The notes under the pieces are model-generated. The model ran no database searches. It had not been told where the DNA came from and saw only the letters and a list, made by a program, of their open reading frames with translations. A DNA stretch of 64,000 nucleotides from Lentzea waywayandensis. Its GTDB lineage: Bacteria; Actinomycetota; Actinomycetes; Mycobacteriales; Pseudonocardiaceae. Made by a program: the position numbers and the translations under genes. This document shows, piece by piece, positions 1 to 64,000 of this stretch; within the stretch, counting starts at the first letter, position 1; each line of letters starts with the position of its first letter. The DNA lies in NCBI RefSeq assembly GCF_900115955.1, contig NZ_FOYL01000002.1, positions 372,001 through 436,000 on the forward strand. The letters are read 5' to 3'.

Positions 1-363
1 GACCAGCCCCTGGAGGACCGGCTCGTCGAAGCCGCCGAAGCGCTCGGCGCGCACCTCGAGCGGATGGGCGCACTGATGAGCGCGCTGCACGCGTCCGGCC
101 GGGTCAAGCGGCGCGACCCCGAACAGCGCCTCAAGGACGGCACTCGGAAGGGCGGACGCCGCGAGTCGATGGCCGCCATCCGCGGGGCGATGGTCGAGCT
201 GTTCACGCCGGAGCAGGATCGGCTGCGGCTGCCGCCCGAGCAGCTCGCCTCCCTCTTCCTGACCCTGTTGTTCGGCGGCCGCCGGCTGGCGGCCGACGTC
301 GACGCGCCCACCACGCGCCAGGTGGTCGACTTCTTCCTGCACGGCGCCGTGGAGGCTGGATGA
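1..363 (+). CDS. TetR-family transcriptional regulator, C-terminal part (5' end outside window)
   Basis: The frame is open from base 1, so about 120 C-terminal residues are visible and the N-terminal helix-turn-helix lies outside the window. The visible part is all-helical and ends in a helix (VVDFFLHGAVEAG) of the kind that closes the ligand-binding/dimerisation domain of TetR repressors. Its stop codon overlaps the start of the downstream ABC exporter (ATGA), the usual arrangement for a drug-responsive repressor translated together with its exporter. Assignment rests on C-terminal character and context, because the diagnostic DNA-binding domain is not visible. Confidence 0.6.
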   Translation, partial: DQPLEDRLVEAAEALGAHLERMGALMSALHASGRVKRRDPEQRLKDGTRKGGRRESMAAIRGAMVELFTPEQDRLRLPPEQLASLFLTLLFGGRRLAADVDAPTTRQVVDFFLHGAVEAG

Positions 364-2330
364 TGCCGGGTGGTGGGGGCGGCATGGAGTTCGTGCTGGG
401 CCGGCGCGGCCGTCGGCGGCGCGCCACGACCGTGCCGGACAGCGGGCTCACCGGACCGGTCGACATTCCCGAACCGAAACCGGACGACGAACCGAAGGAC
501 CTGCGCTCCCGGCTGAAGCGCGCGAAGACGTCCGTGGCGGGCACCGTCCGCGGTCTGCCGAAGGTCGCGAGGCTGACGTGGCAGGCCAGCCCGATTCTGA
601 CCGTCCTCCTGGCGCTGATCACGCTCCTGTCCGGGCTCCTGCCGACCGCGACCGCGTACATCGCGAAGCTGCTGCTGGACTCCGTCGTCGCGGCGATCCA
701 GCACACCGGCACCACGGGTGACATCGCGAAGGTCGCGTTGTTGCAGTTCGGCGTACTCGCCGCGACCGCGGTCAGCAGCGCGCTGACGTCCATCGCGCAG
801 TCGCTGCTCCAGGAACGCATGACGCTGACCATCCGCCACCGGGTGATGGCGCACGCCAGCGACCTGCACCTCGCGTACTTCGAGGGCTCGACGTCGTACG
901 ACATGCTGCGCCAGGCAGCGCAGGAAGCGCCGACGCGGCCGTTGTCGATGATGAACTCCGCGCTGGGGCTCCTGCGCACGCTGATCACGTTCGGCAGCAT
1001 GATCGCGCTGCTCGTCTCGATCAGCCCGCTGCTGGCCCTGGTCGCGCTGGTGGCGCCGATCCCGGCGTTCATCTCGCAGTCGAAGTACGGCTCCCGTGCG
1101 TTCTGGCTGACCTTCATGATGTCGCCGATCAAGCGCCGGATGGACTACCTGTCCTCTTTGGTCACGACGGACACCTACGCCAAGGAGACGAAGCTGTTCG
1201 GGCTCGGCCCGTACTTCGTCGACCGGTTCCGCCGGCTCGGCACCGTCTCCTACGAGCGACAGCGGAAGCTGACGGTCAACCGCAACATCAGCTCGACGTC
1301 CTGGGGGCTGCTGAGCACGTTCGCGGGTTCGGCGATCACGTTGTACATCGCGCTGGAAGCGGTCGGCGGACGGCTGACGCTGGGAGACCTGGCGCTGTAC
1401 ACGGCCGCGGCGGCGTCCGTGCAGACGTCGGTGTCCGGGCTGTTCACCGCCCTTTCGGGGATGTACGAGAACAACCTCTACCTCGACACGCTGTACCGGT
1501 TCCTGGACACGAAGCCGGAGATCACGGCGCCGGCGTCGCCACGGCCGATGCCGTCCACAGTGGAGGGTCACATCGAGTTCGACTCGGTGACCTTCAGCTA
1601 TCCGGGCGCCGAGGAGCCCGCGCTGGACGACGTCACCTTCGAGATCCGGCCCGGTGAGACGGTGGCGGTGGTGGGCCGCAACGGCGCGGGCAAGTCGACG
1701 TTGTTCAAGCTGCTCTGCCGGCTCTACGACCCGACCGGCGGCCGCATCCTGCTCGACGGCGTCGACATCCGCGAGTACGACCCCGTCGCGCTGCGCACGC
1801 GGATCAGCGCGATGTTCCAGGACTACGTGACGTACCAGGGCACGGCCGCGGAGAACATCGGCCTCGGCGACCTGACGCGGCTCGAGGACCGGCCGCACGT
1901 CGAGGACTCGGCCCGCCGCGCCGGCGCGGACGAGCGGATCGAGCGGCTGCCCCAGGGGTACGACAGCCCGCTCGGCCGCTGGTTCGACCAGGGTGTCAGC
2001 CTGTCGGGCGGCGAGTGGCAGAAGATCGCGCTGGCCAGGGCGTTCCAGCGGGAGGCGCCGATCCTGGTGCTCGACGAACCGACGTCGGCGCTGGACGCGC
2101 GGGCCGAGCACGACCTGTTCTCACGGCTGCGGGAGCTGTCGGAAGGCCGCACGACGCTGTACATCTCGCACCGGTTCTCGACCGTGCGCCAGGCGGAGCG
2201 GATCCTGTTGCTGGAACACGGCAAGGTCGCCGAGTACGGGACGCACGAGGAGCTGATGGCGGCCAAGGCCGGGTACGCCGAGCTGTTCACGCTCCAGGCG
2301 AAGGCGTACCTGGACGAGGTGCCGAGCTGA
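360..2330 (+). CDS. ABC transporter, fused permease and ATP-binding protein (exporter type)
   Basis: A 656-residue half-transporter that probably exports a small molecule or lipid across the cytoplasmic membrane as a homodimer. A hydrophilic N-terminal extension of about 70 residues precedes the membrane domain (roughly residues 75-390, first strong hydrophobic helix near 76-105). The nucleotide-binding domain follows, with Walker A VGRNGAGKST near residue 438, signature LSGGEWQK near 548, Walker B ILVLDEP near 569 and a switch histidine in YISHRFSTV. The start overlaps the stop of the TetR-type gene; a second ATG lies one codon further on (363). Substrate cannot be told from sequence; the adjacent repressor suggests inducible drug or metabolite efflux. 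Confidence 0.93.
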   Translation: MMPGGGGGMEFVLGRRGRRRRATTVPDSGLTGPVDIPEPKPDDEPKDLRSRLKRAKTSVAGTVRGLPKVARLTWQASPILTVLLALITLLSGLLPTATAYIAKLLLDSVVAAIQHTGTTGDIAKVALLQFGVLAATAVSSALTSIAQSLLQERMTLTIRHRVMAHASDLHLAYFEGSTSYDMLRQAAQEAPTRPLSMMNSALGLLRTLITFGSMIALLVSISPLLALVALVAPIPAFISQSKYGSRAFWLTFMMSPIKRRMDYLSSLVTTDTYAKETKLFGLGPYFVDRFRRLGTVSYERQRKLTVNRNISSTSWGLLSTFAGSAITLYIALEAVGGRLTLGDLALYTAAAASVQTSVSGLFTALSGMYENNLYLDTLYRFLDTKPEITAPASPRPMPSTVEGHIEFDSVTFSYPGAEEPALDDVTFEIRPGETVAVVGRNGAGKSTLFKLLCRLYDPTGGRILLDGVDIREYDPVALRTRISAMFQDYVTYQGTAAENIGLGDLTRLEDRPHVEDSARRAGADERIERLPQGYDSPLGRWFDQGVSLSGGEWQKIALARAFQREAPILVLDEPTSALDARAEHDLFSRLRELSEGRTTLYISHRFSTVRQAERILLLEHGKVAEYGTHEELMAAKAGYAELFTLQAKAYLDEVPS

Positions 2331-2333
2331 CGG

Positions 2334-2597
2334 TCACACGAGCGTGTTGTCCACGAAGCACCAGCGCCAGGTCTCCCCCGGCTCGAAGGAGCGCATGATC
2401 GGGTGCCCCTCGTCGGCGAAGTGCTTCGAGGCGTGCTTGGCGGGCGAGGAGTCGCAGCAGGCGACCTTGCCGCAGCCCAGGCACAGGCGCAGGTGCACCC
2501 ACCTGCCGCCGACGGCCAGGCAGTCCTCACACCCGTCCAGCGTGCTGGGAGTGGGCTCCGCGCCCAGTTCGGCGACGTGTTCGCAAGTAGTTGCCAC
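2334..2597 (-). CDS. UBP-type zinc finger domain protein
   Basis: A small 87-residue protein made almost entirely of a UBP-type zinc finger. The Cys/His pattern is visible as CEDCLAVGG, then LCLGCGKVACCD, then HASKHFADEGHPIMRSF, the bacterial form of the ZnF-UBP fold. In eukaryotes this fold binds the ubiquitin C-terminus; the bacterial role is unknown. It lies convergent to the ABC gene with only 3 bp between the two stops. It is divergent from the flavoprotein/response-regulator gene, sharing a short promoter region of about 56 bp. In other actinomycetes such proteins often lie beside the same response-regulator/flavoprotein pair, which suggests a redox-related role (inference). Confidence 0.85.
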   Translation of the reverse strand: MATTCEHVAELGAEPTPSTLDGCEDCLAVGGRWVHLRLCLGCGKVACCDSSPAKHASKHFADEGHPIMRSFEPGETWRWCFVDNTLV

Positions 2598-2653
2598 GGC
2601 ACGACCGTACCTGTGTTGCTGTCATCGACAAGTTCTGGTGTTTGACTAAGCAC

Positions 2654-4321
2654 ATGACGACTGCCGACCGCGTCGCGCGGCCTTCGATTCTCACGGTGGA
2701 CGACGACCCTGCCGTGTCGCGGGCGGTGGCGCGCGACCTGCGCCGGATGTACGGCGAGCACTACCGCGTGGTGCGAGCGGAGTCCGGGCCCCAGGCGCTC
2801 GAGGCCCTGCACGAGATCAAACTGCGCGGCGAGGAGGTCGCCGCACTGCTCGCCGACTACCGGATGCCGCAGATGAGCGGCATCGAGTTCCTCGAACAGG
2901 CCATGGACGTGTTCCCCCAGGCGCGCCGGGTGCTGCTCACGGCGTACGCCGACACCGACGCCGCGATCCAGGCGATCAACGTCGTGGACCTCGACCACTA
3001 CCTGCTCAAGCCGTGGGATCCGCCGGAGCAGAACCTCTATCCGGTGCTCGACGAGCAGCTGCGCGCCTGGGCCGTGAGCGACCGGCAGCCACCGCACCGG
3101 GTGCGGGTGATCGGGCACCGCTGGTCGCCGCGTTCCTACGAGGTGCGCGACTTCCTGGCACGAAACAGCGTTCCCTTCCGCTGGCACGCCCTCGACGAGC
3201 CGGAGGCGCGCTGCCTGCTCACCGCGGCGCACCAGGACGGGACGACGTTGCCGGTCGTGGTCACGGCCTCGGGCACGGCCCTGGTCGACCCGTCCGACGC
3301 GGAGCTCGCCGCCGAGGTGGGCCTGAGCACGCAACCGTCGGCCGAGTTCTACGACCTGATCGTCGTGGGCGGCGGGCCCGCGGGGCTCGGCGCCGCGGTC
3401 TACGGAGGGTCGGAGGGACTGCGGACCGTCCTGGTCGAACGGATCGCGACGGGCGGCCAGGCCGGGACCAGCAGCCGCATCGAGAACTACCTGGGCTTCC
3501 CCGACGGGGTGTCCGGCGGGCAGCTGACCGAACGAGCCCGCAGACAGGCGGTCAAGTTCGGCGTCGAGCTGCTCACCACGCGCGACGTCGTCTCACTCGA
3601 ACGCCGGGGAGCCGCGCGCATCGTGCGGTTCGGCGACGGCACCGAGCTCGCCGCCCACACCGTCATCCTCGCCACCGGCGTGTCGTACCGGTTGCTCGAC
3701 GCGCCCGGACTCGGCGAGCTGACCGGGCGGGGCGTGTACTACGGCGCCTCGACCACCGAGGGCCCGAACTGCGCCGGCCAGGACGTCTACCTGGTCGGCG
3801 GCGCGAACTCGGCCGGCCAGGCGGCCGTCTACTTCTCCGGGCACGCGCGCAAGGTCGTGATCCTGGTGCGGGGCGACTCGCTGGAGCAGTCGATGTCGCG
3901 GTACCTGATCGACCAGCTCGCGGCGATCCCGAACGTGGAGGTGCGCACGCACACCGAGGTCTGCGGCGGCACCGGCGAGGATCACCTCGAGACGTTGACG
4001 TTGCTGCACAACAAGACCGGCGAGACGACGACCGTTCCGGCGAGCTGGTTGTTCGCGTTCATCGGCGCCGCCCCGCGCACGGACTGGCTGGACGGCACGC
4101 TGGAAAGGGACGCGCACGGGTTCCTCCTCGCCGGCCCCGACCTCGGCGGCTCACCCCCCGGCTGGGACCTCGAACGGGCGCCGTACCACCTGGAGACGAA
4201 CGTGCCCGGCGTGTTCGTCGCGGGCGACGTCCGGGCGGACTCGGTGAAGCGCGTCGCGTCCGCCGTCGGCGAAGGCGCCATGGCGGTCACCCTGGTCCAC
4301 CGTTACCTGGCGAGGTCGTGA
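2654..4321 (+). CDS. Fused response regulator / thioredoxin-reductase-like FAD oxidoreductase
   Basis: A 555-residue fusion. Residues about 10-125 form a CheY-like receiver: acidic cluster DDD near 16-18, phospho-acceptor Asp68 in LADYRMP, and Lys119 in LLKPWD. Residues about 135-210 form a small thioredoxin/glutaredoxin-like segment. From about 230 a two-dinucleotide-domain flavoprotein follows, with the FAD motif VVGGGPAGLGAA, the NAD(P)H motif LVGGANSAGQAA and the closing FAD motif GVFVAGDVR. The CxxC redox pair expected between the two domains of true thioredoxin reductase is not visible, so disulfide reduction is doubtful. ATG 2654 is chosen because the receiver begins just after it. The histidine kinase downstream overlaps by one base and is the likely partner. 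Confidence 0.9.
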   Translation: MTTADRVARPSILTVDDDPAVSRAVARDLRRMYGEHYRVVRAESGPQALEALHEIKLRGEEVAALLADYRMPQMSGIEFLEQAMDVFPQARRVLLTAYADTDAAIQAINVVDLDHYLLKPWDPPEQNLYPVLDEQLRAWAVSDRQPPHRVRVIGHRWSPRSYEVRDFLARNSVPFRWHALDEPEARCLLTAAHQDGTTLPVVVTASGTALVDPSDAELAAEVGLSTQPSAEFYDLIVVGGGPAGLGAAVYGGSEGLRTVLVERIATGGQAGTSSRIENYLGFPDGVSGGQLTERARRQAVKFGVELLTTRDVVSLERRGAARIVRFGDGTELAAHTVILATGVSYRLLDAPGLGELTGRGVYYGASTTEGPNCAGQDVYLVGGANSAGQAAVYFSGHARKVVILVRGDSLEQSMSRYLIDQLAAIPNVEVRTHTEVCGGTGEDHLETLTLLHNKTGETTTVPASWLFAFIGAAPRTDWLDGTLERDAHGFLLAGPDLGGSPPGWDLERAPYHLETNVPGVFVAGDVRADSVKRVASAVGEGAMAVTLVHRYLARS

Positions 4322-5739
4322 TGGAGAAGCTCACCGCGGCCGAACTGCGCGAACTGTTCCTGTTCGAGAAGCTCGACCAGGCCCAGCTGGACTGGCTGGC
4401 AGAACACGGCCACGTCGAGACCCGCGAGGCGGGCACGCCCGTGCTCACCGAGGGCGAGGCCGCGACGTGCTTCTTCGTCCTGCTCGAAGGCACGGTCGCC
4501 CTGTGCCGCACCATCGGCGGCCAGCGGATCGAGGTGAGCCGCAGCGACCTGCGCGGCTCGTACTTCGGTGCCACCCAGGCCTATCTGGAGCTCGACCAGC
4601 CGACCTACCAGATGACCGTCGAGTCGATCACCGCCACGTCGATGCTCCAGTTCGACGCCGACGAGTTCGGCCCGATGATCCGCACGTGGTTCCCGATGGC
4701 GATGCACCTGCTGGAGGGACTGTTCTGGGGCATGCGGAACACCCAGGCGACGGTGGGCCAGCACGAGCGGCTCACCGCGCTCGGCGCACTGTCCGCGGGC
4801 CTCACCCACGAGCTCAACAACCCGGCCGCGGCCGCCGTGCGAGCGACCGCGGCACTACGTGAACGGGTCGCGGGCATGCGGCACAAGCTCTCCCTTCTCG
4901 CGCAGGGGGCGCTCGACCCGGCCACGCTGCCCTCTCTGGTGAAGCTTCAGGAGAAGGCGGTCGAACGGGTCGCCAAGGCACCGAAGCTCAGTCCGCTGGA
5001 GGCCAGCGACGCCGAGGACGAGGTCGCCGACTGGCTCGACGAGCAGGGCATCAGCGGCGGCTGGGACGTCGCGCCCGTGCTGGTCGCGGCCGGGCTGGAC
5101 GTCGAGTGGCTGGAGAGCTCACTCGCGGCGTGCCCGACGGCTGTCACCGGATCCGCCGTGCACTGGCTCAGGTACACGGTCGAGACCGAGATGCTGATGA
5201 ACGAGATCGAGGACGCCACCACCCGAGTGTCCACTTTGGTCGGTGCCGCCAAGCAGTACTCGCAGATGGACCGCGCGCCGTTCCAGGTGGTCGACGTGCA
5301 CGAGCTGCTCGACTCCACTTTGGTCATGTTCGGCGGGAAGCTCGCGGACGTCCAGGTGGTCAAGGACTACGACCGGACGCTGCCCCGCATCGCCGCGTAC
5401 GCCGGCGAGCTCAACCAGGTGTGGACGAACATGATCGACAACGCCCTGAGCGCGATGGGCGGTTCGGGAACGTTGACCGTGCGGACCTTCAGCCAGGACA
5501 AGCATCTCGTCGTGGAGATCGGCGACACCGGCCCCGGAATCCCGGCCGAGGTGAAGAGCCGGATCTTCGAACCGTTCTTCACCACCAAGCCGGTCGGAGA
5601 GGGCACCGGGCTCGGGCTGGAGATCTCGTGGCGGATCGTGGTCAACAAGCACCACGGCACCATCCGGGTGGAGTCCGTGCCGGGCGACACGCGGTTCCAG
5701 GTCGCGCTGCCCCTGGAAACGACCGACGCTCACCCCTGA
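4321..5739 (+). CDS. Sensor histidine kinase with N-terminal cyclic-nucleotide-binding-type domain
   Basis: A 472-residue soluble kinase with no membrane segment. Residues about 10-130 form a cNMP-binding/CRP-like beta-barrel (LFLFEKLDQAQLDWL..., VLTEGEAATCFFVLLEGTVAL). A coiled linker leads to the H-box, with phospho-acceptor His163 in AGLTHELNNPAAAA. The C-terminal HATPase domain carries the N-box (NMIDNALSAMG, Asn near 370), G1 (GDTGPGIP, near 401), the F-box (IFEPFFTTKP) and G2 (GTGLGLEI). The ATG overlaps the stop of the response-regulator/flavoprotein gene, so the two are translationally coupled and presumably form one phosphorelay. The input ligand of the CRP-like domain is unknown. 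Confidence 0.9.
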   Translation: MEKLTAAELRELFLFEKLDQAQLDWLAEHGHVETREAGTPVLTEGEAATCFFVLLEGTVALCRTIGGQRIEVSRSDLRGSYFGATQAYLELDQPTYQMTVESITATSMLQFDADEFGPMIRTWFPMAMHLLEGLFWGMRNTQATVGQHERLTALGALSAGLTHELNNPAAAAVRATAALRERVAGMRHKLSLLAQGALDPATLPSLVKLQEKAVERVAKAPKLSPLEASDAEDEVADWLDEQGISGGWDVAPVLVAAGLDVEWLESSLAACPTAVTGSAVHWLRYTVETEMLMNEIEDATTRVSTLVGAAKQYSQMDRAPFQVVDVHELLDSTLVMFGGKLADVQVVKDYDRTLPRIAAYAGELNQVWTNMIDNALSAMGGSGTLTVRTFSQDKHLVVEIGDTGPGIPAEVKSRIFEPFFTTKPVGEGTGLGLEISWRIVVNKHHGTIRVESVPGDTRFQVALPLETTDAHP

Positions 5740-5795
5740 GCCGCCGGACGGCGCGAGAACAGTGGCGGGGCGCCTCACGGAGTTACTCTTCGCGA

Positions 5796-7352
5796 GTGGA
5801 GTCTGTCGATCGAGACGCCGGGATCGACCTGGCCGAGCTGCTGGCGGCGTTCTCGCTGGCCACGGACCTCGGACTGGGCCAGCCGATGGAGCACGTGCTC
5901 CGATCGTGGCGGATCGCGGAGCGGCTCGCCGGGCACATGGGCCTGCCGGAGGACCAGCGGCGGTCGCTGTTCTACGTCTCGATGCTCGCGTGGGTCGGCT
6001 GCGTCGCGGACTCGCCGGAGGTGGCCGCGTCGTTCGGCGACGACATCGCCTTCCGCGCGGACAGTTACGAGGTCGATCTCGCCGGAGCGGCCGGGTTCGG
6101 CTACTTCCTGCGCCACGCCGGCAGTGGCGGGCCGATGTGGCACCGGGTGCGGGTGGCGACGACGATGCTGACCAGTGGCGGCCGGAACGTCATGCAGGGC
6201 ATGCAGTCGCACTGCGTGACGGCGTCGGCGCTGGCGGAGCGGCTCGGGCTCGGTTCGGACGTGGTCACGGCGTTGCGGCAGTTCTTCACCCGCTGGGACG
6301 GGCGCGGGGTGCCGCAGGGGGTGGGTGGCACGGACATCGCGCCGACCATCCGGCTGTTGCACCTGGCCGACGTCGTCGAGGTCCGCTGTCGGACCGGCGG
6401 GATCGACGGCGCGCTGGAAGTCGCCAGGGCACGGCGTGGCCGCCAGTTCGCGCCCGACGTGGTCGACGCGCTCCTCGCGCACGCGCCCGAGGTGCTGGCC
6501 GACGCCGGCACGGAGATCGACCCGCTCACAGCGGATCCAGGGCTGCGCCGCCCTCTGACCGAGGGAGAGCTGGACGCCGCGCTGGAGGCGCTGGCCGACT
6601 TCACCGACCTGCGTTGCGCCTCGCGGGCCGGGCACTCCCGTGGCGTCGCGGAACTCGCAGGCGCGGCGGCCCGGTCGATGGGGCTCCCCGCCGGCGACGT
6701 CATCGCCACCCGGCGCGCGGGCCTGCTGCACGACATCGGGCTGCACGGGGTGCCGGCGACGATCCTGGACCGGCCGGGACGGTTGTCGACCACCGAGTGG
6801 GAGCGCGTGCGGCTCAGTTCGTACTACACCGAGCGCGTTCTCGCCCGTCCGGCGGCGCTGGCCAAGCTGGGTGCGATCGCGGCCACCGCTCACGAGCGCA
6901 TGGACGGCAGCGGCTACCACCGCGGCCTGTCCGGCGCGGCCGTGCCGATGACCGGGCGTCTGCTGGCCGCGGCGTGCGCGTACCGCGCCATGCTCGAACC
7001 CAGGGCGCACAGGCCGGCGTTGACGGACAAGCAGGCCCTCAGTGCGGTGCGGGACGCGATCCGGACCGGTGCACTCGACGGTGACGCGGCCGAGGCCGTC
7101 CTCGCCGCCGCGGGCAACGGCGTCCGGCGGCGAGTGTCCGGTCCGGCCGGTCTCACCCCGCGCGAGGTCGAGGTGCTGATCCTGATCTCGCGTGGCGTCC
7201 AGACCGGCGAGGTCGCCGACCAGCTGGGAATCTCCCGCAAGACCGCGGGAACCCACATCGAGCGGATCTACACCAAGACCGGGGCGTCGTCACGCTCGAC
7301 CGCGACGCTGTTCGCACTGCGCAACGGCCTGCTCGATCCGCTCGATCTGTAG
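5796..7352 (+). CDS. HD-GYP domain protein with C-terminal LuxR-type DNA-binding domain
   Basis: A 518-residue protein. The N-terminal half is a degenerate HD-like region. Residues about 275-440 form an HD-GYP-type domain with HDIG and the signature HERMDGSGYHRGL, a fold that hydrolyses cyclic dinucleotides. The last 65 residues are a LuxR/NarL helix-turn-helix (LTPREVEVLILISRGVQ..., SRKTAGTHIERIYTKTG). A single protein may therefore sense or hydrolyse a cyclic dinucleotide and bind DNA. The GTG at 5796 is preceded by TACTCT (5784-5789) with a 6-bp gap, matching an actinobacterial -10 box of a leaderless transcript; no good Shine-Dalgarno is visible. It follows the kinase gene after 56 bp and may belong to the same signalling unit. 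Confidence 0.87.
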   Translation: MESVDRDAGIDLAELLAAFSLATDLGLGQPMEHVLRSWRIAERLAGHMGLPEDQRRSLFYVSMLAWVGCVADSPEVAASFGDDIAFRADSYEVDLAGAAGFGYFLRHAGSGGPMWHRVRVATTMLTSGGRNVMQGMQSHCVTASALAERLGLGSDVVTALRQFFTRWDGRGVPQGVGGTDIAPTIRLLHLADVVEVRCRTGGIDGALEVARARRGRQFAPDVVDALLAHAPEVLADAGTEIDPLTADPGLRRPLTEGELDAALEALADFTDLRCASRAGHSRGVAELAGAAARSMGLPAGDVIATRRAGLLHDIGLHGVPATILDRPGRLSTTEWERVRLSSYYTERVLARPAALAKLGAIAATAHERMDGSGYHRGLSGAAVPMTGRLLAAACAYRAMLEPRAHRPALTDKQALSAVRDAIRTGALDGDAAEAVLAAAGNGVRRRVSGPAGLTPREVEVLILISRGVQTGEVADQLGISRKTAGTHIERIYTKTGASSRSTATLFALRNGLLDPLDL

Positions 7353-7418
7353 GGAGAACGCCCGACGACACGGGCCTTTCCCGCTCCTAACGTCCTGTTT
7401 CGACGAAGGGAGCAGGCC

Positions 7419-7784
7419 ATGGCCGGCAAAGCAGTGATCAGTCTGTCGACGGGACTCGAGGACGCGGAGAAGGTGACCGTCGCGTTCCTGGTCGCGATCG
7501 GCGCCGCCGAGACCGGACGGGAGACGATGATGTTCCTCTCCAAGGAGGCGGTGCGCCTCTCGCTGAACGGCACCGCCGCGGGCACCGCGTGCGACGGTTG
7601 CCCGCCACTGGCGGACCTGTTCCAGCGCTACGAGGCGGCGGGCGGGCGCTACTACGTCTGCCCGCTCTGCTTCAACGCCAAGCAACTCGACGCCGACAAC
7701 CTCATTCCCGGCGCGGAGGTGAACGGCACCATCCCGTTGTGGAAGTGGATCGGCGACGAGCCCGCGACCACGTTCAGCTACTGA
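7419..7784 (+). CDS. DsrE family protein
   Basis: A 121-residue cytoplasmic protein of the DsrE/DsrF-like fold. It shows the first strand and helix (KAVISLSTGLEDAEKVTVAFLVAIGAAE), a central strand (ETMMFLSKEAVRL) and a Cys-rich segment with CDGCPPL and YVCPLCFNA. These cysteines are placed like the reactive or metal-binding cysteines of sulfur-relay family members. The ATG is preceded by AAGGGAGCA, a good ribosome site. The gene stands alone behind the HD-GYP/LuxR gene and ends at a strong hairpin. Role in sulfur or redox handling is inferred from the fold; the partner is unknown. Confidence 0.88.
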   Translation: MAGKAVISLSTGLEDAEKVTVAFLVAIGAAETGRETMMFLSKEAVRLSLNGTAAGTACDGCPPLADLFQRYEAAGGRYYVCPLCFNAKQLDADNLIPGAEVNGTIPLWKWIGDEPATTFSY

Positions 7785-7794
7785 GGACGCCTCC

Positions 7795-7827
7795 GGCACC
7801 CCGGCGCGAATCCCGCGCCGGGGTGCC
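7795..7827. terminator. Bidirectional hairpin terminator
   Basis: A perfect 14-bp GC-rich stem (7795-7808 with 7814-7827) around a 5-base loop. It lies 11 bases after the DsrE stop and between two convergent genes, so it probably ends transcription from both sides. Confidence 0.8.
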
Positions 7828-7874
7828 GTACAGGACTCCTTGCCGACCTGGCTCGCCCCTGTGAGGCCCGGACC

Positions 7875-8441
7875 TCAGCCGTGGTCGAGCCCGTCCCGGC
7901 GGTTCTGGGTGTCGAGGCGCACCTGGTCGGTCTGCGCGCCGATCGCGGCGATCCGGTCGGCCAGAGCGGGGTCAGTCGTCCGAAGCTGCTCATGGGCGTC
8001 CGCCAGCGGGCCGAGCAGCAGCGCGGCGTCGTTCTCGGACAGAGCCTGGCGAACGGCCGGATCCACCTCGCCGACGTGTCCGGCGAGGCTGCGCAGCGAG
8101 GCGGAGTTGTCCCGCGCCCACCGCGAAATCGCGCGATCGCCCGCTCGCCGGTCGCGTTCGGCCTGCACCCGCTCGTCCCCGGTCGCTCCGTCCAGATCGG
8201 ACGGTCGCAGGCGCAGGTAGCGACGTTCCGCGGCCTGGCGGCTGGCCACCCCCAGCGCGGGCGCCAGCTCCGCCCAGCTGGTGCCGAGCTCTCTGGCGGC
8301 GGCGATCAGCTGCGGTTCCCAGTCCGTCAGCTCGGCCCGCAACTCGCGCAGCAGGACCAGCGCGGCCAGCACCTGGGTCGTGCTGAGCTCAGCGTTCTCG
8401 CTCGTGGCCGCGCGGAGCGCCTCGTAGTCGCCGATCGCCAT
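7875..8441 (-). CDS. Hsp18-type small heat shock gene transcriptional regulator (family assignment by context)
   Basis: A 188-residue helical protein that resembles the actinobacterial family annotated as HSP18 transcriptional regulator. Near residues 45-80 it carries a helix-turn-helix-like segment ([29 protein letters not shown]). The rest is charged and helical, with no membrane segment. It is divergent from the Hsp20 gene, and the roughly 100 bp between them holds two copies of a TGTCATC-N5-GACGACA inverted repeat, likely its operator. The ATG at 8441 is chosen because the repeats lie immediately upstream. An upstream in-frame extension would run through those repeats and is unlikely. Confidence 0.75.
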
Positions 8442-8443
8442 CT

Positions 8444-8489
8444 TGTCATCCTTTCGACGACACTCGGGCTTGTCATCGTTCCGACGACA
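8444..8489. promoter_or_regulatory. Two copies of an inverted-repeat operator in the hsp divergent region
   Basis: The element TGTCATC-N5-GACGACA occurs at 8444-8462 and again at 8471-8489, 27 bp from start to start. Each copy is itself an imperfect inverted repeat. Their position between the regulator start and the Hsp20 leader makes them candidate binding sites for the divergent regulator. Binding is inferred. Confidence 0.65.
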
Positions 8490-8542
8490 TGTTACAACAG
8501 AGGTGCGCGTTGACAGCAGACAAAACATCGAGGAGGTGCCGG

Positions 8543-8980
8543 ATGTTGATGCGCACTGACCCGTTCCGGGAGCTGGACCGCTTGGCGCAGCAGGTGTTCA
8601 CCGGGCCGGGCACGTGGTCACGGCCCACGGCGATGCCGATGGACGCCTACCGCGCGGGCGACGAGTTCGTGGTGGCGTTCGACCTGCCGGGCGTGTCCGC
8701 GGACGCGATCGAACTGGACGTCGAGCGCAACGTGCTGACCGTCAAGGCGGAGCGGCGCCCGACCATCACCGGTGACAACGTCGAGATGCAGGTCGCGGAA
8801 CGACCGCTGGGCGTGTTCTCCCGCCAGCTGTTCCTCGGCGACACACTCGACACCGAACGCATCCAGGCCGCCTACGACGCGGGTGTGCTGACCCTGCGCA
8901 TTCCGGTGCTGGAGAAGGCGAAGCCGCGCAAGATCGCGATCACGAACACCGAGCAGGACGTGAAGCAGATCGACGCCTGA
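8543..8980 (+). CDS. Hsp20/alpha-crystallin small heat shock protein (Hsp18 type)
   Basis: A 145-residue small heat shock chaperone that would hold unfolding proteins in the cytoplasm as large oligomers. The short N-terminal arm ([12 protein letters not shown]) leads into the alpha-crystallin domain (about residues 35-128): [34 protein letters not shown] is the early part, with [31 protein letters not shown] near the end. The C-terminal I-x-I-type tail is represented by RKIAI. GAGGAGGT (8529-8536) is a strong ribosome site for the ATG at 8543; a second in-frame ATG lies two codons later. The divergent neighbour and the two operators point to stress-inducible repression. Confidence 0.93.
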
Positions 8981-8992
8981 CCAGGAGTGGTC

Positions 8993-9250
8993 GTGGTCGC
9001 ACGAACGCTGGACGAGGAGTTCCTCGCGCTGGTGTGCGAGGACGAGGACCTGGTGCGCGCCGAGTTCGACGCGATCATCGAAGCGGGCTGGGGAGAGCCA
9101 CCGCTCTCCCCGGCACCACGCCTGCCGGTCCCGTCGACGCCGTACCGGGACACGCGCCGCCCAAGCGGACAGGCCCGCGTCCCGATCGACAGGACGGCCC
9201 GGCAGCGTTCCCCTCCGGCACGGAAGGCAGGTGATGCGTGGAAACGATGA
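8993..9250 (+). CDS. Small hypothetical protein downstream of Hsp20
   Basis: About 85 residues. The N-terminal half is acidic and helical (DEEFLALVCEDEDLVRAEFDAIIEAGW) and the rest is proline/arginine rich. Short proteins with the same DLVRAEFDAI-type core occur next to small heat shock genes in other actinomycetes, but no function is known. AGGAG (8983-8987) fits a start at GTG 8993; GTG 8987 is an alternative. It lies 12 bases after the Hsp20 stop, so it is probably cotranscribed. The basic C-terminal part could be read-through of low constraint. Confidence 0.55.
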   Translation: MVARTLDEEFLALVCEDEDLVRAEFDAIIEAGWGEPPLSPAPRLPVPSTPYRDTRRPSGQARVPIDRTARQRSPPARKAGDAWKR

Positions 9251-9463
9251 ACAACGGGAGCACGTCCGGTCGACCGCTCGCACCGTCAAGCCGACCCAGA
9301 GGTGGCCGAGCGGACTGACGCCACCAAGCGCACGGGCGCAGCGATCCGCGAGCCGCCCGGACTCCTCCACCCCGGTGGCCCCGTACCGCCAGATCGCGGT
9401 GCGGGGCCACCCCGGCAGCGGGCCCACCAAGGCACCGCGGTCAGCGGCGACCTGCGCGAGAAA

Positions 9464-10627
9464 TCAGGACCGGTCGAACTCCGGGATCAGCTCCCCGATC
9501 AGCCTGATGCTCGTCATCACCTCGTCCGCCCCGATCGGCCCGATCTGCTGGAGGCACATCAGCCGGTCGATCCCGAGGTCCGCGTAGGCCTGCAGCTTCT
9601 TGCGGCACGTGTCCGGGCTGCCGACGATCAGCGACTGCTGTGCCGACAGCACCTCGAACAGCTCGTCCTCCGGCACGTCCTCGCCCTGGATGATCCGGCC
9701 GATCACGAGCTGCGCGTCGGTGGGGGCGGCGTCCACCTCGGCGCGCAGGAACTCGCCGGTGAGGCCGCCGTCGCCGGCCGCGAGGATGTCCTGGTGGCGT
9801 TGCATGGTCGCGGCGAACTCGGCGGCGGCGTTGAAGAAGCGCAACGCTGTCACGGTGTACCAGGCCGCGGCGGCCGCCGCCCCGTTGCGCATGGCCTGCT
9901 CGTCGGTTTCGGCGCAGTGCACGAAGGTGAAGTAGGCGACCTGGTCGTTGACGAACGAGCCGACCGGCGAGGTGCACTCCGCGGCGGCCGCGCGGTAGAG
10001 GTCGATCATGCGGGCGACCCGGTCGATGGACTCCCAGATCGTGGTGCCGAGCACGCCGACGCCACGACGGCCGGCCTCCTCGAAGGACGTCGGGGAGGCG
10101 GCGGCCTGCCACAGCGGCGGGTGCGGAGTCTGCAGGGGCTTGGGGATGATCGAGACGTCGGAGACGTCGTAGTGCTCGCCGGCGTGGGAGAAGTGGTCGG
10201 TGGTCCACATCTTCGGCACCATCTCGAACGCCTCGGCGGTCTGGGCGCGCGCGTCGGCGGGCTCGATGCCGAAGAGGTTCCACTCGGGGATGGTGGAGCG
10301 GGTGAGACCGAGCTCGACGCGGCCGCCGCTGAGGTGGTCGAGGGTGGCGGCGCGTTCGGCGACGCGGATCGGGTGGTTGAAACGGCCTGGTGCGAGCACG
10401 GCGGCGTGGCCGAGGCGGATGCGGGAGGTCTGCTGGGACAGGGCGGCGAGCATCAGCTCGGGGGCCGAGGACAGGCTGAACTCGCCCGCGCCGTGGTGCT
10501 CGACCTGCCACCAGCAGCCGTAGCCGAGCTCGTCGGCGAGGCGGGCCTGGTCGAGGGCCTGGCGGAAGCGGAACTGCTCGGGGGCAGGGCCGGGGTTCTG
10601 GATCTCGTTGAACAGATCGATCTTCAT
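9464..10627 (-). CDS. LLM-class flavin-dependent oxidoreductase (luciferase-like)
   Basis: A 387-residue enzyme of the bacterial luciferase/alkanal monooxygenase TIM-barrel family, using reduced FMN or F420. Family features are the first strand MKIDLFNEIQNPG, the substrate/flavin segment GYGCWWQVEHHGAGEFS, the VELGLTRSTI segment and the C-terminal GSPDTCRKKLQAYADLGIDRLMCLQQIG. Many luciferase-like enzymes oxidise small organic molecules, so the substrate cannot be told. ATG 10627 is preceded on the minus strand by GAGGTGAGGG; upstream in-frame codons are not family-like. The gene stands alone, divergent from a tiny membrane protein. Confidence 0.88.
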   Translation of the reverse strand: MKIDLFNEIQNPGPAPEQFRFRQALDQARLADELGYGCWWQVEHHGAGEFSLSSAPELMLAALSQQTSRIRLGHAAVLAPGRFNHPIRVAERAATLDHLSGGRVELGLTRSTIPEWNLFGIEPADARAQTAEAFEMVPKMWTTDHFSHAGEHYDVSDVSIIPKPLQTPHPPLWQAAASPTSFEEAGRRGVGVLGTTIWESIDRVARMIDLYRAAAAECTSPVGSFVNDQVAYFTFVHCAETDEQAMRNGAAAAAAWYTVTALRFFNAAAEFAATMQRHQDILAAGDGGLTGEFLRAEVDAAPTDAQLVIGRIIQGEDVPEDELFEVLSAQQSLIVGSPDTCRKKLQAYADLGIDRLMCLQQIGPIGADEVMTSIRLIGELIPEFDRS

Positions 10628-10812
10628 CAGCACACCCTCACCTCGCGCGGACACCAAGGCTGATGTCTCTGTGAGCGATCGGGTCGTTACGCAGGCGGTA
10701 ACCGCGTTGCCCGAACGGACCAGCGGTGCTCGGCGGGGTGCAGCCTGCTCTACCCGACACCCGGAAGCCTGCGGTATCGGCGGCGCCCGCGAACGTCACT
10801 AACTTCGTTGCC

Positions 10813-11013
10813 ATGAACAAGGAACTGAACTCCTCGCCCACCCGCAACCGAGCCCTGCTCGCGGCGATCCTGGTCGCCAGCCTCGTGGCCAACGTCGCCG
10901 TACAAGCCCTCGGCCTGAGCGTCTTCATCAGCGCCGCTTTCGGGTTGATCGCCATCGCCAGCGGTGTCGCGCTCTTCTCCCACTACCGCAGGAACCGTGG
11001 CGGTGCTTCGTAG
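10813..11013 (+). CDS. Small membrane protein, hypothetical
   Basis: A 66-residue protein with two closely spaced hydrophobic helices (ALLAAILVASLVANVAVQAL and FISAAFGLIAIASGVALF) and a basic tail (HYRRNRGG). No Shine-Dalgarno is visible, but TAACTT (10800-10805) lies 7 bp before the ATG, as in leaderless actinobacterial genes. Its 3' end overlaps the convergent WYL regulator by 31 bp. No family is recognised. Confidence 0.5.
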   Translation: MNKELNSSPTRNRALLAAILVASLVANVAVQALGLSVFISAAFGLIAIASGVALFSHYRRNRGGAS

Positions 11014-11969
11014 AGATCGGCGATCGCCCTGGCTTGCCCGGCCAGGGCCTGGCGTGCCTCGTCGGGCGCGAGCACCTCGACGCCGGGTCCGAAGGCGAGC
11101 AGGGTCTCGACGGCGCGCACCGAGCGGAAGCGCAGTTCGACCTGGCTCCAGCCGGGTTCGCGCGGCACGGGCGGTGAGCTCGGGTCGGCGAGATCGCCCT
11201 GGTGAACGCGCAGGAACAGCGCCAGGACGTCGTCCTTCACAAGGGCGGTGACGGCCACCAGCGTCGGAAGATCGTCGATGCGACGGCGCAGGGCCTCCCA
11301 GGCGTCGTCGAGTTCCACGCCGTCGCGGCGCTGGACGGGTTCGCCCAGGACGGTGGCCGACTGGGCCCGGTCGACGCGGTAGAGGTTGGGGTCGCCCTGG
11401 TGGTCGGCGACCAGGTACCAGACACCGGCCTTGCTGACGAGGCCGTAGGGGTCGACCGTGTAGGTGCGCACGCGGTTGTCGCGGCCGTGCCGGTAGCGCA
11501 GTCTCAGCCGCCGGTCCGCGAACACGGCTCGTTGGAAGACCTCCAGGTCCTCAGTCGAACGCCCGGGTGACCCGCGCCAGCGGACGGGGTCGATCAGAAC
11601 GCGCCTGCTCGTCAGGTCGGCGTCGTCCCGGTGCGGGGCGGGCAGGGCGGCCATGACCTTGCGCAGGGCGGAACCGAGGGCGTGGCCGAGGCCGAGGTCG
11701 GTGTGGGCGGAACCGGCCAGCACCACGAACAGGGCGCGGGACTCGTCGGCGGTCAGACCCGTGACGTCCGTGTGGTAGCCGGGCAGAAGGGCGATGCCGC
11801 CCTGAGGACCGCGCACGGTGTAGACGGGCACGCCTGCCGTGGACAGGGCCTCGACGTCGCGCATGATCGTGCGAGCGGAGACCTCCAGCCGCCCAGCCAG
11901 AGCGGCGGCGGACAACTGCCCGTGGGTCTGCAGAAGCAGCAGGATCGAGAGCAGGCGGTCGGACTTCAT
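10983..11969 (-). CDS. YafY/WYL-type transcriptional regulator
   Basis: A 328-residue one-component regulator. Residues 1-60 form a DeoR/HTH_11-type winged helix (RLLSILLLLQTHGQLSAAALAGRLEVSARTIMRDVEALS), followed by the GVPVYTVRGPQGGIALLPGY hinge typical of this group. The WYL domain lies at about 140-215 (LRLRYRHG..., VSKAGVWYLVADHQ), and a C-terminal extension ends near LYEAPPRFLR. Such proteins bind DNA and often sense a nucleotide or metabolite. It is divergent from the SnoaL-like gene, so that gene is the most likely target. TGTCA occurs twice, spaced by GGAGG, just upstream of the start (near 11995-12009). Confidence 0.9.
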   Translation of the reverse strand: MKSDRLLSILLLLQTHGQLSAAALAGRLEVSARTIMRDVEALSTAGVPVYTVRGPQGGIALLPGYHTDVTGLTADESRALFVVLAGSAHTDLGLGHALGSALRKVMAALPAPHRDDADLTSRRVLIDPVRWRGSPGRSTEDLEVFQRAVFADRRLRLRYRHGRDNRVRTYTVDPYGLVSKAGVWYLVADHQGDPNLYRVDRAQSATVLGEPVQRRDGVELDDAWEALRRRIDDLPTLVAVTALVKDDVLALFLRVHQGDLADPSSPPVPREPGWSQVELRFRSVRAVETLLAFGPGVEVLAPDEARQALAGQARAIADLYEAPPRFLR

Positions 11970-12112
11970 GTCCTCAAATCTCCTCCACGTACATGTCAGG
12001 AGGTGTCATATAAGGCGGGCAACACTCTGGTCATCGAGTCGCGGCGAGCGCGACCCGGCCGCCTTCGGGAGAGGATGCCCGAGGCGGTGAACCAGGAGAG
12101 GAACCGCCAGTC

Positions 12113-12484
12113 ATGACCGCCATCACCGGTGCCGCGCAGACGATCGCCGACGAGTACGTCCGAGCCTGGACCAGCGGCGACGCCGAGAAGGCGCTGAGCC
12201 TCGTGGCCGACGACGTCGTGTGCGAGGCCCCCAGCGGACGGATCGAGGGCATCGAGGGCTACCGCCAGTTCCTGGCACCGTTCGTGGGCTCGCTCACCAA
12301 GGGAACGGTCCTCGACGTGCTCGGCCACGACACCCGCGCCGTGACTGTCTACGTCGTCGACCTGCCGTTCGTGCAGAACGTGCACGGAACCGAGTACGTC
12401 ACCGTCACCGACGGCAAGATCAGCCACGTGATCAGCGTGTTCGACATGTCGCCCATGATCAAGGCGCGCGCCGCGCAGAGCTGA
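12113..12484 (+). CDS. SnoaL-like / nuclear transport factor 2-fold protein
   Basis: A 123-residue protein with the NTF2-like cone fold used by SnoaL cyclases, ketosteroid isomerases and many non-catalytic stress proteins. It shows ITGAAQTIADEYVRAWTSGDAEKALSLVADDVVCEAP, then GYRQFLAPF, then the closing VHGTEYVTVTDGKISHVISVFD. A ribosome site (CAGGAGAGG) precedes the ATG. It is divergent from the WYL regulator and convergent with a TetR gene, overlapping it by 26 bp. A polyketide cyclase role is not supported, since no polyketide genes are nearby. Confidence 0.8.
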   Translation: MTAITGAAQTIADEYVRAWTSGDAEKALSLVADDVVCEAPSGRIEGIEGYRQFLAPFVGSLTKGTVLDVLGHDTRAVTVYVVDLPFVQNVHGTEYVTVTDGKISHVISVFDMSPMIKARAAQS

Positions 12485-13094
12485 CCCGCCGACGCCAGCC
12501 GGCGGGCGTGGGGAACGGAATCGCCTTGGTGCGCAACAGCTCCAGCGTTTCGCGGATGATGTCCGCGACCTCTACCCCGCCGGCGTTCGCGGTCCAGGTC
12601 TGCACGACGACCTCGACCACGTTCATGGTGCTGGCGGCGGTCAGCGCGGCGTGCAGCACGTCTCCGGTCCCGCCCTGGCGCCGGAGGATCTCCTCGGCCA
12701 GCCGCTGCCGCCAGCTCCAGCACAGGTCGGCCAGGCCCGCCCGGAGCCCCGTGGTCTTGTCGAAGATGTCGTACAGGGCGAGCAGGCGCGCCGAGTTCGC
12801 GCCGATCGTCTGCTCGACGCTGTCGACGACGGCGTAGAGCGCCTCGGACAGCGGAGTTTCGTCGGGCTGGGCCAGGAATGCCGCCATCGCCGCGTCGAGG
12901 CCGTTCTCGACGAAGCTGACCACCAGCGCCTCTTTGGTGGCGTAGTAGCGGTACAGCGTGCGCGTGCCCACCTCGGCCGCGGCGGCGATCTGCTCGATCG
13001 TGGTGGCGTCGTAGCCCTGCTCGACGAACAGGTCGAACGCCGACTCGGCGATGAACCGCCGGGTGCGTTCCATCTTCGTCTCGCGCAAGCCCAC
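12459..13094 (-). CDS. TetR-family transcriptional repressor
   Basis: A 211-residue repressor. The N-terminal helix-turn-helix is visible: MERTRRFIAESAFDLFVEQGYDATTIEQIAAAAEVGTRTLYRYYATKEALV. An all-helical ligand domain follows. The GTG at 13094 is preceded by GGAGGTGCGCT on the minus strand, and the first conserved residues follow eight codons later. It is divergent from the P450-ferredoxin-reductase operon. The intergenic space holds a 15-bp perfect inverted repeat and a second, shorter one, so it most likely represses that operon and itself, released by the P450 substrate (inference). Confidence 0.9.
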   Translation of the reverse strand: MGLRETKMERTRRFIAESAFDLFVEQGYDATTIEQIAAAAEVGTRTLYRYYATKEALVVSFVENGLDAAMAAFLAQPDETPLSEALYAVVDSVEQTIGANSARLLALYDIFDKTTGLRAGLADLCWSWRQRLAEEILRRQGGTGDVLHAALTAASTMNVVEVVVQTWTANAGGVEVADIIRETLELLRTKAIPFPTPAGWRRRVSSARRAP

Positions 13095-13130
13095 AGCGCA
13101 CCTCCCTGCCCGATCTCCCGCGCGAACGGT

Positions 13131-13197
13131 AGCACTGCCACTTGGCAGTGACTGCCAGATGACACACGGTTGCGACACGCCATGTCATCTGGCAGTC
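13131..13197. promoter_or_regulatory. Operator region with inverted repeats between TetR and P450 genes
   Basis: A perfect 15-bp inverted repeat (GACTGCCAGATGACA at 13150-13164 and its complement at 13183-13197) is separated by 18 bp. It is preceded by a second repeat, CACTGCC...GGCAGTG, around 13133-13150. GGCAGT also recurs just inside the P450 gene start. This is the layout expected of a TetR-type operator covering both promoters. Confidence 0.8.
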
Positions 13198-13205
13198 TCG
13201 GTCAT

Positions 13206-14432
13206 ATGACAGTGACTGCCACATTTGCTCGCGACTTCCCCACCGAACGCGACTCCGGCTGTCCGTTCGATCCGCCCGCCGAGTACACCGAGCTGCGCGC
13301 TCAGGAGGGCACGGCCTCGCTGGCATGTCCGGTCGGCGTCGAGGCCCGCGTCGTGAGCCGGTACGCCGACGTGCGCGCAATGCTCGGCGATCCCAACCTC
13401 AGCTCGCACGCGGCGCCGTCCACGCACGTCGTGGCGGGCGGCCTGCTCGACCGGCCGGTGGCGCCCGGCAGTCTGCTGAACATGGACGGGCCCGGTCACG
13501 CCCGGCTGCGTCGCCTGCTGACGCCGGAGTTCACCGTCAAGCGGATCCAGGCGATGCGGCCCTACATCCAGGGCCTGGTCGACGACCACCTCGACGCGCT
13601 GCTCGCCCGGACCGGGCCGGTCGACCTGGTGCGGGACTTCGCGCTGCCGATCCCGTCGCTGGTGATCTGCGAGCTGCTGGGGGTCGACTACGCCGACCGC
13701 GACCGGTTCCAGGAGCAGACGGCGGTGCTCATCGGCACCAACAGCGACCCCGCCGCGCTGGAGCAGGCCAACCTCGAGGTCGTCGGGTTCATGACGCAGC
13801 TGGTGCTGACCAAGCTGGCGGCGCCGGGCGACGACCTGCTGGGCAGGCTGATCGTCCGGGCGAGGGAGAGCGGCCAGGAGCTGTCCGTCGAGGAACTGGT
13901 GACCCTGGGCATCACGCTGCTGATCGCCGGGCACGAGACCACCGCCAACATGATCGGCCTCAGCACTCTCGCCCTGCTGCGCCAGCCCGATCAGCTGGCC
14001 GCGCTGCGGGCCGACCCCGGGCTCGCGGGCACCGCCGTCGACGAGATGCTGCGGTACCTGTCGATCGTGCAGTTCGGGGTGCTGCGCCAGGCCACCGGCG
14101 ACGTGACGATCGGCGACGAGACGATCAAGGCCGGGGAATGGCTCGTCGCCGCGTTGTCCGCCGGCAACCGCGACGAGTCGGTGTTCCCCGACCCCGACCG
14201 CATCGACCTGAAGCGCGAAGCGACCGCGCACCTGGCGTTCGGCTACGGCATCCACCAGTGCCTCGGTCAGCAGCTGGCCAGGGTCGAGCTGCAGGAGGTG
14301 TTCGCCCGGCTGCACCAGCGCATCCCGACGCTGCGGCTCGCGGTGCCGTTCGAGGACATCGAGTTCAAGAACGACGCGCTGGTCTACGGCGTGCGGGCGT
14401 TGCCGGTCACCTGGGACGGGGAGAACCGATGA
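13206..14432 (+). CDS. Cytochrome P450
   Basis: A 408-residue bacterial class I P450. The I-helix oxygen-binding motif AGHETT lies near residues 241-246, the ExxR-type K-helix region is in EMLRYL, and the heme ligand is Cys352 in FGYGIHQCLG. It would hydroxylate or otherwise oxidise a small hydrophobic molecule. The redox chain is supplied by the next two genes, with which it overlaps (ATGA). ATG 13206 is preferred because MTVTATFARDFP resembles the N-termini of CYP105-like enzymes; ATG 13182 is an alternative within the operator. Inducible catabolism or detoxification under the divergent TetR repressor is likely. Confidence 0.95.
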   Translation: MTVTATFARDFPTERDSGCPFDPPAEYTELRAQEGTASLACPVGVEARVVSRYADVRAMLGDPNLSSHAAPSTHVVAGGLLDRPVAPGSLLNMDGPGHARLRRLLTPEFTVKRIQAMRPYIQGLVDDHLDALLARTGPVDLVRDFALPIPSLVICELLGVDYADRDRFQEQTAVLIGTNSDPAALEQANLEVVGFMTQLVLTKLAAPGDDLLGRLIVRARESGQELSVEELVTLGITLLIAGHETTANMIGLSTLALLRQPDQLAALRADPGLAGTAVDEMLRYLSIVQFGVLRQATGDVTIGDETIKAGEWLVAALSAGNRDESVFPDPDRIDLKREATAHLAFGYGIHQCLGQQLARVELQEVFARLHQRIPTLRLAVPFEDIEFKNDALVYGVRALPVTWDGENR

Positions 14433-14623
14433 AGGTCCGGATCGACGTGGACGCGTGCGTGGGCGCGGGCCAGTGCGTGCTCGCGGCACCGGACGTGTTC
14501 GACCAGCGCGACGAGGACGGCATGGTGGTCCTGCTGCTGGAGGACCCGCCCTCCCATCTGGAGGCGGCGACCGAGCACGCCGCCCTGCTGTGCCCGGCGC
14601 TGGCGATCGTGGTGGACAGGTAG
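14429..14623 (+). CDS. Ferredoxin, 3Fe-4S type
   Basis: A 64-residue electron carrier for the upstream P450. The cluster-binding pattern is CVGAGQCVLAAPDVF in the N-terminal part with the last cysteine in LLCPALAI. Only three cysteines in ligand positions are visible, as in 3Fe-4S ferredoxins of actinomycete P450 operons. Its ATG overlaps the P450 stop by four bases, and its stop overlaps the start of the reductase by one base. Confidence 0.93.
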   Translation: MKVRIDVDACVGAGQCVLAAPDVFDQRDEDGMVVLLLEDPPSHLEAATEHAALLCPALAIVVDR

Positions 14624-15810
14624 TGGGAAACCTCGAACGGGTGGTCGTCGTCGGCGCTTCGGCGGCCGGCGTCACCACCGCCGAGACGCTGCGCCGGGAG
14701 GGCTACACCGGCAGGCTCACCCTGGTCGGCGACGAGAAGGTGCTCCCCTACGACCGGCCGCCACTGTCCAAACAGGTCCTGGCGGGCACCTGGGAGCCGG
14801 AGAAGACGGTGCTGCGGCCGGAATCCGCGTACGTGGACCACGGCATCAAGCTGAAGCTCGGGAGTGCCGCGACCGGACTGGACCTGGCCGGCGGCACGGT
14901 CGCGCTGTCGAACGGCGAGGAGATCGGCTACGACGGCCTGGTGATCGCCACCGGAACGACCCCGCGCGAGTTGCCGTTCGGCCACCACCTCAGTGGTGTG
15001 CACGTGCTGCGGACCATCGACGACGCGGTGGCGTTGCGCGGCGACCTGCTGCGGTCGTCCGCGGTCGTGGTCGTCGGCGCGGGGTTCCTCGGCACGGAGG
15101 TAGCGGCGTCGGCCCGGCGGCTGGGGCTGGACGTGACGCTGGTCGACCCGCTGCCCCTCCCCCTGGTCCGTCAGTTCGGCGACCGGGTCGCGACGGCGAT
15201 CGCCGAGCTCCACGAGGAACAGGGAGTGCGGCTGCGCACCGGAATCGGCGTGACCGCGGTGCACGGGGACGTCTCGGTGTCGGGCGTCGAACTGACCGAC
15301 GGAACCGTGGTGCGGGCGGACGTCGTGCTGGTCGCGATCGGCGCGGCGCCTGCCACCGGCTGGCTCGACGGTTCCGGAGTGCCGGTGGACGACGGCGTGG
15401 TGTGCGACGCCACCTGCCGCGCTGCCGACGGCGTGTACGCCGCCGGCGACGTGGCCCGCTGGTTCAACCCTCACTTCGGCGGTCTGATGCGGGTCGAGCA
15501 CCGGATGAACGCCACCGAGCAGGGCATGGCGGTGGCCCGCACCCTGCTCGGCGCGCAGACCCCGTTCGCCCCGGTGCCGTACTTCTGGACCGACCAGTTC
15601 GAGGCGAAGATCCAGGCGTACGGCGTGTTCCCGGCCGAGGCGGAGATGGTGGTCGCGCACGGCGGGCTCGCCGAGCGGAAGTTCGTGGCGCACTACCTCG
15701 CGCGGGGCCGGGTCGTCGGTGTGCTCGGCTGGAACATGGCGAGGCAGCTGCGCCAGGACCGGCAGCTGATCTCGCCGGCAACCACTGCCCGGACGTCCGC
15801 CGTCAGCTGA
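14623..15810 (+). CDS. FAD-dependent ferredoxin reductase
   Basis: A 395-residue NAD(P)H:ferredoxin reductase of the putidaredoxin-reductase family. The FAD motif VVVVGASAAGVTTAETLRREG is at the N-terminus and the NAD(P)H motif VVVVGAGFLGTEVAASARRLG near residue 145-165. The closing FAD motif DGVYAAGDVARW lies near 270. The C-terminal reductase domain ends with VVGVLGWNMARQLRQDRQLI. GTG 14623 overlaps the ferredoxin stop TAG by one base. Together with the two upstream genes it forms a complete three-component monooxygenase. Confidence 0.93.
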   Translation: MGNLERVVVVGASAAGVTTAETLRREGYTGRLTLVGDEKVLPYDRPPLSKQVLAGTWEPEKTVLRPESAYVDHGIKLKLGSAATGLDLAGGTVALSNGEEIGYDGLVIATGTTPRELPFGHHLSGVHVLRTIDDAVALRGDLLRSSAVVVVGAGFLGTEVAASARRLGLDVTLVDPLPLPLVRQFGDRVATAIAELHEEQGVRLRTGIGVTAVHGDVSVSGVELTDGTVVRADVVLVAIGAAPATGWLDGSGVPVDDGVVCDATCRAADGVYAAGDVARWFNPHFGGLMRVEHRMNATEQGMAVARTLLGAQTPFAPVPYFWTDQFEAKIQAYGVFPAEAEMVVAHGGLAERKFVAHYLARGRVVGVLGWNMARQLRQDRQLISPATTARTSAVS

Positions 15811-15819
15811 CGTCCGGGC
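15787..15819. terminator. Hairpin across the reductase stop codon
   Basis: A perfect 11-bp stem (15787-15797 with 15809-15819) and an 11-base loop that contains the end of the reductase gene. It lies between convergent genes only 15 bp apart and is a compact bidirectional terminator candidate. Confidence 0.6.
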
Positions 15820-15825
15820 TCCACC

Positions 15826-17202
15826 TCAGATCTTGCCGACGCCGGCGCCTGCCGTGACGGACGCTTTGACGGTGCCGGAGGCATCTGCGGTGTAGCGGTA
15901 CGGGATGGCGGCTACGGTGCCGTCGACCTCGCACGGACCGGAGTTGGTGAGCGAGTTGTCACGCGCCACCAGCCGGCCGGGGTCGGAGTCCGCGTAGCCG
16001 CTCTTCGACCAGCACGCCTGCTGCACGTTCTCGAAGACGTTGCCCTCGACGAGCAGGCCGGCGTCCATCACCGACGCGATGGCGTACGACGCGGAGTTGT
16101 TGTTGATGTTCGAGTAGTAGTTGTTGAAGACGTGGACCGTCTCGCCGAAGCGCACCCGAGGACTGCGTTCGAAGGTCCGGTCGAACCAGTTGTGGTGGTA
16201 GGTGACCCGCAGGTGGCCGCGGTCCTCGCCCGCGTTGCCGTCCGAGTGGCCGACCAGCGACGTCTTCCAGTGGTTGCGGACGACGTTCCAGGACACGGTG
16301 ACGTAGTCGGCGCCGTGGGTGATGTCGAGCATGCCGTCGTAGTAGTCGGGGTCGTTCTCGATGGTGCTGGACATCGTGTTGTGGTCGATCCAGATGTGGG
16401 AGGCGTTCTCGATCTGGATCGCGTCGTTGCCGCGCACGCCGCGGATGTTCATGTTCTGGATGATCACGTTGGCGGGCTTCATGTCCTCGATGTTGAGGGT
16501 GGTCCCGGAGATGCCCGCGCTCGCGCCGACGCCGCGGATGGTCTTGTCCGCCGCGATCTCGACCGTGCCGGAACCGCTGAGCATTCCGTTGACCAGGATC
16601 GTCTTCGCGCCCGACGACTGCGCCTGCGTCCGGAGGTCGGCGAACGTGCTCACGGTGACCGTGGTGCCACCCGCGCCGCCGGTGGTGCCGCCTGCCTGCG
16701 CGGCCCAGCCGACGAGGCCTCCCGGCGCGGGCGTGGTGCCGCCGGCCTCGAAGTCGAGGTGGTCGATGTTCGCGAGGCCGCCCGAGGTGGTCGGGTTCAG
16801 CCGGATCGTGTTGCTGCCGGCGGTGACCTGGACGCTCAGCGTCTTGGTCACCCAGGTCGACCACGCCCCGGTGCCCTCGAACGACGTGCTCTGCGCGGTG
16901 GTCCCGTTCACGACGACGTCGGCGGGGCGGGCCGTGGTGGTGCCGTTGGCGAACCGGATGCCCAGCGTCGCGGTACCCGCCGCCGCGGCGGTCACCGTGA
17001 ACTGGGCGTAGCCGCTCGTGGAGTTGGTGCCGTTGCAGAACCCGCTGCCGGTGAAGCCCGTCCAGTTGGAGTCGATCGTGCCCGAGCAGACCGCGGGCGA
17101 GGTCTCCGCCTCGTACCGGGCCGGTGCGGCCAGCGCGGACGAGGACACCGCGACAGCGCTGACGAAAAGGACGGCAGAGGCGACAAGAATTCTTACGCGC
17201 AT
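15826..17202 (-). CDS. Secreted pectate lyase, PL1 family with N-terminal CBM6/35-type domain
   Basis: A 458-residue secreted enzyme that cleaves polygalacturonate by beta-elimination. A Sec signal peptide (MRVRILVASAVLFVSAVAVSSSALA) is followed by a carbohydrate-binding beta-sandwich (about 30-150; RYEAETSPA..., GSNTIRLNPTTSGGLANIDHLDFE). A PL1 parallel beta-helix comes next, with family motifs IWIDHNTMS, the Ca-binding region NDPDYYDGMLDITHGADYVTVSWN, TSLVGHSD and RSPRVRFGETVHVFNNYY. The Arg in RSPRVRFG corresponds to the catalytic base region. It is divergent from the PL9 operon and shares with it a 370-bp regulatory region. Confidence 0.93.
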   Translation of the reverse strand: MRVRILVASAVLFVSAVAVSSSALAAPARYEAETSPAVCSGTIDSNWTGFTGSGFCNGTNSTSGYAQFTVTAAAAGTATLGIRFANGTTTARPADVVVNGTTAQSTSFEGTGAWSTWVTKTLSVQVTAGSNTIRLNPTTSGGLANIDHLDFEAGGTTPAPGGLVGWAAQAGGTTGGAGGTTVTVSTFADLRTQAQSSGAKTILVNGMLSGSGTVEIAADKTIRGVGASAGISGTTLNIEDMKPANVIIQNMNIRGVRGNDAIQIENASHIWIDHNTMSSTIENDPDYYDGMLDITHGADYVTVSWNVVRNHWKTSLVGHSDGNAGEDRGHLRVTYHHNWFDRTFERSPRVRFGETVHVFNNYYSNINNNSASYAIASVMDAGLLVEGNVFENVQQACWSKSGYADSDPGRLVARDNSLTNSGPCEVDGTVAAIPYRYTADASGTVKASVTAGAGVGKI

Positions 17203-17572
17203 AGGAAGTCTCCGTGGATCCACTCGTCGGCAGACAGGGTTGACGTGATCCGTGAGCGCTCTTCTGCACGTTAACGCCAGCCGCGAGAAATACGCAATGC
17301 AGAACACCTAGATGCGCGAAAGGTTCATGGTGGTGAACCTGGGAATAACCCATTCTGTTCACGAGTGTGACCAGCGGATATTTCCCGATCAGACCCTTTG
17401 ATCGATTCGATTGGCAGTGACCTGGGCATTCGATCAATTCGACGACGAGAATCGACTGAACGCGCAGGTTTTCGCCGTTGACCTCGCGCGGAGAACGCTC
17501 CTAGCATCCGGCGGGAACCCGTCGCACTTCCGACCGAAACCCTTTCTCTCAGCGTTGAGAACTGGAGTCCTC
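17203..17572. promoter_or_regulatory. Divergent promoter region of the pectate lyase genes
   Basis: This 370-bp gene-free stretch carries a good sigma-70-type promoter for the PL9 gene: TTGACC at 17478-17483 and TAGCAT at 17502-17507, spaced 18 bp. GTGAGCGCTC (17252-17261), GTTAACG (17270-17276) and GAACGCTC (17493-17500) resemble half or whole LacI-family operators and match motifs ahead of the GH43 operon. Repressor binding is inferred. Confidence 0.55.
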
Positions 17573-19270
17573 ATGGGCATTTCGGAACAGCCCGCGCGCC
17601 TGGCGCGACAACGCCGCGTTCGCACCGGGCTGGCGTCGGGTGGCGCCGTCGTCGCACTGGTCACCGCGCTCGCCGCGTGGCCCGGCATCGCCGCGAACGC
17701 CAACGCCGCGGGCACGTACGTCCTGAAGAACGCCGGCAGCGGCCAGTGCCTCGACGCGGGTACGAGCCCGTCGAGCGGAACGCAGCTGCGGCAACAGGCG
17801 TGCGCCGGCCAGGAGTGGGTGCTGACCGAGGTCAGCGGCGGGGTCCGGATCACCGCGGGAGGCCTGTGCGCCGGGGTGCGCGACGCGTCGACCAGCGCGG
17901 GCAAGCCGGTCCAGCTCGAGGCGTGCACCGGCGCGACGAGCCAGGTCTGGGTGTTGACCCCGAACGGCGGCGACCACCGCCTGGTCAACGCCAACGGCGG
18001 CAAGTGCCTGAACGTCAAGGACAACGCCACCACGCCGGGGGCGTTGATACAGACCAACTCCTGCGACAGCGCCGCGACCAAGCAGTGGACGCTCGCACCG
18101 GCCGGCGGCCCGACCAGCACGACCACGTCGACCACCACCACGACCACGGGTCCGACGACAACCACGACGACCGGCACGCCGCCCGTCAACGCGTTGTACG
18201 TGTCGCCGACCGGTCGCGACGGCGCTTCCGGCACGATCTCCGACCCGACCACGCTGACGTCCGCACTCCCCCGCGTTGCCACGGGCGGCACGATCTTCCT
18301 GCGCGGTGGCACGTACGCCTTCTCGCAAACGGTGGCGATCCCGCCCACCAACAACGGCACCGCCGGCGCCCGCAAGAAGCTGACGGCCTACCAGGACGAG
18401 AAGCCGGTGCTGAACTTCTCGGCGCAGGTCGAGGACCCGGCCAACCGCGGCCTGGCCGTGAACGGCTCGTACTGGCACGTGCACGGCATCGTCGTCGAAC
18501 GCGCCGGGGACAACGGCATCTTCGTCGGCGGCAGCAACAACATCTTCGAACGCACGATCACCCGGTTCAACCGCGACACCGGCCTGCAACTCTCCCGGAT
18601 GCTGTCCAGCACCCCGAAGGACCAGTGGCCGGCCAACAACCTGATCCTGAGCGCGGAGTCGCACGACAACGCCGACTCGGACGGCGAGGACGCCGACGGG
18701 TTCGCCGCCAAGCTCACGTCCGGACCCGGCAACGTGTTCCGCTACTCGGTCGCGCACAACAACATCGACGACGGGTGGGACCTCTACACCAAGTCGGACA
18801 CCGGCCCGATCGGCGCCGTCACCATCGAGGACTCGCTGGCGTACAAGAACGGCACCCTGAGCAACGGCGGCCAGGCCGGCAACGGCGACCGCAACGGCTT
18901 CAAGCTGGGCGGCGAGGACATCGGCGTGAACCACACGATCAGCCGCACGATCGCCTACGACAACGGCAAACACGGCTTCACCTACAACCGCAACCTCGGT
19001 TCCATGAGCGTGTCGAGCAACCTGAGCATCGACAACGACGAACGCAACTTCTCCTTCGACGCGGGCAGTTCGGTGTTCCGCACCAACACCTCCTGCCGCG
19101 GCGGCAGCGGGAGCAACGACAAGGTCGTCGGCAACTCCGACTCCTCCAACCAGTTCTGGGCGGGCACCAACGGCTCCCGGTGCTCCGGCTACACCGGAAC
19201 CCTCGGCTGGTCGTTCGCCTCCGACGGCAGGCTCGTCGTCACCCTCGGCGGCAAGACCGTCGCACTCTGA
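17573..19270 (+). CDS. Secreted PL9-type pectate lyase with ricin-type lectin domain
   Basis: A 565-residue secreted protein. A long signal peptide with a basic N-region ends near AANANAAG. A ricin-B/CBM13 beta-trefoil follows (about 48-180; GSGQCLDAGTSPSSGTQLRQQAC and later repeats). A Thr-rich linker (near 183-205) leads to a right-handed beta-helix catalytic domain (ALYVSPTGRDGASGT... to the end). The segment DSDGEDADGFAAKLTSG matches the Asp cluster plus catalytic-type Lys of PL9 lyases such as Pel9A. It would cut polygalacturonate outside the cell while the lectin domain binds sugar polymer. ATG 17573 starts the signal peptide; upstream in-frame codons cover the promoter. Confidence 0.9.
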   Translation: MGISEQPARLARQRRVRTGLASGGAVVALVTALAAWPGIAANANAAGTYVLKNAGSGQCLDAGTSPSSGTQLRQQACAGQEWVLTEVSGGVRITAGGLCAGVRDASTSAGKPVQLEACTGATSQVWVLTPNGGDHRLVNANGGKCLNVKDNATTPGALIQTNSCDSAATKQWTLAPAGGPTSTTTSTTTTTTGPTTTTTTGTPPVNALYVSPTGRDGASGTISDPTTLTSALPRVATGGTIFLRGGTYAFSQTVAIPPTNNGTAGARKKLTAYQDEKPVLNFSAQVEDPANRGLAVNGSYWHVHGIVVERAGDNGIFVGGSNNIFERTITRFNRDTGLQLSRMLSSTPKDQWPANNLILSAESHDNADSDGEDADGFAAKLTSGPGNVFRYSVAHNNIDDGWDLYTKSDTGPIGAVTIEDSLAYKNGTLSNGGQAGNGDRNGFKLGGEDIGVNHTISRTIAYDNGKHGFTYNRNLGSMSVSSNLSIDNDERNFSFDAGSSVFRTNTSCRGGSGSNDKVVGNSDSSNQFWAGTNGSRCSGYTGTLGWSFASDGRLVVTLGGKTVAL

Positions 19271-19286
19271 CCTCCTGGGAGCGAAG

Positions 19287-20459
19287 GTGAAACCGAGTTC
19301 TCTCATCGCCGCGGCGGCGCTGTCCGCCGGCGCCGTGCTCGTGCCATTGCCCGCGAACGCGGCGTCCGCGCTGTACGTGGCGACCACCGGTGACGACGGC
19401 AACGCCGGCACGGTGACCGCGCCGCTGAAGACCGTCCAGAAGGCGGTGGACCTGGCCCGGCCCGGCGACACCATCCACCTCCGCGGCGGCACCTACGCCC
19501 CGGCGTCCAACATCCAGATCCTCAAGAACGGCACGCAAAGCGCTCCGATCACGTTGCGCGCCCACAACAACGAGCGCGTCGTCATCGACGGCGAGAACAT
19601 GCCGCACACACCCGGTCCGGTCGGCTCCTCCATCCCGCGCGCCGAGCGCGGGGCGATCCACATCGAGGGCGACTGGTGGCGGCTCGTCGGCCTCGAGATC
19701 ACCCACGGGCCGTACGGGATCTTCGGTCTGGACGTCAACAACACGGTCTTCGACCGGATCGTCACGCGGGACAACTACGACTCAGGTCTGCACATCGTGC
19801 TGGCGTCGAGCAACAACCAGATCGTCAACCTCGACAGCCACGGCAACCGCGATCCGCGCAAGAACGGCGAGAGCGCGGACGGCCTCGCGATCAAGGAAGG
19901 CTCGGGCACCGGCAACGTGGTGCGGGGCGCGCGGTTGTGGAACAACTCCGACGACGGTCTCGACTTCTGGATGTTCTCCTCGCCGGTCCTGGTGGAGAAC
20001 AGCGTGGCGTGGGGCAACGGCGTCAACCGCTGGAACCTCCCGGACTTCACCGGCGACGGCAACGGCTTCAAGCTGGGCGGCAACGGAGTGGCCGCCGACC
20101 ACACGGTGCGCAACAGCGCTGCGTGGGACAACGCGGTCGGCGGGTTCATCGACAACAACAACCCCGGCCGGCACACGATCGACCGCTGCACCGCGTGGGA
20201 CAACCCCGGCACCGGGTTCAACTTCAGCCGTTCCTCCAGCACGCTGACGAAGAACCTCTCGGTGGCCAACGGCACCGCCGTCTCGCTCGGCTCCCACTCG
20301 TCCGGCAGCGGGAACTCGTGGAACGCCGGTGGCTCCTGGTCCCTGCGGAGCACCGATCCGGGCACCGTCACGGGACCTCGCGACGCGGACGGTTCCCTCC
20401 GGTCGTCCACCTTCCTGCTCCCAGGGAACGGCGCGGACCTCGGCGTGCGCTTTCCCTGA
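19287..20459 (+). CDS. Secreted PL9-type pectate lyase / right-handed beta-helix protein
   Basis: A 390-residue paralogue of the upstream catalytic domain without a lectin module. Signal peptide KPSSLIAAAALSAGAVLVPLPANAA is followed by ALYVATTGDDGNAGT, the beta-helix repeats and NGESADGLAIKEGSGTGN, the counterpart of the PL9 Asp/Lys motif. GNGFKLGGNG also matches the upstream gene. The start GTG 19287 has GGGAGCGAAG just upstream. It lies 16 bp after the first PL9 gene, so they form one operon. One acidic position of the Asp cluster appears replaced (ESADG for EDADG), so activity could differ. A strong hairpin follows the stop. Confidence 0.87.
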   Translation: MKPSSLIAAAALSAGAVLVPLPANAASALYVATTGDDGNAGTVTAPLKTVQKAVDLARPGDTIHLRGGTYAPASNIQILKNGTQSAPITLRAHNNERVVIDGENMPHTPGPVGSSIPRAERGAIHIEGDWWRLVGLEITHGPYGIFGLDVNNTVFDRIVTRDNYDSGLHIVLASSNNQIVNLDSHGNRDPRKNGESADGLAIKEGSGTGNVVRGARLWNNSDDGLDFWMFSSPVLVENSVAWGNGVNRWNLPDFTGDGNGFKLGGNGVAADHTVRNSAAWDNAVGGFIDNNNPGRHTIDRCTAWDNPGTGFNFSRSSSTLTKNLSVANGTAVSLGSHSSGSGNSWNAGGSWSLRSTDPGTVTGPRDADGSLRSSTFLLPGNGADLGVRFP

Positions 20460-20467
20460 CGCGTGAA

Positions 20468-20510
20468 TCGTCGAATTCTCGTCGAATGGTGTTCGACGAG
20501 AATTCGACGA
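20468..20510 (+). terminator. Perfect 19-bp hairpin after the PL9 operon
   Basis: Bases 20468-20486 pair perfectly with 20492-20510 around a 5-base loop (TGGTG). It begins 8 bases after the stop of the second PL9 gene and separates it from the GH43 promoter. It contains a GAATTCTCGTCGAA arm and is AT-richer than other terminators here. Transcription end is the simplest reading; a large regulatory palindrome is possible. Confidence 0.7.
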
Positions 20511-20528
20511 AAGCCGCCGGACCTCGTT

Positions 20529-20607
20529 GTTATCGCTAACTCGAAGTCGACATCGGCAGGCATCATTGCCAGGAACAGCAGCCTTGCCACATAGTGTTAA
20601 CGCTCAC
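20529..20607 (+). promoter_or_regulatory. Promoter and LacI-type operator candidates of the GH43 operon
   Basis: GTTATCGCTAAC (20529-20540) and GTGTTAACGCTCAC (20594-20607) are imperfect palindromes of the LacI-family operator type. Between them TTGCCA (20566-20571) and CATAGT (20590-20595) form a plausible promoter with an 18-bp spacer, placing the second operator over the start site. Regulation by an arabinose- or pectin-responsive LacI repressor encoded elsewhere is inferred. Confidence 0.5.
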
Positions 20608-20643
20608 TGTCCGGAGCCTCTCAATGGTGCAAGGAGCCGGTCC

Positions 20644-22014
20644 ATGCGTTCTTCCCTGCCGCGCGCCGTCCGCTCGTTCCGAAGGCGCGTGCTGATCGCC
20701 GTCACGGCCGCGTTCGCCGCCGGGGCGGGTCTCGTCGCCGCCGGTCCGGTGGCGACGGCCGCCGGCCCTGTGCCGCACTACCTGATGACCGCGTTCACGA
20801 ACAGCAGCGAGTCGAACATGTACGTCTTCGACTCGGCGAACGCGACCGGCTTCACCCAGGTGAGAGCCAACGCCTACACGCCGCCCTCGGGACTGATCCG
20901 GGATCCCAGCGTCCTGCGGCACAACGACGGCTACTACTACATCGTCTACACGACGAACTGGACGGGCGACACCATCGGCTTCGCCCGCAGCGCGGACTAC
21001 GTGAACTGGACGTTCCTGCGCAACGTCCGGGTAGGACTGAACGGGGCCACCGGCAGCACGTGGGCGCCGGAGTGGTTCAAGGACACCGATGGCAGCGTGC
21101 ACGTGGTCTTCTCCGCGTCCACGACCGGAACGGCGGGACAGTTCCGCCCGTACCGGATCACCGCGACGAACGCGGACCTCTCGGCGTGGAGCAGCCCGGT
21201 CGTGCTGGGCATCCCGGCCAACTTCATCGACAGCTTCCTGGTCAAGGTCGGCGGGACGTACCACAACTTCCTCAAGAACGAGACCACGAAGTACATCGAG
21301 CACGCCACCGCCACGTCGCTGAACGGGCCGTGGACGTTCGTCGGCACGGGCAACTGGGCGGGCTGGGGCTCCGGGCTCGAAGGGCCCGCGCTCGTGCGGC
21401 TGCCCGACGGCCGCTGGCGGATCTACTTCGACCAGTACGGCCAGCGGCGGTACTTCTACGCCGACAGCGCGAATCTCACCGGCTTCGGTGCCAAGATCGA
21501 GCTGGCCGGACTGTCCGGCGTCGCACGGCACTTCACCGTGCTGCGGGAGGATTCCGGCGACGGCACGACGGTCGCCACCGGCAACCGGTCGCTGCGCTCG
21601 GCCAACCTCCCCGACCGGTACGTCCGCCACCGCGACAACCTCGGCTACGTCGAGCCGGTGAGCTCGTCCAGCGCCCTGTCGGTGCGCCGCGACGCGACGT
21701 TCACCGTCGTGGCCGGTCTGGCCAACGCGGGCTGCTACTCGCTGCGCTCGGTGAACTTCCCGGACCGCTACCTGCGGCACTACGACTTCCGCGTCCGGCT
21801 GGACACCAACAGCGGTGACGCGGTGTTCGCCCGCGACGCCACCTTCTGCGGCCGGGCCGGTCTCGCGGGCGGCGGGAGCACGTCGTTCGAGTCCTACTCG
21901 CACCCCGGCCGGTACCTGCGCCACCTCAACTACGAGCTGCGGGTCGACTGGCGCACCTCCGACTCGGCGTTCGCCGGTGACGCGTCCTTCACCGTCGCCG
22001 CGCCACTGGCCTGA
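20644..22014 (+). CDS. Secreted GH43 family glycosidase with AbfB (CBM42) domain
   Basis: A 456-residue secreted enzyme, probably an alpha-L-arabinofuranosidase or related exo-enzyme on pectic arabinan or arabinoxylan. The signal peptide holds RSFRRR and a hydrophobic stretch ending at PVATAAG. The five-bladed propeller (about 45-310) shows the expected acids: Asp in GLIRDPSVLRHNDG, Asp in NFIDSFLVKVGG and Glu in GLEGPALVRLPDG. A C-terminal AbfB beta-trefoil (about 320-456) has three repeats of the SLRSxNxPDRYxRHxD type. It is first in a four-gene GH43 operon, with gaps of 7-11 bp between genes. Confidence 0.88.
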   Translation: MRSSLPRAVRSFRRRVLIAVTAAFAAGAGLVAAGPVATAAGPVPHYLMTAFTNSSESNMYVFDSANATGFTQVRANAYTPPSGLIRDPSVLRHNDGYYYIVYTTNWTGDTIGFARSADYVNWTFLRNVRVGLNGATGSTWAPEWFKDTDGSVHVVFSASTTGTAGQFRPYRITATNADLSAWSSPVVLGIPANFIDSFLVKVGGTYHNFLKNETTKYIEHATATSLNGPWTFVGTGNWAGWGSGLEGPALVRLPDGRWRIYFDQYGQRRYFYADSANLTGFGAKIELAGLSGVARHFTVLREDSGDGTTVATGNRSLRSANLPDRYVRHRDNLGYVEPVSSSSALSVRRDATFTVVAGLANAGCYSLRSVNFPDRYLRHYDFRVRLDTNSGDAVFARDATFCGRAGLAGGGSTSFESYSHPGRYLRHLNYELRVDWRTSDSAFAGDASFTVAAPLA

Positions 22015-22025
22015 AAGGACAGTCG

Positions 22026-23465
22026 ATGAAGACCGTTCTCCTCCGCCTGGCCATACTGGTGCTCGCCGCGGTCACGTGCGTGGCCGGGATGCCCGTGCCG
22101 CAGGCGGGTGCGGCGCCCGCGGTGCGCTACACCAACCCGATCGCGGAACGGCGTGCCGATCCGCACGTCTTCAAGCACACCGACGGCTTCTACTACTTCA
22201 CCGCGACCGTTCCGGAGTACGACCGGATCGTCCTGCGCCGCGCGACCACGATCCAGGGGCTCGCTTCGGCACCGGAGACGGTGATCTGGCGCAAGCACTC
22301 CAGCGGCGAGATGGCCGCCCACATCTGGGCGCCGGAGATCCACTTCGTCAACGGGAAGTGGTACGTCTACTTCGCGGCGGGCCGCAGTGACGACATCTGG
22401 CGCATCCGGATGTACGTGCTGGAGAGCTCGAGCGCGAACCCGCTGACCGGAGCGTGGACCGAGCGCGGCCGCATCACGACCCCGTGGGACACCTTCTCCC
22501 TGGACGCCTCGACGTTCGTGCACAACGGCGTGCGCTACCTCACCTGGGCGCAGCAGGAGCCGGGGATCGCCACGAACTCCAACGTCTACTTGGCCCGCGT
22601 GGGCGCGAACCCGTGGACGATCACCGGCACGGTGACGCGGCTGACGGTGCCGACGCTCGCCTGGGAGACCCGCGGGTTCAAGGTCGCGGAGGGGCCGGCG
22701 GTCTTGCAGCGCAACGGAAAGGTCTTCCTGACCTACTCGGCCAGCGCCACCGACGCGAACTACTGCCTCGGCCTGCTGACCGCGTCGGCGTCCGCGGACC
22801 TGCTCAACCCGGCGTCGTGGACCAAGAGCCCCAACCCGGTGTTCACCAGCAACGACGCGACCGGTCAGTACGGGCCCGGCCACAACTCGTTCACGGTGTC
22901 CGAGGACGGCAGCAGCGACGTCATGGTCTACCACGACCGCAACTACCGCGACATCAACGGCGACCCGCTCAACGACCCGAACCGCCGCACGCGCGTGCAG
23001 AAGGTCTACTACAAGGCCGACGGCACACCGGATTTCGGCATCCCGGTCGCCGACGGACCGACGCCGGTCAGGCTCAGGTCCTATGCCGCCGCTGACCGCT
23101 TCGTGCGGCACTGGGAGTACCGCGCACGCCTGGAAGCAGGCGTGGCCCCGTTGGCCGACTCGCAGTTCAGACTCGTCACGGGACTGGCCGGCTCCGGCGC
23201 GGTGTCGCTCGAGTCGACCAACTTCCCCGGCTACTACCTGCGGCACCGCAACAACGAACTGTGGGTGGAGCGAAGCGACGGCAGCACCCTGTTCCGCAAC
23301 GACGCCAGCTTCACACAACGCGCGGGGCTCGCCGCGAGCTCGGCCGTCTCGTTCGAGTCGGTGAACTTCCCCGGCCGCCACATCCGCGTCAGCAACGGAC
23401 TGCTCTACCTGCAGGCGGTCAGTGACGCGCAGGGACGGGCGGACGCGACGTTCGTGTTGGAGTGA
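22026..23465 (+). CDS. Secreted GH43 alpha-L-arabinofuranosidase-type enzyme with AbfB domain
   Basis: A 479-residue secreted enzyme. The signal peptide ends near VPQAGAAP. The propeller begins with the base motif ERRADPHVFKHTDGFYYFTATVPEYDRI, then MAAHIWAPEIHFVNGKWYVYFAAG, FSLDASTFVHNG and the acid motif VAEGPAVLQRNGK. This order is typical of exo-1,5-arabinofuranosidases such as the streptomycete Araf43A group (GH43 with CBM42). The C-terminal AbfB domain (about 345-479) has repeats RFVRHWEY, YYLRHRNNELWV and RHIRVSNGLLYL. It follows the previous gene by 11 bp with an AAAGGA ribosome site. Confidence 0.9.
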   Translation: MKTVLLRLAILVLAAVTCVAGMPVPQAGAAPAVRYTNPIAERRADPHVFKHTDGFYYFTATVPEYDRIVLRRATTIQGLASAPETVIWRKHSSGEMAAHIWAPEIHFVNGKWYVYFAAGRSDDIWRIRMYVLESSSANPLTGAWTERGRITTPWDTFSLDASTFVHNGVRYLTWAQQEPGIATNSNVYLARVGANPWTITGTVTRLTVPTLAWETRGFKVAEGPAVLQRNGKVFLTYSASATDANYCLGLLTASASADLLNPASWTKSPNPVFTSNDATGQYGPGHNSFTVSEDGSSDVMVYHDRNYRDINGDPLNDPNRRTRVQKVYYKADGTPDFGIPVADGPTPVRLRSYAAADRFVRHWEYRARLEAGVAPLADSQFRLVTGLAGSGAVSLESTNFPGYYLRHRNNELWVERSDGSTLFRNDASFTQRAGLAASSAVSFESVNFPGRHIRVSNGLLYLQAVSDAQGRADATFVLE

Positions 23466-23472
23466 CGGGAGA

Positions 23473-24423
23473 ATGAAGAAGATCGCGCTGCTCGTGGCGG
23501 TGGTCCTGGCCACCACCGTCACAACCGCACCGCACGCGTCGGCCTATCCCCTGCCGGGCCGAGTCACCGGTGACGTCGCCGTGCACGATCCGACCGTGGT
23601 CAAGCGCCCCAACGGGAGCTACCTGGTGGCGCACACCGGCGCGAACATCGCGCTGAAGACCTCCACCGACCGGATCGCGTTCCGCAACGCGGGTTCGGTG
23701 TTCCCCGGCGGCGCGTCGTGGACCACGCCCTACACCGGTGGCGGCAACAACCTCTGGGCACCCGATCTGTCCTATCGCGACGGACGATACTGGCTGTACT
23801 ACTCGGCTTCGACGTTCGGTTCGAACCGGTCGGCGATCTTCCTCGCCACCAGTCCCAGCGGTGACTCCGGCACGTGGACCCACCGCGGCCTGGTCGTCGA
23901 GACCCGGACGTCGGACAACTTCAACGCCATCGACCCCGACCTCGTCGTGGACGGCCAGGGCCGCTGGTGGCTGAGCTTCGGCTCGTTCTGGTCCGGCATC
24001 AAGATGGTCGCGCTCACCCCGTCCACCGGCCTGCGGTCCGACTCGGTCGTCCGCTCCATCGCGGGCAGGAACGGAGGGGCGATCGAGGCGCCGAACATCG
24101 TCGAACGCAGCGCCTACTACTACCTCTTCGTGTCGTTCGACCTGTGCTGCCGGGGCGCTTCCAGCACGTACCGGGTGATGGTCGGCCGTTCCACGAGCGT
24201 CACCGGCCCGTACGTCGCCCGCGACGGCACCGCCCTGAACTCCGGTGGCGGCACGGAGATCCTGGCCGGTCAGGGCAGCGTCCACGGGCCGGGGCACCAG
24301 GACGTTCTCGCTGACGCCGGCGGCGACGTCCTCGTCTACCACTACTACACCGACACCGGTGCGTCGCGGCTCGGCATCAACCTGCTGGCCTACGACTCGG
24401 CGGGCTGGCCGGTCCTGCGCTAG
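23473..24423 (+). CDS. Secreted GH43 arabinan endo-1,5-alpha-L-arabinosidase
   Basis: A 316-residue single-domain enzyme. A signal peptide (KKIALLVAVVLATTVTTAPHASA) precedes the propeller. Catalytic motifs are VAVHDPTVVKRPNGSYLVAHTG (base Asp), FNAIDPDLVVDGQGRWWLSFGSFWSGI (second Asp) and NGGAIEAPNIVERSAYYYLFVSF (acid Glu), in the order and spacing of endo-arabinanases. NNLWAPDLSYRDGRYWLYYS is also family typical. The product would be short arabinan oligomers, which the two neighbouring arabinofuranosidase-type enzymes can finish. The ATG lies 7 bp after the previous stop, with GGGAG before it. Confidence 0.9.
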   Translation: MKKIALLVAVVLATTVTTAPHASAYPLPGRVTGDVAVHDPTVVKRPNGSYLVAHTGANIALKTSTDRIAFRNAGSVFPGGASWTTPYTGGGNNLWAPDLSYRDGRYWLYYSASTFGSNRSAIFLATSPSGDSGTWTHRGLVVETRTSDNFNAIDPDLVVDGQGRWWLSFGSFWSGIKMVALTPSTGLRSDSVVRSIAGRNGGAIEAPNIVERSAYYYLFVSFDLCCRGASSTYRVMVGRSTSVTGPYVARDGTALNSGGGTEILAGQGSVHGPGHQDVLADAGGDVLVYHYYTDTGASRLGINLLAYDSAGWPVLR

Positions 24424-24433
24424 GGAGAAGACC

Positions 24434-25909
24434 TTGACCTCGATCACCAGCCGATGGCGCACCACCACCGTCCTGGCCGCCACGGTCACCCTGCTGGGAG
24501 GCATCACCAGCGCCGTGCCGACGGTGGCTGGCGCCGCGGTCGTGGACACCAGCGCGTCGTACGCGTTGGTCAACCGCAACAGCGGCAAGGCGTTGGACGT
24601 CTACGAACTGTCCACTGCGGACGGTGCCAGGATCTCGCAGTACGCGCGCAACGACGGCGCCTGGCAGCGGTGGCAGTTCGTCGACTCCGGCGGCGGCTAC
24701 TACCGGGTGAGGTCCCGGCACAGCGGCAAGGTGCTGGACTTCCCGTCGACCGCGGACCGGGCCGGGCTCGTGCAGACGACGGACGCCGGCCGCACCGGCC
24801 AGCAGTTCCGGCTGGCCGACTCGCCGGACGGGCACGTCCGGCTGATCAGCCGTGCGAGCGGCAAGGCGGTCGACGTCCTCGACTTCTCCGCGGCCAACGG
24901 CGCGCAGGTGATCCAGTGGCCCGACACCGGCGGCACGAACCAGCAGTGGCAGCTGGTGAAGATCGGTGCCCCCGGCAACGTCACCAACCCGATCAAGGGC
25001 AGCGGCCCCGACCCGTGGCTGCGGTTCCACAACGGCTACTACTACCTGGCCACCACGACGTGGAACTCCACGATCACCATGCGCCGCTCCCGCACGCTGG
25101 CGGGCCTGTCGAGCGCGGCGGACACCGTGGTGTTCACCCTGTCCGGCCGGCCCAGCGGGTGCTGCAACATGTGGGCACCGGAGTTCCACCTGCTGGGCGG
25201 CCGGTGGTACCTGTACTACGTGGCCGGGCAGAACGTGCCCGACTACAACCCCACCCAACGTCTGCACGTGCTGGAGAGCGCGGGCACCGACCCGATGGGC
25301 CCGTACACGTTCAAGGCGGACCTGGGCAGCACCTGGGAGCTCGACCCGAGCATCCTGGAGCACAACGGGAAGCTGTACCTGATGGGCAGCGCGATGGACG
25401 GCACGCAGAGCCTGACCATCACCCCGCTGTCCAACCCGTACACCATCAGCGGCGCGCGGCGCACCATCTCGCAGCCCACCCTGGCGTGGGAGCGGCAGAC
25501 CGCGCCGGTCAACGAGGGCGCGGAACCGTTGTACCGCAACGGCCGCACCATGATCGTGTACTCGGCCAGCGCCTGCTGGGGTCCCGACTACAAGCTCGGC
25601 CTGCTCACCCTCACCGGGTCCGACCCGCTCAACCGCGCACACTGGACGAAGTCGCCCAACCCGGTGTTCCAGCGCAACGACGACCACGGGGTGTTCGGTC
25701 CGGGCCACAACGGGTTCTTCAAGTCCCCCGACGGCACCGAGGACTGGATCGTCTACCACGGCAACACCAGCGCCTCGGCCGGCTGCGGGATGGAACGGTC
25801 CACCCGCGCGCAGAAGTTCACCTGGAACGCCGACGGCACCCCGAACTTCGGCGCCCCCGTCCCGCTCGGCGCGCAGCTCCCCGCGCCGTCGGGTGAGCCG
25901 GCCGGATGA
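24434..25909 (+). CDS. Secreted GH43 enzyme with N-terminal ricin-type lectin domain
   Basis: A 491-residue secreted enzyme. A signal peptide is followed by a ricin/CBM13 trefoil (about 35-175; NRNSGKALDVYELSTADGARI, SRHSGKVLDFPSTADRAG, SRASGKAVDVLDFSAANGAQV). The GH43 propeller shows GSGPDPWLRFHNGYYYLATT, NMWAPEFHLLGGRWYLYYVAG, WELDPSILEHNGKLYLMGS and the acid motif VNEGAEPLYRNGR. The start is TTG 24434 with GGGAG at 24423-24427; no in-frame ATG or GTG sits closer to the signal peptide. It ends the GH43 operon, which is closed by a strong hairpin. Confidence 0.88.
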   Translation: MTSITSRWRTTTVLAATVTLLGGITSAVPTVAGAAVVDTSASYALVNRNSGKALDVYELSTADGARISQYARNDGAWQRWQFVDSGGGYYRVRSRHSGKVLDFPSTADRAGLVQTTDAGRTGQQFRLADSPDGHVRLISRASGKAVDVLDFSAANGAQVIQWPDTGGTNQQWQLVKIGAPGNVTNPIKGSGPDPWLRFHNGYYYLATTTWNSTITMRRSRTLAGLSSAADTVVFTLSGRPSGCCNMWAPEFHLLGGRWYLYYVAGQNVPDYNPTQRLHVLESAGTDPMGPYTFKADLGSTWELDPSILEHNGKLYLMGSAMDGTQSLTITPLSNPYTISGARRTISQPTLAWERQTAPVNEGAEPLYRNGRTMIVYSASACWGPDYKLGLLTLTGSDPLNRAHWTKSPNPVFQRNDDHGVFGPGHNGFFKSPDGTEDWIVYHGNTSASAGCGMERSTRAQKFTWNADGTPNFGAPVPLGAQLPAPSGEPAG

Positions 25910-25926
25910 CCCGACCGTCCTGATCC

Positions 25927-25961
25927 CGCTGTGAGCCAGGAAGGCCGCCTGGCTCACAGCG
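25927..25961 (+). terminator. Hairpin terminator of the GH43 operon
   Basis: A perfect 14-bp stem (25927-25940 with 25948-25961) around a 7-base loop, 17 bases after the last GH43 stop. It is the only strong signal in the 280 bp before the ATP-grasp gene. Confidence 0.8.
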
Positions 25962-26192
25962 CCCGGCACGGCTCCCGCCGTGCCGCCCGTCACCGTGCCG
26001 TCGGCATCGCCCCCAACCTCGCAAAACGTGAGAGAGTGGACATCTCCGCCCGCCCAGGGCTCACCCCCGGTGGCGCGCCTTCACCCCGGAGCGGACGCCG
26101 CCTCATCCAGGCGCGTTTCACCGCTCCCGGTCGTTTCGCACCACTCCACGCCCAGGACCGGGCACAAGAACACCCCACGAGGGAGATCTCCC

Positions 26193-27392
26193 ATCACCGC
26201 TTCCGCGCTCACGCCGACCTTGGCCGCTCCCCGCACCCTCACCGACATCTACGGCCCCGACATCGCCGTCTGCGCGCGCCCCGCCCAGGAACCGACGGTG
26301 CCGTCGAGCAGGCACCGGAACACCCGTGACGTCCTGTCCGTCCGCCCTCTCGCCGTCGCCGCCGACACCCCCGTCATCAGCAGCGCGGGCGGCACCGAAC
26401 CCAACCTGATCGCCGCTCTCCGCGACGGCGGCCTGCCCGTCGGCACCGACCCGCGCGAGTTCCGCACCGAGGCCGAGTTCGCCACCCGCGTCACCGAGGC
26501 CCTCAGCGACGGTCTGCGCCTGTCCATGGAATACCCGCAGCCCACCAGCCTGTTCCCGGACGAACGCTCCGTGAAGAGCGCCGAGCTCGTCGGCTATCTC
26601 AACAACAAGGCCAGCATCAGCACCTTCGTCGCGCCGCGCTTCCAGGCCCGCCGCGAGATCGTCGCCACCGACGAACTCGCCCTGGCCGCCCCCGCCGAGA
26701 AGTCCTGGGTGCTCAAGGCCGCGACGAACGCCGCCCACGGCGCCAGCCTCGACGTCTACCTGCACCGGGCCGGGGACCTGGTGAACCTGCCGGCGTTCAC
26801 CGACATCCTCACCGAGGTGGTCGTCGAGGAGTACCTGAGCATCCACCGCAACTGGGGCGTGCAGCTCTACGTCGCCGCCGACGGCCTGGCCCGCCTGCTC
26901 GCCGTGACCGACCAGCGGATCGACGCCGACGGCGTCTACACCGGCGGCCGGTTCGGGCGCGTCGTCCCCCTCCCAGCCGACCTGCTCACCGAATGCCTGG
27001 CGATCGCCCAGCGCGCCGCCGACGTCGGCTACCGCGGCATGTGCAGCCTCGACTGCGCCCAGACCCACGACGGCAGGCTCGTCATGCTCGACCTCAACTT
27101 CCGCATCACCAGCGGGTCCATCCCGTTGCTGGCGCTGCACACCATCCGCCCCGACGCCCTCGACCGCCCGTCGGAGTCCACGAAGATCACCACCTCCGCA
27201 CCCATCGCCGCGCTGCTGGCCGCGCTGCGCCCCGCGTTGCAACGCGGAGGGCTCCTCGTCACCGGCGGGCACGACACCCGCCGCACCAACAACCCGATCA
27301 ACCAGACCACCCTGCACCTGCTGGTGTTCGGCGACGATCCGGACGACGTCACCACCCGTCGCACCGCGCTGGAAGCCATGTACGACCACTGA
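26193..27392 (+). CDS. ATP-grasp domain protein
   Basis: About 390-400 residues of an ATP-grasp ligase-like enzyme, which would couple ATP to carboxylate-amine or carboxylate-thiol bond formation. Visible are the central ATP-binding strand EKSWVLKAATNAAHGASLDVY, the acidic EVVVEEYLSIHRNWGVQLYV and the metal-binding end of the fold, SLDCAQTHDGRLVMLDLNFRITSGS. The start is unclear: the best ribosome site (AGGGAG, 26180-26185) lies 7 bp before an in-frame ATC (26193). TTG 26220 and upstream GTGs (26030, 25980) have no ribosome site, and the sequence before 26193 does not look coding. No biosynthetic partner is adjacent, so the substrate is unknown. Confidence 0.75.
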   Translation: MTASALTPTLAAPRTLTDIYGPDIAVCARPAQEPTVPSSRHRNTRDVLSVRPLAVAADTPVISSAGGTEPNLIAALRDGGLPVGTDPREFRTEAEFATRVTEALSDGLRLSMEYPQPTSLFPDERSVKSAELVGYLNNKASISTFVAPRFQARREIVATDELALAAPAEKSWVLKAATNAAHGASLDVYLHRAGDLVNLPAFTDILTEVVVEEYLSIHRNWGVQLYVAADGLARLLAVTDQRIDADGVYTGGRFGRVVPLPADLLTECLAIAQRAADVGYRGMCSLDCAQTHDGRLVMLDLNFRITSGSIPLLALHTIRPDALDRPSESTKITTSAPIAALLAALRPALQRGGLLVTGGHDTRRTNNPINQTTLHLLVFGDDPDDVTTRRTALEAMYDH

Positions 27393-27401
27393 CGCGGACA
27401 C

Positions 27402-27437
27402 GACCGTGCTGGGAGTCTCAGCCCTCCCAGCACGGTC
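27402..27437. terminator. Bidirectional hairpin terminator
   Basis: A perfect 14-bp stem (27402-27415 with 27424-27437) and 8-base loop between the convergent ATP-grasp and CU044_5270-type genes. Confidence 0.8.
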
Positions 27438-27448
27438 CGGCCGGTGGA

Positions 27449-28504
27449 TCAGATCTTGCCCGCCACCACGTCGGCGAGATTCACGCGGGACGACTCGTAC
27501 TTCACCCTCGAAGGCTTCGACGGGTCAGCCGAGTCCTTGGCCGGGACGACCTCGGAACTGAACGGTAGGCCGTTGTCGGCGTTGACGGTGATCACCTGAG
27601 AACCGCCGCCACCCTGGATCGCGGCGGCCCCGGTGAGGGTCAGCGCGCGCTGACCGTTGACGTCGGTCTCGCCGACGGTCACGTCCTTCATGGTCGCGAG
27701 CAGCTTCAGCACACCCGAGCGGACCTCGGCGTTGGCGGCGCCGACGAACAGCGCGTACGTGGTGTTGCTCCACAGGTGGTTGCCGATGAGGTTCTCCAGT
27801 TCCACGCCCGTCGGACGCGGCCTGGGAGCGGGCACCGGCTTGCCGCCTTCGCGGAACATCTCGGCGACCTCCGCCTGGGCGTCCGCCCAGGCCTTGTCCG
27901 CCTCGGCGGGGCTCAGGCCGAGTCCGAGGGCGTTGCCGGACGCGGTGATCATCGCGACCCTGGCCTTCTCCACGTCGCCGTTCGCGGCGAGGCGGGCCAC
28001 CGCCGTCACCTTCGCGTCGAACGGATGGGCCCCGTCGTCGTTCTTGGCGGACGCGGCCGCCAGACTCTTCACCGAGTCCCCGTGGAACACCTGGCCCTTG
28101 TCGGTGTAGACGGTGTAGACGACGTAGAGCGAGCCGTCCGGCGCGATCTTCTTGGTGATGATCAGCGACGAGTCACCAGGCTGCGCGGCGGCCTTGATCT
28201 CGGAGGCCAGTTTCACCAGCGGCGACTCGACCACCGCCTGCGGGGCCGCGTCGGAGGGACCGGCCGGGACGGTGCCGCCCGTCGTGCCCATCACCACGGC
28301 CGCCGCGACGGCTGCCGCGCCCACGGCGGCGACGCCGGCCTTGGGCCAGGAGAACCAGCGCTTCGGTCGCACGACCGCGGCCACGGGTTCCGCCATAGCC
28401 GTGTGCAGCGCCGTCCGGGCACGGTCGTAGGCCTCGGGACGCGGGGACGGCACTTCACGCAGATTCCTCATCAGATCCATTTCATCCATGGGGTGTCTTT
28501 TCAC
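27449..28504 (-). CDS. CU044_5270 family membrane-anchored protein
   Basis: A 351-residue protein with the layout of the actinobacterial CU044_5270 family. A short cytoplasmic N-terminus (MDEMDLMRNLREVPSPRPEAYDRARTALHTAM) precedes one membrane helix (WPKAGVAAVGAAAVAAAVVMGTTGG, about 50-75). A long extracellular domain of beta character ends in RVNLADVVAGKI. Genes of this family are usually coupled to an ECF sigma gene, as here, where GTG 28504 overlaps the sigma stop. It is therefore presumed to act with, or to sense signals for, that sigma factor, like an anti-sigma partner (inference). ATG 28489 is an alternative start. Confidence 0.82.
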   Translation of the reverse strand: MKRHPMDEMDLMRNLREVPSPRPEAYDRARTALHTAMAEPVAAVVRPKRWFSWPKAGVAAVGAAAVAAAVVMGTTGGTVPAGPSDAAPQAVVESPLVKLASEIKAAAQPGDSSLIITKKIAPDGSLYVVYTVYTDKGQVFHGDSVKSLAAASAKNDDGAHPFDAKVTAVARLAANGDVEKARVAMITASGNALGLGLSPAEADKAWADAQAEVAEMFREGGKPVPAPRPRPTGVELENLIGNHLWSNTTYALFVGAANAEVRSGVLKLLATMKDVTVGETDVNGQRALTLTGAAAIQGGGGSQVITVNADNGLPFSSEVVPAKDSADPSKPSRVKYESSRVNLADVVAGKI

Positions 28505-29054
28505 GTTGTCGGGACTCGCAGCAGCGCGGCCACCTCGGGGGTCTCACGCAACGTCTTGCGCGCCTGGTGCAACAGGCGGCGGGCCGTGCCCGCGGGGATG
28601 TCGAGCACACGCCCGGCCTCCGCGACGGTCAGGTCCTCCCAGGCGACCAGGCCCAGCACTTCTCGCTCTTCCGGCTTCAGCCGGGCCAGCGCACTGCGCA
28701 GCAACGCTGCGTGTCCGCGCGGACGTCCACCGCCGGCCATAGGTCCCAGTCGCTCGCCAAGCGGGACAGGTCCAGCGCCGGTTCCACGGCCGGTTCCGAC
28801 CGCCAGTGCCGGCGCAACCTGTTCAGTGCGACGCCGTACAACCAAGGCCTGGCCTCGGGATACGAACGGTCATAGGTCGCACGGGACTCGTAGGCCGCCG
28901 CCCAGACGTCGCCGAGCACGTCCTCGGCGGCCTGCCGCCCCACTCTGCGCGCGAGGTAGTTCCCCATCGCGGTCTCGTGGCGACTGATCACCTCCACGAA
29001 GGCACTGGTGTCTCCGCGCAGTGATCTGTCGATCAGTTCCGCGTCTGACGACAT
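28501..29054 (-). pseudogene. ECF sigma-70 factor gene with a one-base frameshift
   Basis: Two overlapping frames carry one sigma factor. From ATG 29054 (GAGGAG just upstream) the first frame encodes region 2 (LIDRSLRGDTSAFVEVISRH..., AAEDVLGDVWAAAYESR, ARPWLYGVALNRLRRHWR). It then runs off into nonsense and stops at 28677. The second frame encodes region 4 (ALARLKPEEREVLGLVAWEDLTVAEAGRVLDIPAGTARRLLHQARKTL) and ends at 28501. The two join cleanly if one base is restored near 28704-28706 (...DTQR-LLRSALARL...). Either the gene is freshly broken or there is a sequencing error. Its downstream CU044_5270 partner is intact, which favours a recent or artefactual event. Confidence 0.8.
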
Positions 29055-29703
29055 GAAGCTCCTCGGGTTTTGCTTCGCCCTTGCACCCCGTCTTTGCCAA
29101 CGCGAGCCAAAACCGCTCAGATTTCTTCGTTGACTGACGAACATCACTGTTCAGCGTCTGGTGAACCGGGGTGACGAGCGCGCTTCGGCACACGCCGCCG
29201 ACCTGCCGTCGCTGAACCCAGGGCGTTGTACGACAGGCCATGACTGGTGGTTGGTGCCATCCCGCCGGGGCGTCGTGCAGGCAACGGCTCGGCGGTGCCG
29301 TGTGCAGGATCTTGATGAGCCTTAGCGGCGATCAACCTGCAGCGCGACCAGTCCAGGGCTTCTACAACGGTGCACCTGGCGAGCTCATCCGAGCTGGGCA
29401 TCCCGGCCGCGGCCTGGCCGCCAGCTGCGCCGCCCGTTGCGAGCGTGCAACTAACGAGCAAGATCGCCCTCGAGCACCAGCGGCCGTTTCCACTCCGTCG
29501 TTCGTCAGCGGCATCACGGCGCTGGATTCTCGTTCCGCTGATCGCGGTATGCCCGCGCTTCGAGATCTGACCCTTCTGGGTTGATCCGGTGTTACGTCTC
29601 GTGGATTTGATCGCCGCCCAAGTAGCACATCGATCATGCTTGTCACCGCACGACCCGTCAGCGGCGCTAACCGAGACCGATCTGTTCGTGCGGCCGCTCG
29701 AAA
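29055..29703. other. Gene-free stretch between two sigma factor loci
   Basis: About 650 bp without a convincing gene. Frames on both strands are rich in Arg/Ser/Cys, base composition is less GC-biased at third positions than in neighbouring genes, and no ribosome site precedes the open frames. The short minus-strand peptide QKGQISKRGHT (about 29550) faintly recalls the C-terminal part of IS110-type transposases but cannot be supported. Confidence 0.5.
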
Positions 29704-30732
29704 TCACGCCCTGCGGCGGGACTTCAGGTCAGCGCGGTTCAGAATCTCCGCGACCGCTCGTACGGATGTCGCCTGGCGCGTGTGTCGTGCGCGAACAGTG
29801 CCCAGCGATGTCGCGTTGAGCATCCGCATGGTCTCGACCGCTTCGAGTGTGGCGAGGGTTCGCCTGTCCACGTTGGATTCAACAAAGCCGATTGCCGAAG
29901 CCCGGCACTGCGCGCATTCGCGAAGGTGCCGCTCGAACTGCAACCGTTCCCCTTTCGGTAAATCGTCGCGGGTCCACGCACTGAGCAGGTCTGCCGTGGC
30001 AGTACACCGTTCGCTCATGACCGGAACGGGCTCGCGGTTCAGCCGCCAGTACATCTGGCGAAGTCCTTCCCGTGCGCGATAGGCGAGCGATGAGACTCCC
30101 TTTGCGGTGATCCCGAGCAACGGCGCGACCTGGCTGGGTGACAGTCCTTCGATCTCTGTGTGCCACAGGACTGTTTGCCAGCGTTCCGGCAGGGCCGCGA
30201 ACGCGCGAGCCGCCAGTGCCCTCTCCAGGTCGGCTACGACGGTGTCTTTGAACGGCAATGACGGGGCGACGTCCGAAAGGTCCTCGGACAACTCCATCTT
30301 CTTCTCGCGGCGAGTCTTGTCATAGGCGGTGTGCCGCAAGGCGGTGAGCAGGTAGGGACGGAACGCTCCGTTCGGCCCTCTGCCCGATCGCAGTGAGTCG
30401 AGCACCTTGGTGAACGCGTCCGCCACGAGGTCCTCGGCTTCGGTCTCTGACCGAGCCAGTTGCCGACCAAGGTTGAACGCCGATGCGACATGCCGTTCGT
30501 ACAGCAGGCCGAATGCGTCTACCGTGCCTTCGCGGACAGACGCGATGAGATCCGCGTCGCTCGACGTCCGAAGGTCGGACGAATCGTTCAGCATCTCAAC
30601 GGTGACGGCGTCCCGGAGGTCGGCAGCTTGTCCGCGGTGTGCCGTCGCCACGGTGGTGTCGTTGGCGCTTCTCGAATCGAACACGTCGGCAAGCCACGAG
30701 ACGTGCTGCCGCATCCCACTCTCGACGATCAT
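29704..30732 (-). CDS. Sigma-70 family factor with C-terminal zinc anti-sigma-like domain
   Basis: A 342-residue sigma factor. Region 2 lies at about 55-125 (DADLIASVREGTVDAFGLLYERHVASAFNLGRQL..., AEDLVADAFTKVLDSLR, FRPYLLTALRHTAYDKTRRE). Region 4 lies at about 160-215 (LPERWQTVLWHTEIEGLSPSQVAPLLGITAKGVSSLAYRAREGL). A zinc anti-sigma-type motif follows: CTATADLLSAW...LQFERHLRECAQC, with the H-x3-C-x2-C pattern of ZAS domains, and then a basic C-terminal tail. A sigma factor and its putative redox- or protease-sensitive inhibitor are thus one chain. ATG 30732 overlaps the stop of the upstream sigma-like gene (ATGA), so the pair is coupled; ATG 30594 is a later alternative. Confidence 0.85.
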   Translation of the reverse strand: MIVESGMRQHVSWLADVFDSRSANDTTVATAHRGQAADLRDAVTVEMLNDSSDLRTSSDADLIASVREGTVDAFGLLYERHVASAFNLGRQLARSETEAEDLVADAFTKVLDSLRSGRGPNGAFRPYLLTALRHTAYDKTRREKKMELSEDLSDVAPSLPFKDTVVADLERALAARAFAALPERWQTVLWHTEIEGLSPSQVAPLLGITAKGVSSLAYRAREGLRQMYWRLNREPVPVMSERCTATADLLSAWTRDDLPKGERLQFERHLRECAQCRASAIGFVESNVDRRTLATLEAVETMRMLNATSLGTVRARHTRQATSVRAVAEILNRADLKSRRRA

Positions 30733-31565
30733 GGCGCGCCTCGGATTCCACGTCGCCTTGCGATCTCATTGCGATGACGACGCAGCCGCTGCTCAACGGC
30801 TCCGGGCGTTGTCCCTCTTTGATCCGCGATCTCGGCGAGCGTGCTGCCGTGAAGCACCAATTGTTCGGCGATGCCGCGAAGATCTCCCTGCATGCCGTCG
30901 AGGGTCGTCCGGACTAGGTCCCTGCTTACGACTATGTCCGCCGGGTCCTCCGAAACACGGGGGTCGAGTGCTCGCCGCGCCGCGCCGTCGAACTCGCCGG
31001 CGCTCTCCACGTGATCGTGGACATGGTGACGTTGCTGTTCATTGCGCCACCGGCGCCACACGTTCGGAAAACACCCCACGCAGGTTCCGACGAAGTAGGT
31101 GGTCAGGGCGGCGCCGCCTTCCGGCGACCATCCCCTGGCCGCCTTGCCCAGCTGGACGAACAACGCGAGTGCCTCGGCGATCGTCTCGTAGGCAAGCTCG
31201 TCACGGTCATCCAGCGAGGTCGCGACCCGCTCGCGGTCTCGATCGCTGTGCGGCACCGCGCGACCGATCTCCGAGCAGCGAGCGAAGATCGTGCCGTGCC
31301 GCAGCCAGGACTTCATCGTCGGAAACGCGTAGGCGACCAGATCCGCGGCCAGCACGTCGTATGCGGTGCCGACGAAATCCTGTTCCACGACCCGTTGGTA
31401 GAAGCGCGCATCGGCCATGCGTCGAGCGAGATTCTCCTCCGCCGTGGTCGTTTCGTCGGCTTCGACGCAGTCGAGGTCACGAGGAAAGACCGAGCCGGAT
31501 TTTAGGTCCTGGACGACGTGTCTCGACGCGTCCGCTGCGCGTCGCCCACTCGTCATCCGTCCCAC
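30729..31565 (-). CDS. Sigma-70-like DNA-binding protein, function unknown
   Basis: A 278-residue protein that resembles a divergent ECF sigma factor. A helical middle part (VVEQDFVGTAYDVLAADLVAYAFPTMKSWLRHGTIFARC) sits where region 2 would be. The C-terminus is a clear region-4-like helix-turn-helix (GIAEQLVLHGSTLAEIADQRGTTPGAVEQRLRRHRNEIARR). YFVGTCVGCFPNVWRRWRNEQQ lies between. It overlaps the next gene, a sigma factor with a zinc domain, by four bases. The pair may act together, one supplying promoter recognition. Start could be 31565 or ATG 31556. Confidence 0.65.
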   Translation of the reverse strand: MGRMTSGRRAADASRHVVQDLKSGSVFPRDLDCVEADETTTAEENLARRMADARFYQRVVEQDFVGTAYDVLAADLVAYAFPTMKSWLRHGTIFARCSEIGRAVPHSDRDRERVATSLDDRDELAYETIAEALALFVQLGKAARGWSPEGGAALTTYFVGTCVGCFPNVWRRWRNEQQRHHVHDHVESAGEFDGAARRALDPRVSEDPADIVVSRDLVRTTLDGMQGDLRGIAEQLVLHGSTLAEIADQRGTTPGAVEQRLRRHRNEIARRRGIRGAP

Positions 31566-31765
31566 TCTCGTCGAGACAGCCGCAGTTCACGCTCAGGTCG
31601 TGAGGTCCGGTTCCTTCCTGCTATGTCGGGCTCGCCGCACAGCCCTACGAAACTTTCACACGAGATCGCCGCGCGGAAAAGCGTAGGCGCACCGAGGCGG
31701 TCCCACCTACGCCTCAACGTCACCACAACCGACCTGGTCCTGATGACGACGAGGAGAACAGGCCG

Positions 31766-31975
31766 ATGCCACGTACAACCCGCAGATCGGACGACAACTC
31801 GTCACCGCTGCTGAGCCAACGCGCGACGTTGATCCTCCTGCTCGCCATGCTCACCGGGGTCGGAGCTGCCGTCCTGATGGCGTGGGCGGGCAGGCATCCC
31901 GCCGAAGCCGCGTTGGTGGGCGTCGGCGCGTTGGCAGGAGGGACCGGATTCTTCAACTGGATCATCGGTGGCTAG
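31766..31975 (+). CDS. Small membrane protein, hypothetical
   Basis: A 69-residue protein with a charged N-terminus (PRTTRRSDDNSSPLLSQR) and two hydrophobic helices (ATLILLLAMLTGVGAAVLMAW and AALVGVGALAGGTGFFNWII). GAGGAGAA (31750-31757) is a good ribosome site. It is divergent from the sigma-like pair and precedes the NB-ARC/CHAT gene on the same strand. No family is recognised; a membrane anchor or sensor for its neighbours is possible but only suggested by position. Confidence 0.6.
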   Translation: MPRTTRRSDDNSSPLLSQRATLILLLAMLTGVGAAVLMAWAGRHPAEAALVGVGALAGGTGFFNWIIGG

Positions 31976-32793
31976 CACCACTCCTCGTCCGCTACCTGCG
32001 GAGTGGTGACGAGCGAGTTCCGGATGGTCTGCAGCGATGAGCGTGTCCGGATTCATCTCGTTGCACGTCAACGTTCGGCCAGAACCTGTGCACGCCTCTA
32101 CTTCCAGAACCCGGACCGCAGAGGCCTTCCGGCCGATTTCCAGGTACAGGACGACCTGACGTCGCCGAAGCCGGTGGCCAGCCGCAGCCAGTCCTCGTTG
32201 TGCCAGCAAACGGTTGCAAGCCGAACAACCAGCGGGCCGGCGGCGAGGACCCACCCGTGTCGCCACGCCTTCTCGCCGCTCAACCCGGACCTCGGCCGCG
32301 CCCCACTTCCGCGTGGCTTGTAGGCACCAGCCGAGATCCGACGCCATGCCAGCCTCACAGGCGGCACGCCGCTGGGCGGCGTCCTCGGCAACATTGCGCT
32401 CGCTGCCGATTCCGCGATGCGCCCTTCCAGGAAACGACCAGGTTGCGGCGCTATCTCACCCAAGCGGTGCTCCCAGCAGGCACCACGGCGAGAGCCCCGC
32501 TCAGCGCGCTGATGAGGTTCTCCTCGATCCGCAGCTGGTCGGGCGCGGACTCCGGCAACCAGAACGCCGAGTGGGGTTGGCACGAACGCGAGCAGCTCGC
32601 CCAGCGGTCCACCGGGCGCCACGACCGGGAGAACACCGGCCAGCCGTCGCACACGGTTCGCGTAGGGCAACTCGCGCAAAGGCTCGACCCGACCTGAGGC
32701 AAGTCCACGGCCGCTGAGCGGGTCGCGACGTGGATGACTGCGCGCGATCTCGGCTCGCGCACGACCGGCAACCATCGCAGCTACGGTGGTGCG
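31976..32793. other. Gene-free stretch before the NB-ARC/CHAT gene
   Basis: About 820 bp in which several open frames exist on both strands but none has a ribosome site, family resemblance or normal codon pattern. A minus-strand frame around 32450-32550 (RIEENLISALSGALAVVPAGSTAWVR) looks protein-like and may be a gene remnant. At the right end TACGGT (32782-32787) is a likely -10 box for the following gene. Confidence 0.45.
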
Positions 32794-35700
32794 GTGGACG
32801 ACGGCGACAAGGACACGCGGTACGACTCCGTGAACGTCGCTGAGCACGTCAGCGGCAACGCGGTGCAGGTCCGCGACATCGCCGGCGACGTGGTGTTCAC
32901 CGTCGGCCAACCGGCCAAACCCGTCGCTCGGGTACCGCGAGAGCTACCACTCGACGTCCGGGACTTCGCCGGGCGGAACGATGAGCTGGCGGCTCTGGAC
33001 CGGTTGTGCGAGCAGGCTTCCGGCATGGGCACAGTGGTGATCTCGGCGGTATCCGGTACCGCCGGGGTTGGTAAGACCGCACTTGCTGTGCATTGGGCGC
33101 ATCGGTCACGTAGCACGTTTCCCGACGGCGATCTCTACATCGACTTGCAGGGGTATGGCCGCGACCAGCCGGTGCGGCCTGAGGACGCACTCGCGGAACT
33201 GCTGCGCAGCCTCGTGGGGCCGGCCGAGCCAATCCCGGCGACCCTGTCCGACCGCGCGAGGTTGTTCCGCACCCTGGTGGCCGAGCGGCGCATGCTGATC
33301 GTCCTCGACAACGCCCGCAGCGTGGAGCAGGTGCGGCCGCTGCTGCCGGGCGCAGGATCAACCTTCGTACTCGTCACCAGCCGGGATACGTTGACGGGCT
33401 TGGTGGTCAGGGACGGAGCGACCCGAGTCAATCTGGGGCTGCTGCACGTCGATGAGGCTGTCGAGCTGCTTGAGTCGCTGGTAGGGAAGCGAGCGCAGCG
33501 GGCACCTGAAGCCGCACGAATGTTGTGTGAGTGGAGCGCCCTGCTGCCACTCGCGCTGCGCATCACGGCGGAGATGGTGAACGCACGGCCGGACGAGGGG
33601 CTTCCAGCGCTAGCCGAGGAACTGGCCTCCGCCCACCATGACCGTCTCGACCTGCTAGAGGTAGGTGACGACGACCGAACTGCTGTGCGAACCGTGTTCT
33701 CGTGGTCCTATCGACATCTCACCCCCGCTGCCGCCAGAGCGTTCCGCTTCATAGCGATCGTGCCAGTGCGCGACGTCGATGTCCGCGCCGTCGCTGCACT
33801 CACCGGAACCGGACTCACCGAGGCTCGCAGGGCTGTCACCGAGCTGGAACGTGCACATCTCGTCCAGCCCACGGGCAACGGCAGGATGCGCACGCACGAC
33901 CTCTTGCGCTCGTACGCAGCGGACCTGGGTCAGCAGACCGATGAACCCGGTGACCGAGATGCCGCATTGGAGCGGCTGTTCCGGTACTACGTGGCGGCAT
34001 TCTGTTGTGCCGTCAACATCGCGATTCCCACCCGCCGCTCGGGCTGGCACGTCGAGGAGACTCCCGTGCCACTGCCAGACTTCGGGAACAGCGACGTGGC
34101 ATGGCAATGGTTGCGGGATGAGCACCAGAACTTTGCCGCCGCGCTCGGCGCGATCGGCAATGGTCTCGTACCTGTGTGGACGCTGTCCGCAGCCGAACAA
34201 CTGCTTGGAGTGCTCGCTCAGCACAGTGGCGACCTTCCCGTCGCACTCACGCACTTCGAGCAGGCGTGGCGCTTCGCCCCGGACGCCGACCCCGACCACG
34301 TCCGCACACTCTGGCTCGACCAGGTCGACACGTTGCTGGCCGCAGGGATGCCGAACAAGGCTTCGGTCTACCTCAACAACGTGCTGGAGCTCCTACACGC
34401 TGCAGATGTGGCACATGATCGGTCGATCGGGCAGGTCGAACACGTGCGGGCCATGTGCGCCCTGCTGCAGTCCGACTACAAGTGCGCTCAGGAGGCCGCG
34501 ACTGAGGCGGTCACCCGACTGGGCCGAGTTGGCGATGATCGCGCGGTCGTCACCGCGGAGCTCACCTTGCTGCGCGCCGAGATGTCGCTCGCCAGGGCAT
34601 GGGGCGATGGCTCGGCAGCTGAACTCCTCCAGGTCGCGGAAGATCTGGCATGGCGGCTACGCGCACTAGACCTCACCGACGAGGCCGACCTCGCGCTGCT
34701 GTGGGCGGCCAGGCTCGCTGTGTCCTTCGGGGACGTGGACGCCGCGGAACAGTTCATCTCCCGCACCGCACCACCACGGGATGGCACCCCGCTCGACCAC
34801 GTCGTGTTCCGCAGCCTGGTGCTGGCGGAGCTCGCCGCAGAACAGCGCCGGTTCAACGACGCGCTCGACTGCGCGGAGTCAGGCCTCGACCGCCTGCTTG
34901 CCGCATTCGACCGATACGGCGCGACCGACCTGGTTCGCGGCGCCGGGTTGTTCGGGCGCGAGTTGGGCGACCTCGCCGTGAAGATAGCGCTCAAGAGACG
35001 ACACACGGCGGAAGAGGTGCTGACGTGGCTGGAACGCGCACGTGCCCACCTACACCGGCACCAGCCGGTCAGCTCGACCGACCCCGCAGTGGCGGACGCG
35101 GTCGACGACTTCATCCGCATCACCCGGACCCTGCAACTCCAACGCGTCAACGGCCCGGTCGAGGCAGGGCTGGCCGAACAGCACGAGATCGCGCTGCAGC
35201 GGGTCAGCAGGCTCGGGTGGTGGTCAACGACGTGCATCGGCTCCAATGCGCTGATCCGCGTGGACGAGCTGGCAGATGCGTTGCAAGACTCTGCGCTGAT
35301 CGAGTTTGTGATCTCCGGGGACGCGCTTGCCGCGGTCGTGGTCGCTGCGCGTGAGAAGCATCTTGTCAAGCTCAGCCGGGCATCGGCAGTGGTCGATGCT
35401 ATCCGCCTACTTCGCTCCGATCAGACGGCGATGGCCCCAGACCACCTGCCGCCTCCGCTGGCCGAGGTGATCGCCGAGTCGACCCGCCGCAGGCTGGACC
35501 GCCTGGACACACAGCTCATCCGCCCGCTGCTGCCGATCATCGAAGAACGCGACCTCGTGATCGTGCCTGCAGGGCAGCTGTACGCAGTGCCCTGGAACAG
35601 CCTGCCCAGCCTGCACCGCCGTCCGGTCGTCGTGGCACCGTCGGCGACCGCCTGGTTGCGGGCATTGACGGCGGCCGAAAACGAATGCGCGCCAGGAGGC

Positions 35701-36249
35701 GTCGTAATAGTCGTAGGTCCCGGTGTCGGTGCAGCGGCCGCTGACGAAAGACTGGCTGGGCGGTACCGCGGTGCTGTCACGTTCCGCGGGGACGACGCGA
35801 CGGTCGCGACAGTGCTCGGCGCGTTGCGCACCTGCGACCTTCTGCACGTGGTGGCACACGGTGAGCACGAACCGGACAACGCGTTGTTCTCGCGACTCGA
35901 ACTGGCCGACGCGCCACTGTTCGCGCATCACCTCGGCCGGCTAGGCAAGCCTCCACGGCAGGTTGTGCTCGCTGCGTGCGGGTTGGCGCTGCACGACATT
36001 CGCCCAGGTGACGAGCTACTCGGGTTCGCGGGTGCTCTGCTCAGCGTAGGCACCAGCACAGTGATCGTCGCCGTGAACAACGTCGGCGAACTGGCTGCGC
36101 GCCGTGCCATGGAAGATTTTCACCGGGCGCTGCTGAATGGGCAGGGCGCAGCCGCGGCATTGGCGGACGCGGTCGCCGGTGATCCATTGCGCCGGCCGTT
36201 CGTGTGCATTGGCGCCGACTCGACGCTCGCCGGGGTCCAGCTCGCCTGA
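32794..36249 (+). CDS. NB-ARC ATPase / TPR / CHAT-protease protein with N-terminal amyloid-signalling-like motif
   Basis: A 1151-residue STAND-type signalling protein. Residues 12-37 contain VSGNAVQVRDIAGDVVF, similar to the RHIM-like/BASS amyloid motifs that link actinobacterial NLR-like proteins to effectors. The NB-ARC ATPase spans about 50-370: Walker A VSGTAGVGKTALAVHW near 87-101, Walker B RRMLIVLDNARS, and the GLPLAL-type motif seen as ALLPLALRITAEM. A helical TPR-like region spans about 390-800. The C-terminal 300 residues form a CHAT caspase-like protease with catalytic His1022 (LLHVVAHGEHEPDN) and Cys1062 (VVLAACGLAL). GTG 32794 follows TACGGT by 6 bp (leaderless); ATG 32734 is an alternative. 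An immune or death-switch role is inferred from architecture. Confidence 0.88.
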   Translation: MDDGDKDTRYDSVNVAEHVSGNAVQVRDIAGDVVFTVGQPAKPVARVPRELPLDVRDFAGRNDELAALDRLCEQASGMGTVVISAVSGTAGVGKTALAVHWAHRSRSTFPDGDLYIDLQGYGRDQPVRPEDALAELLRSLVGPAEPIPATLSDRARLFRTLVAERRMLIVLDNARSVEQVRPLLPGAGSTFVLVTSRDTLTGLVVRDGATRVNLGLLHVDEAVELLESLVGKRAQRAPEAARMLCEWSALLPLALRITAEMVNARPDEGLPALAEELASAHHDRLDLLEVGDDDRTAVRTVFSWSYRHLTPAAARAFRFIAIVPVRDVDVRAVAALTGTGLTEARRAVTELERAHLVQPTGNGRMRTHDLLRSYAADLGQQTDEPGDRDAALERLFRYYVAAFCCAVNIAIPTRRSGWHVEETPVPLPDFGNSDVAWQWLRDEHQNFAAALGAIGNGLVPVWTLSAAEQLLGVLAQHSGDLPVALTHFEQAWRFAPDADPDHVRTLWLDQVDTLLAAGMPNKASVYLNNVLELLHAADVAHDRSIGQVEHVRAMCALLQSDYKCAQEAATEAVTRLGRVGDDRAVVTAELTLLRAEMSLARAWGDGSAAELLQVAEDLAWRLRALDLTDEADLALLWAARLAVSFGDVDAAEQFISRTAPPRDGTPLDHVVFRSLVLAELAAEQRRFNDALDCAESGLDRLLAAFDRYGATDLVRGAGLFGRELGDLAVKIALKRRHTAEEVLTWLERARAHLHRHQPVSSTDPAVADAVDDFIRITRTLQLQRVNGPVEAGLAEQHEIALQRVSRLGWWSTTCIGSNALIRVDELADALQDSALIEFVISGDALAAVVVAAREKHLVKLSRASAVVDAIRLLRSDQTAMAPDHLPPPLAEVIAESTRRRLDRLDTQLIRPLLPIIEERDLVIVPAGQLYAVPWNSLPSLHRRPVVVAPSATAWLRALTAAENECAPGGVVIVVGPGVGAAAADERLAGRYRGAVTFRGDDATVATVLGALRTCDLLHVVAHGEHEPDNALFSRLELADAPLFAHHLGRLGKPPRQVVLAACGLALHDIRPGDELLGFAGALLSVGTSTVIVAVNNVGELAARRAMEDFHRALLNGQGAAAALADAVAGDPLRRPFVCIGADSTLAGVQLA

Positions 36250-36443
36250 CGACCCATTGCCGCGTGTCCGGCTGCAGCAGGTTCGTACCCGTTGATCAGC
36301 CCAACGGGGAGAGGTCGGCGACCTGTCAACACGTCGGCCCGGCTCTGCAGTTGGGTGGTCTCGGATGCGCACCCGCGGATCGTGCGTGGCGATCTCCGCG
36401 ATCAGGTCCTTTCGGCCGGCCTCACCCTACAGGCTGGGCCGTC

Positions 36444-36475
36444 AGTCCTGTTCCAGCCGTTGCTGGAACAGGACT
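36444..36475. terminator. Hairpin terminator
   Basis: A perfect 14-bp stem (36444-36457 with 36462-36475) with a 4-base loop. It lies in the 319-bp space between the convergent NB-ARC/CHAT and EcsC-like genes; nothing else is visible in that space. Confidence 0.75.
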
Positions 36476-36568
36476 CGTCGAGCATGCGGCGCGTACCATG
36501 ATCGCGCACCTGTGCCAGACGCAAGGAAAGTCGCACACGCCAGCGTTCGCAAGGTCCGTACTCCACGT

Positions 36569-37669
36569 CTAGCGCCGGCAGCGATCCTGAAGCTCGGCGA
36601 TGACTGCCTTCTCGTGCGCGTTGAGATCCCCGTCGACGGCGCCGACCCGCTCGGCGGCGTCGACAACATCACTGAGATCGCCAGTCTCGGCGGAGACGCG
36701 GTGCCACACCTCGTCCGGGTCGATGTCGATGACGTTGGCGAGTTGCTCGTCGTTGACCTGATGCCGTTCCCTGGCAAGCCGCGTCAGCCGCTGGAACAGC
36801 AGGCGCTCGGCGTCGGTGATCTTGCCGTCCGCGTTGATGACGAGCCACGCGACCCACAGCATCAACCGCAGGTGCCGCGTGCGTCGGATCAGGGTTTCGG
36901 CGAGTTCGATCACCTCTGCCTCGTCACGGAACACCGATCGAGCATGGCGTCCCGCGGCCAGCGTCGTGTACCGGTTCATGAGGACGGTGAGGGGGATCCC
37001 GACGCCGGGGATGCCGAACTTGATGATGTTGCGTTGCAGGAGGTGTCTCCCGACGAACGGAAGGCTTCTCGCGGCGGCGAGCACCGGACCGGAGTAGTAC
37101 TTCTTGAGGACCTGCCGGACCACGCTGGGAACGAACCTGATGGTGCCTCTGGCCACTTCTCCGGCCTTGATGCCGAACGCCACCCGGACGAGTTTCATCA
37201 TGTCCTCGGGGTCGTCCACGTCCAGGGGAATCCGGTAGATCACCGCGATGTCGTGGGCCAGGCGCATCTGGAGCTGGCTGATGTACGTCAGGTCGATCAT
37301 GAACGTGACGACACCGGCCGGAACGGTTGCGGGGCTGGCGCCACCCAACGACCCGATGGTCGCGGCGATCGTCCCGGTGTAGAGGCTGGAGGTGATCCCG
37401 CCTTCGATCATCGCGTTCTTCGCCGCCAACTTGATCTGCTGCCCGACGATTCCGTCCGCGGGGACGCCCTTGTACTTCTCCTGGAAGTACTCCCAGGTGG
37501 CCTTCTCGGTGTACGACCGCAGAGCCTGAGCGCAGAGTTTCGTGAACCAGCCGCCCGACTTGATGTCGTCCGCGCTCAGGCCTGTGACGAACTCCCGCAG
37601 CTTGGCGCGCTCCTTTTCGACGACTTCGCGGTCGTCGTCGTTGACGGAGCTGGATGGCGCTTCGGTCAC
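36569..37669 (-). CDS. EcsC/TerB-like membrane-associated protein
   Basis: A 366-residue protein. The middle has Gly/Ala-rich amphipathic or membrane helices (ITSSLYTGTIAATIGSLGGASPATVPAGVVTFMIDLTYISQLQMRLAHDIAVIY and GIPGVGIPLTVLMNRYTTLAAGRHA), as in EcsC-family proteins. The C-terminal 110 residues look like a TerB fold (LMLWVAWLVINADGKITDAERLLFQRLTRLARE, then VDGDLNAHEKAVIAEL). TerB-like domains often bind metal at acidic DGxxxxxE sites, as seen here. GTG 37669 is preceded by GGGAGGGATC on the minus strand; the upstream open frame is not coding-like. Possible roles in membrane stress are inferred only. Confidence 0.7.
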   Translation of the reverse strand: MTEAPSSSVNDDDREVVEKERAKLREFVTGLSADDIKSGGWFTKLCAQALRSYTEKATWEYFQEKYKGVPADGIVGQQIKLAAKNAMIEGGITSSLYTGTIAATIGSLGGASPATVPAGVVTFMIDLTYISQLQMRLAHDIAVIYRIPLDVDDPEDMMKLVRVAFGIKAGEVARGTIRFVPSVVRQVLKKYYSGPVLAAARSLPFVGRHLLQRNIIKFGIPGVGIPLTVLMNRYTTLAAGRHARSVFRDEAEVIELAETLIRRTRHLRLMLWVAWLVINADGKITDAERLLFQRLTRLARERHQVNDEQLANVIDIDPDEVWHRVSAETGDLSDVVDAAERVGAVDGDLNAHEKAVIAELQDRCRR

Positions 37670-37893
37670 AGCGGGATCCCTCCCAGACGGTTCCGCGACC
37701 TGCGTGGTCGCCAGGTAACACCATCGCTGCGACGTTCGGAGCGTTACGGCATCCCACGCCACGTGCCTCGCGAATCCGAGACGTCGAATCCGCGAGGCCG
37801 CGGCGAGCGTGTACGGAGTGGACTGTCCGCTGGACGTCTCGCGGTCCGGTGAGCGCGGGTGGCCGGACGGGAACGCCCGGCCACGCGGGAACT

Positions 37894-38586
37894 TCAGAGG
37901 CGGCGGACCCGGGCCAGCCACGCCGCGAGCTCGACGTGGCCGTGGGCGGGCAGGCCCCGCCGCACGGCCACCTCGGAGATCTGCCCGGTGATGAAGCCCT
38001 GGTAGTGGGCGGGTTCGATGCTCTCGATCTCCCAGCCCTCGGTGAAGGTCGCGCGGATGACGTCGTCGCTGATGCTGGAGCTCAAACCCGCCGCGGCGTC
38101 GGAGTGGGCGAGGATGTGCACCAGGGCGCCGGGGTTGGTGAGGGAGTGCAGGACGTCGGCGTAGTCCTTGGCGGCGCGGGGGTCGCCGTAGGCGCCGAAG
38201 CCGTGGAAGAGGGCCACGTCGACGATGGTGTCGAAGCCGCCCGCGAGGAACGGGTGTTGTTCGGGGTGCAGCATGTTGGCGACTTCGAACCGGGCCGTGG
38301 GCACGCCTCGTTCCGCGGCGGTGCGGCGGGCGTAGGCGATCGCGCTCGGCGAGAGGTCCACGCCGAGGGACTCGTAGCCGAGCTTGGTGAACAGGATGGT
38401 GTGCTCACCGGAGCCGCAGCCGGGTTCGAGCACCCGGCCGCGGATCAGGCCGGCGGCCTCCAGTTCGGCGATCGCGGGTTGCGGGCCGCCGATGAGCCAC
38501 GGCGCGGTTCCCTCGTCGTACATGAAGTTCCAGTACTCCGGATCCTCGAACCCGCGGGACTCGTCGGTCTTTCCGGTCTGTGTCAT
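37894..38586 (-). CDS. Class I SAM-dependent methyltransferase (bisindole cluster, left edge)
   Basis: A 230-residue methyltransferase. The SAM motif I is RGRVLEPGCGSGEHTILFTKLGYESLGVDLSPSAIAYARR, and the N-terminal YWNFMYDEGTAPWLIGGPQPAI resembles TPMT-like small-molecule methyltransferases. It lies 109 bp downstream of the FAD monooxygenase gene on the same strand, so both are probably one transcript and tailoring genes of the cluster. In cladoniamide/BE-54017-type clusters several methyltransferases act on oxygen and nitrogen atoms of the bisindole; which atom this one modifies cannot be told. It marks the likely left border of the cluster. Confidence 0.85.
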   Translation of the reverse strand: MTQTGKTDESRGFEDPEYWNFMYDEGTAPWLIGGPQPAIAELEAAGLIRGRVLEPGCGSGEHTILFTKLGYESLGVDLSPSAIAYARRTAAERGVPTARFEVANMLHPEQHPFLAGGFDTIVDVALFHGFGAYGDPRAAKDYADVLHSLTNPGALVHILAHSDAAAGLSSSISDDVIRATFTEGWEIESIEPAHYQGFITGQISEVAVRRGLPAHGHVELAAWLARVRRL

Positions 38587-38695
38587 GGGTTTCAGTGTGG
38601 TGAACCGCCTGGTCCGGGAACACAGCCGGGAAACGAACCCACTGGGTTGTGCGGCATGGAATCCCGGTCCGCGCGACCGTGACGCTGGATGGACC

Positions 38696-40309
38696 TCAGG
38701 CCGGTGTCCTCACGCGGGTCAGCACGGTGTCCAGGAACTCCGTGATGCTGTCCGGCTGGGGTTCGGCCACCGCCGCGATGTGGCCGTCCGGGCGGACGAG
38801 CACCAGCAGCGGGCCGTTCACCTGGTACACGCGGTAGGCGGCCTCCTCCTCCGGCGGGATCACGTGGGTGGTGATCGCGACGGTGTAGCGGTCGTCCAGG
38901 CTCGCGGCCAGGCGGTCGGTGTCGAGGGACTGCGCGGCGAACAGCAGGACGTGGTAGCCGGTGCCGTGGGTCAGGTCGAGCACGCTGCTCGCGCCGTCGC
39001 GGGTGGGCCTGATCTCGGCGTACGGCGCGCGGTCGCCCGGTCGCAGCGGGCCGGTGCCGCGGCCGACGGCGGGCGAGTCGCGGTAGGAGATCCACAGCTG
39101 GGAGAACATGTGGAAGAACATCCGGCGGATCGGGGCGAGCCGCGAGACCACGCCGACCACGCGGGTCGCGACGTGGGTGCGCATCCAGACCGCCACGGCG
39201 CTGTTCCCGGTCTCCAGCTTGAAGCCGAGGTCGGTGCGCTTGAGGACGGTGCGGGCGATCGGGCGGCGTTCTGACTCGTAGGTGTCGAGCAACCGCTCGG
39301 GTGCCTCGCCGTTCACGACCTGCGCGAGCTTCCACGCGAGGTTGATCGCGTCGCCGACGCCGAGGTTGAGGCCCTGGCCGCCCGCGGGGTTGTGGATGTG
39401 CGCCGCGTCGCCGGCGAGGAAGACGTTGCCCACGCGGAAGCGCGACGCGATCCTGCTGTGGAAGCGGAACATCGACGCCCAGACGATCTCCTTCAACCGG
39501 GCGTCCACTTTGAAGTAACTCTCGAACCACTGCTGGAGATCCGCGGGCGGCAAGGGCGCGTAGGCCTCGTGCGACGGGTTCTTCTGGGACGGTGCCTGCT
39601 CCAGTTCCCTGGGCACTACACCGAAAAGCCGGTAGCGGCCCGACGCGAGCGGCAGGATCCCGACGAAACCGCCACGGGTCAGGTTGAGCCGCATGCCCCG
39701 CACGCCCAGGTCGACGTCGAGGGTCACGTCCGCGAGCATGCCCGCCTGGTCGTAGGTCTCGCCGTCGAACGACTGGCCGACGAACCCGCGCACGACGCTG
39801 CTCGCCCCGTCCGCGCCGACCAGCCAGCGCGCGGTGATGGAAGCGCCCTCGGCCGTCGTCACGCCGACGAGGGCACCGGTGTCGGTCAGACCGGCGACGG
39901 CGGTGTTCCACTCGACCTCGACGTGGTGTTCCTTCAACGCCTCCACCAGCACCCGCTCGGTCTCGAACTGCTCGAGCGCGAGCGCGTAGGGGAACCGCGT
40001 CCGGTCGCTGGTGCCCTCCCCCGCGAGCGGCATGTCCCCCACGTGCCGCCCGGCCTCGTGGATGGCGACGTCGGTGATCGGCAGACCACGCGTGACCGCC
40101 GCCTCCGCGACGCCGAGCCGGTCGAAGTGCTCCAGCGTGCGGGCGTGCACGATCGCGGCGCGCGCCTGTTCTACGGGACCGGACTTGGAGTCGACGATCC
40201 GCACGCGCACGCCGTGCTGCGTGAGCATCAGCGCGGTGCACAGGCCGGTCGGCCCCGCCCCCACCACCAGGACGTCACAGTCGCGTTCGTCGCGCATCGG
40301 CTTCCTCAT
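38696..40309 (-). CDS. FAD-dependent aromatic monooxygenase (bisindole tailoring)
   Basis: A 537-residue class A flavin monooxygenase. The FAD motif is CDVLVVGAGPTGLCTALMLTQHGVRVRIVDS, the DG motif region is ITARWLVGADGASSVVRGFVGQ, and the second FAD motif is NVFLAGDAAHIHNPAGGQGLNLGVGDAINLAWKL. A C-terminal thioredoxin-like domain follows (about 400-537), as in phenol-hydroxylase-type enzymes. It is divergent from the methyltransferase-synthase operon. Indolotryptoline clusters need two flavin monooxygenases beyond RebC to oxidise and rearrange the indolocarbazole core, and this is a candidate for one of them. ATG 40297 is a possible later start. Confidence 0.88.
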   Translation of the reverse strand: MRKPMRDERDCDVLVVGAGPTGLCTALMLTQHGVRVRIVDSKSGPVEQARAAIVHARTLEHFDRLGVAEAAVTRGLPITDVAIHEAGRHVGDMPLAGEGTSDRTRFPYALALEQFETERVLVEALKEHHVEVEWNTAVAGLTDTGALVGVTTAEGASITARWLVGADGASSVVRGFVGQSFDGETYDQAGMLADVTLDVDLGVRGMRLNLTRGGFVGILPLASGRYRLFGVVPRELEQAPSQKNPSHEAYAPLPPADLQQWFESYFKVDARLKEIVWASMFRFHSRIASRFRVGNVFLAGDAAHIHNPAGGQGLNLGVGDAINLAWKLAQVVNGEAPERLLDTYESERRPIARTVLKRTDLGFKLETGNSAVAVWMRTHVATRVVGVVSRLAPIRRMFFHMFSQLWISYRDSPAVGRGTGPLRPGDRAPYAEIRPTRDGASSVLDLTHGTGYHVLLFAAQSLDTDRLAASLDDRYTVAITTHVIPPEEEAAYRVYQVNGPLLVLVRPDGHIAAVAEPQPDSITEFLDTVLTRVRTPA

Positions 40310-40499
40310 TCACGTCGGCGAGTCTGCGAACGAAGTATCGCCACGAGCCGTCTGCCACCACATCGCCCGTAGTGGAGCGTGATCGGCGGATCACCCTGCG
40401 CGAGCGCGCAGGTTCTCGGTGCCGTCCTTCTCCACGGCCACCGGACGCTCGATGGTGGAAGCGATCACATGGTGGACTGCCGGAAGCCGAGGGACCTCA

Positions 40500-41195
40500 A
40501 TGAGCGCCGCACCCGAAGCGTTTTTCGACGACTTGGCCGAACTGTACGAGCGCTTCACGGTCATCCGTGACGCCGCCACGAGTCCGGTGCGGTCCTGGCT
40601 CGTCGAGCAGCTGCCCGCCGGTACCCGCGCGCTGGACGTGGGGTGCGGCGGCGGCAACAACTGCGGCCTGCTCGCCGACCGGTACGACGACGTGGTCGGG
40701 GTCGACCTGTCCCAGAAGATGCTCGACATCGCGGCGACGAAACCCACGCGGGTGCCGGTGCGCTACGAGTGCCGCGACGCCGCCGACCTGACGCCCGAGC
40801 GCGACGGCCTGTTCGACCTCGTGATGTCGGTGAACGCGGTGTTCCACCTGGGACCCGCGGACGAGGTGCTGCCCGTGCTGCGCGCCCTCGTCGCCCCCGG
40901 CGGCCGGCTGGTGATCGTGGACGTGACCCAGCCCGACGGCGCGGCGGCCCCGGCCGAGCAGAGCGCCTACGCGTTCCAGACCGGCAAGATCATCTACGAC
41001 GTCTCCGGCGACGTCGATGCCGCGTGCGACTCGGTCCGGATGATGCTGCACCCGCGCTGGCTCGAGATGAGCGCCGCGGCGATGCCGCTCACCGACACGG
41101 AGTTCGGGCTCCAGTACGAGAAGGCGCTGCCCGGCGTGCGGATCACCAAGGACCTCATCCCCACGATGAGCGCGGCCGTCTGGGACAACGCATGA
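40500..41195 (+). CDS. Class I SAM-dependent methyltransferase (bisindole cluster)
   Basis: A 231-residue methyltransferase with SAM motif I ALDVGCGGGNNCGLLADRYDDVVGVDLSQKMLDIA, motif II in GLFDLVMSVNAVFHLG and motif III in VLRALVAPGGRLVIVDVTQ. GAGGGA lies 6 bases before ATG 40500; the upstream in-frame ATG (40419) has no ribosome site. Its stop overlaps the start of the RebD-type synthase (ATGA), so it is the first gene of the seven-gene plus-strand operon. It probably methylates an N or O of the bisindole product. Confidence 0.88.
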   Translation: MSAAPEAFFDDLAELYERFTVIRDAATSPVRSWLVEQLPAGTRALDVGCGGGNNCGLLADRYDDVVGVDLSQKMLDIAATKPTRVPVRYECRDAADLTPERDGLFDLVMSVNAVFHLGPADEVLPVLRALVAPGGRLVIVDVTQPDGAAAPAEQSAYAFQTGKIIYDVSGDVDAACDSVRMMLHPRWLEMSAAAMPLTDTEFGLQYEKALPGVRITKDLIPTMSAAVWDNA

Positions 41196-44100
41196 GCGTC
41201 TTCCACCTCCCCCGCCTGCACTTCGCGGGCACGGCGATCACCCGCCTGCCCACCGGGCCGCGGGCGGGCTGGCTCGACCTCGAGACCAACCAGGCCATCG
41301 ACGACCAGGGCGTGTTCGACACCGACCGTCCCGTGCAGGACTACTACGACTTCCTGGCGGACTCGAAGGGCCACAACTTCGAGGGCAACGGCCACTTCTG
41401 GGTCGACGCGAAGGTCGTCGGCACCGAGCTCACTCCCGGCGACGCAGGCACCGGCGACCTGGTGGTCGGGCGGCAGCTCGACTTCTGGGGCCACTTCTGC
41501 GACTACACCGCGGGCACGGCCAACCGCTCGCGCGTGTTCGACGTCGACCCCGCCTCGAACTGGACCACCACGCTGATGGTCGGCCAGCTCGCGCTCGGCA
41601 GGTCGGGCCGCTCCCACGACGTTCCCTACCTCGTGACCGGTGACGTGAACGGCCTGTGCCCGCCGCGCTGGAACCAGTTCCACACCGTCCTGCACCAGTT
41701 CGCCGTCGACAAGGCCGAGGGGTTGCACTGGCTCGACGGCGTCGCGGACTCCCCTGTGCTCACGCGACTGCGCGAGGTGGTCGAGAACGACGCGGACGGC
41801 CTGGTGGTCCAGTTCGCGCTCACCGACCAGAAGCACACCGGTGTGGGCCAGCCCGACGTCTGGCAGCTGCGGGGAACCGTCGCGGCCTGGCACCGCGACG
41901 AGCTGCGCAGCTATCCGGCCGGGCGGCTGCTCACGCCGCGCACCACGGGTTCCTCGCTGCACAACGTCTCCGTGCACGTCACCGACGAGCACGTCACCGC
42001 GAACCTCATCACCGCGCGACCGGACACCGATCTGGAAGTCCGCACGGCGTCAGGCACGCTGCTCGCCACTTTCGCATCCACATCGGACTCGTTCGGCGTG
42101 GTCGTGGCGTCGCGTGTGGACGGTGGCAGCGGCAACCCCGCCGAGGCGTTGGTGATCACCGACCGCGAGGGCACCGTGCTGTCGCGCGAGGAGGAGACCG
42201 TCGTCGAGTCCGACGAGGCCGCGCTGTTCCTGGAGCACGAGAACACCAGGACCGGTGAGGACCACGCCGTCGAGATCCCCGTCCGCTCGTACCTGCGCGG
42301 GGTGCCCGCGCGCGTCGACCGCGTCCACGTCCGGCAGTACGTGAACCCCGCCGCGTTGCCGCTGGCCGAAGACCGCGACACCGCTCAGCTCGTGGTGTTC
42401 CTGCCCACCGGACAGGCCGAGTACCAGGCCGAGCAGGTGCTCTCGACCGACGAGCACGGCCGCGGCACGATCACCCTCAAGGGCGTGCGGGGTGGAGCGA
42501 CGAGGGTCCTGCTCCGTCCGGAGTCCACGCCGCAACCGCGGGGTGACACGGCGGCCGAGCGCTACGACAACGACGACGACCAGGGCTACTGGTCGTCGGT
42601 CGGCTCGGTCGCGGTGCGGGTGCTGCCGAACCACTGGCACCTCGACGACCTGCCGGACGACGAGATCACCTTCCGCACGCTGTACCGGGAAGCCCTGGCG
42701 TACTACGAGCTTCAGTACTCGTTCATGCGGTCGGAGGTGCTGAGCCTCGCCGACGAGTTCAAGGTCGAGCCCTACGCCCGCCTGATCTGGCACGTGTCGG
42801 CGCCCGAGCACAAGGGCAAGACGTTCTACATGCCGCCGACGCGCGACATGAGCGCACCACAGATCCGGATGATGCTGCGCTACCTGCTCGCCGACGACGC
42901 CCAGCGGCAGACCCCACCTACTTTCGTTCCGCAGCAACGCAAGCTCGGCACCATCACCACGAAGGACCAGCTGTTGCACGCGCTGTACCAGGCGGCGGCG
43001 ATCGAGCTGGCCACCATGATCCAGTACCTGTACGCGGCCTACAGCGTCCCGACCCACGGCGCCGGCAAGAAGCTCGTCGAGCGCGGTGAGTGGACCGAGG
43101 AGCAGCTGCTCACGGCGTGCGGCGAAGGCACCGAGACGTGGAGCAACGGCATCCGCGGCAGCCTGATGTCCGTCGCTCGCGAGGAGATGATGCACTTCCT
43201 CGCCATCAACAACATCCTGATGGCGATGGGCAGGCCGTTCCACCTGCCCAAGCTCGACTTCGGCACGTTCAACAGCGACATCTGCGTACCGCTCGAGTTC
43301 TCGCTGGAGGCGCTGAACCTGGCCAGCGTGCAACGGTTCGTGGCGCTGGAACAACCGCACGACCTGATCGAGGAGATCGAGGGCAACGACTCCACGGTCC
43401 TGCGCACGGACGGCGAGCCGTACCAGTACGGGTCGCTGAGCGAGCTGTACGCGGCGATCCGCGAGGGCGTGCAGGCGGTGCCGGGCGTGTTCCTGGTGAA
43501 GAAGGGCCGCGGCGGCGGCGCGCACCACCTGTTCATGCGCGAGTCGGTCAACGCGGTGCACCCCGACTACCAGCTGGAAGTCGACGACGTGGCGAGCGCG
43601 GTGTTCGCCATCGACTTCGTCACCGAGCACGGCGAAGGTGGCCAGATCCCCTCGACGCTGCCGGAGGAGGAGTCGCACTTCGACACGTTCCTGCGCATCT
43701 CCGAGATGCTGATCGCGGAACGCGCCAAGGGTCCCAACGACCGCAGGATCCCGTGGAACCCCGCCTACCCGGTGATGCGCAACCCCACGCTGAAGCCGGG
43801 CAACGCGGCCATGGACCACGTGACGCACGAGCCGGCCCGGATCGCCATGAGGGCGTTCAACCGGTCGTACTTCATGGCGATGCAGCTGATGGTGCAGCAC
43901 TTCGGGTACAGCCCGGACAGGTCGTTGCGCCGCTCCCGGTTGATGAACTGGTCGCTGGACATCATGACCGGCGTGCTGCGGCCGCTCGGCGAGCTGATCG
44001 TCACGCTGCCGTCCGGACGGCCCGGCCGCACCGCGGGCCCGTCGTTCGAGCTCGACTCCACGCCGGAGTACATCTCCCGGCCCGACGTCGCGGTCGAGTG

Positions 44101-44233
44101 GATGGCCCGCGAGTTCGACGAGGTGGCGGATCTCGCCCGCAAGTGCGCCGGCTTCGGCCTCACCCCGACCGTCGGCGACCTGCTCGCCTTCATCGGTGAC
44201 TCGTTGCGCACCATGGACCTGAAAGACCTGTGA
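41192..44233 (+). CDS. rebD: Chromopyrrolic acid synthase, RebD/StaD/VioB type
   Basis: A 1013-residue enzyme that couples two molecules of indole-3-pyruvate imine (here probably chlorinated) to chromopyrrolic acid, the committed step of bisindole alkaloids. It starts with the family signature MSVFHLPRLHFAGTAITRLPTG and ATNQAIDDQGVF-like segments. From about residue 600 it holds the ferritin-like domain with helices IELATMIQYLYAAYS and REEMMHFLAINNILMAMG (Glu and His in metal/heme-type positions). The length equals that of the RebD group. It is coupled to the methyltransferase upstream (ATGA) and to the FAD monooxygenase downstream (TGATG). This gene defines the cluster. Confidence 0.95.
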   Translation: MSVFHLPRLHFAGTAITRLPTGPRAGWLDLETNQAIDDQGVFDTDRPVQDYYDFLADSKGHNFEGNGHFWVDAKVVGTELTPGDAGTGDLVVGRQLDFWGHFCDYTAGTANRSRVFDVDPASNWTTTLMVGQLALGRSGRSHDVPYLVTGDVNGLCPPRWNQFHTVLHQFAVDKAEGLHWLDGVADSPVLTRLREVVENDADGLVVQFALTDQKHTGVGQPDVWQLRGTVAAWHRDELRSYPAGRLLTPRTTGSSLHNVSVHVTDEHVTANLITARPDTDLEVRTASGTLLATFASTSDSFGVVVASRVDGGSGNPAEALVITDREGTVLSREEETVVESDEAALFLEHENTRTGEDHAVEIPVRSYLRGVPARVDRVHVRQYVNPAALPLAEDRDTAQLVVFLPTGQAEYQAEQVLSTDEHGRGTITLKGVRGGATRVLLRPESTPQPRGDTAAERYDNDDDQGYWSSVGSVAVRVLPNHWHLDDLPDDEITFRTLYREALAYYELQYSFMRSEVLSLADEFKVEPYARLIWHVSAPEHKGKTFYMPPTRDMSAPQIRMMLRYLLADDAQRQTPPTFVPQQRKLGTITTKDQLLHALYQAAAIELATMIQYLYAAYSVPTHGAGKKLVERGEWTEEQLLTACGEGTETWSNGIRGSLMSVAREEMMHFLAINNILMAMGRPFHLPKLDFGTFNSDICVPLEFSLEALNLASVQRFVALEQPHDLIEEIEGNDSTVLRTDGEPYQYGSLSELYAAIREGVQAVPGVFLVKKGRGGGAHHLFMRESVNAVHPDYQLEVDDVASAVFAIDFVTEHGEGGQIPSTLPEEESHFDTFLRISEMLIAERAKGPNDRRIPWNPAYPVMRNPTLKPGNAAMDHVTHEPARIAMRAFNRSYFMAMQLMVQHFGYSPDRSLRRSRLMNWSLDIMTGVLRPLGELIVTLPSGRPGRTAGPSFELDSTPEYISRPDVAVEWMAREFDEVADLARKCAGFGLTPTVGDLLAFIGDSLRTMDLKDL

Positions 44234-45471
44234 TGACCGAGAAGACGACAGTGTGCGTCGCGGGCGGCGGCCCGGCGGGAGCGGTGCTCGGACTCCTGCT
44301 GGCGCGGTCCGGGGTGGACGTCGTGGTGCTGGAGAAGCACTCCGACTTCCATCGCGACTTCCGCGGCGACACCGTGCACCCGGCGACCCTCCAGATCCTC
44401 GACGAGCTCGGCCTGATCGACCGGTTCCACGAACTTCCGCACCAGAAGGTCAGCACGATCGGCGTCGTGCAGGACGGCAAACGGATCGACATCGCCGACT
44501 TCCGCCGCTTGAAGGTCCGCTACCCGTACATGGCCTTCGTGCCGCAGTGGGACTTCCTCGACCTCATCACCGCGGAAGCCAAGAAGTACCCCGGATTCCG
44601 GTTGCTGATGAACACCGAGGCGCTGGGCGTGGTGCGGGAGAACGGACGGGTCGCCGGTCTGCGCGTGCGCGGACCCGAGGGCGAGCGGGAGATCCGTTCG
44701 ACGCTCGTGGTCGCGGCGGATGGACGACATTCGGTGATCAGGGAGGACTCGGGTTTCGTGCCGACGCTGATCGGCCGTTCGCTGGACGTCATCTTCTTCC
44801 GGATCTCCCGCAGGGACACCGATCCGGACGAGGGCATCTGCGTGCGGATCGGCAACGGCAAGATCTTTGGCGCCACCGACCGCCGCACCTACTGGCAGAT
44901 GTCGTACGAGACGTCCACCGGTGGCATGGAGAAGGTGCGGCGCGAGGGCCTCGACAAGTTCCGCGCGGACCTCGCCGAACTGGTGCCGTTCCTCGCCGAC
45001 CGGGCGCACGAGGTGTCCTCTTTGGACCAGTTGAGCCCGCTGGAGGCGCGGATCGACCGGCTGGAGCGGTGGCACGAGCCCGGTCTGCTGTTCATCGGTG
45101 ACGCCGCGCACGCGATGTCCCCGGTCGCGGGCTTCGGCGTGAACCTCGCGGTGCAGGACGCCGTCGCCACCTCGAACCTCCTCACCGCCGCACTCCTGCG
45201 GGCCCAGGACGGCGAGCCGTTCGACGACGACCTGCTCGCGTTGGTGCGCAAGCGCAGGAAACGCGCTGTCGCGCTGTCCCAGGGCCTTCAACGCGCCACG
45301 CAGAAGTTCGGCATCGACGAGGCGCTCGACGGTTCCGGCCAGCCGCCCGCGCCGAAGATCTTCGAGAAGCTCGGTGTCGCCCAGTGGCTGATGAGCCGCG
45401 TCATCGGGCTCGGCTTCCGGCCAGAACACGTTCGCACCCAGGAGAAAGCGCCGGAGGGAACCGTCCGATGA
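44233..45471 (+). CDS. FAD-dependent monooxygenase (bisindole tailoring)
   Basis: A 412-residue flavin monooxygenase, shorter than the RebC type because it lacks the C-terminal thioredoxin-like domain. Motifs are TVCVAGGGPAGAVLGLLLARSGVDVVVLEK, then FRGDTVHPATLQILDELGL, the DG motif region STLVVAADGRHSVIRED, and GLLFIGDAAHAMSPVAGFGVNLAVQDAV. It is placed between the bisindole synthase and the O-methyltransferase, overlapping both. Together with the 38.7-40.3 kb monooxygenase it supplies the two additional flavoproteins expected for indolotryptoline formation. GTG 44230 is an alternative start. Confidence 0.9.
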   Translation: MTEKTTVCVAGGGPAGAVLGLLLARSGVDVVVLEKHSDFHRDFRGDTVHPATLQILDELGLIDRFHELPHQKVSTIGVVQDGKRIDIADFRRLKVRYPYMAFVPQWDFLDLITAEAKKYPGFRLLMNTEALGVVRENGRVAGLRVRGPEGEREIRSTLVVAADGRHSVIREDSGFVPTLIGRSLDVIFFRISRRDTDPDEGICVRIGNGKIFGATDRRTYWQMSYETSTGGMEKVRREGLDKFRADLAELVPFLADRAHEVSSLDQLSPLEARIDRLERWHEPGLLFIGDAAHAMSPVAGFGVNLAVQDAVATSNLLTAALLRAQDGEPFDDDLLALVRKRRKRAVALSQGLQRATQKFGIDEALDGSGQPPAPKIFEKLGVAQWLMSRVIGLGFRPEHVRTQEKAPEGTVR

Positions 45472-46478
45472 CCGCACCGGGAATGCCGCCGCAGGCACGG
45501 ATGATGCAGATGATCACGGGGTACTGGATCACCCAGGTCGTGCACGCCGTCGCCGAGCTCAAGATCGCCGACCACCTCGCCGAGTCCTCGCTGACCCTCG
45601 ACGAGATCGCTGCGCTGACGGGCGTCGAGGCCGACACGATGCTGCGGCTGTTGCGCGCCTGCGCCTCGCAGGGACTCGTGGCCTACGACGACGGCCGGTT
45701 CGTGAGCACGCCGTTGCTGGAGACCCTGCGCGAAGGCGTGCCGGGTTCGTTCCGCGACATCGCGATCGTGCACGGCTCACCGGGGCACTGGCTGTCCTGG
45801 GGCAGGTTCCCGGACGCCGTGCGCGCCGGCGAGCCGCAGACCACGGCCGCGCTCGGCAGTGACATCTGGACGTACTTCCAGTCGCAGCCACAGGAGTGGG
45901 AGCGGTTCACCAACTCCATGACCGAGCTGACCGACGGCCTGTCGCGCGAGATCGGCGCACTGCTCGACACCACGGGTCTCACCACCGCGGTGGATGTCGG
46001 AGGCGCGAACGGGGCGTTGCTGCACCCGCTGCTGAAGGCGAACCCGGGCCTGCGGGGCATCGTGTTCGACCTGCCGACCGTCGAGGCGACCGCGGTGGCG
46101 GAGGCGGAGAAGGCCGGGCTCGGCGACCGCTGCACCTTCACCGGCGGCTCGTTCTTCGACTCGGTGCCCGAGGGCGACCTGTTCCTGCTCAAGGCCGTGC
46201 TGCACAACTGGGACGACGAGTCGTGCGTCGAGATCCTCACCAACTGCCGCAAGGCGTTGCGCCCCGGCGGACGGGTGGTCGTCGTCGAGATGCCGCTGGG
46301 ACCGGTGGGAGAACCGGGGTTCGCCCCGTTGCTCGACCTGGGGATGCTCGCCGTCAACGCCGGCCGTGAGCGCGACCTCGACCAGTACGACGCGCTGTTC
46401 CGCGCGGCGGGGCTGCGTCGCGCCGAGATCACCGCGACCTCGTCCCCGCAGAGCCTGATCCACGCCGTTGCCGAGTGA
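45468..46478 (+). CDS. O-methyltransferase, plant-type dimerising family (bisindole cluster)
   Basis: A 336-residue enzyme with an N-terminal winged-helix dimerisation domain (ITGYWITQVVHAVAELKIADHLAESSLTLDEIAALTGVEADTMLRLLRAC). A SAM-binding domain follows (TAVDVGGANGALLHPLL, near 165-180) with the catalytic-type His in LKAVLHNWDDESCVEIL. This is the Methyltransf_2 family used for late O-methylation of antibiotics. It overlaps the FAD monooxygenase (ATGA) and lies 22 bp before the halogenase. A hydroxyl created by one of the monooxygenases is the most likely target. Confidence 0.92.
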   Translation: MTAPGMPPQARMMQMITGYWITQVVHAVAELKIADHLAESSLTLDEIAALTGVEADTMLRLLRACASQGLVAYDDGRFVSTPLLETLREGVPGSFRDIAIVHGSPGHWLSWGRFPDAVRAGEPQTTAALGSDIWTYFQSQPQEWERFTNSMTELTDGLSREIGALLDTTGLTTAVDVGGANGALLHPLLKANPGLRGIVFDLPTVEATAVAEAEKAGLGDRCTFTGGSFFDSVPEGDLFLLKAVLHNWDDESCVEILTNCRKALRPGGRVVVVEMPLGPVGEPGFAPLLDLGMLAVNAGRERDLDQYDALFRAAGLRRAEITATSSPQSLIHAVAE

Positions 46479-46500
46479 CCACGAACCGGAGGAATGACCG

Positions 46501-48048
46501 ATGTTGAAGAACGTAGTGGTGGTCGGCGGGGGCACGGCCGGCTGGATGACCGCGTCCTACCTGACGGCCGCGTTCGGCGACCGGATCAACGTCACGCTCG
46601 TCGAGTCGGCGCGCGTCGGCGCGATCGGTGTCGGCGAGGCGACGTTCAGCACGGTCCGGCACTTCTTCGAGTACCTCGGCCTCGAGGAGAAGGAGTGGAT
46701 GCCCGCCTGCAACGCCACCTACAAGCTCGCCATCAGGTTCGAGAACTGGCGCGAGCCGGGGCACCACTTCTACCACCCGTTCGAACGGCAGCGCGTCGTC
46801 GACGGCTTCCCGCTGACGGACTGGTGGTTGCGCGACAACAGGTCCGGCCGCTTCGACAAGGACTGCTTCCTGGTCGGCACGCTGTGCGACGACCTGAAGT
46901 CGCCGCGGCACAGGGACGGCGAGCTGTTCGAGGGCGGCCTGGGTCAGCGCAGCGCCTACCGGACGACGCTGTCCGAGCAGACCACGCAGTTCCCGTACGC
47001 CTACCACTTCGACGCGACGCTAGTGGCGAACTACCTGCGCGACTACGCGGTCGCGCGGGGTGTCACGCACGTCCTGGACGACGTGCTGGACGTGACGCTG
47101 GACGACCGCGGCTGGATCAGCCACGTGGTCACCAAGGAGCACGGGAACCTCACCGGCGACCTGTTCATCGACTGCACCGGCTTCCGGAGTCTGTTGCTGG
47201 GCAAGGCGCTCGCCGAGCCTTTCGTGTCCTATCAGGACTCACTGCCCAACGACAGCGCGGTGGCGTTGCGGGTGCCGCAGGACATGGAGAACCGGGGCCT
47301 GCGCCCGTGCACGACGGCCACCGCGCAGGACGCCGGCTGGATCTGGACGATCCCGCTGTTCGACCGCATCGGCACCGGCTACGTCTACGCCGGTGACTAC
47401 ATCTCGCCCGAGGAGGCCGAACGGACGTTGCGCGCGTTCGTGGGTCCGGCCGCCGAGCACGCCGACGCGAACCACATCAAGATGCGCATCGGCCGCAGCA
47501 GCAGGCACTGGGTGAACAACTGCGTCGCGATCGGCCTGTCCAGCGGGTTCGTCGAGCCGCTGGAGTCCACCGGGATCTTCTTCATCCAGCACGCCATCGA
47601 GCAGCTGGTGAAGCACTTCCCGGACGCCCGATGGGACGACGGCCTGCGCACGTCGTACAACCGGCTGGTCAACAACGTGATGGACGGCGTGCGCGAGTTC
47701 CTCGTCGTGCACTACTACGCCGCCAAGCGCCAGGACAACCAGTACTGGAAGGACACCAAGACCCGTTCGCTGCCCGACGGTCTCGCCGAGCGGCTGGAGC
47801 GCTGGCAGACGCGGCTGCCCGACGGTGAGTCGGTCTTCCCGCACTACCACGGGTTCGAGGCCTACTCCTACGTATGCATGCTGCTCGGGCTCGGCGGCCT
47901 CGACCTGAAGTCGTCGCCCGCGCTGAACCTGATGGACCCGTCGTCGGCCCAGCACGAGTTCAAGCTCGTAGGGGAACAGGCCGCGGAGCTCGCCCGCACG
48001 CTGCCCACCCAGTACGAGTACTTCGCCCAGCTGCACCGAGCGAGGTGA
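46501..48048 (+). CDS. Flavin-dependent tryptophan halogenase (PyrH-like)
   Basis: A 515-residue halogenase that would chlorinate free tryptophan with FADH2, O2 and chloride. The FAD motif VVVGGGTAGWMTASYL is at residues 6-21. Catalytic Lys75 lies in ACNATYKLAIRFENW, the halogenase WxWxIP motif is at 280-285 (WIWTIP), and the chloride/catalytic Glu355 is in FVEPLESTGIFF. Length, Lys at position 75 and the C-terminal segment KRQDNQYWKDTKTRSLPDGLAERLERW resemble PyrH-type tryptophan 5-halogenases more than the 7-halogenases RebH/PrnA (Lys79). A good ribosome site (CGGAGGAATGACCG) precedes ATG. The flavin reductase two genes downstream would supply FADH2. Confidence 0.95.
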   Translation: MLKNVVVVGGGTAGWMTASYLTAAFGDRINVTLVESARVGAIGVGEATFSTVRHFFEYLGLEEKEWMPACNATYKLAIRFENWREPGHHFYHPFERQRVVDGFPLTDWWLRDNRSGRFDKDCFLVGTLCDDLKSPRHRDGELFEGGLGQRSAYRTTLSEQTTQFPYAYHFDATLVANYLRDYAVARGVTHVLDDVLDVTLDDRGWISHVVTKEHGNLTGDLFIDCTGFRSLLLGKALAEPFVSYQDSLPNDSAVALRVPQDMENRGLRPCTTATAQDAGWIWTIPLFDRIGTGYVYAGDYISPEEAERTLRAFVGPAAEHADANHIKMRIGRSSRHWVNNCVAIGLSSGFVEPLESTGIFFIQHAIEQLVKHFPDARWDDGLRTSYNRLVNNVMDGVREFLVVHYYAAKRQDNQYWKDTKTRSLPDGLAERLERWQTRLPDGESVFPHYHGFEAYSYVCMLLGLGGLDLKSSPALNLMDPSSAQHEFKLVGEQAAELARTLPTQYEYFAQLHRAR

Positions 48049-49289
48049 TGGCGTTGCTGCAGAACGCACTCCACCTGGTCGCACTCCTGGTCGCGTTCTA
48101 CGCGGTCGCGGCGCTCGGCCGGCTGCTCGCGCGGGCGCTGCGGATGCCCACGGTGATCGGCGAGATCGCGCTGAGCGTCCTGCTCGGTCCGGTCCTGCTG
48201 GCCGCGTTCGGCAAGAGCGTCTTCACCGCGGTGCTGCCCCCGGACATCACCGGTGCGCTGAAGCAGATCGGCGAGGCGGGGCTGGTGCTCTTCCTCGTCG
48301 GCGTGGTGCACCACCTAGACCGGGGCTCCGGCGGATGGCGTGGCAGGGCGCTCGGCCGGATCAGCCTCGGTGCCTTCGTGATCCCGCTGCTGACCGGTCT
48401 CGCGTTCGCCGCGTGGGCGGTCTGGCTGGCACCTGCCGACGTGCGCGGCACCGCGCCGACACTCGCGTTGGTGATCATGCTCGCGGTCTCCCTGAGCGTC
48501 ACCGCGGTGCCGGTGCTCGCGCGCATCCTGGAGGAGCGGTCGGATCTCGGCCGCGCCTCCGGCCTGTCGATGATGGCGTCGGTGCTGATCGACACGCCGG
48601 CGTGGCTGTTGCTGGCCGTGGCGCTCGGGCTCAGCGCGGGCGGTCTCGGCGGCGTGTGGCTGGCGTTCGCGACCATCGGCGCCGGTGCGCTGATCGCGGT
48701 GGCGGGCAACAGGGTGCTCGGGTCGGCTCCCGCCACCGGGTTCGCCGCAGGCCGGCCGCGCACGACGGCGCTCGTCCTCGCCTTGGTGGCGCTGGGTGCG
48801 GGAACAGCGGTGCACTCCCTCGGGCTCACGGCCATCTTCGGCGCGTTCGTCGTCGGCGTGATGGTGCCGAAGAACGAGGCGTGGTCGCAGGTCGTCGGCC
48901 TGGTCAGCAAAGTGGGCAGGGTGTTCGTACCGGTGTTCTTCGTGGTCGCCGGCGCGACGCTGTCCACCAGCGGGGTGACCGCCTTCCCGTGGGTCGGTGT
49001 GGTGCTGGCGATCGTGCTCGGCATCGTCGGCAAGGTCGGCGGCGGCTACGCCGGTGCCCGCTGGGGCGGCGAGGACGAGGTCACGTCCCTGCGGATCGGC
49101 GTGCTGGTGAACACGCGCGGCCTCACCGAGATCGTGGTGCTGCAGATCGGGTTCGCCGCCGGCCTGCTCACGCCGGGACTGTTCGTCGCCCTGCTGGTGA
49201 TGGCGTTGACGACCACCGCGTTGACCGGTCCGGCGCTGGACCTGATCACGAGGAAGGTCGGTGCGGCACGAGAGGAGGTTCCTTTGTGA
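48048..49289 (+). CDS. Cation:proton antiporter (CPA2/Na+/H+ exchanger type)
   Basis: A 413-residue integral membrane protein with about 12-13 hydrophobic helices and family segments such as MPTVIGEIALSVLLGPVLLAAFGKS, LFLVGVVHHLD, VIMLAVSLSVTAVPVLARILEE and GVLVNTRGLTEIVVLQIGFAAGLL. Antiporters of this group occur in rebeccamycin-type clusters (RebU), where they are thought to export or give resistance to the product. The start overlaps the halogenase stop (TGATG), and its end overlaps the flavin reductase. Confidence 0.92.
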   Translation: MALLQNALHLVALLVAFYAVAALGRLLARALRMPTVIGEIALSVLLGPVLLAAFGKSVFTAVLPPDITGALKQIGEAGLVLFLVGVVHHLDRGSGGWRGRALGRISLGAFVIPLLTGLAFAAWAVWLAPADVRGTAPTLALVIMLAVSLSVTAVPVLARILEERSDLGRASGLSMMASVLIDTPAWLLLAVALGLSAGGLGGVWLAFATIGAGALIAVAGNRVLGSAPATGFAAGRPRTTALVLALVALGAGTAVHSLGLTAIFGAFVVGVMVPKNEAWSQVVGLVSKVGRVFVPVFFVVAGATLSTSGVTAFPWVGVVLAIVLGIVGKVGGGYAGARWGGEDEVTSLRIGVLVNTRGLTEIVVLQIGFAAGLLTPGLFVALLVMALTTTALTGPALDLITRKVGAAREEVPL

Positions 49290-49768
49290 GCACCCAGTTC
49301 CGTTCGCTGATGGCCGCCTACCCGACCGGTGTCGCGGTGGTGACCGCGTTCGACCGGGATCTGAGGCCCTGGGGCATGACCGTGTCGTCGCTGTCGAGCG
49401 TGTCGCTGGACCCGCCTACGTTGCTCGTGTGCCTGCGGGACAGCAGTCCCACGCTGGACGCGTTGACGCACAACGGTTCTTTCACCGTGAACCTGCTGCA
49501 CCACGAGGCCAGGTCGGCCGCGGAACTGTTCTCGTCCGGTGACCCGGACCGGTTCCGGCAGGTGACCTGGGAACACCCGGAGTCCGTCGGCGGCCCGCAC
49601 CTGGTGGACGACGCTCACGCGGCGGCCGACTGCAAGGTCGACCACATGCACCGCACCGGCACGCACGTGGTCGTGTTCGGTGGCGTTCAGCAGGTTGTGC
49701 ACCGGTCGGCGGCACAGCCGTTGCTGTATGGGCTGCGCCAGTACGCTTCCTGGCCGCGGATCGCGTGA
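49286..49768 (+). CDS. Flavin reductase (RebF type)
   Basis: A 160-residue NAD(P)H:flavin oxidoreductase of the FMN-binding split-barrel family. Family features are FRSLMAAYPTGVAVVTAFDRDLRPWGMTVSSLSSVSLDPPTLLVCL and SPTLDALTHNGSFTVNLLH, with the late GTHVVVFGGVQQV. It would reduce FAD for the halogenase and perhaps the flavin monooxygenases. GTG 49286 overlaps the antiporter stop (GTGA), and GAGGAGG lies at 49272-49278. It is the last gene of the seven-gene operon; a 125-bp palindrome follows about 200 bp later. Confidence 0.92.
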   Translation: MSTQFRSLMAAYPTGVAVVTAFDRDLRPWGMTVSSLSSVSLDPPTLLVCLRDSSPTLDALTHNGSFTVNLLHHEARSAAELFSSGDPDRFRQVTWEHPESVGGPHLVDDAHAAADCKVDHMHRTGTHVVVFGGVQQVVHRSAAQPLLYGLRQYASWPRIA

Positions 49769-49971
49769 TGCGGTGTGGGAATGGCTCCTCGCCGGCTTGG
49801 GTGAGGGGCCATTCGCGTTTCAGGGCGGGGGCGTGTCGCGTTGCATCCGCCGGTTGGATTCGCGCGGGTCGGCTTGGGGGCGTTTGTCGCGTTCCAGCGG
49901 GGTTGGTCGCGTTCCGTGCGGGTGGTCGCCTTGCGAGGGTGGTTCCGCGGGTCGGGACGAAGTGCGGGGTT

Positions 49972-50096
49972 GCGATTGGGGCTTGACCTTGAGCCTCTGG
50001 CGGGATGCTTGACGGCCGGAAAAGGCCGGGCTGAAAAGCGCCCGGCCGTGCCCGTGAGGGGAGCATCCCGCCCACTCAAGGTAAAGCCCCAATCGC
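49972..50096. repeat. 125-bp imperfect palindrome between convergent genes
   Basis: Outer arms 49972-49993 and 50075-50096 match with one mismatch over 22 bp. Inside them 49999-50009 pairs with 50062-50072 (11 bp), and further inside GGCCGG/CCGGCC segments can form a small hairpin. The whole can fold as one long cruciform. It lies between a plus-strand and a minus-strand gene and may act as terminator. Its size and nested form also fit a miniature or REP-like repeated element. Confidence 0.75.
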
Positions 50097-50165
50097 CATG
50101 AGCGGGGTGCACCGCCACCCAGGCGGCACAGGTTCACACGGCTCGCTTCGCATCGCCACACCAGG

Positions 50166-50490
50166 CCGCGTACGTGGTCGCTTTGCGAGGGCGGGCGCCG
50201 GGTGGCACCGCGCGCCGGACCTTCGTAGGTGGTCGCCTTGCGAGGGCGGGCGCCTGGTGGCACCGCGCACCGGACCTTCGTAGGTGGTCGCCTTGCGAGG
50301 GCGGGCGCCGGGTGGCACCGCGCACCGGACCTTCGTAGGTGGTCGCCTTGCGAGGGCGGGCGCCGGGTGGCACCGCGCGCCAGACCTTCGTCGGTAGTCG
50401 CCTTGCATTGGCGGCCGCCGGGTGACACCGCGCGCCGGACCTTCGTAGGTGGTCGCCTTGCATTGGCGGCCGCCGGGTGACACCGCGCGG
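50166..50490. repeat. 55-bp tandem repeat array, about six copies
   Basis: The unit beginning CTTCGTAGGTGGTCGCCTTG recurs exactly every 55 bp, starting at 50221, 50276, 50331, 50386 and 50441, with a diverged first copy from 50166 and a partial last copy. The two rightmost copies share changes (CATTGGCGGCCGCC in place of CGAGGGCGGGCGCC), so copies differ by small blocks. A further diverged fragment lies at 49921-49950, on the other side of the palindrome. The unit is not a multiple of three, so open frames through it are accidental. Confidence 0.9.
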
Positions 50491-50533
50491 GTCGGCCTGC
50501 GGTGGCTGGCACCGGTTCCCGCGAGGGCTCCAC

Positions 50534-51328
50534 TCAGTGCGATCCGAGCAGCCACTCCGTCGTCACCCGGATCGCCGGGGCCTGCCAGTGCGCGTCGACG
50601 GGCGGGGCGATCTCGACCAGGCGGCTCGGGCAGGTCAGCGCCTCCACCGCGCTGCGCGAGGAGGACGCCGGTACGTCCGTCGGGCCGGCGCCGTGCACGA
50701 CGAGGGTGGGCGCGGTGATCACCGGCAGCACGCCGCGCGGCTGGAGCCAGAAGACCTCGTTCAGCATCGCGCGGCCGACCACGAAGGTGTCCGAGACGCG
50801 CAGGTGTCCGTCGGCGAGCAGTGCGCGACCGGCCTCCGTGCCGAGGAAACCCCCTGACCACGCGGGGTTCGCGTCGGCGAAGTGCTCCTGGTAGTCGATC
50901 AGCGGGTTGAACAGCACGACCTTCGCCACCTCGTCGGCCCTGCGGGCGGCGTATCCGGCTGCGACGCCGCCGGTCAGGCCGGTGGCGAGGAGCATCGCCG
51001 GGCCGGGGCCCTCGTGGTCGCGCAGGTGGGTCAGCGAGGCGCTGATGACGTTGAGGAGGCCGGACAGGCTCAGTTCCTCCTGCGTGCCCTCGCTGTCGCC
51101 GTGTCCCGGCAGGTCGACGCGCAGGCTGGCGACGCCGAGGCCGGCTAGTTCCGCGGCCAGGCGGACGTAGAACCCGCCCTGGTCCCGGTCGGCGCCCTCC
51201 CCGTGCAACAGCAGTGCGGTGCAACGGGGTTCACCAGCGGGCAGGACCGCTGTCGCGGCCAGCCGCAGGCCGTCGTGTCCACGCACGGTGGTCGTTCGCT
51301 GGACGACTTCAGCGGTGCGCACCGGCAT
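50534..51328 (-). CDS. Alpha/beta hydrolase
   Basis: A 264-residue soluble hydrolase. The oxyanion/first-strand region is CTALLLHGEGADRD, followed by GVASLRVDLPGHGDSEGTQEELS. The nucleophile region AMLLATGLTGGVAAGYAAR has Thr where the usual GxSxG Ser is expected (A-T-G-L-T-G-G). An acid and a late His are in APTLVVHGAGPTDVPASSS and PVDAHWQAPAIRV. It may therefore have an atypical or lost nucleophile. ATG 51328 follows a GGAGGCC site on the minus strand; the much longer open frame upstream is only the reverse of the oxidase gene. It sits inside the bisindole cluster, facing the other way, and is not part of the textbook rebeccamycin set. Confidence 0.82.
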   Translation of the reverse strand: MPVRTAEVVQRTTTVRGHDGLRLAATAVLPAGEPRCTALLLHGEGADRDQGGFYVRLAAELAGLGVASLRVDLPGHGDSEGTQEELSLSGLLNVISASLTHLRDHEGPGPAMLLATGLTGGVAAGYAARRADEVAKVVLFNPLIDYQEHFADANPAWSGGFLGTEAGRALLADGHLRVSDTFVVGRAMLNEVFWLQPRGVLPVITAPTLVVHGAGPTDVPASSSRSAVEALTCPSRLVEIAPPVDAHWQAPAIRVTTEWLLGSH

Positions 51329-51520
51329 CACAGGCCTCCTCACGAGAGCGAGGCCCCAGTGTCGTGGGTGGACGGACCAGCACACCCCCGTGCCGGTGAG
51401 AAACCGTTGTCTCGCGCGGTATGAACTGCTCCAGTGAGCGGGTTGGGCACGCGGAACCGCGTGCGCCGCGGCCGCACTGAGGGATGTGGGGCCGTACGAG
51501 GCGGCGGGACGATTCAGCCC

Positions 51521-53026
51521 ATGAGTCCGGTGCACACGAACGTCCTGTCCGGCGGACAACACTGGCCGCAGCGGCCGAAGCGGGTCACGGTGCTTGGCGC
51601 GGGGGTCGCCGGGCTGGTCGCGGCGCACGAGCTGGAACGCCTGGGCCACAGCGTCCAGGTGCTCGAGGCACGGCTGGAGGTCGGCGGGCGCGTCCGCACG
51701 CACGCGTTCGTCGGCAGGGGGCCGCTCGCCGAGCTCGGCGCCATGCGCATCCCCGCCTCGCACCACCGGACCATGCAGTGGATCGACCTGCTGGGGCTCA
51801 GTGATCGGGTCCGGCAGTTCCGCACGCTGTTCTCCGACGACGCCAGCTACCTGGAGACCCATGCCGGGCACCTGCGGGTACGCGAGGCGACTTCGGTGCT
51901 GGTCGAGGAGTTCCGCCGCGGCCTGCCGGCCGGCGAGTACCGCGAGGAGTCCGTGCTCGCGGCGACGTGGCTGACCGCGAGCGTCAACGCCGTCGCGCCC
52001 GGCGCGTTCCGCACGAACCTGCACAGCGACCTGAACCTGGAGCTGCTGGACCTGCTCGACGGCATCGACGTGCGGCCGTACTTCGTGAGCACCGGCGGCA
52101 TCGAGCGCCTCGACGTCAACCGGTTCTTCGCCGGCAACCCGAGGTTCGCCGCGCGCAGCCGCCTCGCGCACTTCTTCGACGACATCACCGTCGAGACGTC
52201 GTCGGCGCTGTTCCGGCTCGAGGGCGGGATGGACCAGATCACCGTCAGGCTGGCCGAGAGCCTGCGCGGACCGGTGCACCGCGGCCGCCAGGTGGTCGGC
52301 CTGCACGTCCGTCCGGACGGCGTGGTCGTGGAGACGAGGCGCGGCCTGGACGTCGTCGCGAGCCACTGCGACTACGTGCTGTGCACCGTGCCGTTCTCGG
52401 TCGTGCGGCGGATGAACCTGAGCGGCCTGGACGACGACAAGCTCGCGACCGTGCACGACATGCAGTACTGGCCCGCGACGAAGATCGCGGTGCACTGCAA
52501 GGACGCGTTCTGGGAGAGCGACGGCATCAGCGGCGGCGGCTCGTTCACCGGCGGCCTGGTGCGCCAGACCTACTACCCGCCGGTCGAGAGCGATCCCCGG
52601 CTCGGCGCGGCGTTGCTCGCCAGCTACACGATCGGCCCGGACGCCGACGCGCTGGCGCGGATCTCGCCGGAGCAGCGGGAACGCGTCGTGCTCGACGAGC
52701 TCGGCCGGATCCACCCCGAGTTGAAGAAGCCGGGAATGGTGCTCGACGTGGTGACCCAGGCTTGGGGCGAGGACTTCTCCAGCATGGGGGCCGCGTCGGT
52801 GCGGTGGAGCAAGGACGTCGCGACGTCCGAGGAGGAACGGGCGCTGGCGGCCAAACCGCAGGGCACGTTGTTCTTCGCGGGCGAGCACTGCTCGACCTAC
52901 CCGGCCTGGATCGAGGGCGCGATCGAGTCCGGTCTCGCCGCGGCGCAGGAGATCCACGCCGGCACCACGGTCGAACGCCCGCTCGTGGCGTCCGGCTACC
53001 GCCGCATGCGTGGTGGCGCGGCATGA
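51521..53026 (+). CDS. rebO: L-tryptophan oxidase, flavin amine oxidase family (RebO type)
   Basis: A 501-residue FAD enzyme that would oxidise (chloro)tryptophan to the indole-3-pyruvate imine used by the RebD-type synthase. The FAD motif RVTVLGAGVAGLVAAHELERLGHSVQVLEARLEVGGRVRTH lies at about 20-60. The substrate-side MRIPASHHRTMQWIDLLGL and the closing FAD segment LFFAGEHCSTYPAWIEGAIESGLAAAQEI near the C-terminus agree with L-amino acid oxidases of the RebO/StaO group. ATG 51521 is chosen as nearest the FAD motif; GTG/ATG codons upstream (51434) extend into non-family sequence. It overlaps the next gene by four bases (ATGA). Confidence 0.93.
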   Translation: MSPVHTNVLSGGQHWPQRPKRVTVLGAGVAGLVAAHELERLGHSVQVLEARLEVGGRVRTHAFVGRGPLAELGAMRIPASHHRTMQWIDLLGLSDRVRQFRTLFSDDASYLETHAGHLRVREATSVLVEEFRRGLPAGEYREESVLAATWLTASVNAVAPGAFRTNLHSDLNLELLDLLDGIDVRPYFVSTGGIERLDVNRFFAGNPRFAARSRLAHFFDDITVETSSALFRLEGGMDQITVRLAESLRGPVHRGRQVVGLHVRPDGVVVETRRGLDVVASHCDYVLCTVPFSVVRRMNLSGLDDDKLATVHDMQYWPATKIAVHCKDAFWESDGISGGGSFTGGLVRQTYYPPVESDPRLGAALLASYTIGPDADALARISPEQRERVVLDELGRIHPELKKPGMVLDVVTQAWGEDFSSMGAASVRWSKDVATSEEERALAAKPQGTLFFAGEHCSTYPAWIEGAIESGLAAAQEIHAGTTVERPLVASGYRRMRGGAA

Positions 53027-54636
53027 ACGCGGCCAGGAACTCAGGGGAGAACGACGTGCTCGACGCCGAAGTGATCATCGTCGGCGGCGGGCCGACCGGC
53101 ATGGCCACCGCGCTGGAACTGCGTTCGCGAGGCGTGGCCTTCGTCCTGGTCGAGGCCGGCGACGGCACGGTCGGTCACCCCAAGGTGTCCAGCATCGGGC
53201 CGCGGTCCATGGAGTTCTTCCGCCGCTGGGGCGTCGCGGACGACATCCGCCACTCGGGCTGGCCCGACGACCACCCGCTGGACTGCGTGTGGACGACCCG
53301 CATCGGCGGGCACGAGCTGTTCCGGCTGCCCCGCCACACGATGGGCACCCGCCCGGACTTCCGGCACACTCCGGAACCGGACGCGATCTGCCCGCAGCAC
53401 TGGCTCGGTCCCCTGCTGCGCAAGGCGTTGGGCGTGCATCCGGACGGGCCGGTGCGGATGAGCACGCGGCTGGAGTCGTTCACGCAGGACGGCACCGGCG
53501 TGACCGCGGTGCTCAGCGACGGCACCGAGGTGCGGGCGCGCTACCTGATCGCCTGCGACGGCGCCAGCTCGCCGATCCGCAAGCACCTCGGCATCGCCGC
53601 GCCCGCCGTGCACGACACGCTGGTCTTCCGCAACGTCCTGTTCCACGCGCCCGAACTGCGTGAGCGGCTCGGTGACAAGGTCGCGAACTTCTTCTACCTG
53701 ATGATCTCCTCGGCGTTGCGCTTCCCGGTCCGCGCCCTGGACGGCCGCGGGCTGTACCGGATGACCGTCGGCCTGCAGGGGTCGCCGGAGTCGACGCAGG
53801 ACGCCGAAACGCTGGTGCGCAAGGCGATCGCGTTCGACACGCCGGTCGAGGTGCTGTCCGACAACGAGTGGCACCTCGTGCACCGGGTCGCCGAGAACTT
53901 CCGCTCCGGCCGGGTGTTCCTCGTCGGGGACTCGGCGCACACGCTGTCGCCGTCGGGCGGGTTCGGCATGAACACCGGCATCTGCGGTGCCGCCGACCTC
54001 GGCTGGAAGCTCACCGCCGAGCTGCGCGGGTGGGCAGGGCCCGACCTGCTCGACAGCTACACGCTGGAACGTCAGCCCGTCGCGTTCGAGGGGCTGGAGG
54101 AGGCGAACCGCAACCTGGAACGGGCGATGCGCCGCGAGGTGCCGCCGTTCCTGAACGACGACACCCCGCAGGGCGCGGCGATGCGGGCGAAGATCAGCGA
54201 GGGGTTGCAACGCGGCGGGGTGGCCCGCGAGTTCGACGCGCCGGAGATCCACCTCGGGTTCACCTACGCCGGGTCCGGGCTCGTCATCGACGACCCGACC
54301 GCGGAGAACCTCGAGGACCGCAGGCCGAACACCCGGCCGGGATCCCGCGCGCCGCACGCGTGGGTGAAGGACGGCATGTCCACATTGGACCTGTTCGGGG
54401 ACGGGTTCGTGCTGGCGCACTTCGAGGACTCCGCACGGCTCGCGGCGTTCGCGGAGGCGTTCGACTCACGCGGGATCCCGTTCCGCGCGGAGAGGCTGGA
54501 CGCGCCGGAGATCGCGACCGCCTACGAGCGGCCGTTCGTCCTGGTGCGGCCGGACGGGCACGTGGCGTGGCGGGGAACGGACCTGCCCGCGGACGCCGGG
54601 ACGATCGCGGACACCGTGCGCGGAGGTGCGCGATGA
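53023..54636 (+). CDS. rebC: FAD-dependent monooxygenase, RebC/StaC type
   Basis: A 537-residue flavoprotein that acts with the P450 to turn chromopyrrolic acid into an indolocarbazole (arcyriaflavin-type) core. Motifs are AEVIIVGGGPTGMATALELRSRGVAFVLVEA, then HPKVSSIGPRSMEFFRRWG, DG motif YLIACDGASSPIRKHLG, and GRVFLVGDSAHTLSPSGGFGMNTGICGAADLGWKL. A C-terminal thioredoxin-like domain follows. Placed between RebO- and RebP-type genes, coupled by ATGA on both sides, which is the classic O-C-P gene order. RebC and StaC differ in the oxidation state of the product; this cannot be decided by eye. Confidence 0.92.
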   Translation: MNAARNSGENDVLDAEVIIVGGGPTGMATALELRSRGVAFVLVEAGDGTVGHPKVSSIGPRSMEFFRRWGVADDIRHSGWPDDHPLDCVWTTRIGGHELFRLPRHTMGTRPDFRHTPEPDAICPQHWLGPLLRKALGVHPDGPVRMSTRLESFTQDGTGVTAVLSDGTEVRARYLIACDGASSPIRKHLGIAAPAVHDTLVFRNVLFHAPELRERLGDKVANFFYLMISSALRFPVRALDGRGLYRMTVGLQGSPESTQDAETLVRKAIAFDTPVEVLSDNEWHLVHRVAENFRSGRVFLVGDSAHTLSPSGGFGMNTGICGAADLGWKLTAELRGWAGPDLLDSYTLERQPVAFEGLEEANRNLERAMRREVPPFLNDDTPQGAAMRAKISEGLQRGGVAREFDAPEIHLGFTYAGSGLVIDDPTAENLEDRRPNTRPGSRAPHAWVKDGMSTLDLFGDGFVLAHFEDSARLAAFAEAFDSRGIPFRAERLDAPEIATAYERPFVLVRPDGHVAWRGTDLPADAGTIADTVRGGAR

Positions 54637-55811
54637 AGCCGTTCTCCCTGAAGGACTGGCCGGACGAGGACCTGCACGACCCCTTCCCGGTGTTCGCCCG
54701 CTACCTCGCGGCCGGGCCCGTGCACTTCGCGGACGGCACCTGTTACGTGTTCGGTCACGACGCCGCGGTCGAGGTGCTGACCGGCGCCTCGTTCGGCCGC
54801 CGGTCGCCGTCGGGCGGGGGCAGCCCGGTGTCGGTGCCCTCGGCGCTGCGCACGCTCGTGGAGAACTGGCTGGTCTTCCTCGACCCACCGCGGCACACCG
54901 AGCTGCGATCGGTGCTGAACAAGGAGTTCTCGCCGTCGGTGGTGACGAACCTCCGGCCGCGGATCACCGAGATCGCCCGGGACCTGCTGACCGGCCTGCC
55001 CCGGACGTTCGACCTCGTGGAGAGGTTCTCCGCACCCCTGCCGATCCTGGTCATCTCCGAACTGCTCGGCGTGCCGCGCGAGGACTCGGAGTGGTTGCGG
55101 GACAGGGCGGTCGACCTTCAGGAGGCGAGCAGCGTCCGGGCGGCGGCGAACCCCGACGCGCACGCCGTCGCCGACCGGGCCGCGCGAGAGCTTCGGGACT
55201 ACTTCCTCGCGCTGATGCGGACTCTGCGGTTCGAGCCCGGTGACGACCTGGTGTCGTTGATGGTCTCCGCCCAGACTCGCGGCGAACCGTTGTCGTCGGA
55301 CGAGATCGTCGGCACCTGCGTGCACCTGATGACCGCCGGGCACGAGACGACGACGAACGTGCTGAGCAAGTCGGTCCTGGCGCTGGCGTCCCGGCCGGAG
55401 GCGCTCGCGGAACTGCGGCGCGGCGTGACCCCGACCGCCGTCGAGGAGCTCGTGCGGTTCGACCCGCCCGTGCAGGCCGTCGGGCGGTGGGCGCACCAGG
55501 ACGCCGTCGTCGCGGGCGTGGAGATCCCGGCCGGCACCAGGGTGATGGTGATGCTCGGTGCGGCGAACCGTGACCCTGCCCGGTTCGCCGCACCGGATTC
55601 ACTGGACCTGAGCCGTGCCGGTGGGCGCAACACCGGCTTCGGTCTCGGCATCCACTACTGCCTCGGCGCCGCGCTGGCCCGTGCCGAGCTGGAGATCGGG
55701 CTGGGCCTGCTCCTCGCGGCGTTGGGCGACTACACAGTGGACAGTGTGAAGTTCCCGCACGACATCGTGTTCCACGGGCCGCACAGCGTCGTCGTGACCC
55801 GGTCGGGATGA
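54633..55811 (+). CDS. rebP: Cytochrome P450, RebP/StaP type
   Basis: A 392-residue P450 that would catalyse oxidative aryl-aryl coupling of chromopyrrolic acid. The I-helix motif is HLMTAGHETTTNVLSKS, and the heme ligand is Cys343 in FGLGIHYCLGAALARAELEIGLGLL. The ATG overlaps the stop of the RebC-type gene, with GGAGGTGCGCG upstream. Electron transfer partners are not in the cluster; the ferredoxin pair at 14.4-15.8 kb is one possible donor in the same genome. The gene ends only four bases before the convergent LAL regulator. Confidence 0.93.
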   Translation: MKPFSLKDWPDEDLHDPFPVFARYLAAGPVHFADGTCYVFGHDAAVEVLTGASFGRRSPSGGGSPVSVPSALRTLVENWLVFLDPPRHTELRSVLNKEFSPSVVTNLRPRITEIARDLLTGLPRTFDLVERFSAPLPILVISELLGVPREDSEWLRDRAVDLQEASSVRAAANPDAHAVADRAARELRDYFLALMRTLRFEPGDDLVSLMVSAQTRGEPLSSDEIVGTCVHLMTAGHETTTNVLSKSVLALASRPEALAELRRGVTPTAVEELVRFDPPVQAVGRWAHQDAVVAGVEIPAGTRVMVMLGAANRDPARFAAPDSLDLSRAGGRNTGFGLGIHYCLGAALARAELEIGLGLLLAALGDYTVDSVKFPHDIVFHGPHSVVVTRSG

Positions 55812-55815
55812 CGGG

Positions 55816-58614
55816 TCACGGCGCGATGCGGGCCAGGTCGACGCGGGACCGGATGTCCAGCTTGCGGTAGATCTGCCGGAGGTGGAACCCGACGGTGTGC
55901 GGGGAGACGAACAGCTCGGTGGCCACCTGCCGGTTGGTCAGGCCGGCCGCGACGAGCGCGGCGACCTTCGCCTCGGTGGTGGTGAGGCTCTCCCAGCCCG
56001 AGTCGGGACGGGCCTCGTAGTTCCAGTGCCGGCGCCGCACGCCGAGCCGCCGGAGCTTGCGTCGCACCCGTGCCGCGTCCCACGCCGCGCCGAACTCGTC
56101 GTAGCGCTCCATCGCGCGGTTGAGCTCCAGCACGGCGCGGTCGCGGTCCTCGTCGCGCAGCAGCGAACCCAGGTCCTCGACCAACGACGCCACCGCCCAC
56201 ACGTCGGCGCCGTAGAGGTCCTCCAGGCCGGCGAGGCCCGCGACGTCGCCTTCGAGCAGCGCCCGGCCGTGCCGTGCGGCCGCGACGAACGCGGAGTGCT
56301 CCGGGTTCGCCCCGGCGATCTCCTCGACGGTGACGACGATCAGCTTGGCGTGGTCGGTCTCCCCCGCGCTCAGCGCCGTGCGCACCGCCCAGGACGTCGA
56401 CGACGGGTCCTCCAGGACCAGCCGCCGGCGTGAGGCCGGGTCCTCGATCACCTCGCGCAGTTCCTCCATCGCCTCCCGCGCGCCACGGCCGGCGGAGGTG
56501 AGCAGCGCGGACAGCAGACAGCGCAACAGGAACGGCTGACCGCCGGGCGCGCGACTCTCCAGGCCGCGCAGGTGCCGGGTCGCCGCCGCCAGGTCGCCCC
56601 GCCGCAGCGCCGCCATCACCAGCACGGCCCGCAGCTGCGGTTCGTACATCGGCGTGCCGGCCCGTTCGGACGCCTGAAGGCCCGCCGTCGCGTCGGCCTC
56701 CGCGGCGGCCAGGTCACCCTTGACCAGGAGGACCTCTGCCCGCAGGGCCAGCGGGAGCGAGCTGAGCACGCTCATGTTCTGCTCGTCGATCGTGCGGCGC
56801 ACCTGCTCGACCGTCGCCAGGGCGTCGTCGAGCCTGCGCACCCTGGTGAGCATCCAGGCCCGCATCCACAGCGGGTCCGCCTGGCAGACCTCGGCCGGGT
56901 CCGGGCGCAGCGCGATGGCCTCGTCGGTGGTGGCCAGCGCCTCGGTCAGCTCACCCTCGCGCCACCGCACCCGCGCGCGGACGGTGAGCGCGGCCGCCCG
57001 GACCGCGTCGCTGTGGGCGCCGGGATCGGCGAGCACCTGGTCCGCCACGTCGACGACCTCACGTCGTTCCTCGCCGGAGAAGGTGTTGAGGAGCAACAGA
57101 TCCGGCCACGACTCGTGGTCCTCCCGCCGGTCGGCGACCACGTCCTTCGCCGCCGCCTCGTCGCCGCGCAGCATCAACGCCGTCGCGAGCCAGTTGCGCA
57201 GCGAGGCCGACGACTCCCCCGCGCACCTGCGCAGCTGTTCGGTGGCGAGGTCGACGGCGGCGCCGAGGTCGCCCAGGCGCACCAGCGCGGCGACGGCGGT
57301 GGTGGCCAGCACCACCCGGTCGGCGCTGTCCGGGGAGGCGATCTCGAGGCCGCGGGTGGCGAGCGCGGCGGCGGTCTGCGGCGCGGTGGGGAGCAGTCCG
57401 AGGACCGCCTCCCGGATGATCCGGATGGCACCTTCGTCGCCCGGTTTCGCGCAGTGCACCAGATGCACGGCGGCGGCCTCGGCACGGCGCTGCTCGACCA
57501 GCATCGTTGCCGCCTGCCGGTGCAGCATCGTGCGCAGCAACGCGGGCACGGTGCCGAGCACGACCAGCCAGACCGGTTCGCGGTGGAACGTGAACTCGTC
57601 CCCGTCGCTGTCGATCACGCCGGCGCGGATGGCCTCCTGCAGGGGCCCGAGCAGCTGCGACGTCCGCTCGCCCAGCATCTCGGCGAGGTCCTGCGGCGGG
57701 AACCTGTCGCCGAGCACAGCCGCGACCTGGAGCACCTCCCGCGACCGCAGCGACAACCGCCCCAGCCGGGAGCGGACCATGCGCACGAACGCCTCCGGCA
57801 GCCGCGCGCCGGGTTCGGCCTCCACCGCCGACGGCATACCTGCCGTCACGGCCTCGTGCGCCAGCTCGACGACCCCGCCGGCGAGGGTGAGGCACTGCTC
57901 CTGCCGCAGGGCCAGCACGAGGTCCACAACGGACCGCGGTTCACCCCCGACGCTCTCGCACAGCGCGATGACACCCGGATCGGGCGTGGCCTTGAGCACG
58001 TCCTCGACCAGGCTGACGACCGCGGCGCCGGACAGCGGCTCCAGCGGGCCGAGTCTCTTCGCCCGGTGCTGCCGGACCAGCGAGTGCAGCAGCTGGCCGT
58101 TCGGCGCCTCGGCGTGCGCCGAGTCCAGCGCGAACATCCACAGCACCGGCGCCGCGCCGAGCTTCGCCATCACGACGCCGAACGCGTGCAGCAGAGCCAG
58201 CTCCGCCCACTGCACGTCGTCCACGACGACCAGCACCGGCTCATGCCGCAGGTGCCCGGCGAGTTGTGCCTCGCACCGTGCCGCCAGCACGGCGATGCGG
58301 TCGTCCTCGCTCCGCCCGTTGCGCGCGGCGACCAGCGCGACGGGCCGGCCGGCACCGGCGCGCGGCGAGACGCCGTCCACGACGGCGAACCCGTGCCGTG
58401 CCGCCAGCGCCGCGGCCCGCTCCAGCAACCAGGTCTTCCCGGAACCCGACTCGGACTGGAGCACGACGACGTGCGCCTGGCCGCCCGCGCCGATCGCGGA
58501 GATCAGGTCCTCGACCGCGCGCAGTTCGGTCTCACGGCCGTGCGGTGAGGTGACCGCCGCGACGCTGGGCACGAGCGAGGGATCGAAACCCTTTTCCAGA
58601 TTCCCCTGGGACAC
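55816..58614 (-). CDS. LAL-type LuxR-family regulator (RebR-like cluster activator)
   Basis: A 932-residue large ATP-binding LuxR regulator. Residues about 25-250 form an AAA/STAND ATPase with Walker A QSESGSGKTWLLER (54-67) and Walker B VLVVVDDVQWAELALL. A long helical, TPR-like middle follows. The last 60 residues are a LuxR helix-turn-helix (LTTTEAKVAALVAAGLTNRQVATELFVSPHTVGFHLRQIYRKLDIRSR). Size and location match RebR-type activators of bisindole clusters. GTG 58614 has GGAGAG at a good distance; ATG 58674 is a possible upstream start. It probably activates the cluster and marks its right border. Confidence 0.9.
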   Translation of the reverse strand: MSQGNLEKGFDPSLVPSVAAVTSPHGRETELRAVEDLISAIGAGGQAHVVVLQSESGSGKTWLLERAAALAARHGFAVVDGVSPRAGAGRPVALVAARNGRSEDDRIAVLAARCEAQLAGHLRHEPVLVVVDDVQWAELALLHAFGVVMAKLGAAPVLWMFALDSAHAEAPNGQLLHSLVRQHRAKRLGPLEPLSGAAVVSLVEDVLKATPDPGVIALCESVGGEPRSVVDLVLALRQEQCLTLAGGVVELAHEAVTAGMPSAVEAEPGARLPEAFVRMVRSRLGRLSLRSREVLQVAAVLGDRFPPQDLAEMLGERTSQLLGPLQEAIRAGVIDSDGDEFTFHREPVWLVVLGTVPALLRTMLHRQAATMLVEQRRAEAAAVHLVHCAKPGDEGAIRIIREAVLGLLPTAPQTAAALATRGLEIASPDSADRVVLATTAVAALVRLGDLGAAVDLATEQLRRCAGESSASLRNWLATALMLRGDEAAAKDVVADRREDHESWPDLLLLNTFSGEERREVVDVADQVLADPGAHSDAVRAAALTVRARVRWREGELTEALATTDEAIALRPDPAEVCQADPLWMRAWMLTRVRRLDDALATVEQVRRTIDEQNMSVLSSLPLALRAEVLLVKGDLAAAEADATAGLQASERAGTPMYEPQLRAVLVMAALRRGDLAAATRHLRGLESRAPGGQPFLLRCLLSALLTSAGRGAREAMEELREVIEDPASRRRLVLEDPSSTSWAVRTALSAGETDHAKLIVVTVEEIAGANPEHSAFVAAARHGRALLEGDVAGLAGLEDLYGADVWAVASLVEDLGSLLRDEDRDRAVLELNRAMERYDEFGAAWDAARVRRKLRRLGVRRRHWNYEARPDSGWESLTTTEAKVAALVAAGLTNRQVATELFVSPHTVGFHLRQIYRKLDIRSRVDLARIAP

Positions 58615-59117
58615 GCCAACTCTCCAATGCGTGTTGTCCGGCCGGGCAACGCCGCATGCCATCGTTGTCATCACAACTCACGAAAGCGTCGCCGACCACA
58701 AGGTCCTGCCGCGTTGAACACAAATGCGATTTCCGGGACGGATCGGCGCTATCTCAAATGGCGGCCGCTTTCACGCCGGGCAGAATGCGAAACAACCTTT
58801 CCCATTGGTCTCCTATGCTATTTTCCATCATGGCGGAGCTGCCAGACCCCTGTCAACGAGACGTAACAAGTCCGTCAATCTTTAGGAATAACCCTAAAAG
58901 CAACGGCCACCGGATGGTTGACGATCACGACTAAAACGTGAAAGCCTATTCATCGCCGCACGTGGCCCGGCGAGCCCGCCCACCGGGCCGAAGTGGACAC
59001 TCGTCCACCTGCCAGGAGATTCCAGCCGGGCGCGGCACATCTCGCGGTTCGCCTCTCGTCACCCATAGGCCGATCGGCCGTCGCCGTGAGACCGGCAGAG
59101 GATCTAGGTTTGCCGGT
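58615..59117. other. Gene-free stretch at the right border of the bisindole cluster
   Basis: About 500 bp that is clearly less GC-rich than its surroundings, particularly 58710-58930 (runs such as TTTAGGAATAACCC), with no supported gene. TAGGTT (59105-59110) lies 7 bp before GTG 59118 and is a likely -10 box. It presumably also holds the LAL promoter. Confidence 0.55.
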
Positions 59118-59699
59118 GTGACCGGACCAGGGGAACCTCACTTACGCCGCTCGTTCCCGCCTGGCGTCGCCGTGCTGGTCGGCTTCGTCCTGCTCGTCGG
59201 CAACCCGTGGACGTACCAGGAACTCGCCGTCGCGCTGTCGGACCCGGATTCGGCTTTTCGCGTTCTCGACGTGATGCTGACCTATCCGAGATGGCACGTG
59301 GACGTCGATCGCGTCGGCCCGTTCCTGTTCTGGTTCGCGAACCTGCGAACGGTGTTGTTCGTGCTGCTGGCCGTCGCGGGGCTGTCAAGGGTGTCGCGGT
59401 GGGTCAACGAGGCCGCGGGCGGCGTTGCCCTGTTCGTCGCCACCGTGGGACTGACGACGCTCAGCGCGTCGATCGCCGGGCTGGTCTCCGGGATGGTGGG
59501 GGTGGTTCTGCTCGACGCGGGAGCGGCACTTCCCTACTACGTCCCCGACCAGGCCGAGGACTTCTTCCTGAGCCAGCTCGGCACGTCGGCGATGTTCGGC
59601 GTCCTGTTCGGGTCGGTGCTCGGCGCCGTCGTGGCCAACCAGCGGCGTAACCCGGCGAACCGTGAACGCCCTGCCCGCGCACCGAAGTCGTTGTGGTGA
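59118..59699 (+). CDS. Membrane protein, hypothetical (first of a three-gene set)
   Basis: A 193-residue protein with four hydrophobic helices (PPGVAVLVGFVLLVGNPW, VLFVLLAVAGLSRV, AAGGVALFVATVGLTTLSASIAGLVSGMVGVVLL, SAMFGVLFGSVLGAVVA) and a basic C-terminus. The start is GTG 59118, after a probable -10 box and without ribosome site, so the message looks leaderless. The following gene begins 10 bp downstream, so they form an operon. No family is recognised. Confidence 0.65.
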   Translation: MTGPGEPHLRRSFPPGVAVLVGFVLLVGNPWTYQELAVALSDPDSAFRVLDVMLTYPRWHVDVDRVGPFLFWFANLRTVLFVLLAVAGLSRVSRWVNEAAGGVALFVATVGLTTLSASIAGLVSGMVGVVLLDAGAALPYYVPDQAEDFFLSQLGTSAMFGVLFGSVLGAVVANQRRNPANRERPARAPKSLW

Positions 59700-59709
59700 A
59701 GGAGCATCG

Positions 59710-61356
59710 ATGAGCCGGCCGACCGCTTTCTCCCCCGACGACACGACCCGGTACCTGTGCGTCGCGGCCAGGACCGACGAGAGCTTCGCCGAGCGGATGA
59801 TCAAAGCCCTGGTGACCGGCGACCTGCACGCGGTGGCGCCGTCGGTCGGGTTCTCGCTGCGCCCGGTGCTGCTGCACGCGCTCGCCGGACTCCGGCAACG
59901 CCAGGTGCGGGACTGGTGCCTGCTCGCGGCGACGGCGCTGGCCCTCGTTCTCTCTCCACTGTGGACGATCCTGGCGTTGCTGGTGGTCCTTCCCGTCGCC
60001 GGAGGCCTCGCCCGGCGCGCCGCGGAGTCCCGCAGGTTGCGCGACGCCGTGTTCGCGCTCATCGCGCTGGCCGTCCTGGTCCTGGTGACCGTGTCGATCG
60101 TGTCCGCGCTCGGCACCGCCCCGGCGGCGACGCGCAGCCGCCCGCGACCGGAGCCTCCCGTCGACGACTGGCTGGTCGGCCTGCCCTGGCTCGCCCTGCT
60201 GACCGGCCTGGTGATGTACGCGCTGGTGGTGTGGAACGAATGGCGGACCCGCCAGACGTTGCTGAGCGAGCTCACCCGGGCCGAGTTCCGCCCGGACACC
60301 GCACCTGAGATGCCCGCCAGCCAGGCGTGGCTGGACGACCGGCTGGAGGCGATCGACGCGGCCGAACGCGGCAACGTGACGGTCTACGACGGTTTCACCC
60401 CGTTCATCGGCCACGGCCCGCTCGTGTCGACGTGGTCGTTCGCCCTGCCGTCACTGCGACCTGACGCCGACGCCGGCACCGAGAGCGTGGTGCCGCTCGA
60501 CGTCGTCGAACTGGTCGCCCACGTGCGGGACCGGCTGGCGGGCGTCGGCGTGGAGCCCGACGAACTGCCAGGACTGTTCCTCACCGAGCGGGCCTTCGTC
60601 AGCGGCAACGCCCTCACCATGCATCCGGCTCTCCTGCCCGAGCGCGACCGGGCGCCACGACAGGACCTGCCGGCCGAGGACCTGGCCCGGCTCGCCGCGC
60701 GCCCGCACGGCTCGGCGAGGCACTACCTGTGCGCACAGGTCCCGTCGTGGGGCAGCGAGGTCGTCGCCAGCACGTTCCTGCACTTCTCCACCGACGGACG
60801 GCTGCTGTACCTGCAGTGCGACCGGACGGTGCTGGGCCCGCTGTGGCAGCAGTACCACGACGTGGACCGGATCAGCCCGGTGCTCACCGCGGGCGCGATC
60901 GGACGCATGCTGGCCAGGGCGGCGAGCGGACTGTCCAGTGCGGTCCCGCGCGCTCCTCTTCGCGTGGTGCGCGACGTGACCTTCTACTGGCGCTGGCAAC
61001 GACACCGCACCGTGGAGCGGGCGATCGCCCTGCAGGACCTCGGCTACAGCTACGGCGCCCGCTTCAGCGTCCGCGAGGAGGCCTCGGACGCCAACTACCA
61101 CAACTACTTCCAGAAGACCGACGCCGCGAAGCACCTCAAGCTGATCGAACGACACGTGCTGGCCGCGCTGCTGGACTTCCTCGACGAACGCGGCGTGGAC
61201 ACCACCGAGTTCCGCAACCGCCAGATGACGATCCTCAACCAGGGCATCATCCAGACCGGCGGCATCAGCAACGTCGGCAACCAGGCGGTCGGCAGCGAGG
61301 CCACCGCGACCACGAATCTCCCCACACCCGAACCCGCCGCCGGAAAAGCGACGTGA
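59710..61356 (+). CDS. Membrane protein with C-terminal SNVGNQAVG motif, hypothetical
   Basis: A 548-residue protein. A cytoplasmic start (MSRPTAFSPDDTTRYLCVAARTDESFAERMIKALV) is followed by two membrane regions: LLAATALALVLSPLWTILALLVVLPVAGGL near 75-105 and DAVFALIALAVLVLVTVSIVSAL with DWLVGLPWLALLTGLVMYALVVWNEW near 115-180. A large soluble domain runs to about 505. The last 40 residues hold IIQTGGISNVGNQAVGSEA, whose core is repeated at the N-terminus of the next protein. AAGGAG precedes ATG 59710. The tail could work as an interaction or amyloid-type motif that recruits the small neighbour. No known enzyme motif was seen. Confidence 0.7.
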   Translation: MSRPTAFSPDDTTRYLCVAARTDESFAERMIKALVTGDLHAVAPSVGFSLRPVLLHALAGLRQRQVRDWCLLAATALALVLSPLWTILALLVVLPVAGGLARRAAESRRLRDAVFALIALAVLVLVTVSIVSALGTAPAATRSRPRPEPPVDDWLVGLPWLALLTGLVMYALVVWNEWRTRQTLLSELTRAEFRPDTAPEMPASQAWLDDRLEAIDAAERGNVTVYDGFTPFIGHGPLVSTWSFALPSLRPDADAGTESVVPLDVVELVAHVRDRLAGVGVEPDELPGLFLTERAFVSGNALTMHPALLPERDRAPRQDLPAEDLARLAARPHGSARHYLCAQVPSWGSEVVASTFLHFSTDGRLLYLQCDRTVLGPLWQQYHDVDRISPVLTAGAIGRMLARAASGLSSAVPRAPLRVVRDVTFYWRWQRHRTVERAIALQDLGYSYGARFSVREEASDANYHNYFQKTDAAKHLKLIERHVLAALLDFLDERGVDTTEFRNRQMTILNQGIIQTGGISNVGNQAVGSEATATTNLPTPEPAAGKAT

Positions 61357-61444
61357 CAGAAGGAAGAAGCATGCCCGAGAGCTCACCGAACTACGGCATC
61401 CAGCAGTCCGGCGGGGTGAGCAACGTCGGCAACCAGGCGGTCGG
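61267..61444 (+). repeat. 26-nt direct repeat coding for a shared peptide motif in two adjacent genes
   Basis: The bases at 61267-61292 and 61419-61444 are identical. Both are read in frame as SNVGNQAVG, once near the C-terminus of the 548-residue membrane protein and once near the N-terminus of the next protein. Flanking codons also give Q-x-GG-[IV]. Sequence identity at DNA level over 26 bases suggests recent duplication or conversion. Confidence 0.85.
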
Positions 61445-61733
61445 TGAGAACGCCCGCGCGATCAGCCACGGCCAGCACTTCACCGCCGCACCGGCGACCA
61501 ACGAGCTCGTGACCGAGCTGATGACGTTGCTGCAACGCCACCGCGAGGAGCTCCCCGACGCGGTGGACGAGGTCGCCGAGGAACTCCAGGACGAACTGGA
61601 CTCCCCCGAACCCGATCGAGGCGTGATCGCGCGGACCCTCGAGCGGCTCAACAACATGGTGAGGCCCGTCGCACCGCTGGTCGAGACCGTCGGCGAGCTG
61701 ACCAAGGCGGTGGATTCGGCGTTCGGCTCGTGA
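61371..61733 (+). CDS. Small protein with N-terminal SNVGNQAVG motif and helical C-terminus
   Basis: A 120-residue cytoplasmic protein. Residues 7-33 (NYGIQQSGGVSNVGNQAVGENARAI) carry the motif shared with the C-terminus of the upstream membrane protein. Residues about 45-115 are charged helices (LVTELMTLLQRHREELPDAVDEVAEELQDELDS, RTLERLNNMVRPVAPLVETVGEL), as in the small effector-associated proteins that accompany actinobacterial NLR-like proteins. GAAGGAAGAAGC precedes the ATG. It is translated 14 bp after the upstream gene. Homotypic binding to the upstream tail is a hypothesis. Confidence 0.7.
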   Translation: MPESSPNYGIQQSGGVSNVGNQAVGENARAISHGQHFTAAPATNELVTELMTLLQRHREELPDAVDEVAEELQDELDSPEPDRGVIARTLERLNNMVRPVAPLVETVGELTKAVDSAFGS

Positions 61734-61751
61734 GTGCGCCCTGTTAGTGGT

Positions 61752-62183
61752 GTGGAGCGGCCGCCGTTGCGCGGCACCACGGCCCCGCCGGCCGGACTGC
61801 ACGACGTGGACTGGGCGTCCGTCGACGACGCGTACGGCACTGCCGACGAGGCGCCGTTGTTCATCGTCGTCGCTCACGAGCGACGACGGCGACCGGAACT
61901 TCGGTGTGCACGGCCTGTATCGGTCACCACGCACCAGGGTTCGGTCTACCCGGCGTCCGAGTGGCTGCCGAGAGTGTCCGAAGTGGACGGTTATGACCTG
62001 GCGTTCAAGGTCCCCGGTCACCGCATCGGAACGGCCCTGGCGCGGTCAGGCGAGCCCCCGGCACGCTTCCACCCCATGATCAAGCCGCACCACCGCTCCC
62101 CGGAGTACTCCACGGTGCCGTTGCCGCTGCTTCGTGAACTGGCGGAATTACTACCGGCGCACGCGCGGTCACTCATGACGTGA
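61752..62183 (+). pseudogene. Decayed HEAT-repeat protein gene, compensating frameshifts
   Basis: The frame starting near GTG 61752 opens with GLHDVDWASVDDAYGTADEAP, the usual start of a family of actinobacterial HEAT-repeat proteins. The expected continuation (SLTSDDGDRNFGVHGLYRS, compare LRSADADERDxALWELYGN) is found in another frame at about 61865-61921. The frame then returns for HQGSVYPASEWLP (compare IFHQGTRYEA). Two opposite frameshifts therefore scramble about 20 residues, and the repeat domain that should follow is missing. The rest, GYDLAFKVPGHRIGTALARSG to the stop, has normal coding bias but no recognised family. Confidence 0.55.
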
Positions 62184-62235
62184 TTCGGGGTTTTTTCGGT
62201 AAATGCGACGGAAACGCGGATTGACGTCAGGCATC

Positions 62236-62601
62236 ATGACCGCCATGGCAGAGAAGTTCCACGTCGTGCCGGATGAGCTGCGCGGCTACAGCGGACTGCT
62301 CGAGCGTCAGGCCGAGCACTTCCTGACGATCCGGGAGCACGCGATCGTCAAGGGTGGGGACACGTCCGGGTTCACCGGGCTGCTGTCGCTGCTGGACCCC
62401 GTCGTGACCGGGGTCGCGCAGCTCTACGGCGAGACCCTCGAGGCCGCCAACAAGAAGATGAGCCAGGACGCCGAGTCGTTGGCCAAGTCGGCCCACGTCT
62501 ACGAGAAGGCGGACGAGGTCGGGGTCTGCCTGATCGACACCGCGGGCGGCAAGATGGAGCCCCCGTCCTGGCTGGGCCGGTTTCTGGGGGTCGGCGAATG
62601 A
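62236..62601 (+). CDS. EspC-like type VII secretion target protein
   Basis: A 121-residue helical protein of the ESX/EspC-like group. The N-terminal FHVVPDELRGYSGLLERQAEHFLTI is typical of this family. A central helix holds GFTGLLSLLDPVVTGVAQLYGETLEAANKKM. VYEKADEV near residue 96 contains Y-x3-D, the general type VII export signal. The next gene overlaps its stop by four bases. Starts at ATG 62236 and 62245 are both possible. Confidence 0.75.
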   Translation: MTAMAEKFHVVPDELRGYSGLLERQAEHFLTIREHAIVKGGDTSGFTGLLSLLDPVVTGVAQLYGETLEAANKKMSQDAESLAKSAHVYEKADEVGVCLIDTAGGKMEPPSWLGRFLGVGE

Positions 62602-63485
62602 CGGGCGCGGTCTGCAACGGCTACCAGGACATCGAGGACCCGAACGTCGCGCTGCGCGCCGCACCCGACGACCGGCCCGGCCGGCAGACCGTCAAGGAGC
62701 TGATCGAGGCCGCCGGGTGGAAGATCCAGGGCGTCAACTGGATCTACCAGCAGGTGACCGGCGACGACCTGGTGCGCGACCTGGTCATGCCGCTGGCGGG
62801 CGACTTCGAGAAGATCGACGCGAACGCCGCCGCGTGGGACCGGATCGCCAAGGCGCTGGACAACGTGCGGCACAACGTCAACAACGGCATCGGGGAACTC
62901 GCGCCGAGCTGGGACGGCGGTGCCGCGCAGAGCTTCGAGAACCGCATGCGTCGCACGTGGACCACGGCGATCGAGTGGGACTCGCAGGTCGCGAAGTTCA
63001 TCGGCGACCGGTTCAAGAACATGGCGAGCTCCTGCCGGTCGGCCGCGAAACTCGCGCTGACCCTGCTCGACAAGATCTGCGACAAGCTGATGAAGGCCGC
63101 GATGACGGCGTGGATCCCGCTCGTCGGCTGGGGTCGTGCCGTGTGGATGGTCTACGACGTGGTCAACATCGTCGACCAGGTGCGCAAGCTCATCCAGTCC
63201 ATGCAGACGCTCATCGAAGGCGTCAAGGGCATGATCAACGGCATCAAGCTGTGGGGCACCGCGCTCGCCAAGATCCCTGACGTGCGGGACGTCAACGACT
63301 TCTTCGACGTGGTCGACACGTGGCAGGACGGCACGGAGAAGTTCGGCGACGGCACGGCCGCCGTGGGCAGTGGCGCGTGGGGCATGGCCAAGGGCGGGTA
63401 CAAGGCGCACGACAAGTACAAGGACGCGCAGAAGGCAAAGCACTGGGCGGAGAACGGTTCCTCGAGCTCGGGCGGTGCGGAATGA
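62598..63485 (+). CDS. WXG-type secretion substrate-like protein
   Basis: A 295-residue protein. Residues about 70-150 form a WXG100-like helical hairpin, with the W-x-G turn seen in LAPSWDGGAAQSFENRM. A hydrophobic helical part follows (AAMTAWIPLVGWGRAVWMVYDVVNIVDQV), then amphipathic helices and a Gly/Ser-rich tail. Such proteins are exported by ESX-type systems, often with an EspC-like partner as found just upstream. No toxin domain is seen, unlike LXG or WXG polymorphic toxins. ATG 62598 overlaps the previous stop. Confidence 0.75.
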   Translation: MTGAVCNGYQDIEDPNVALRAAPDDRPGRQTVKELIEAAGWKIQGVNWIYQQVTGDDLVRDLVMPLAGDFEKIDANAAAWDRIAKALDNVRHNVNNGIGELAPSWDGGAAQSFENRMRRTWTTAIEWDSQVAKFIGDRFKNMASSCRSAAKLALTLLDKICDKLMKAAMTAWIPLVGWGRAVWMVYDVVNIVDQVRKLIQSMQTLIEGVKGMINGIKLWGTALAKIPDVRDVNDFFDVVDTWQDGTEKFGDGTAAVGSGAWGMAKGGYKAHDKYKDAQKAKHWAENGSSSSGGAE

Positions 63486-63925
63486 CGTTCCCGTACGACA
63501 GCGCACGCCAGCAGTTGCAGGCGTGGCAAACAGATCTCGACGCCAAGGGCGCGCAGTTGGAGAAGGTCGCTCTGGAAGCGTCCAGGGTGCAGACCCGCGG
63601 CGCCGACCTGTCCCCCGCGGACATCGCCGCGATCGAGAAGTTCGCACGGTCGAAGGACGCGCCGAACGCGCTGAAGGACCTGCAGCACAAGGTCGACTCG
63701 GGCGCGATGTCCTGGCGGGACATCGCGTCCGGCAAGGCCGTCAACGATCCCGACGTGCAGCGTGCGATGCAGACCAGCATGCCGTCGCTGAAGCGGGCGT
63801 ACACGGCGATCAGGGAGGGCCAGAACCTCGACGACATCGTCGAGGCGGGCCAGCAGCGCCCCAGGCGGTCGCGCGACGACTTCGACGACGACCCGCCGAG
63901 CGACTTCACCGAGGACGCCTTCTAG
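63482..63925 (+). CDS. Hypothetical protein in a type VII-like operon
   Basis: A 147-residue mostly helical protein (PYDSARQQLQAWQTDLDAKGAQLEKVALEASRV, then PADIAAIEKFARSKDAPNALKDLQHKVDSGAMSWRDIASG) with an acidic disordered tail (RDDFDDDPPSDFTEDAF). It overlaps the WXG-type gene by four bases (ATGA), so it is the third gene of the operon. A chaperone or adaptor for the upstream substrates is a guess from position and size. Confidence 0.7.
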   Translation: MTFPYDSARQQLQAWQTDLDAKGAQLEKVALEASRVQTRGADLSPADIAAIEKFARSKDAPNALKDLQHKVDSGAMSWRDIASGKAVNDPDVQRAMQTSMPSLKRAYTAIREGQNLDDIVEAGQQRPRRSRDDFDDDPPSDFTEDAF

Positions 63926-63939
63926 CCCAGAAGTCGATC

Positions 63940-64000
63940 TCAGGGGTTCCAGTCCACGAGGACCTGGGTGCGGTCGAAGCGTTGTGCGATCAGGTCTTCG
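63940..64000 (-). CDS. Unknown protein, C-terminal end only (gene continues beyond the window)
   Basis: The last 19 codons (ending QRFDRTQVLVDWNP) read leftwards to a stop at 63940-63942, convergent with the type VII-like operon 14 bp away. Too little is present to name a family. Confidence 0.45.
   Translation of the reverse strand, partial: EDLIAQRFDRTQVLVDWNP

What the first reader, a model, noticed from the sequence alone, without database searches (positions are those of the whole stretch)
37894..58614. Bisindole cluster with halogenase and two extra flavin monooxygenases but no glycosyltransferase
Seen: RebO-, RebD-, RebC- and RebP-type genes, tryptophan halogenase, flavin reductase, antiporter and LAL regulator, plus two more FAD monooxygenases and three methyltransferases; no glycosyltransferase or sugar gene. 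Known: rebeccamycin clusters carry an N-glycosyltransferase, while BE-54017/cladoniamide clusters replace it with two extra monooxygenases and methyltransferases that make indolotryptolines. Inferred: the product is a chlorinated, methylated, non-glycosylated bisindole, probably an indolotryptoline.
Basis: partly seen in the sequence, partly recalled or inferred. Interest (0 to 1): 0.85.

Follow-up and report, generated by a model that had tools for sequence, protein, structure and literature searches.

The report
BE-54017-type bisindole cluster in Lentzea
A soil actinobacterium carries a complete copy of a known gene cluster for a rearranged, chlorinated tryptophan-dimer drug lead, and its one gene of unknown role encodes a hydrolase look-alike that has lost its catalytic centre in every such cluster compared here.

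Summary
Window 37894-58671 holds 14 intact genes, M2-X1-M1-D-X2-M3-H-T-F-Y-O-C-P-R, in the order of the published BE-54017 (abe) cluster. The genome matches Lentzea waywayandensis DSM 44232 by exact size, one of 21 genomes in a published survey reporting BE-54017-like clusters in Lentzea. So it is a new member of a known kind, predicted to make a trimethylated, mainly monochlorinated BE-54017-like product; dichlorinated masses are not expected.

In all 10 clusters compared its catalytic Ser is Gly, its Asp is Pro (9) or Ala (1), and the His is gone. Of 34 relatives examined outside such clusters 31 keep the triad. Y is one clade under purifying selection: a conserved pseudo-hydrolase, contradicting the published idea that it hydrolyses the succinimide. 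Also: AbeH, from environmental DNA, is 515/515 identical to the L. californiensis protein, and a 25-bp dyad between X1 and M1 is present in 10 of 10 clusters.

The parts
37894..38586 (-). M2, N-methyltransferase (AbeM2-type, indole N); absent from the cladoniamide cluster
   Evidence: Methyltransf_25; 90% identical to the L. californiensis orthologue; role from Ryan 2011
38696..40309 (-). X1, FAD monooxygenase (AbeX1/ClaX1-type), predicted to epoxidise/dihydroxylate the indolocarbazole
   Evidence: FAD_binding_3 E 6e-77; tree; role from Ryan 2011
40392..40416 (.). 25-bp imperfect dyad in the divergent X1|M1 promoter region, candidate operator
   Evidence: present in 10 of 10 clusters; a matrix from the five non-Lentzea sites scores the window site 32.7 against a maximum of 17.5 in 10 mononucleotide shuffles. 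Binding by R is inferred
40500..41195 (+). M1, N-methyltransferase (AbeM1-type, succinimide N)
   Evidence: Methyltransf_11; 231 aa as AbeM1
41192..44233 (+). D, chromopyrrolic acid synthase (RebD/AbeD)
   Evidence: TIGR04492 VioB-like 583 bits, below that model's own cut-off; only RebD match in the genome at E 1e-20 or better
44233..45471 (+). X2, FAD monooxygenase (AbeX2/ClaX2-type), predicted to trigger the ring flip
   Evidence: FAD_binding_3; tree
45468..46478 (+). M3, O-methyltransferase (AbeM3-type)
   Evidence: Methyltransf_2 E 3e-44; 336 aa as AbeM3
46501..48048 (+). H, tryptophan 5-halogenase (AbeH orthologue)
   Evidence: Trp_halogenase E 1e-139; 483/515 identical to AbeH, PDB 8fov
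48048..49289 (+). T, Na+/H+ antiporter, putative exporter
   Evidence: Na_H_Exchanger
49286..49768 (+). F, flavin reductase partner of H
   Evidence: Flavin_Reduct E 2.5e-35; 160 aa as AbeF
49862..50489 (.). dispersed palindromic element (core 49972-50097) followed by a 55-bp tandem array (50169-50489), inserted between F and Y
   Evidence: not part of the pathway
50534..51328 (-). Y, alpha/beta-hydrolase-fold protein (AbeY/ClaY) without a catalytic triad: conserved pseudo-hydrolase
   Evidence: 264 aa as AbeY; Gly117 for Ser, Pro for Asp, His loop missing; AlphaFold mean pLDDT 85.8; feruloyl-esterase-like fold
51521..53026 (+). O, L-tryptophan oxidase (RebO/AbeO)
   Evidence: Amino_oxidase E 6e-57
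53023..54636 (+). C, flavin monooxygenase (RebC/AbeC)
   Evidence: PDB 2r0c RebC E 1.5e-200; like 2r0c at 6 of the 10 sites where it differs from 4eip
54633..55811 (+). P, cytochrome P450 (RebP/AbeP)
   Evidence: p450 E 1e-28; 392 aa as AbeP
55816..58671 (-). R, LAL-type LuxR regulator (AbeR)
   Evidence: GerE + AAA_16; 951 aa

Best explanation
This is a complete BE-54017-type (abe) indolotryptoline biosynthetic cluster in Lentzea, most likely L. waywayandensis DSM 44232. Proposed route: H with F makes 5-chlorotryptophan. O oxidises it to the imine and D dimerises it to a chromopyrrolic acid. P and C close the indolopyrrolocarbazole. X1 epoxidises it (diol after opening), X2 oxidises the diol and triggers the cleavage and re-closure that flips one indole. 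M1 (imide N), M2 (indole N) and M3 (O) methylate. T exports and R activates, perhaps through the conserved dyad between X1 and M1. Y is not a classical serine hydrolase: it is a conserved triad-less pseudo-hydrolase with an accessory role, most simply holding or shielding a late intermediate. Shown here: gene content, order, orthology, loss of the triad and purifying selection. Taken from published work on abe/cla: the enzyme roles. Inferred: that this strain expresses the cluster and makes BE-54017 or a close analogue, the R-dyad link, and what Y does.
For: Order identical to abe, with H, F, Y, M1, M3 and P of exactly the published Abe lengths. H 483/515 to AbeH, which makes 5-Cl-Trp. L. californiensis H is 515/515 AbeH, and the window's 14 proteins are 79-94% identical to that cluster's. 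X1/X2 trees. C is like RebC at 6 of 10 sites, among them the F and R sites, fitting an imide. For Y: triad absent in 10 of 10 clusters, retained in 31 of 34 relatives examined; catalytic Ser position fixed by 7z2u against its S114A variant 7z2v; Gly117 lies at the strand-helix elbow of the model; dN/dS 0.195-0.207; one clade 100/100; AbeY is not essential for BE-54017 in the heterologous host (Ryan 2011).
Against: No product was measured. The abe proteins other than AbeH were not available, so identity to abe rests on AbeH, on published sizes and order, and on L. californiensis as a proxy. X2 clade support is weak (64/72). C is like 4eip (recalled to be an engineered StaC-like RebC) at 4 of 10 sites. 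Y could still catalyse something without a triad; abeY mutants made new unidentified small metabolites; 3 of 34 relatives lost Ser and the His loop independently, so such loss is not unique to this pathway.
Confidence: 0.9

Rival explanations
1. The cluster makes cladoniamides (no indole N-methyl) rather than BE-54017.
For: All core, X1, X2, M1 and M3 genes are shared with cla.
Against: M2 is present and intact; gene order is abe (B-A-C), not cla (A-B-C); identity is 79-94% to the L. californiensis cluster against 48-76% to S. uncialis.
Confidence: 0.05
2. The cluster makes a glycosylated or plain indolocarbazole using a glycosyltransferase elsewhere in the genome.
For: 13 PF06722 matches lie elsewhere in the genome; the ODCP core is shared with rebeccamycin.
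Against: None of those is in the window; X1, X2 and M3 have no place in such a pathway; the genome's only RebD match is this one.
Confidence: 0.03
3. Y is an active hydrolase with an unusual nucleophile (for example Thr119) that opens the succinimide ring, as Ryan 2011 suggested and a 2023 review (PMC10138632) repeats as fact.
For: T119 is invariant in 10 of 10 clusters and absent from the first 14 relatives; the fold is intact; minor ring-opened products exist.
Against: Asp and His are lost too; the residue aligned with the proven catalytic Ser is G117, not T119; AbeY is not essential for BE-54017 or its derivatives in the heterologous host; the title of a later paper ascribes bisindole diversity to nonenzymatic routes (title seen in a reference list).
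Confidence: 0.08
4. Y is a decaying, dispensable gene.
For: Triad lost; abeY is not essential for production in the heterologous host.
Against: dN/dS about 0.20, within the range of the other genes; 49 positions invariant through cluster Y and the first 14 relatives; kept in 10 of 10 clusters across Lentzea, Kutzneria, Streptomyces and Nocardia.
Confidence: 0.12

Closest known systems
BE-54017 (abe) cluster, environmental DNA, GenBank JF439215
   Same: 14 genes in the same order; AbeH 483/515 identical; H, F, Y, M1, M3, P of equal length
   Different: About 6-21% protein divergence, measured against the L. californiensis cluster; 765 bp with a repeat element between F and Y (70 bp in L. californiensis)
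Cladoniamide (cla) cluster, Streptomyces uncialis DCA2648 (L006)
   Same: 13 orthologous genes (48-76% identical)
   Different: Fragment order A-B-C instead of B-A-C; no M2
Borregomycin (bor) cluster
   Same: Chlorinated indolotryptoline product; tryptophan halogenase with flavin reductase
   Different: The tryptophan-6-halogenase 6ul2 (recalled to be BorH) scores 372.7 bits to window H against 1143.2 for AbeH; gene content of bor was not compared here
Rebeccamycin (reb) cluster
   Same: RebO/D/C/P, halogenase, reductase, antiporter, LAL regulator (table of Ryan 2011)
   Different: No glycosyltransferase found here; X1, X2, Y, M2 and M3 extra
Feruloyl/cinnamoyl esterases (7z2u, 3pf8) for Y
   Same: Fold, TM about 0.76-0.79 over the query
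   Different: Y lacks Ser, Asp and His of the triad

Membership tests
BE-54017 (abe) type indolotryptoline cluster | Gene order M2 X1 M1 D X2 M3 H T F Y O C P R | tested here: met
   against the order given in Ryan 2011
BE-54017 (abe) type indolotryptoline cluster | AbeH-type tryptophan-5-halogenase | tested here: met
   483/515 to AbeH; regiochemistry itself is taken from AbeH
BE-54017 (abe) type indolotryptoline cluster | X1 and X2 group with AbeX1/ClaX1 and AbeX2/ClaX2 | tested here: met
   with ClaX1/ClaX2 (L006) and the L. californiensis proteins in place of AbeX1/AbeX2; X2 support only 64/72
BE-54017 (abe) type indolotryptoline cluster | Product BE-54017 (trimethylated, monochloro) | not testable with these tools
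   needs culture and LC-MS/NMR
Cladoniamide (cla) type | Fragment order A-B-C and no M2 | tested here: not met
   order is B-A-C and M2 is present
Rebeccamycin type | N-glycosyltransferase (RebG) in the cluster | tested here: not met
   none found in the cluster
Staurosporine type | StaC-type residues in the RebC homologue | tested here: inconclusive
   like RebC 2r0c at 6 and like 4eip at 4 of the 10 sites where they differ (that 4eip is an engineered StaC-like RebC is recalled)
Serine alpha/beta hydrolases (for Y) | Ser-Asp-His triad | tested here: not met
   Gly 10/10; Pro 9, Ala 1; no His in 10/10 cluster Y proteins
Serine alpha/beta hydrolases (for Y) | alpha/beta hydrolase fold | tested here: met

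The most novel reading that the evidence does not exclude
AbeY/ClaY is a pseudo-hydrolase recruited once from a family of active esterase-like enzymes, its triad removed, so that its pocket binds a late indolocarbazole diol or ring-opened intermediate and steers or protects the ring-flip rearrangement: non-hydrolytic help for a step until now put down to X2 and spontaneous chemistry.
Probability: 0.25. Interest if true: 0.65.

Novelty: new member of a known kind. Interest (0 to 1): 0.4.

Why it matters
It gives a culturable species, and four more Lentzea genomes, for a cluster that was characterised from environmental DNA, and points to Lentzea as the source of that clone. It also narrows the one open gene of the pathway: Y lacks the residues of a classical hydrolase yet is kept under selection, so its role can be tested directly, and a role that a review now states as fact is put in doubt. 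The conserved X1|M1 dyad is a concrete target for studying how the cluster is switched on.

Tried and rejected
Rejected: glycosylated product; cladoniamide type; plasmid-borne copies (70 plasmid records match X1 at E 1e-50 or better, all below 60% identity); Rfam families at gathering score and tRNAs in the window (none). A first reading of Y with Leu at the nucleophile position (my note) was dropped when one search showed that the catalytic Ser aligns with G117. The statement that all relatives keep the triad, true for the first 14, failed when 20 more were added: 3 have Arg and no His loop. The Y|O promoter has at best a weak version of the dyad (score 9.7, below the maxima of all 10 shuffles, 10.9-17.5). 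The orientation counts around the repeat element come from a crude coding score that called the window's own copy wrongly (-- although F is + and Y is -), so I draw nothing from them.

Led nowhere: search for RebR/StaR binding sites (nothing on binding sites of these regulators among the 8 rows listed); pdb_via library (not installed).
Full report
Observation. The window is G000:C24:372001-436000 of a 10,153,412-base genome. That size equals, to the base, the entry for Lentzea waywayandensis DSM 44232 in a table of PMC9120177 (passages seen). The genus is confirmed because G008, a same-genus genome, carries its X1 at the contig position found in Lentzea cavernae. Between 37894 and 58671 lie 14 open genes without internal stops. 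Its start was set at 51328 because an ATG is aligned there in all 10 clusters and gives 264 aa, the published AbeY length.

Identity. Gene order is that of the abe cluster as described by Ryan 2011 (PMC3158105; parts 1-3 of 6 read): M2, fragment B (X1 M1 D X2 M3), fragment A (H T F Y O C P), fragment C (R). The cladoniamide cluster has order A-B-C and lacks M2. Halogenase H is 483 of 515 identical to AbeH from PDB 8fov; AbeH makes 5-chlorotryptophan (PMC11840605, passages). ClaH of S. uncialis aligns to AbeH at 380 of 506. C is closest to RebC; at the ten sites where 2r0c and 4eip differ it is like RebC at six and like 4eip at four, on balance in line with an imide product. No PF06722 glycosyltransferase lies in the window.

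Relatives. The one genome-contig scan, with X2, gave 9 loci; eight hold this kind of cluster, and the ninth (Nonomuraea, 48%) does not. With the window and G011 this makes the 10 clusters used below. Of 24 genomes of the genus 5 carry X1 at 90% or more, own included. Of 390 in the family 11 match X1 at E 1e-100 or better, six of them at 76% or more; of the five weaker ones only G287 has a RebD match. Of 394 in the class 2 match, own included; the other, G417, has no RebD match. In X1 and X2 trees the ten clusters are one side of a branch (83/90 and 64/72), the window nested among Lentzea. Of 22 window flank proteins searched against the stretches fetched around nine other clusters (about 5-25 kb each side), the few matches have 29-64% identity and none marks a shared flank. 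So, as far as these stretches show, the cluster sits in different places in different Lentzea genomes.

Source of the environmental clone. AbeH, which PMC11840605 ascribes to an uncultured soil actinomycete, is 515 of 515 identical to the halogenase of L. californiensis DSM 43393 (L002). The other abe proteins could not be compared. PMC9120177 already reports Lentzea clusters 71-100% similar to the BE-54017 cluster of uncultured bacterium AB1650, so the assignment may be implicit in print; the passages I saw do not name the species.

Gene Y. Ryan 2011 leaves the role open, suggests hydrolysis of the succinimide, and reports from Chang and Brady that abeY is not essential for BE-54017 in the heterologous host, though abeY mutants show new unidentified small metabolites. 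A 2023 review (PMC10138632, one passage seen) states the hydrolysis by ClaY as fact. Y has a feruloyl-esterase-like fold (model mean pLDDT 85.8, pTM 0.87; first PDB match 7z2v). 7z2v is the S114A variant of 7z2u, and the position where they differ aligns, in an intact relative (L136), with the first Ser of AASFSGG. In all 10 cluster Y proteins that residue is Gly (G117, between strand 111-116 and helix 117-129 of the model). The Asp is Pro in 9 and Ala in 1. None has the His: the column is a gap in 10 of 10 in one alignment and in 9 of 10, with Asp in S. uncialis, in the other; the loop that carries it is missing or, in S. uncialis, rebuilt.

Relatives of Y. 79 of 386 family genomes match the Y profile at E 1e-25 or better, six of them the cluster genomes. 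I examined 34 non-cluster rows of that list, all of 226 bits or more: 14 supplied as loci and 20 that I picked from the table; rows below that were not examined. Ser is kept in 31, Asp in 34, His in 31. The three exceptions, all of genus code g24, have Arg for Ser and lack the loop. A single clade of cluster Y plus these three is rejected (p-AU 0.00013), so the triad was lost at least twice. Cluster Y is one clade, 100/100. Pairwise dN/dS of Y among Lentzea (own Nei-Gojobori script) is 0.195-0.207 against 0.05-0.35 for the other 13 genes; R was compared with two genomes only, the displaced R of G026 and G011 being left out. Ten frames next to intact relatives, from 7 of the 14 loci, were scanned: in 4 of the 7 loci a neighbour has an XRE-type helix-turn-helix, and none looks biosynthetic except perhaps a methyltransferase annotated as PCMT. 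Y is therefore a selected pseudo-hydrolase; what it does is inference.

Regulation. The divergent X1|M1 region holds a 25-bp imperfect dyad, picked out by eye from the alignment and present in 10 of 10 clusters. A matrix from the five non-Lentzea sites scores the window site 32.7; the next window hit is 16.0 and the maximum of 10 mononucleotide shuffles is 17.5. The Y|O region scores only 9.7. That R binds the dyad is a guess.

Print check. Searches: indolotryptoline (20 of 22 listed), cladoniamide/BE-54017/borregomycin (20 of 37), cladoniamide with O-methylation terms, RebR/StaR, Nocardia with bisindole terms, N. seriolae (none), Lentzea with BE-54017 (one paper), AbeY/ClaY ('clay' swamps it, 6 rows listed), AbeX1/AbeX2/ClaX1/AbeM2, hydrolase-triad terms. 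In what these listed, only Ryan 2011 and the review PMC10138632 speak of ClaY/AbeY, and neither passage mentions a missing triad. Chang and Brady 2011 and 2013 and Du 2014 were not held and may say more.

Verdict. A well-supported new member of a known cluster type, of moderate interest. The part worth a specialist's time is the triad-less Y.

Noticed in passing
L034:15361-19956 (+) and L035:8388-14138 (-): Nocardia crassostreae and N. seriolae carry indolotryptoline-type clusters in which no M2, M3 or T was found in the stretches fetched, but a nonribosomal peptide synthetase stands right after D (C-A-T-C and C-A-MT-T-C). N. crassostreae also has a fatty-acid-synthase-like operon between P and X1. 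The N. seriolae contig ends 1.3 kb past X2, so genes there may be missed. Suggests peptide- or acyl-decorated indolotryptolines; not found in the paper searches.
   Followed up: partly
L058 (G287:C5:1555000-1574999): A diverged cluster with X1 51%, X2 56%, D 52%, C 57%, O 46% and P 41% to the window and no Y match in this 20-kb stretch: possibly another indolotryptoline-like product.
   Followed up: partly
8 of 38 predicted pairs show changes on both sides in 18 copies. Looks like a nonautonomous repeat spread in Lentzea.
   Followed up: partly
L002, halogenase H: AbeH from environmental DNA is 515/515 identical to the Lentzea californiensis DSM 43393 protein.
   Followed up: partly
G026 (L003) and G011: In these two Lentzea genomes no R orthologue follows P within the stretches fetched. 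The best R-like match lies 13.5 kb (G026, cut by the stretch end) or about 14 kb (G011) beyond M2; in G011 it appears as three tblastn pieces in different frames.
   Followed up: no
L149, L165, L167 (genus code g24): A second lineage of Y-family proteins with Arg for the catalytic Ser and the His loop missing but Asp kept; their neighbourhoods were not looked at.
   Followed up: partly
window 15826-27392: Island of plant-polysaccharide genes: pectate lyase, GH43 arabinofuranosidases, ricin-type lectin domains, beta-helix proteins.
   Followed up: no
window 32734-36249 and 62203-63485: An NB-ARC/CHAT protein of 1171 aa left of the cluster and weak EspC/WXG100-like matches, just below Pfam's cut-offs, right of it.
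   Followed up: no
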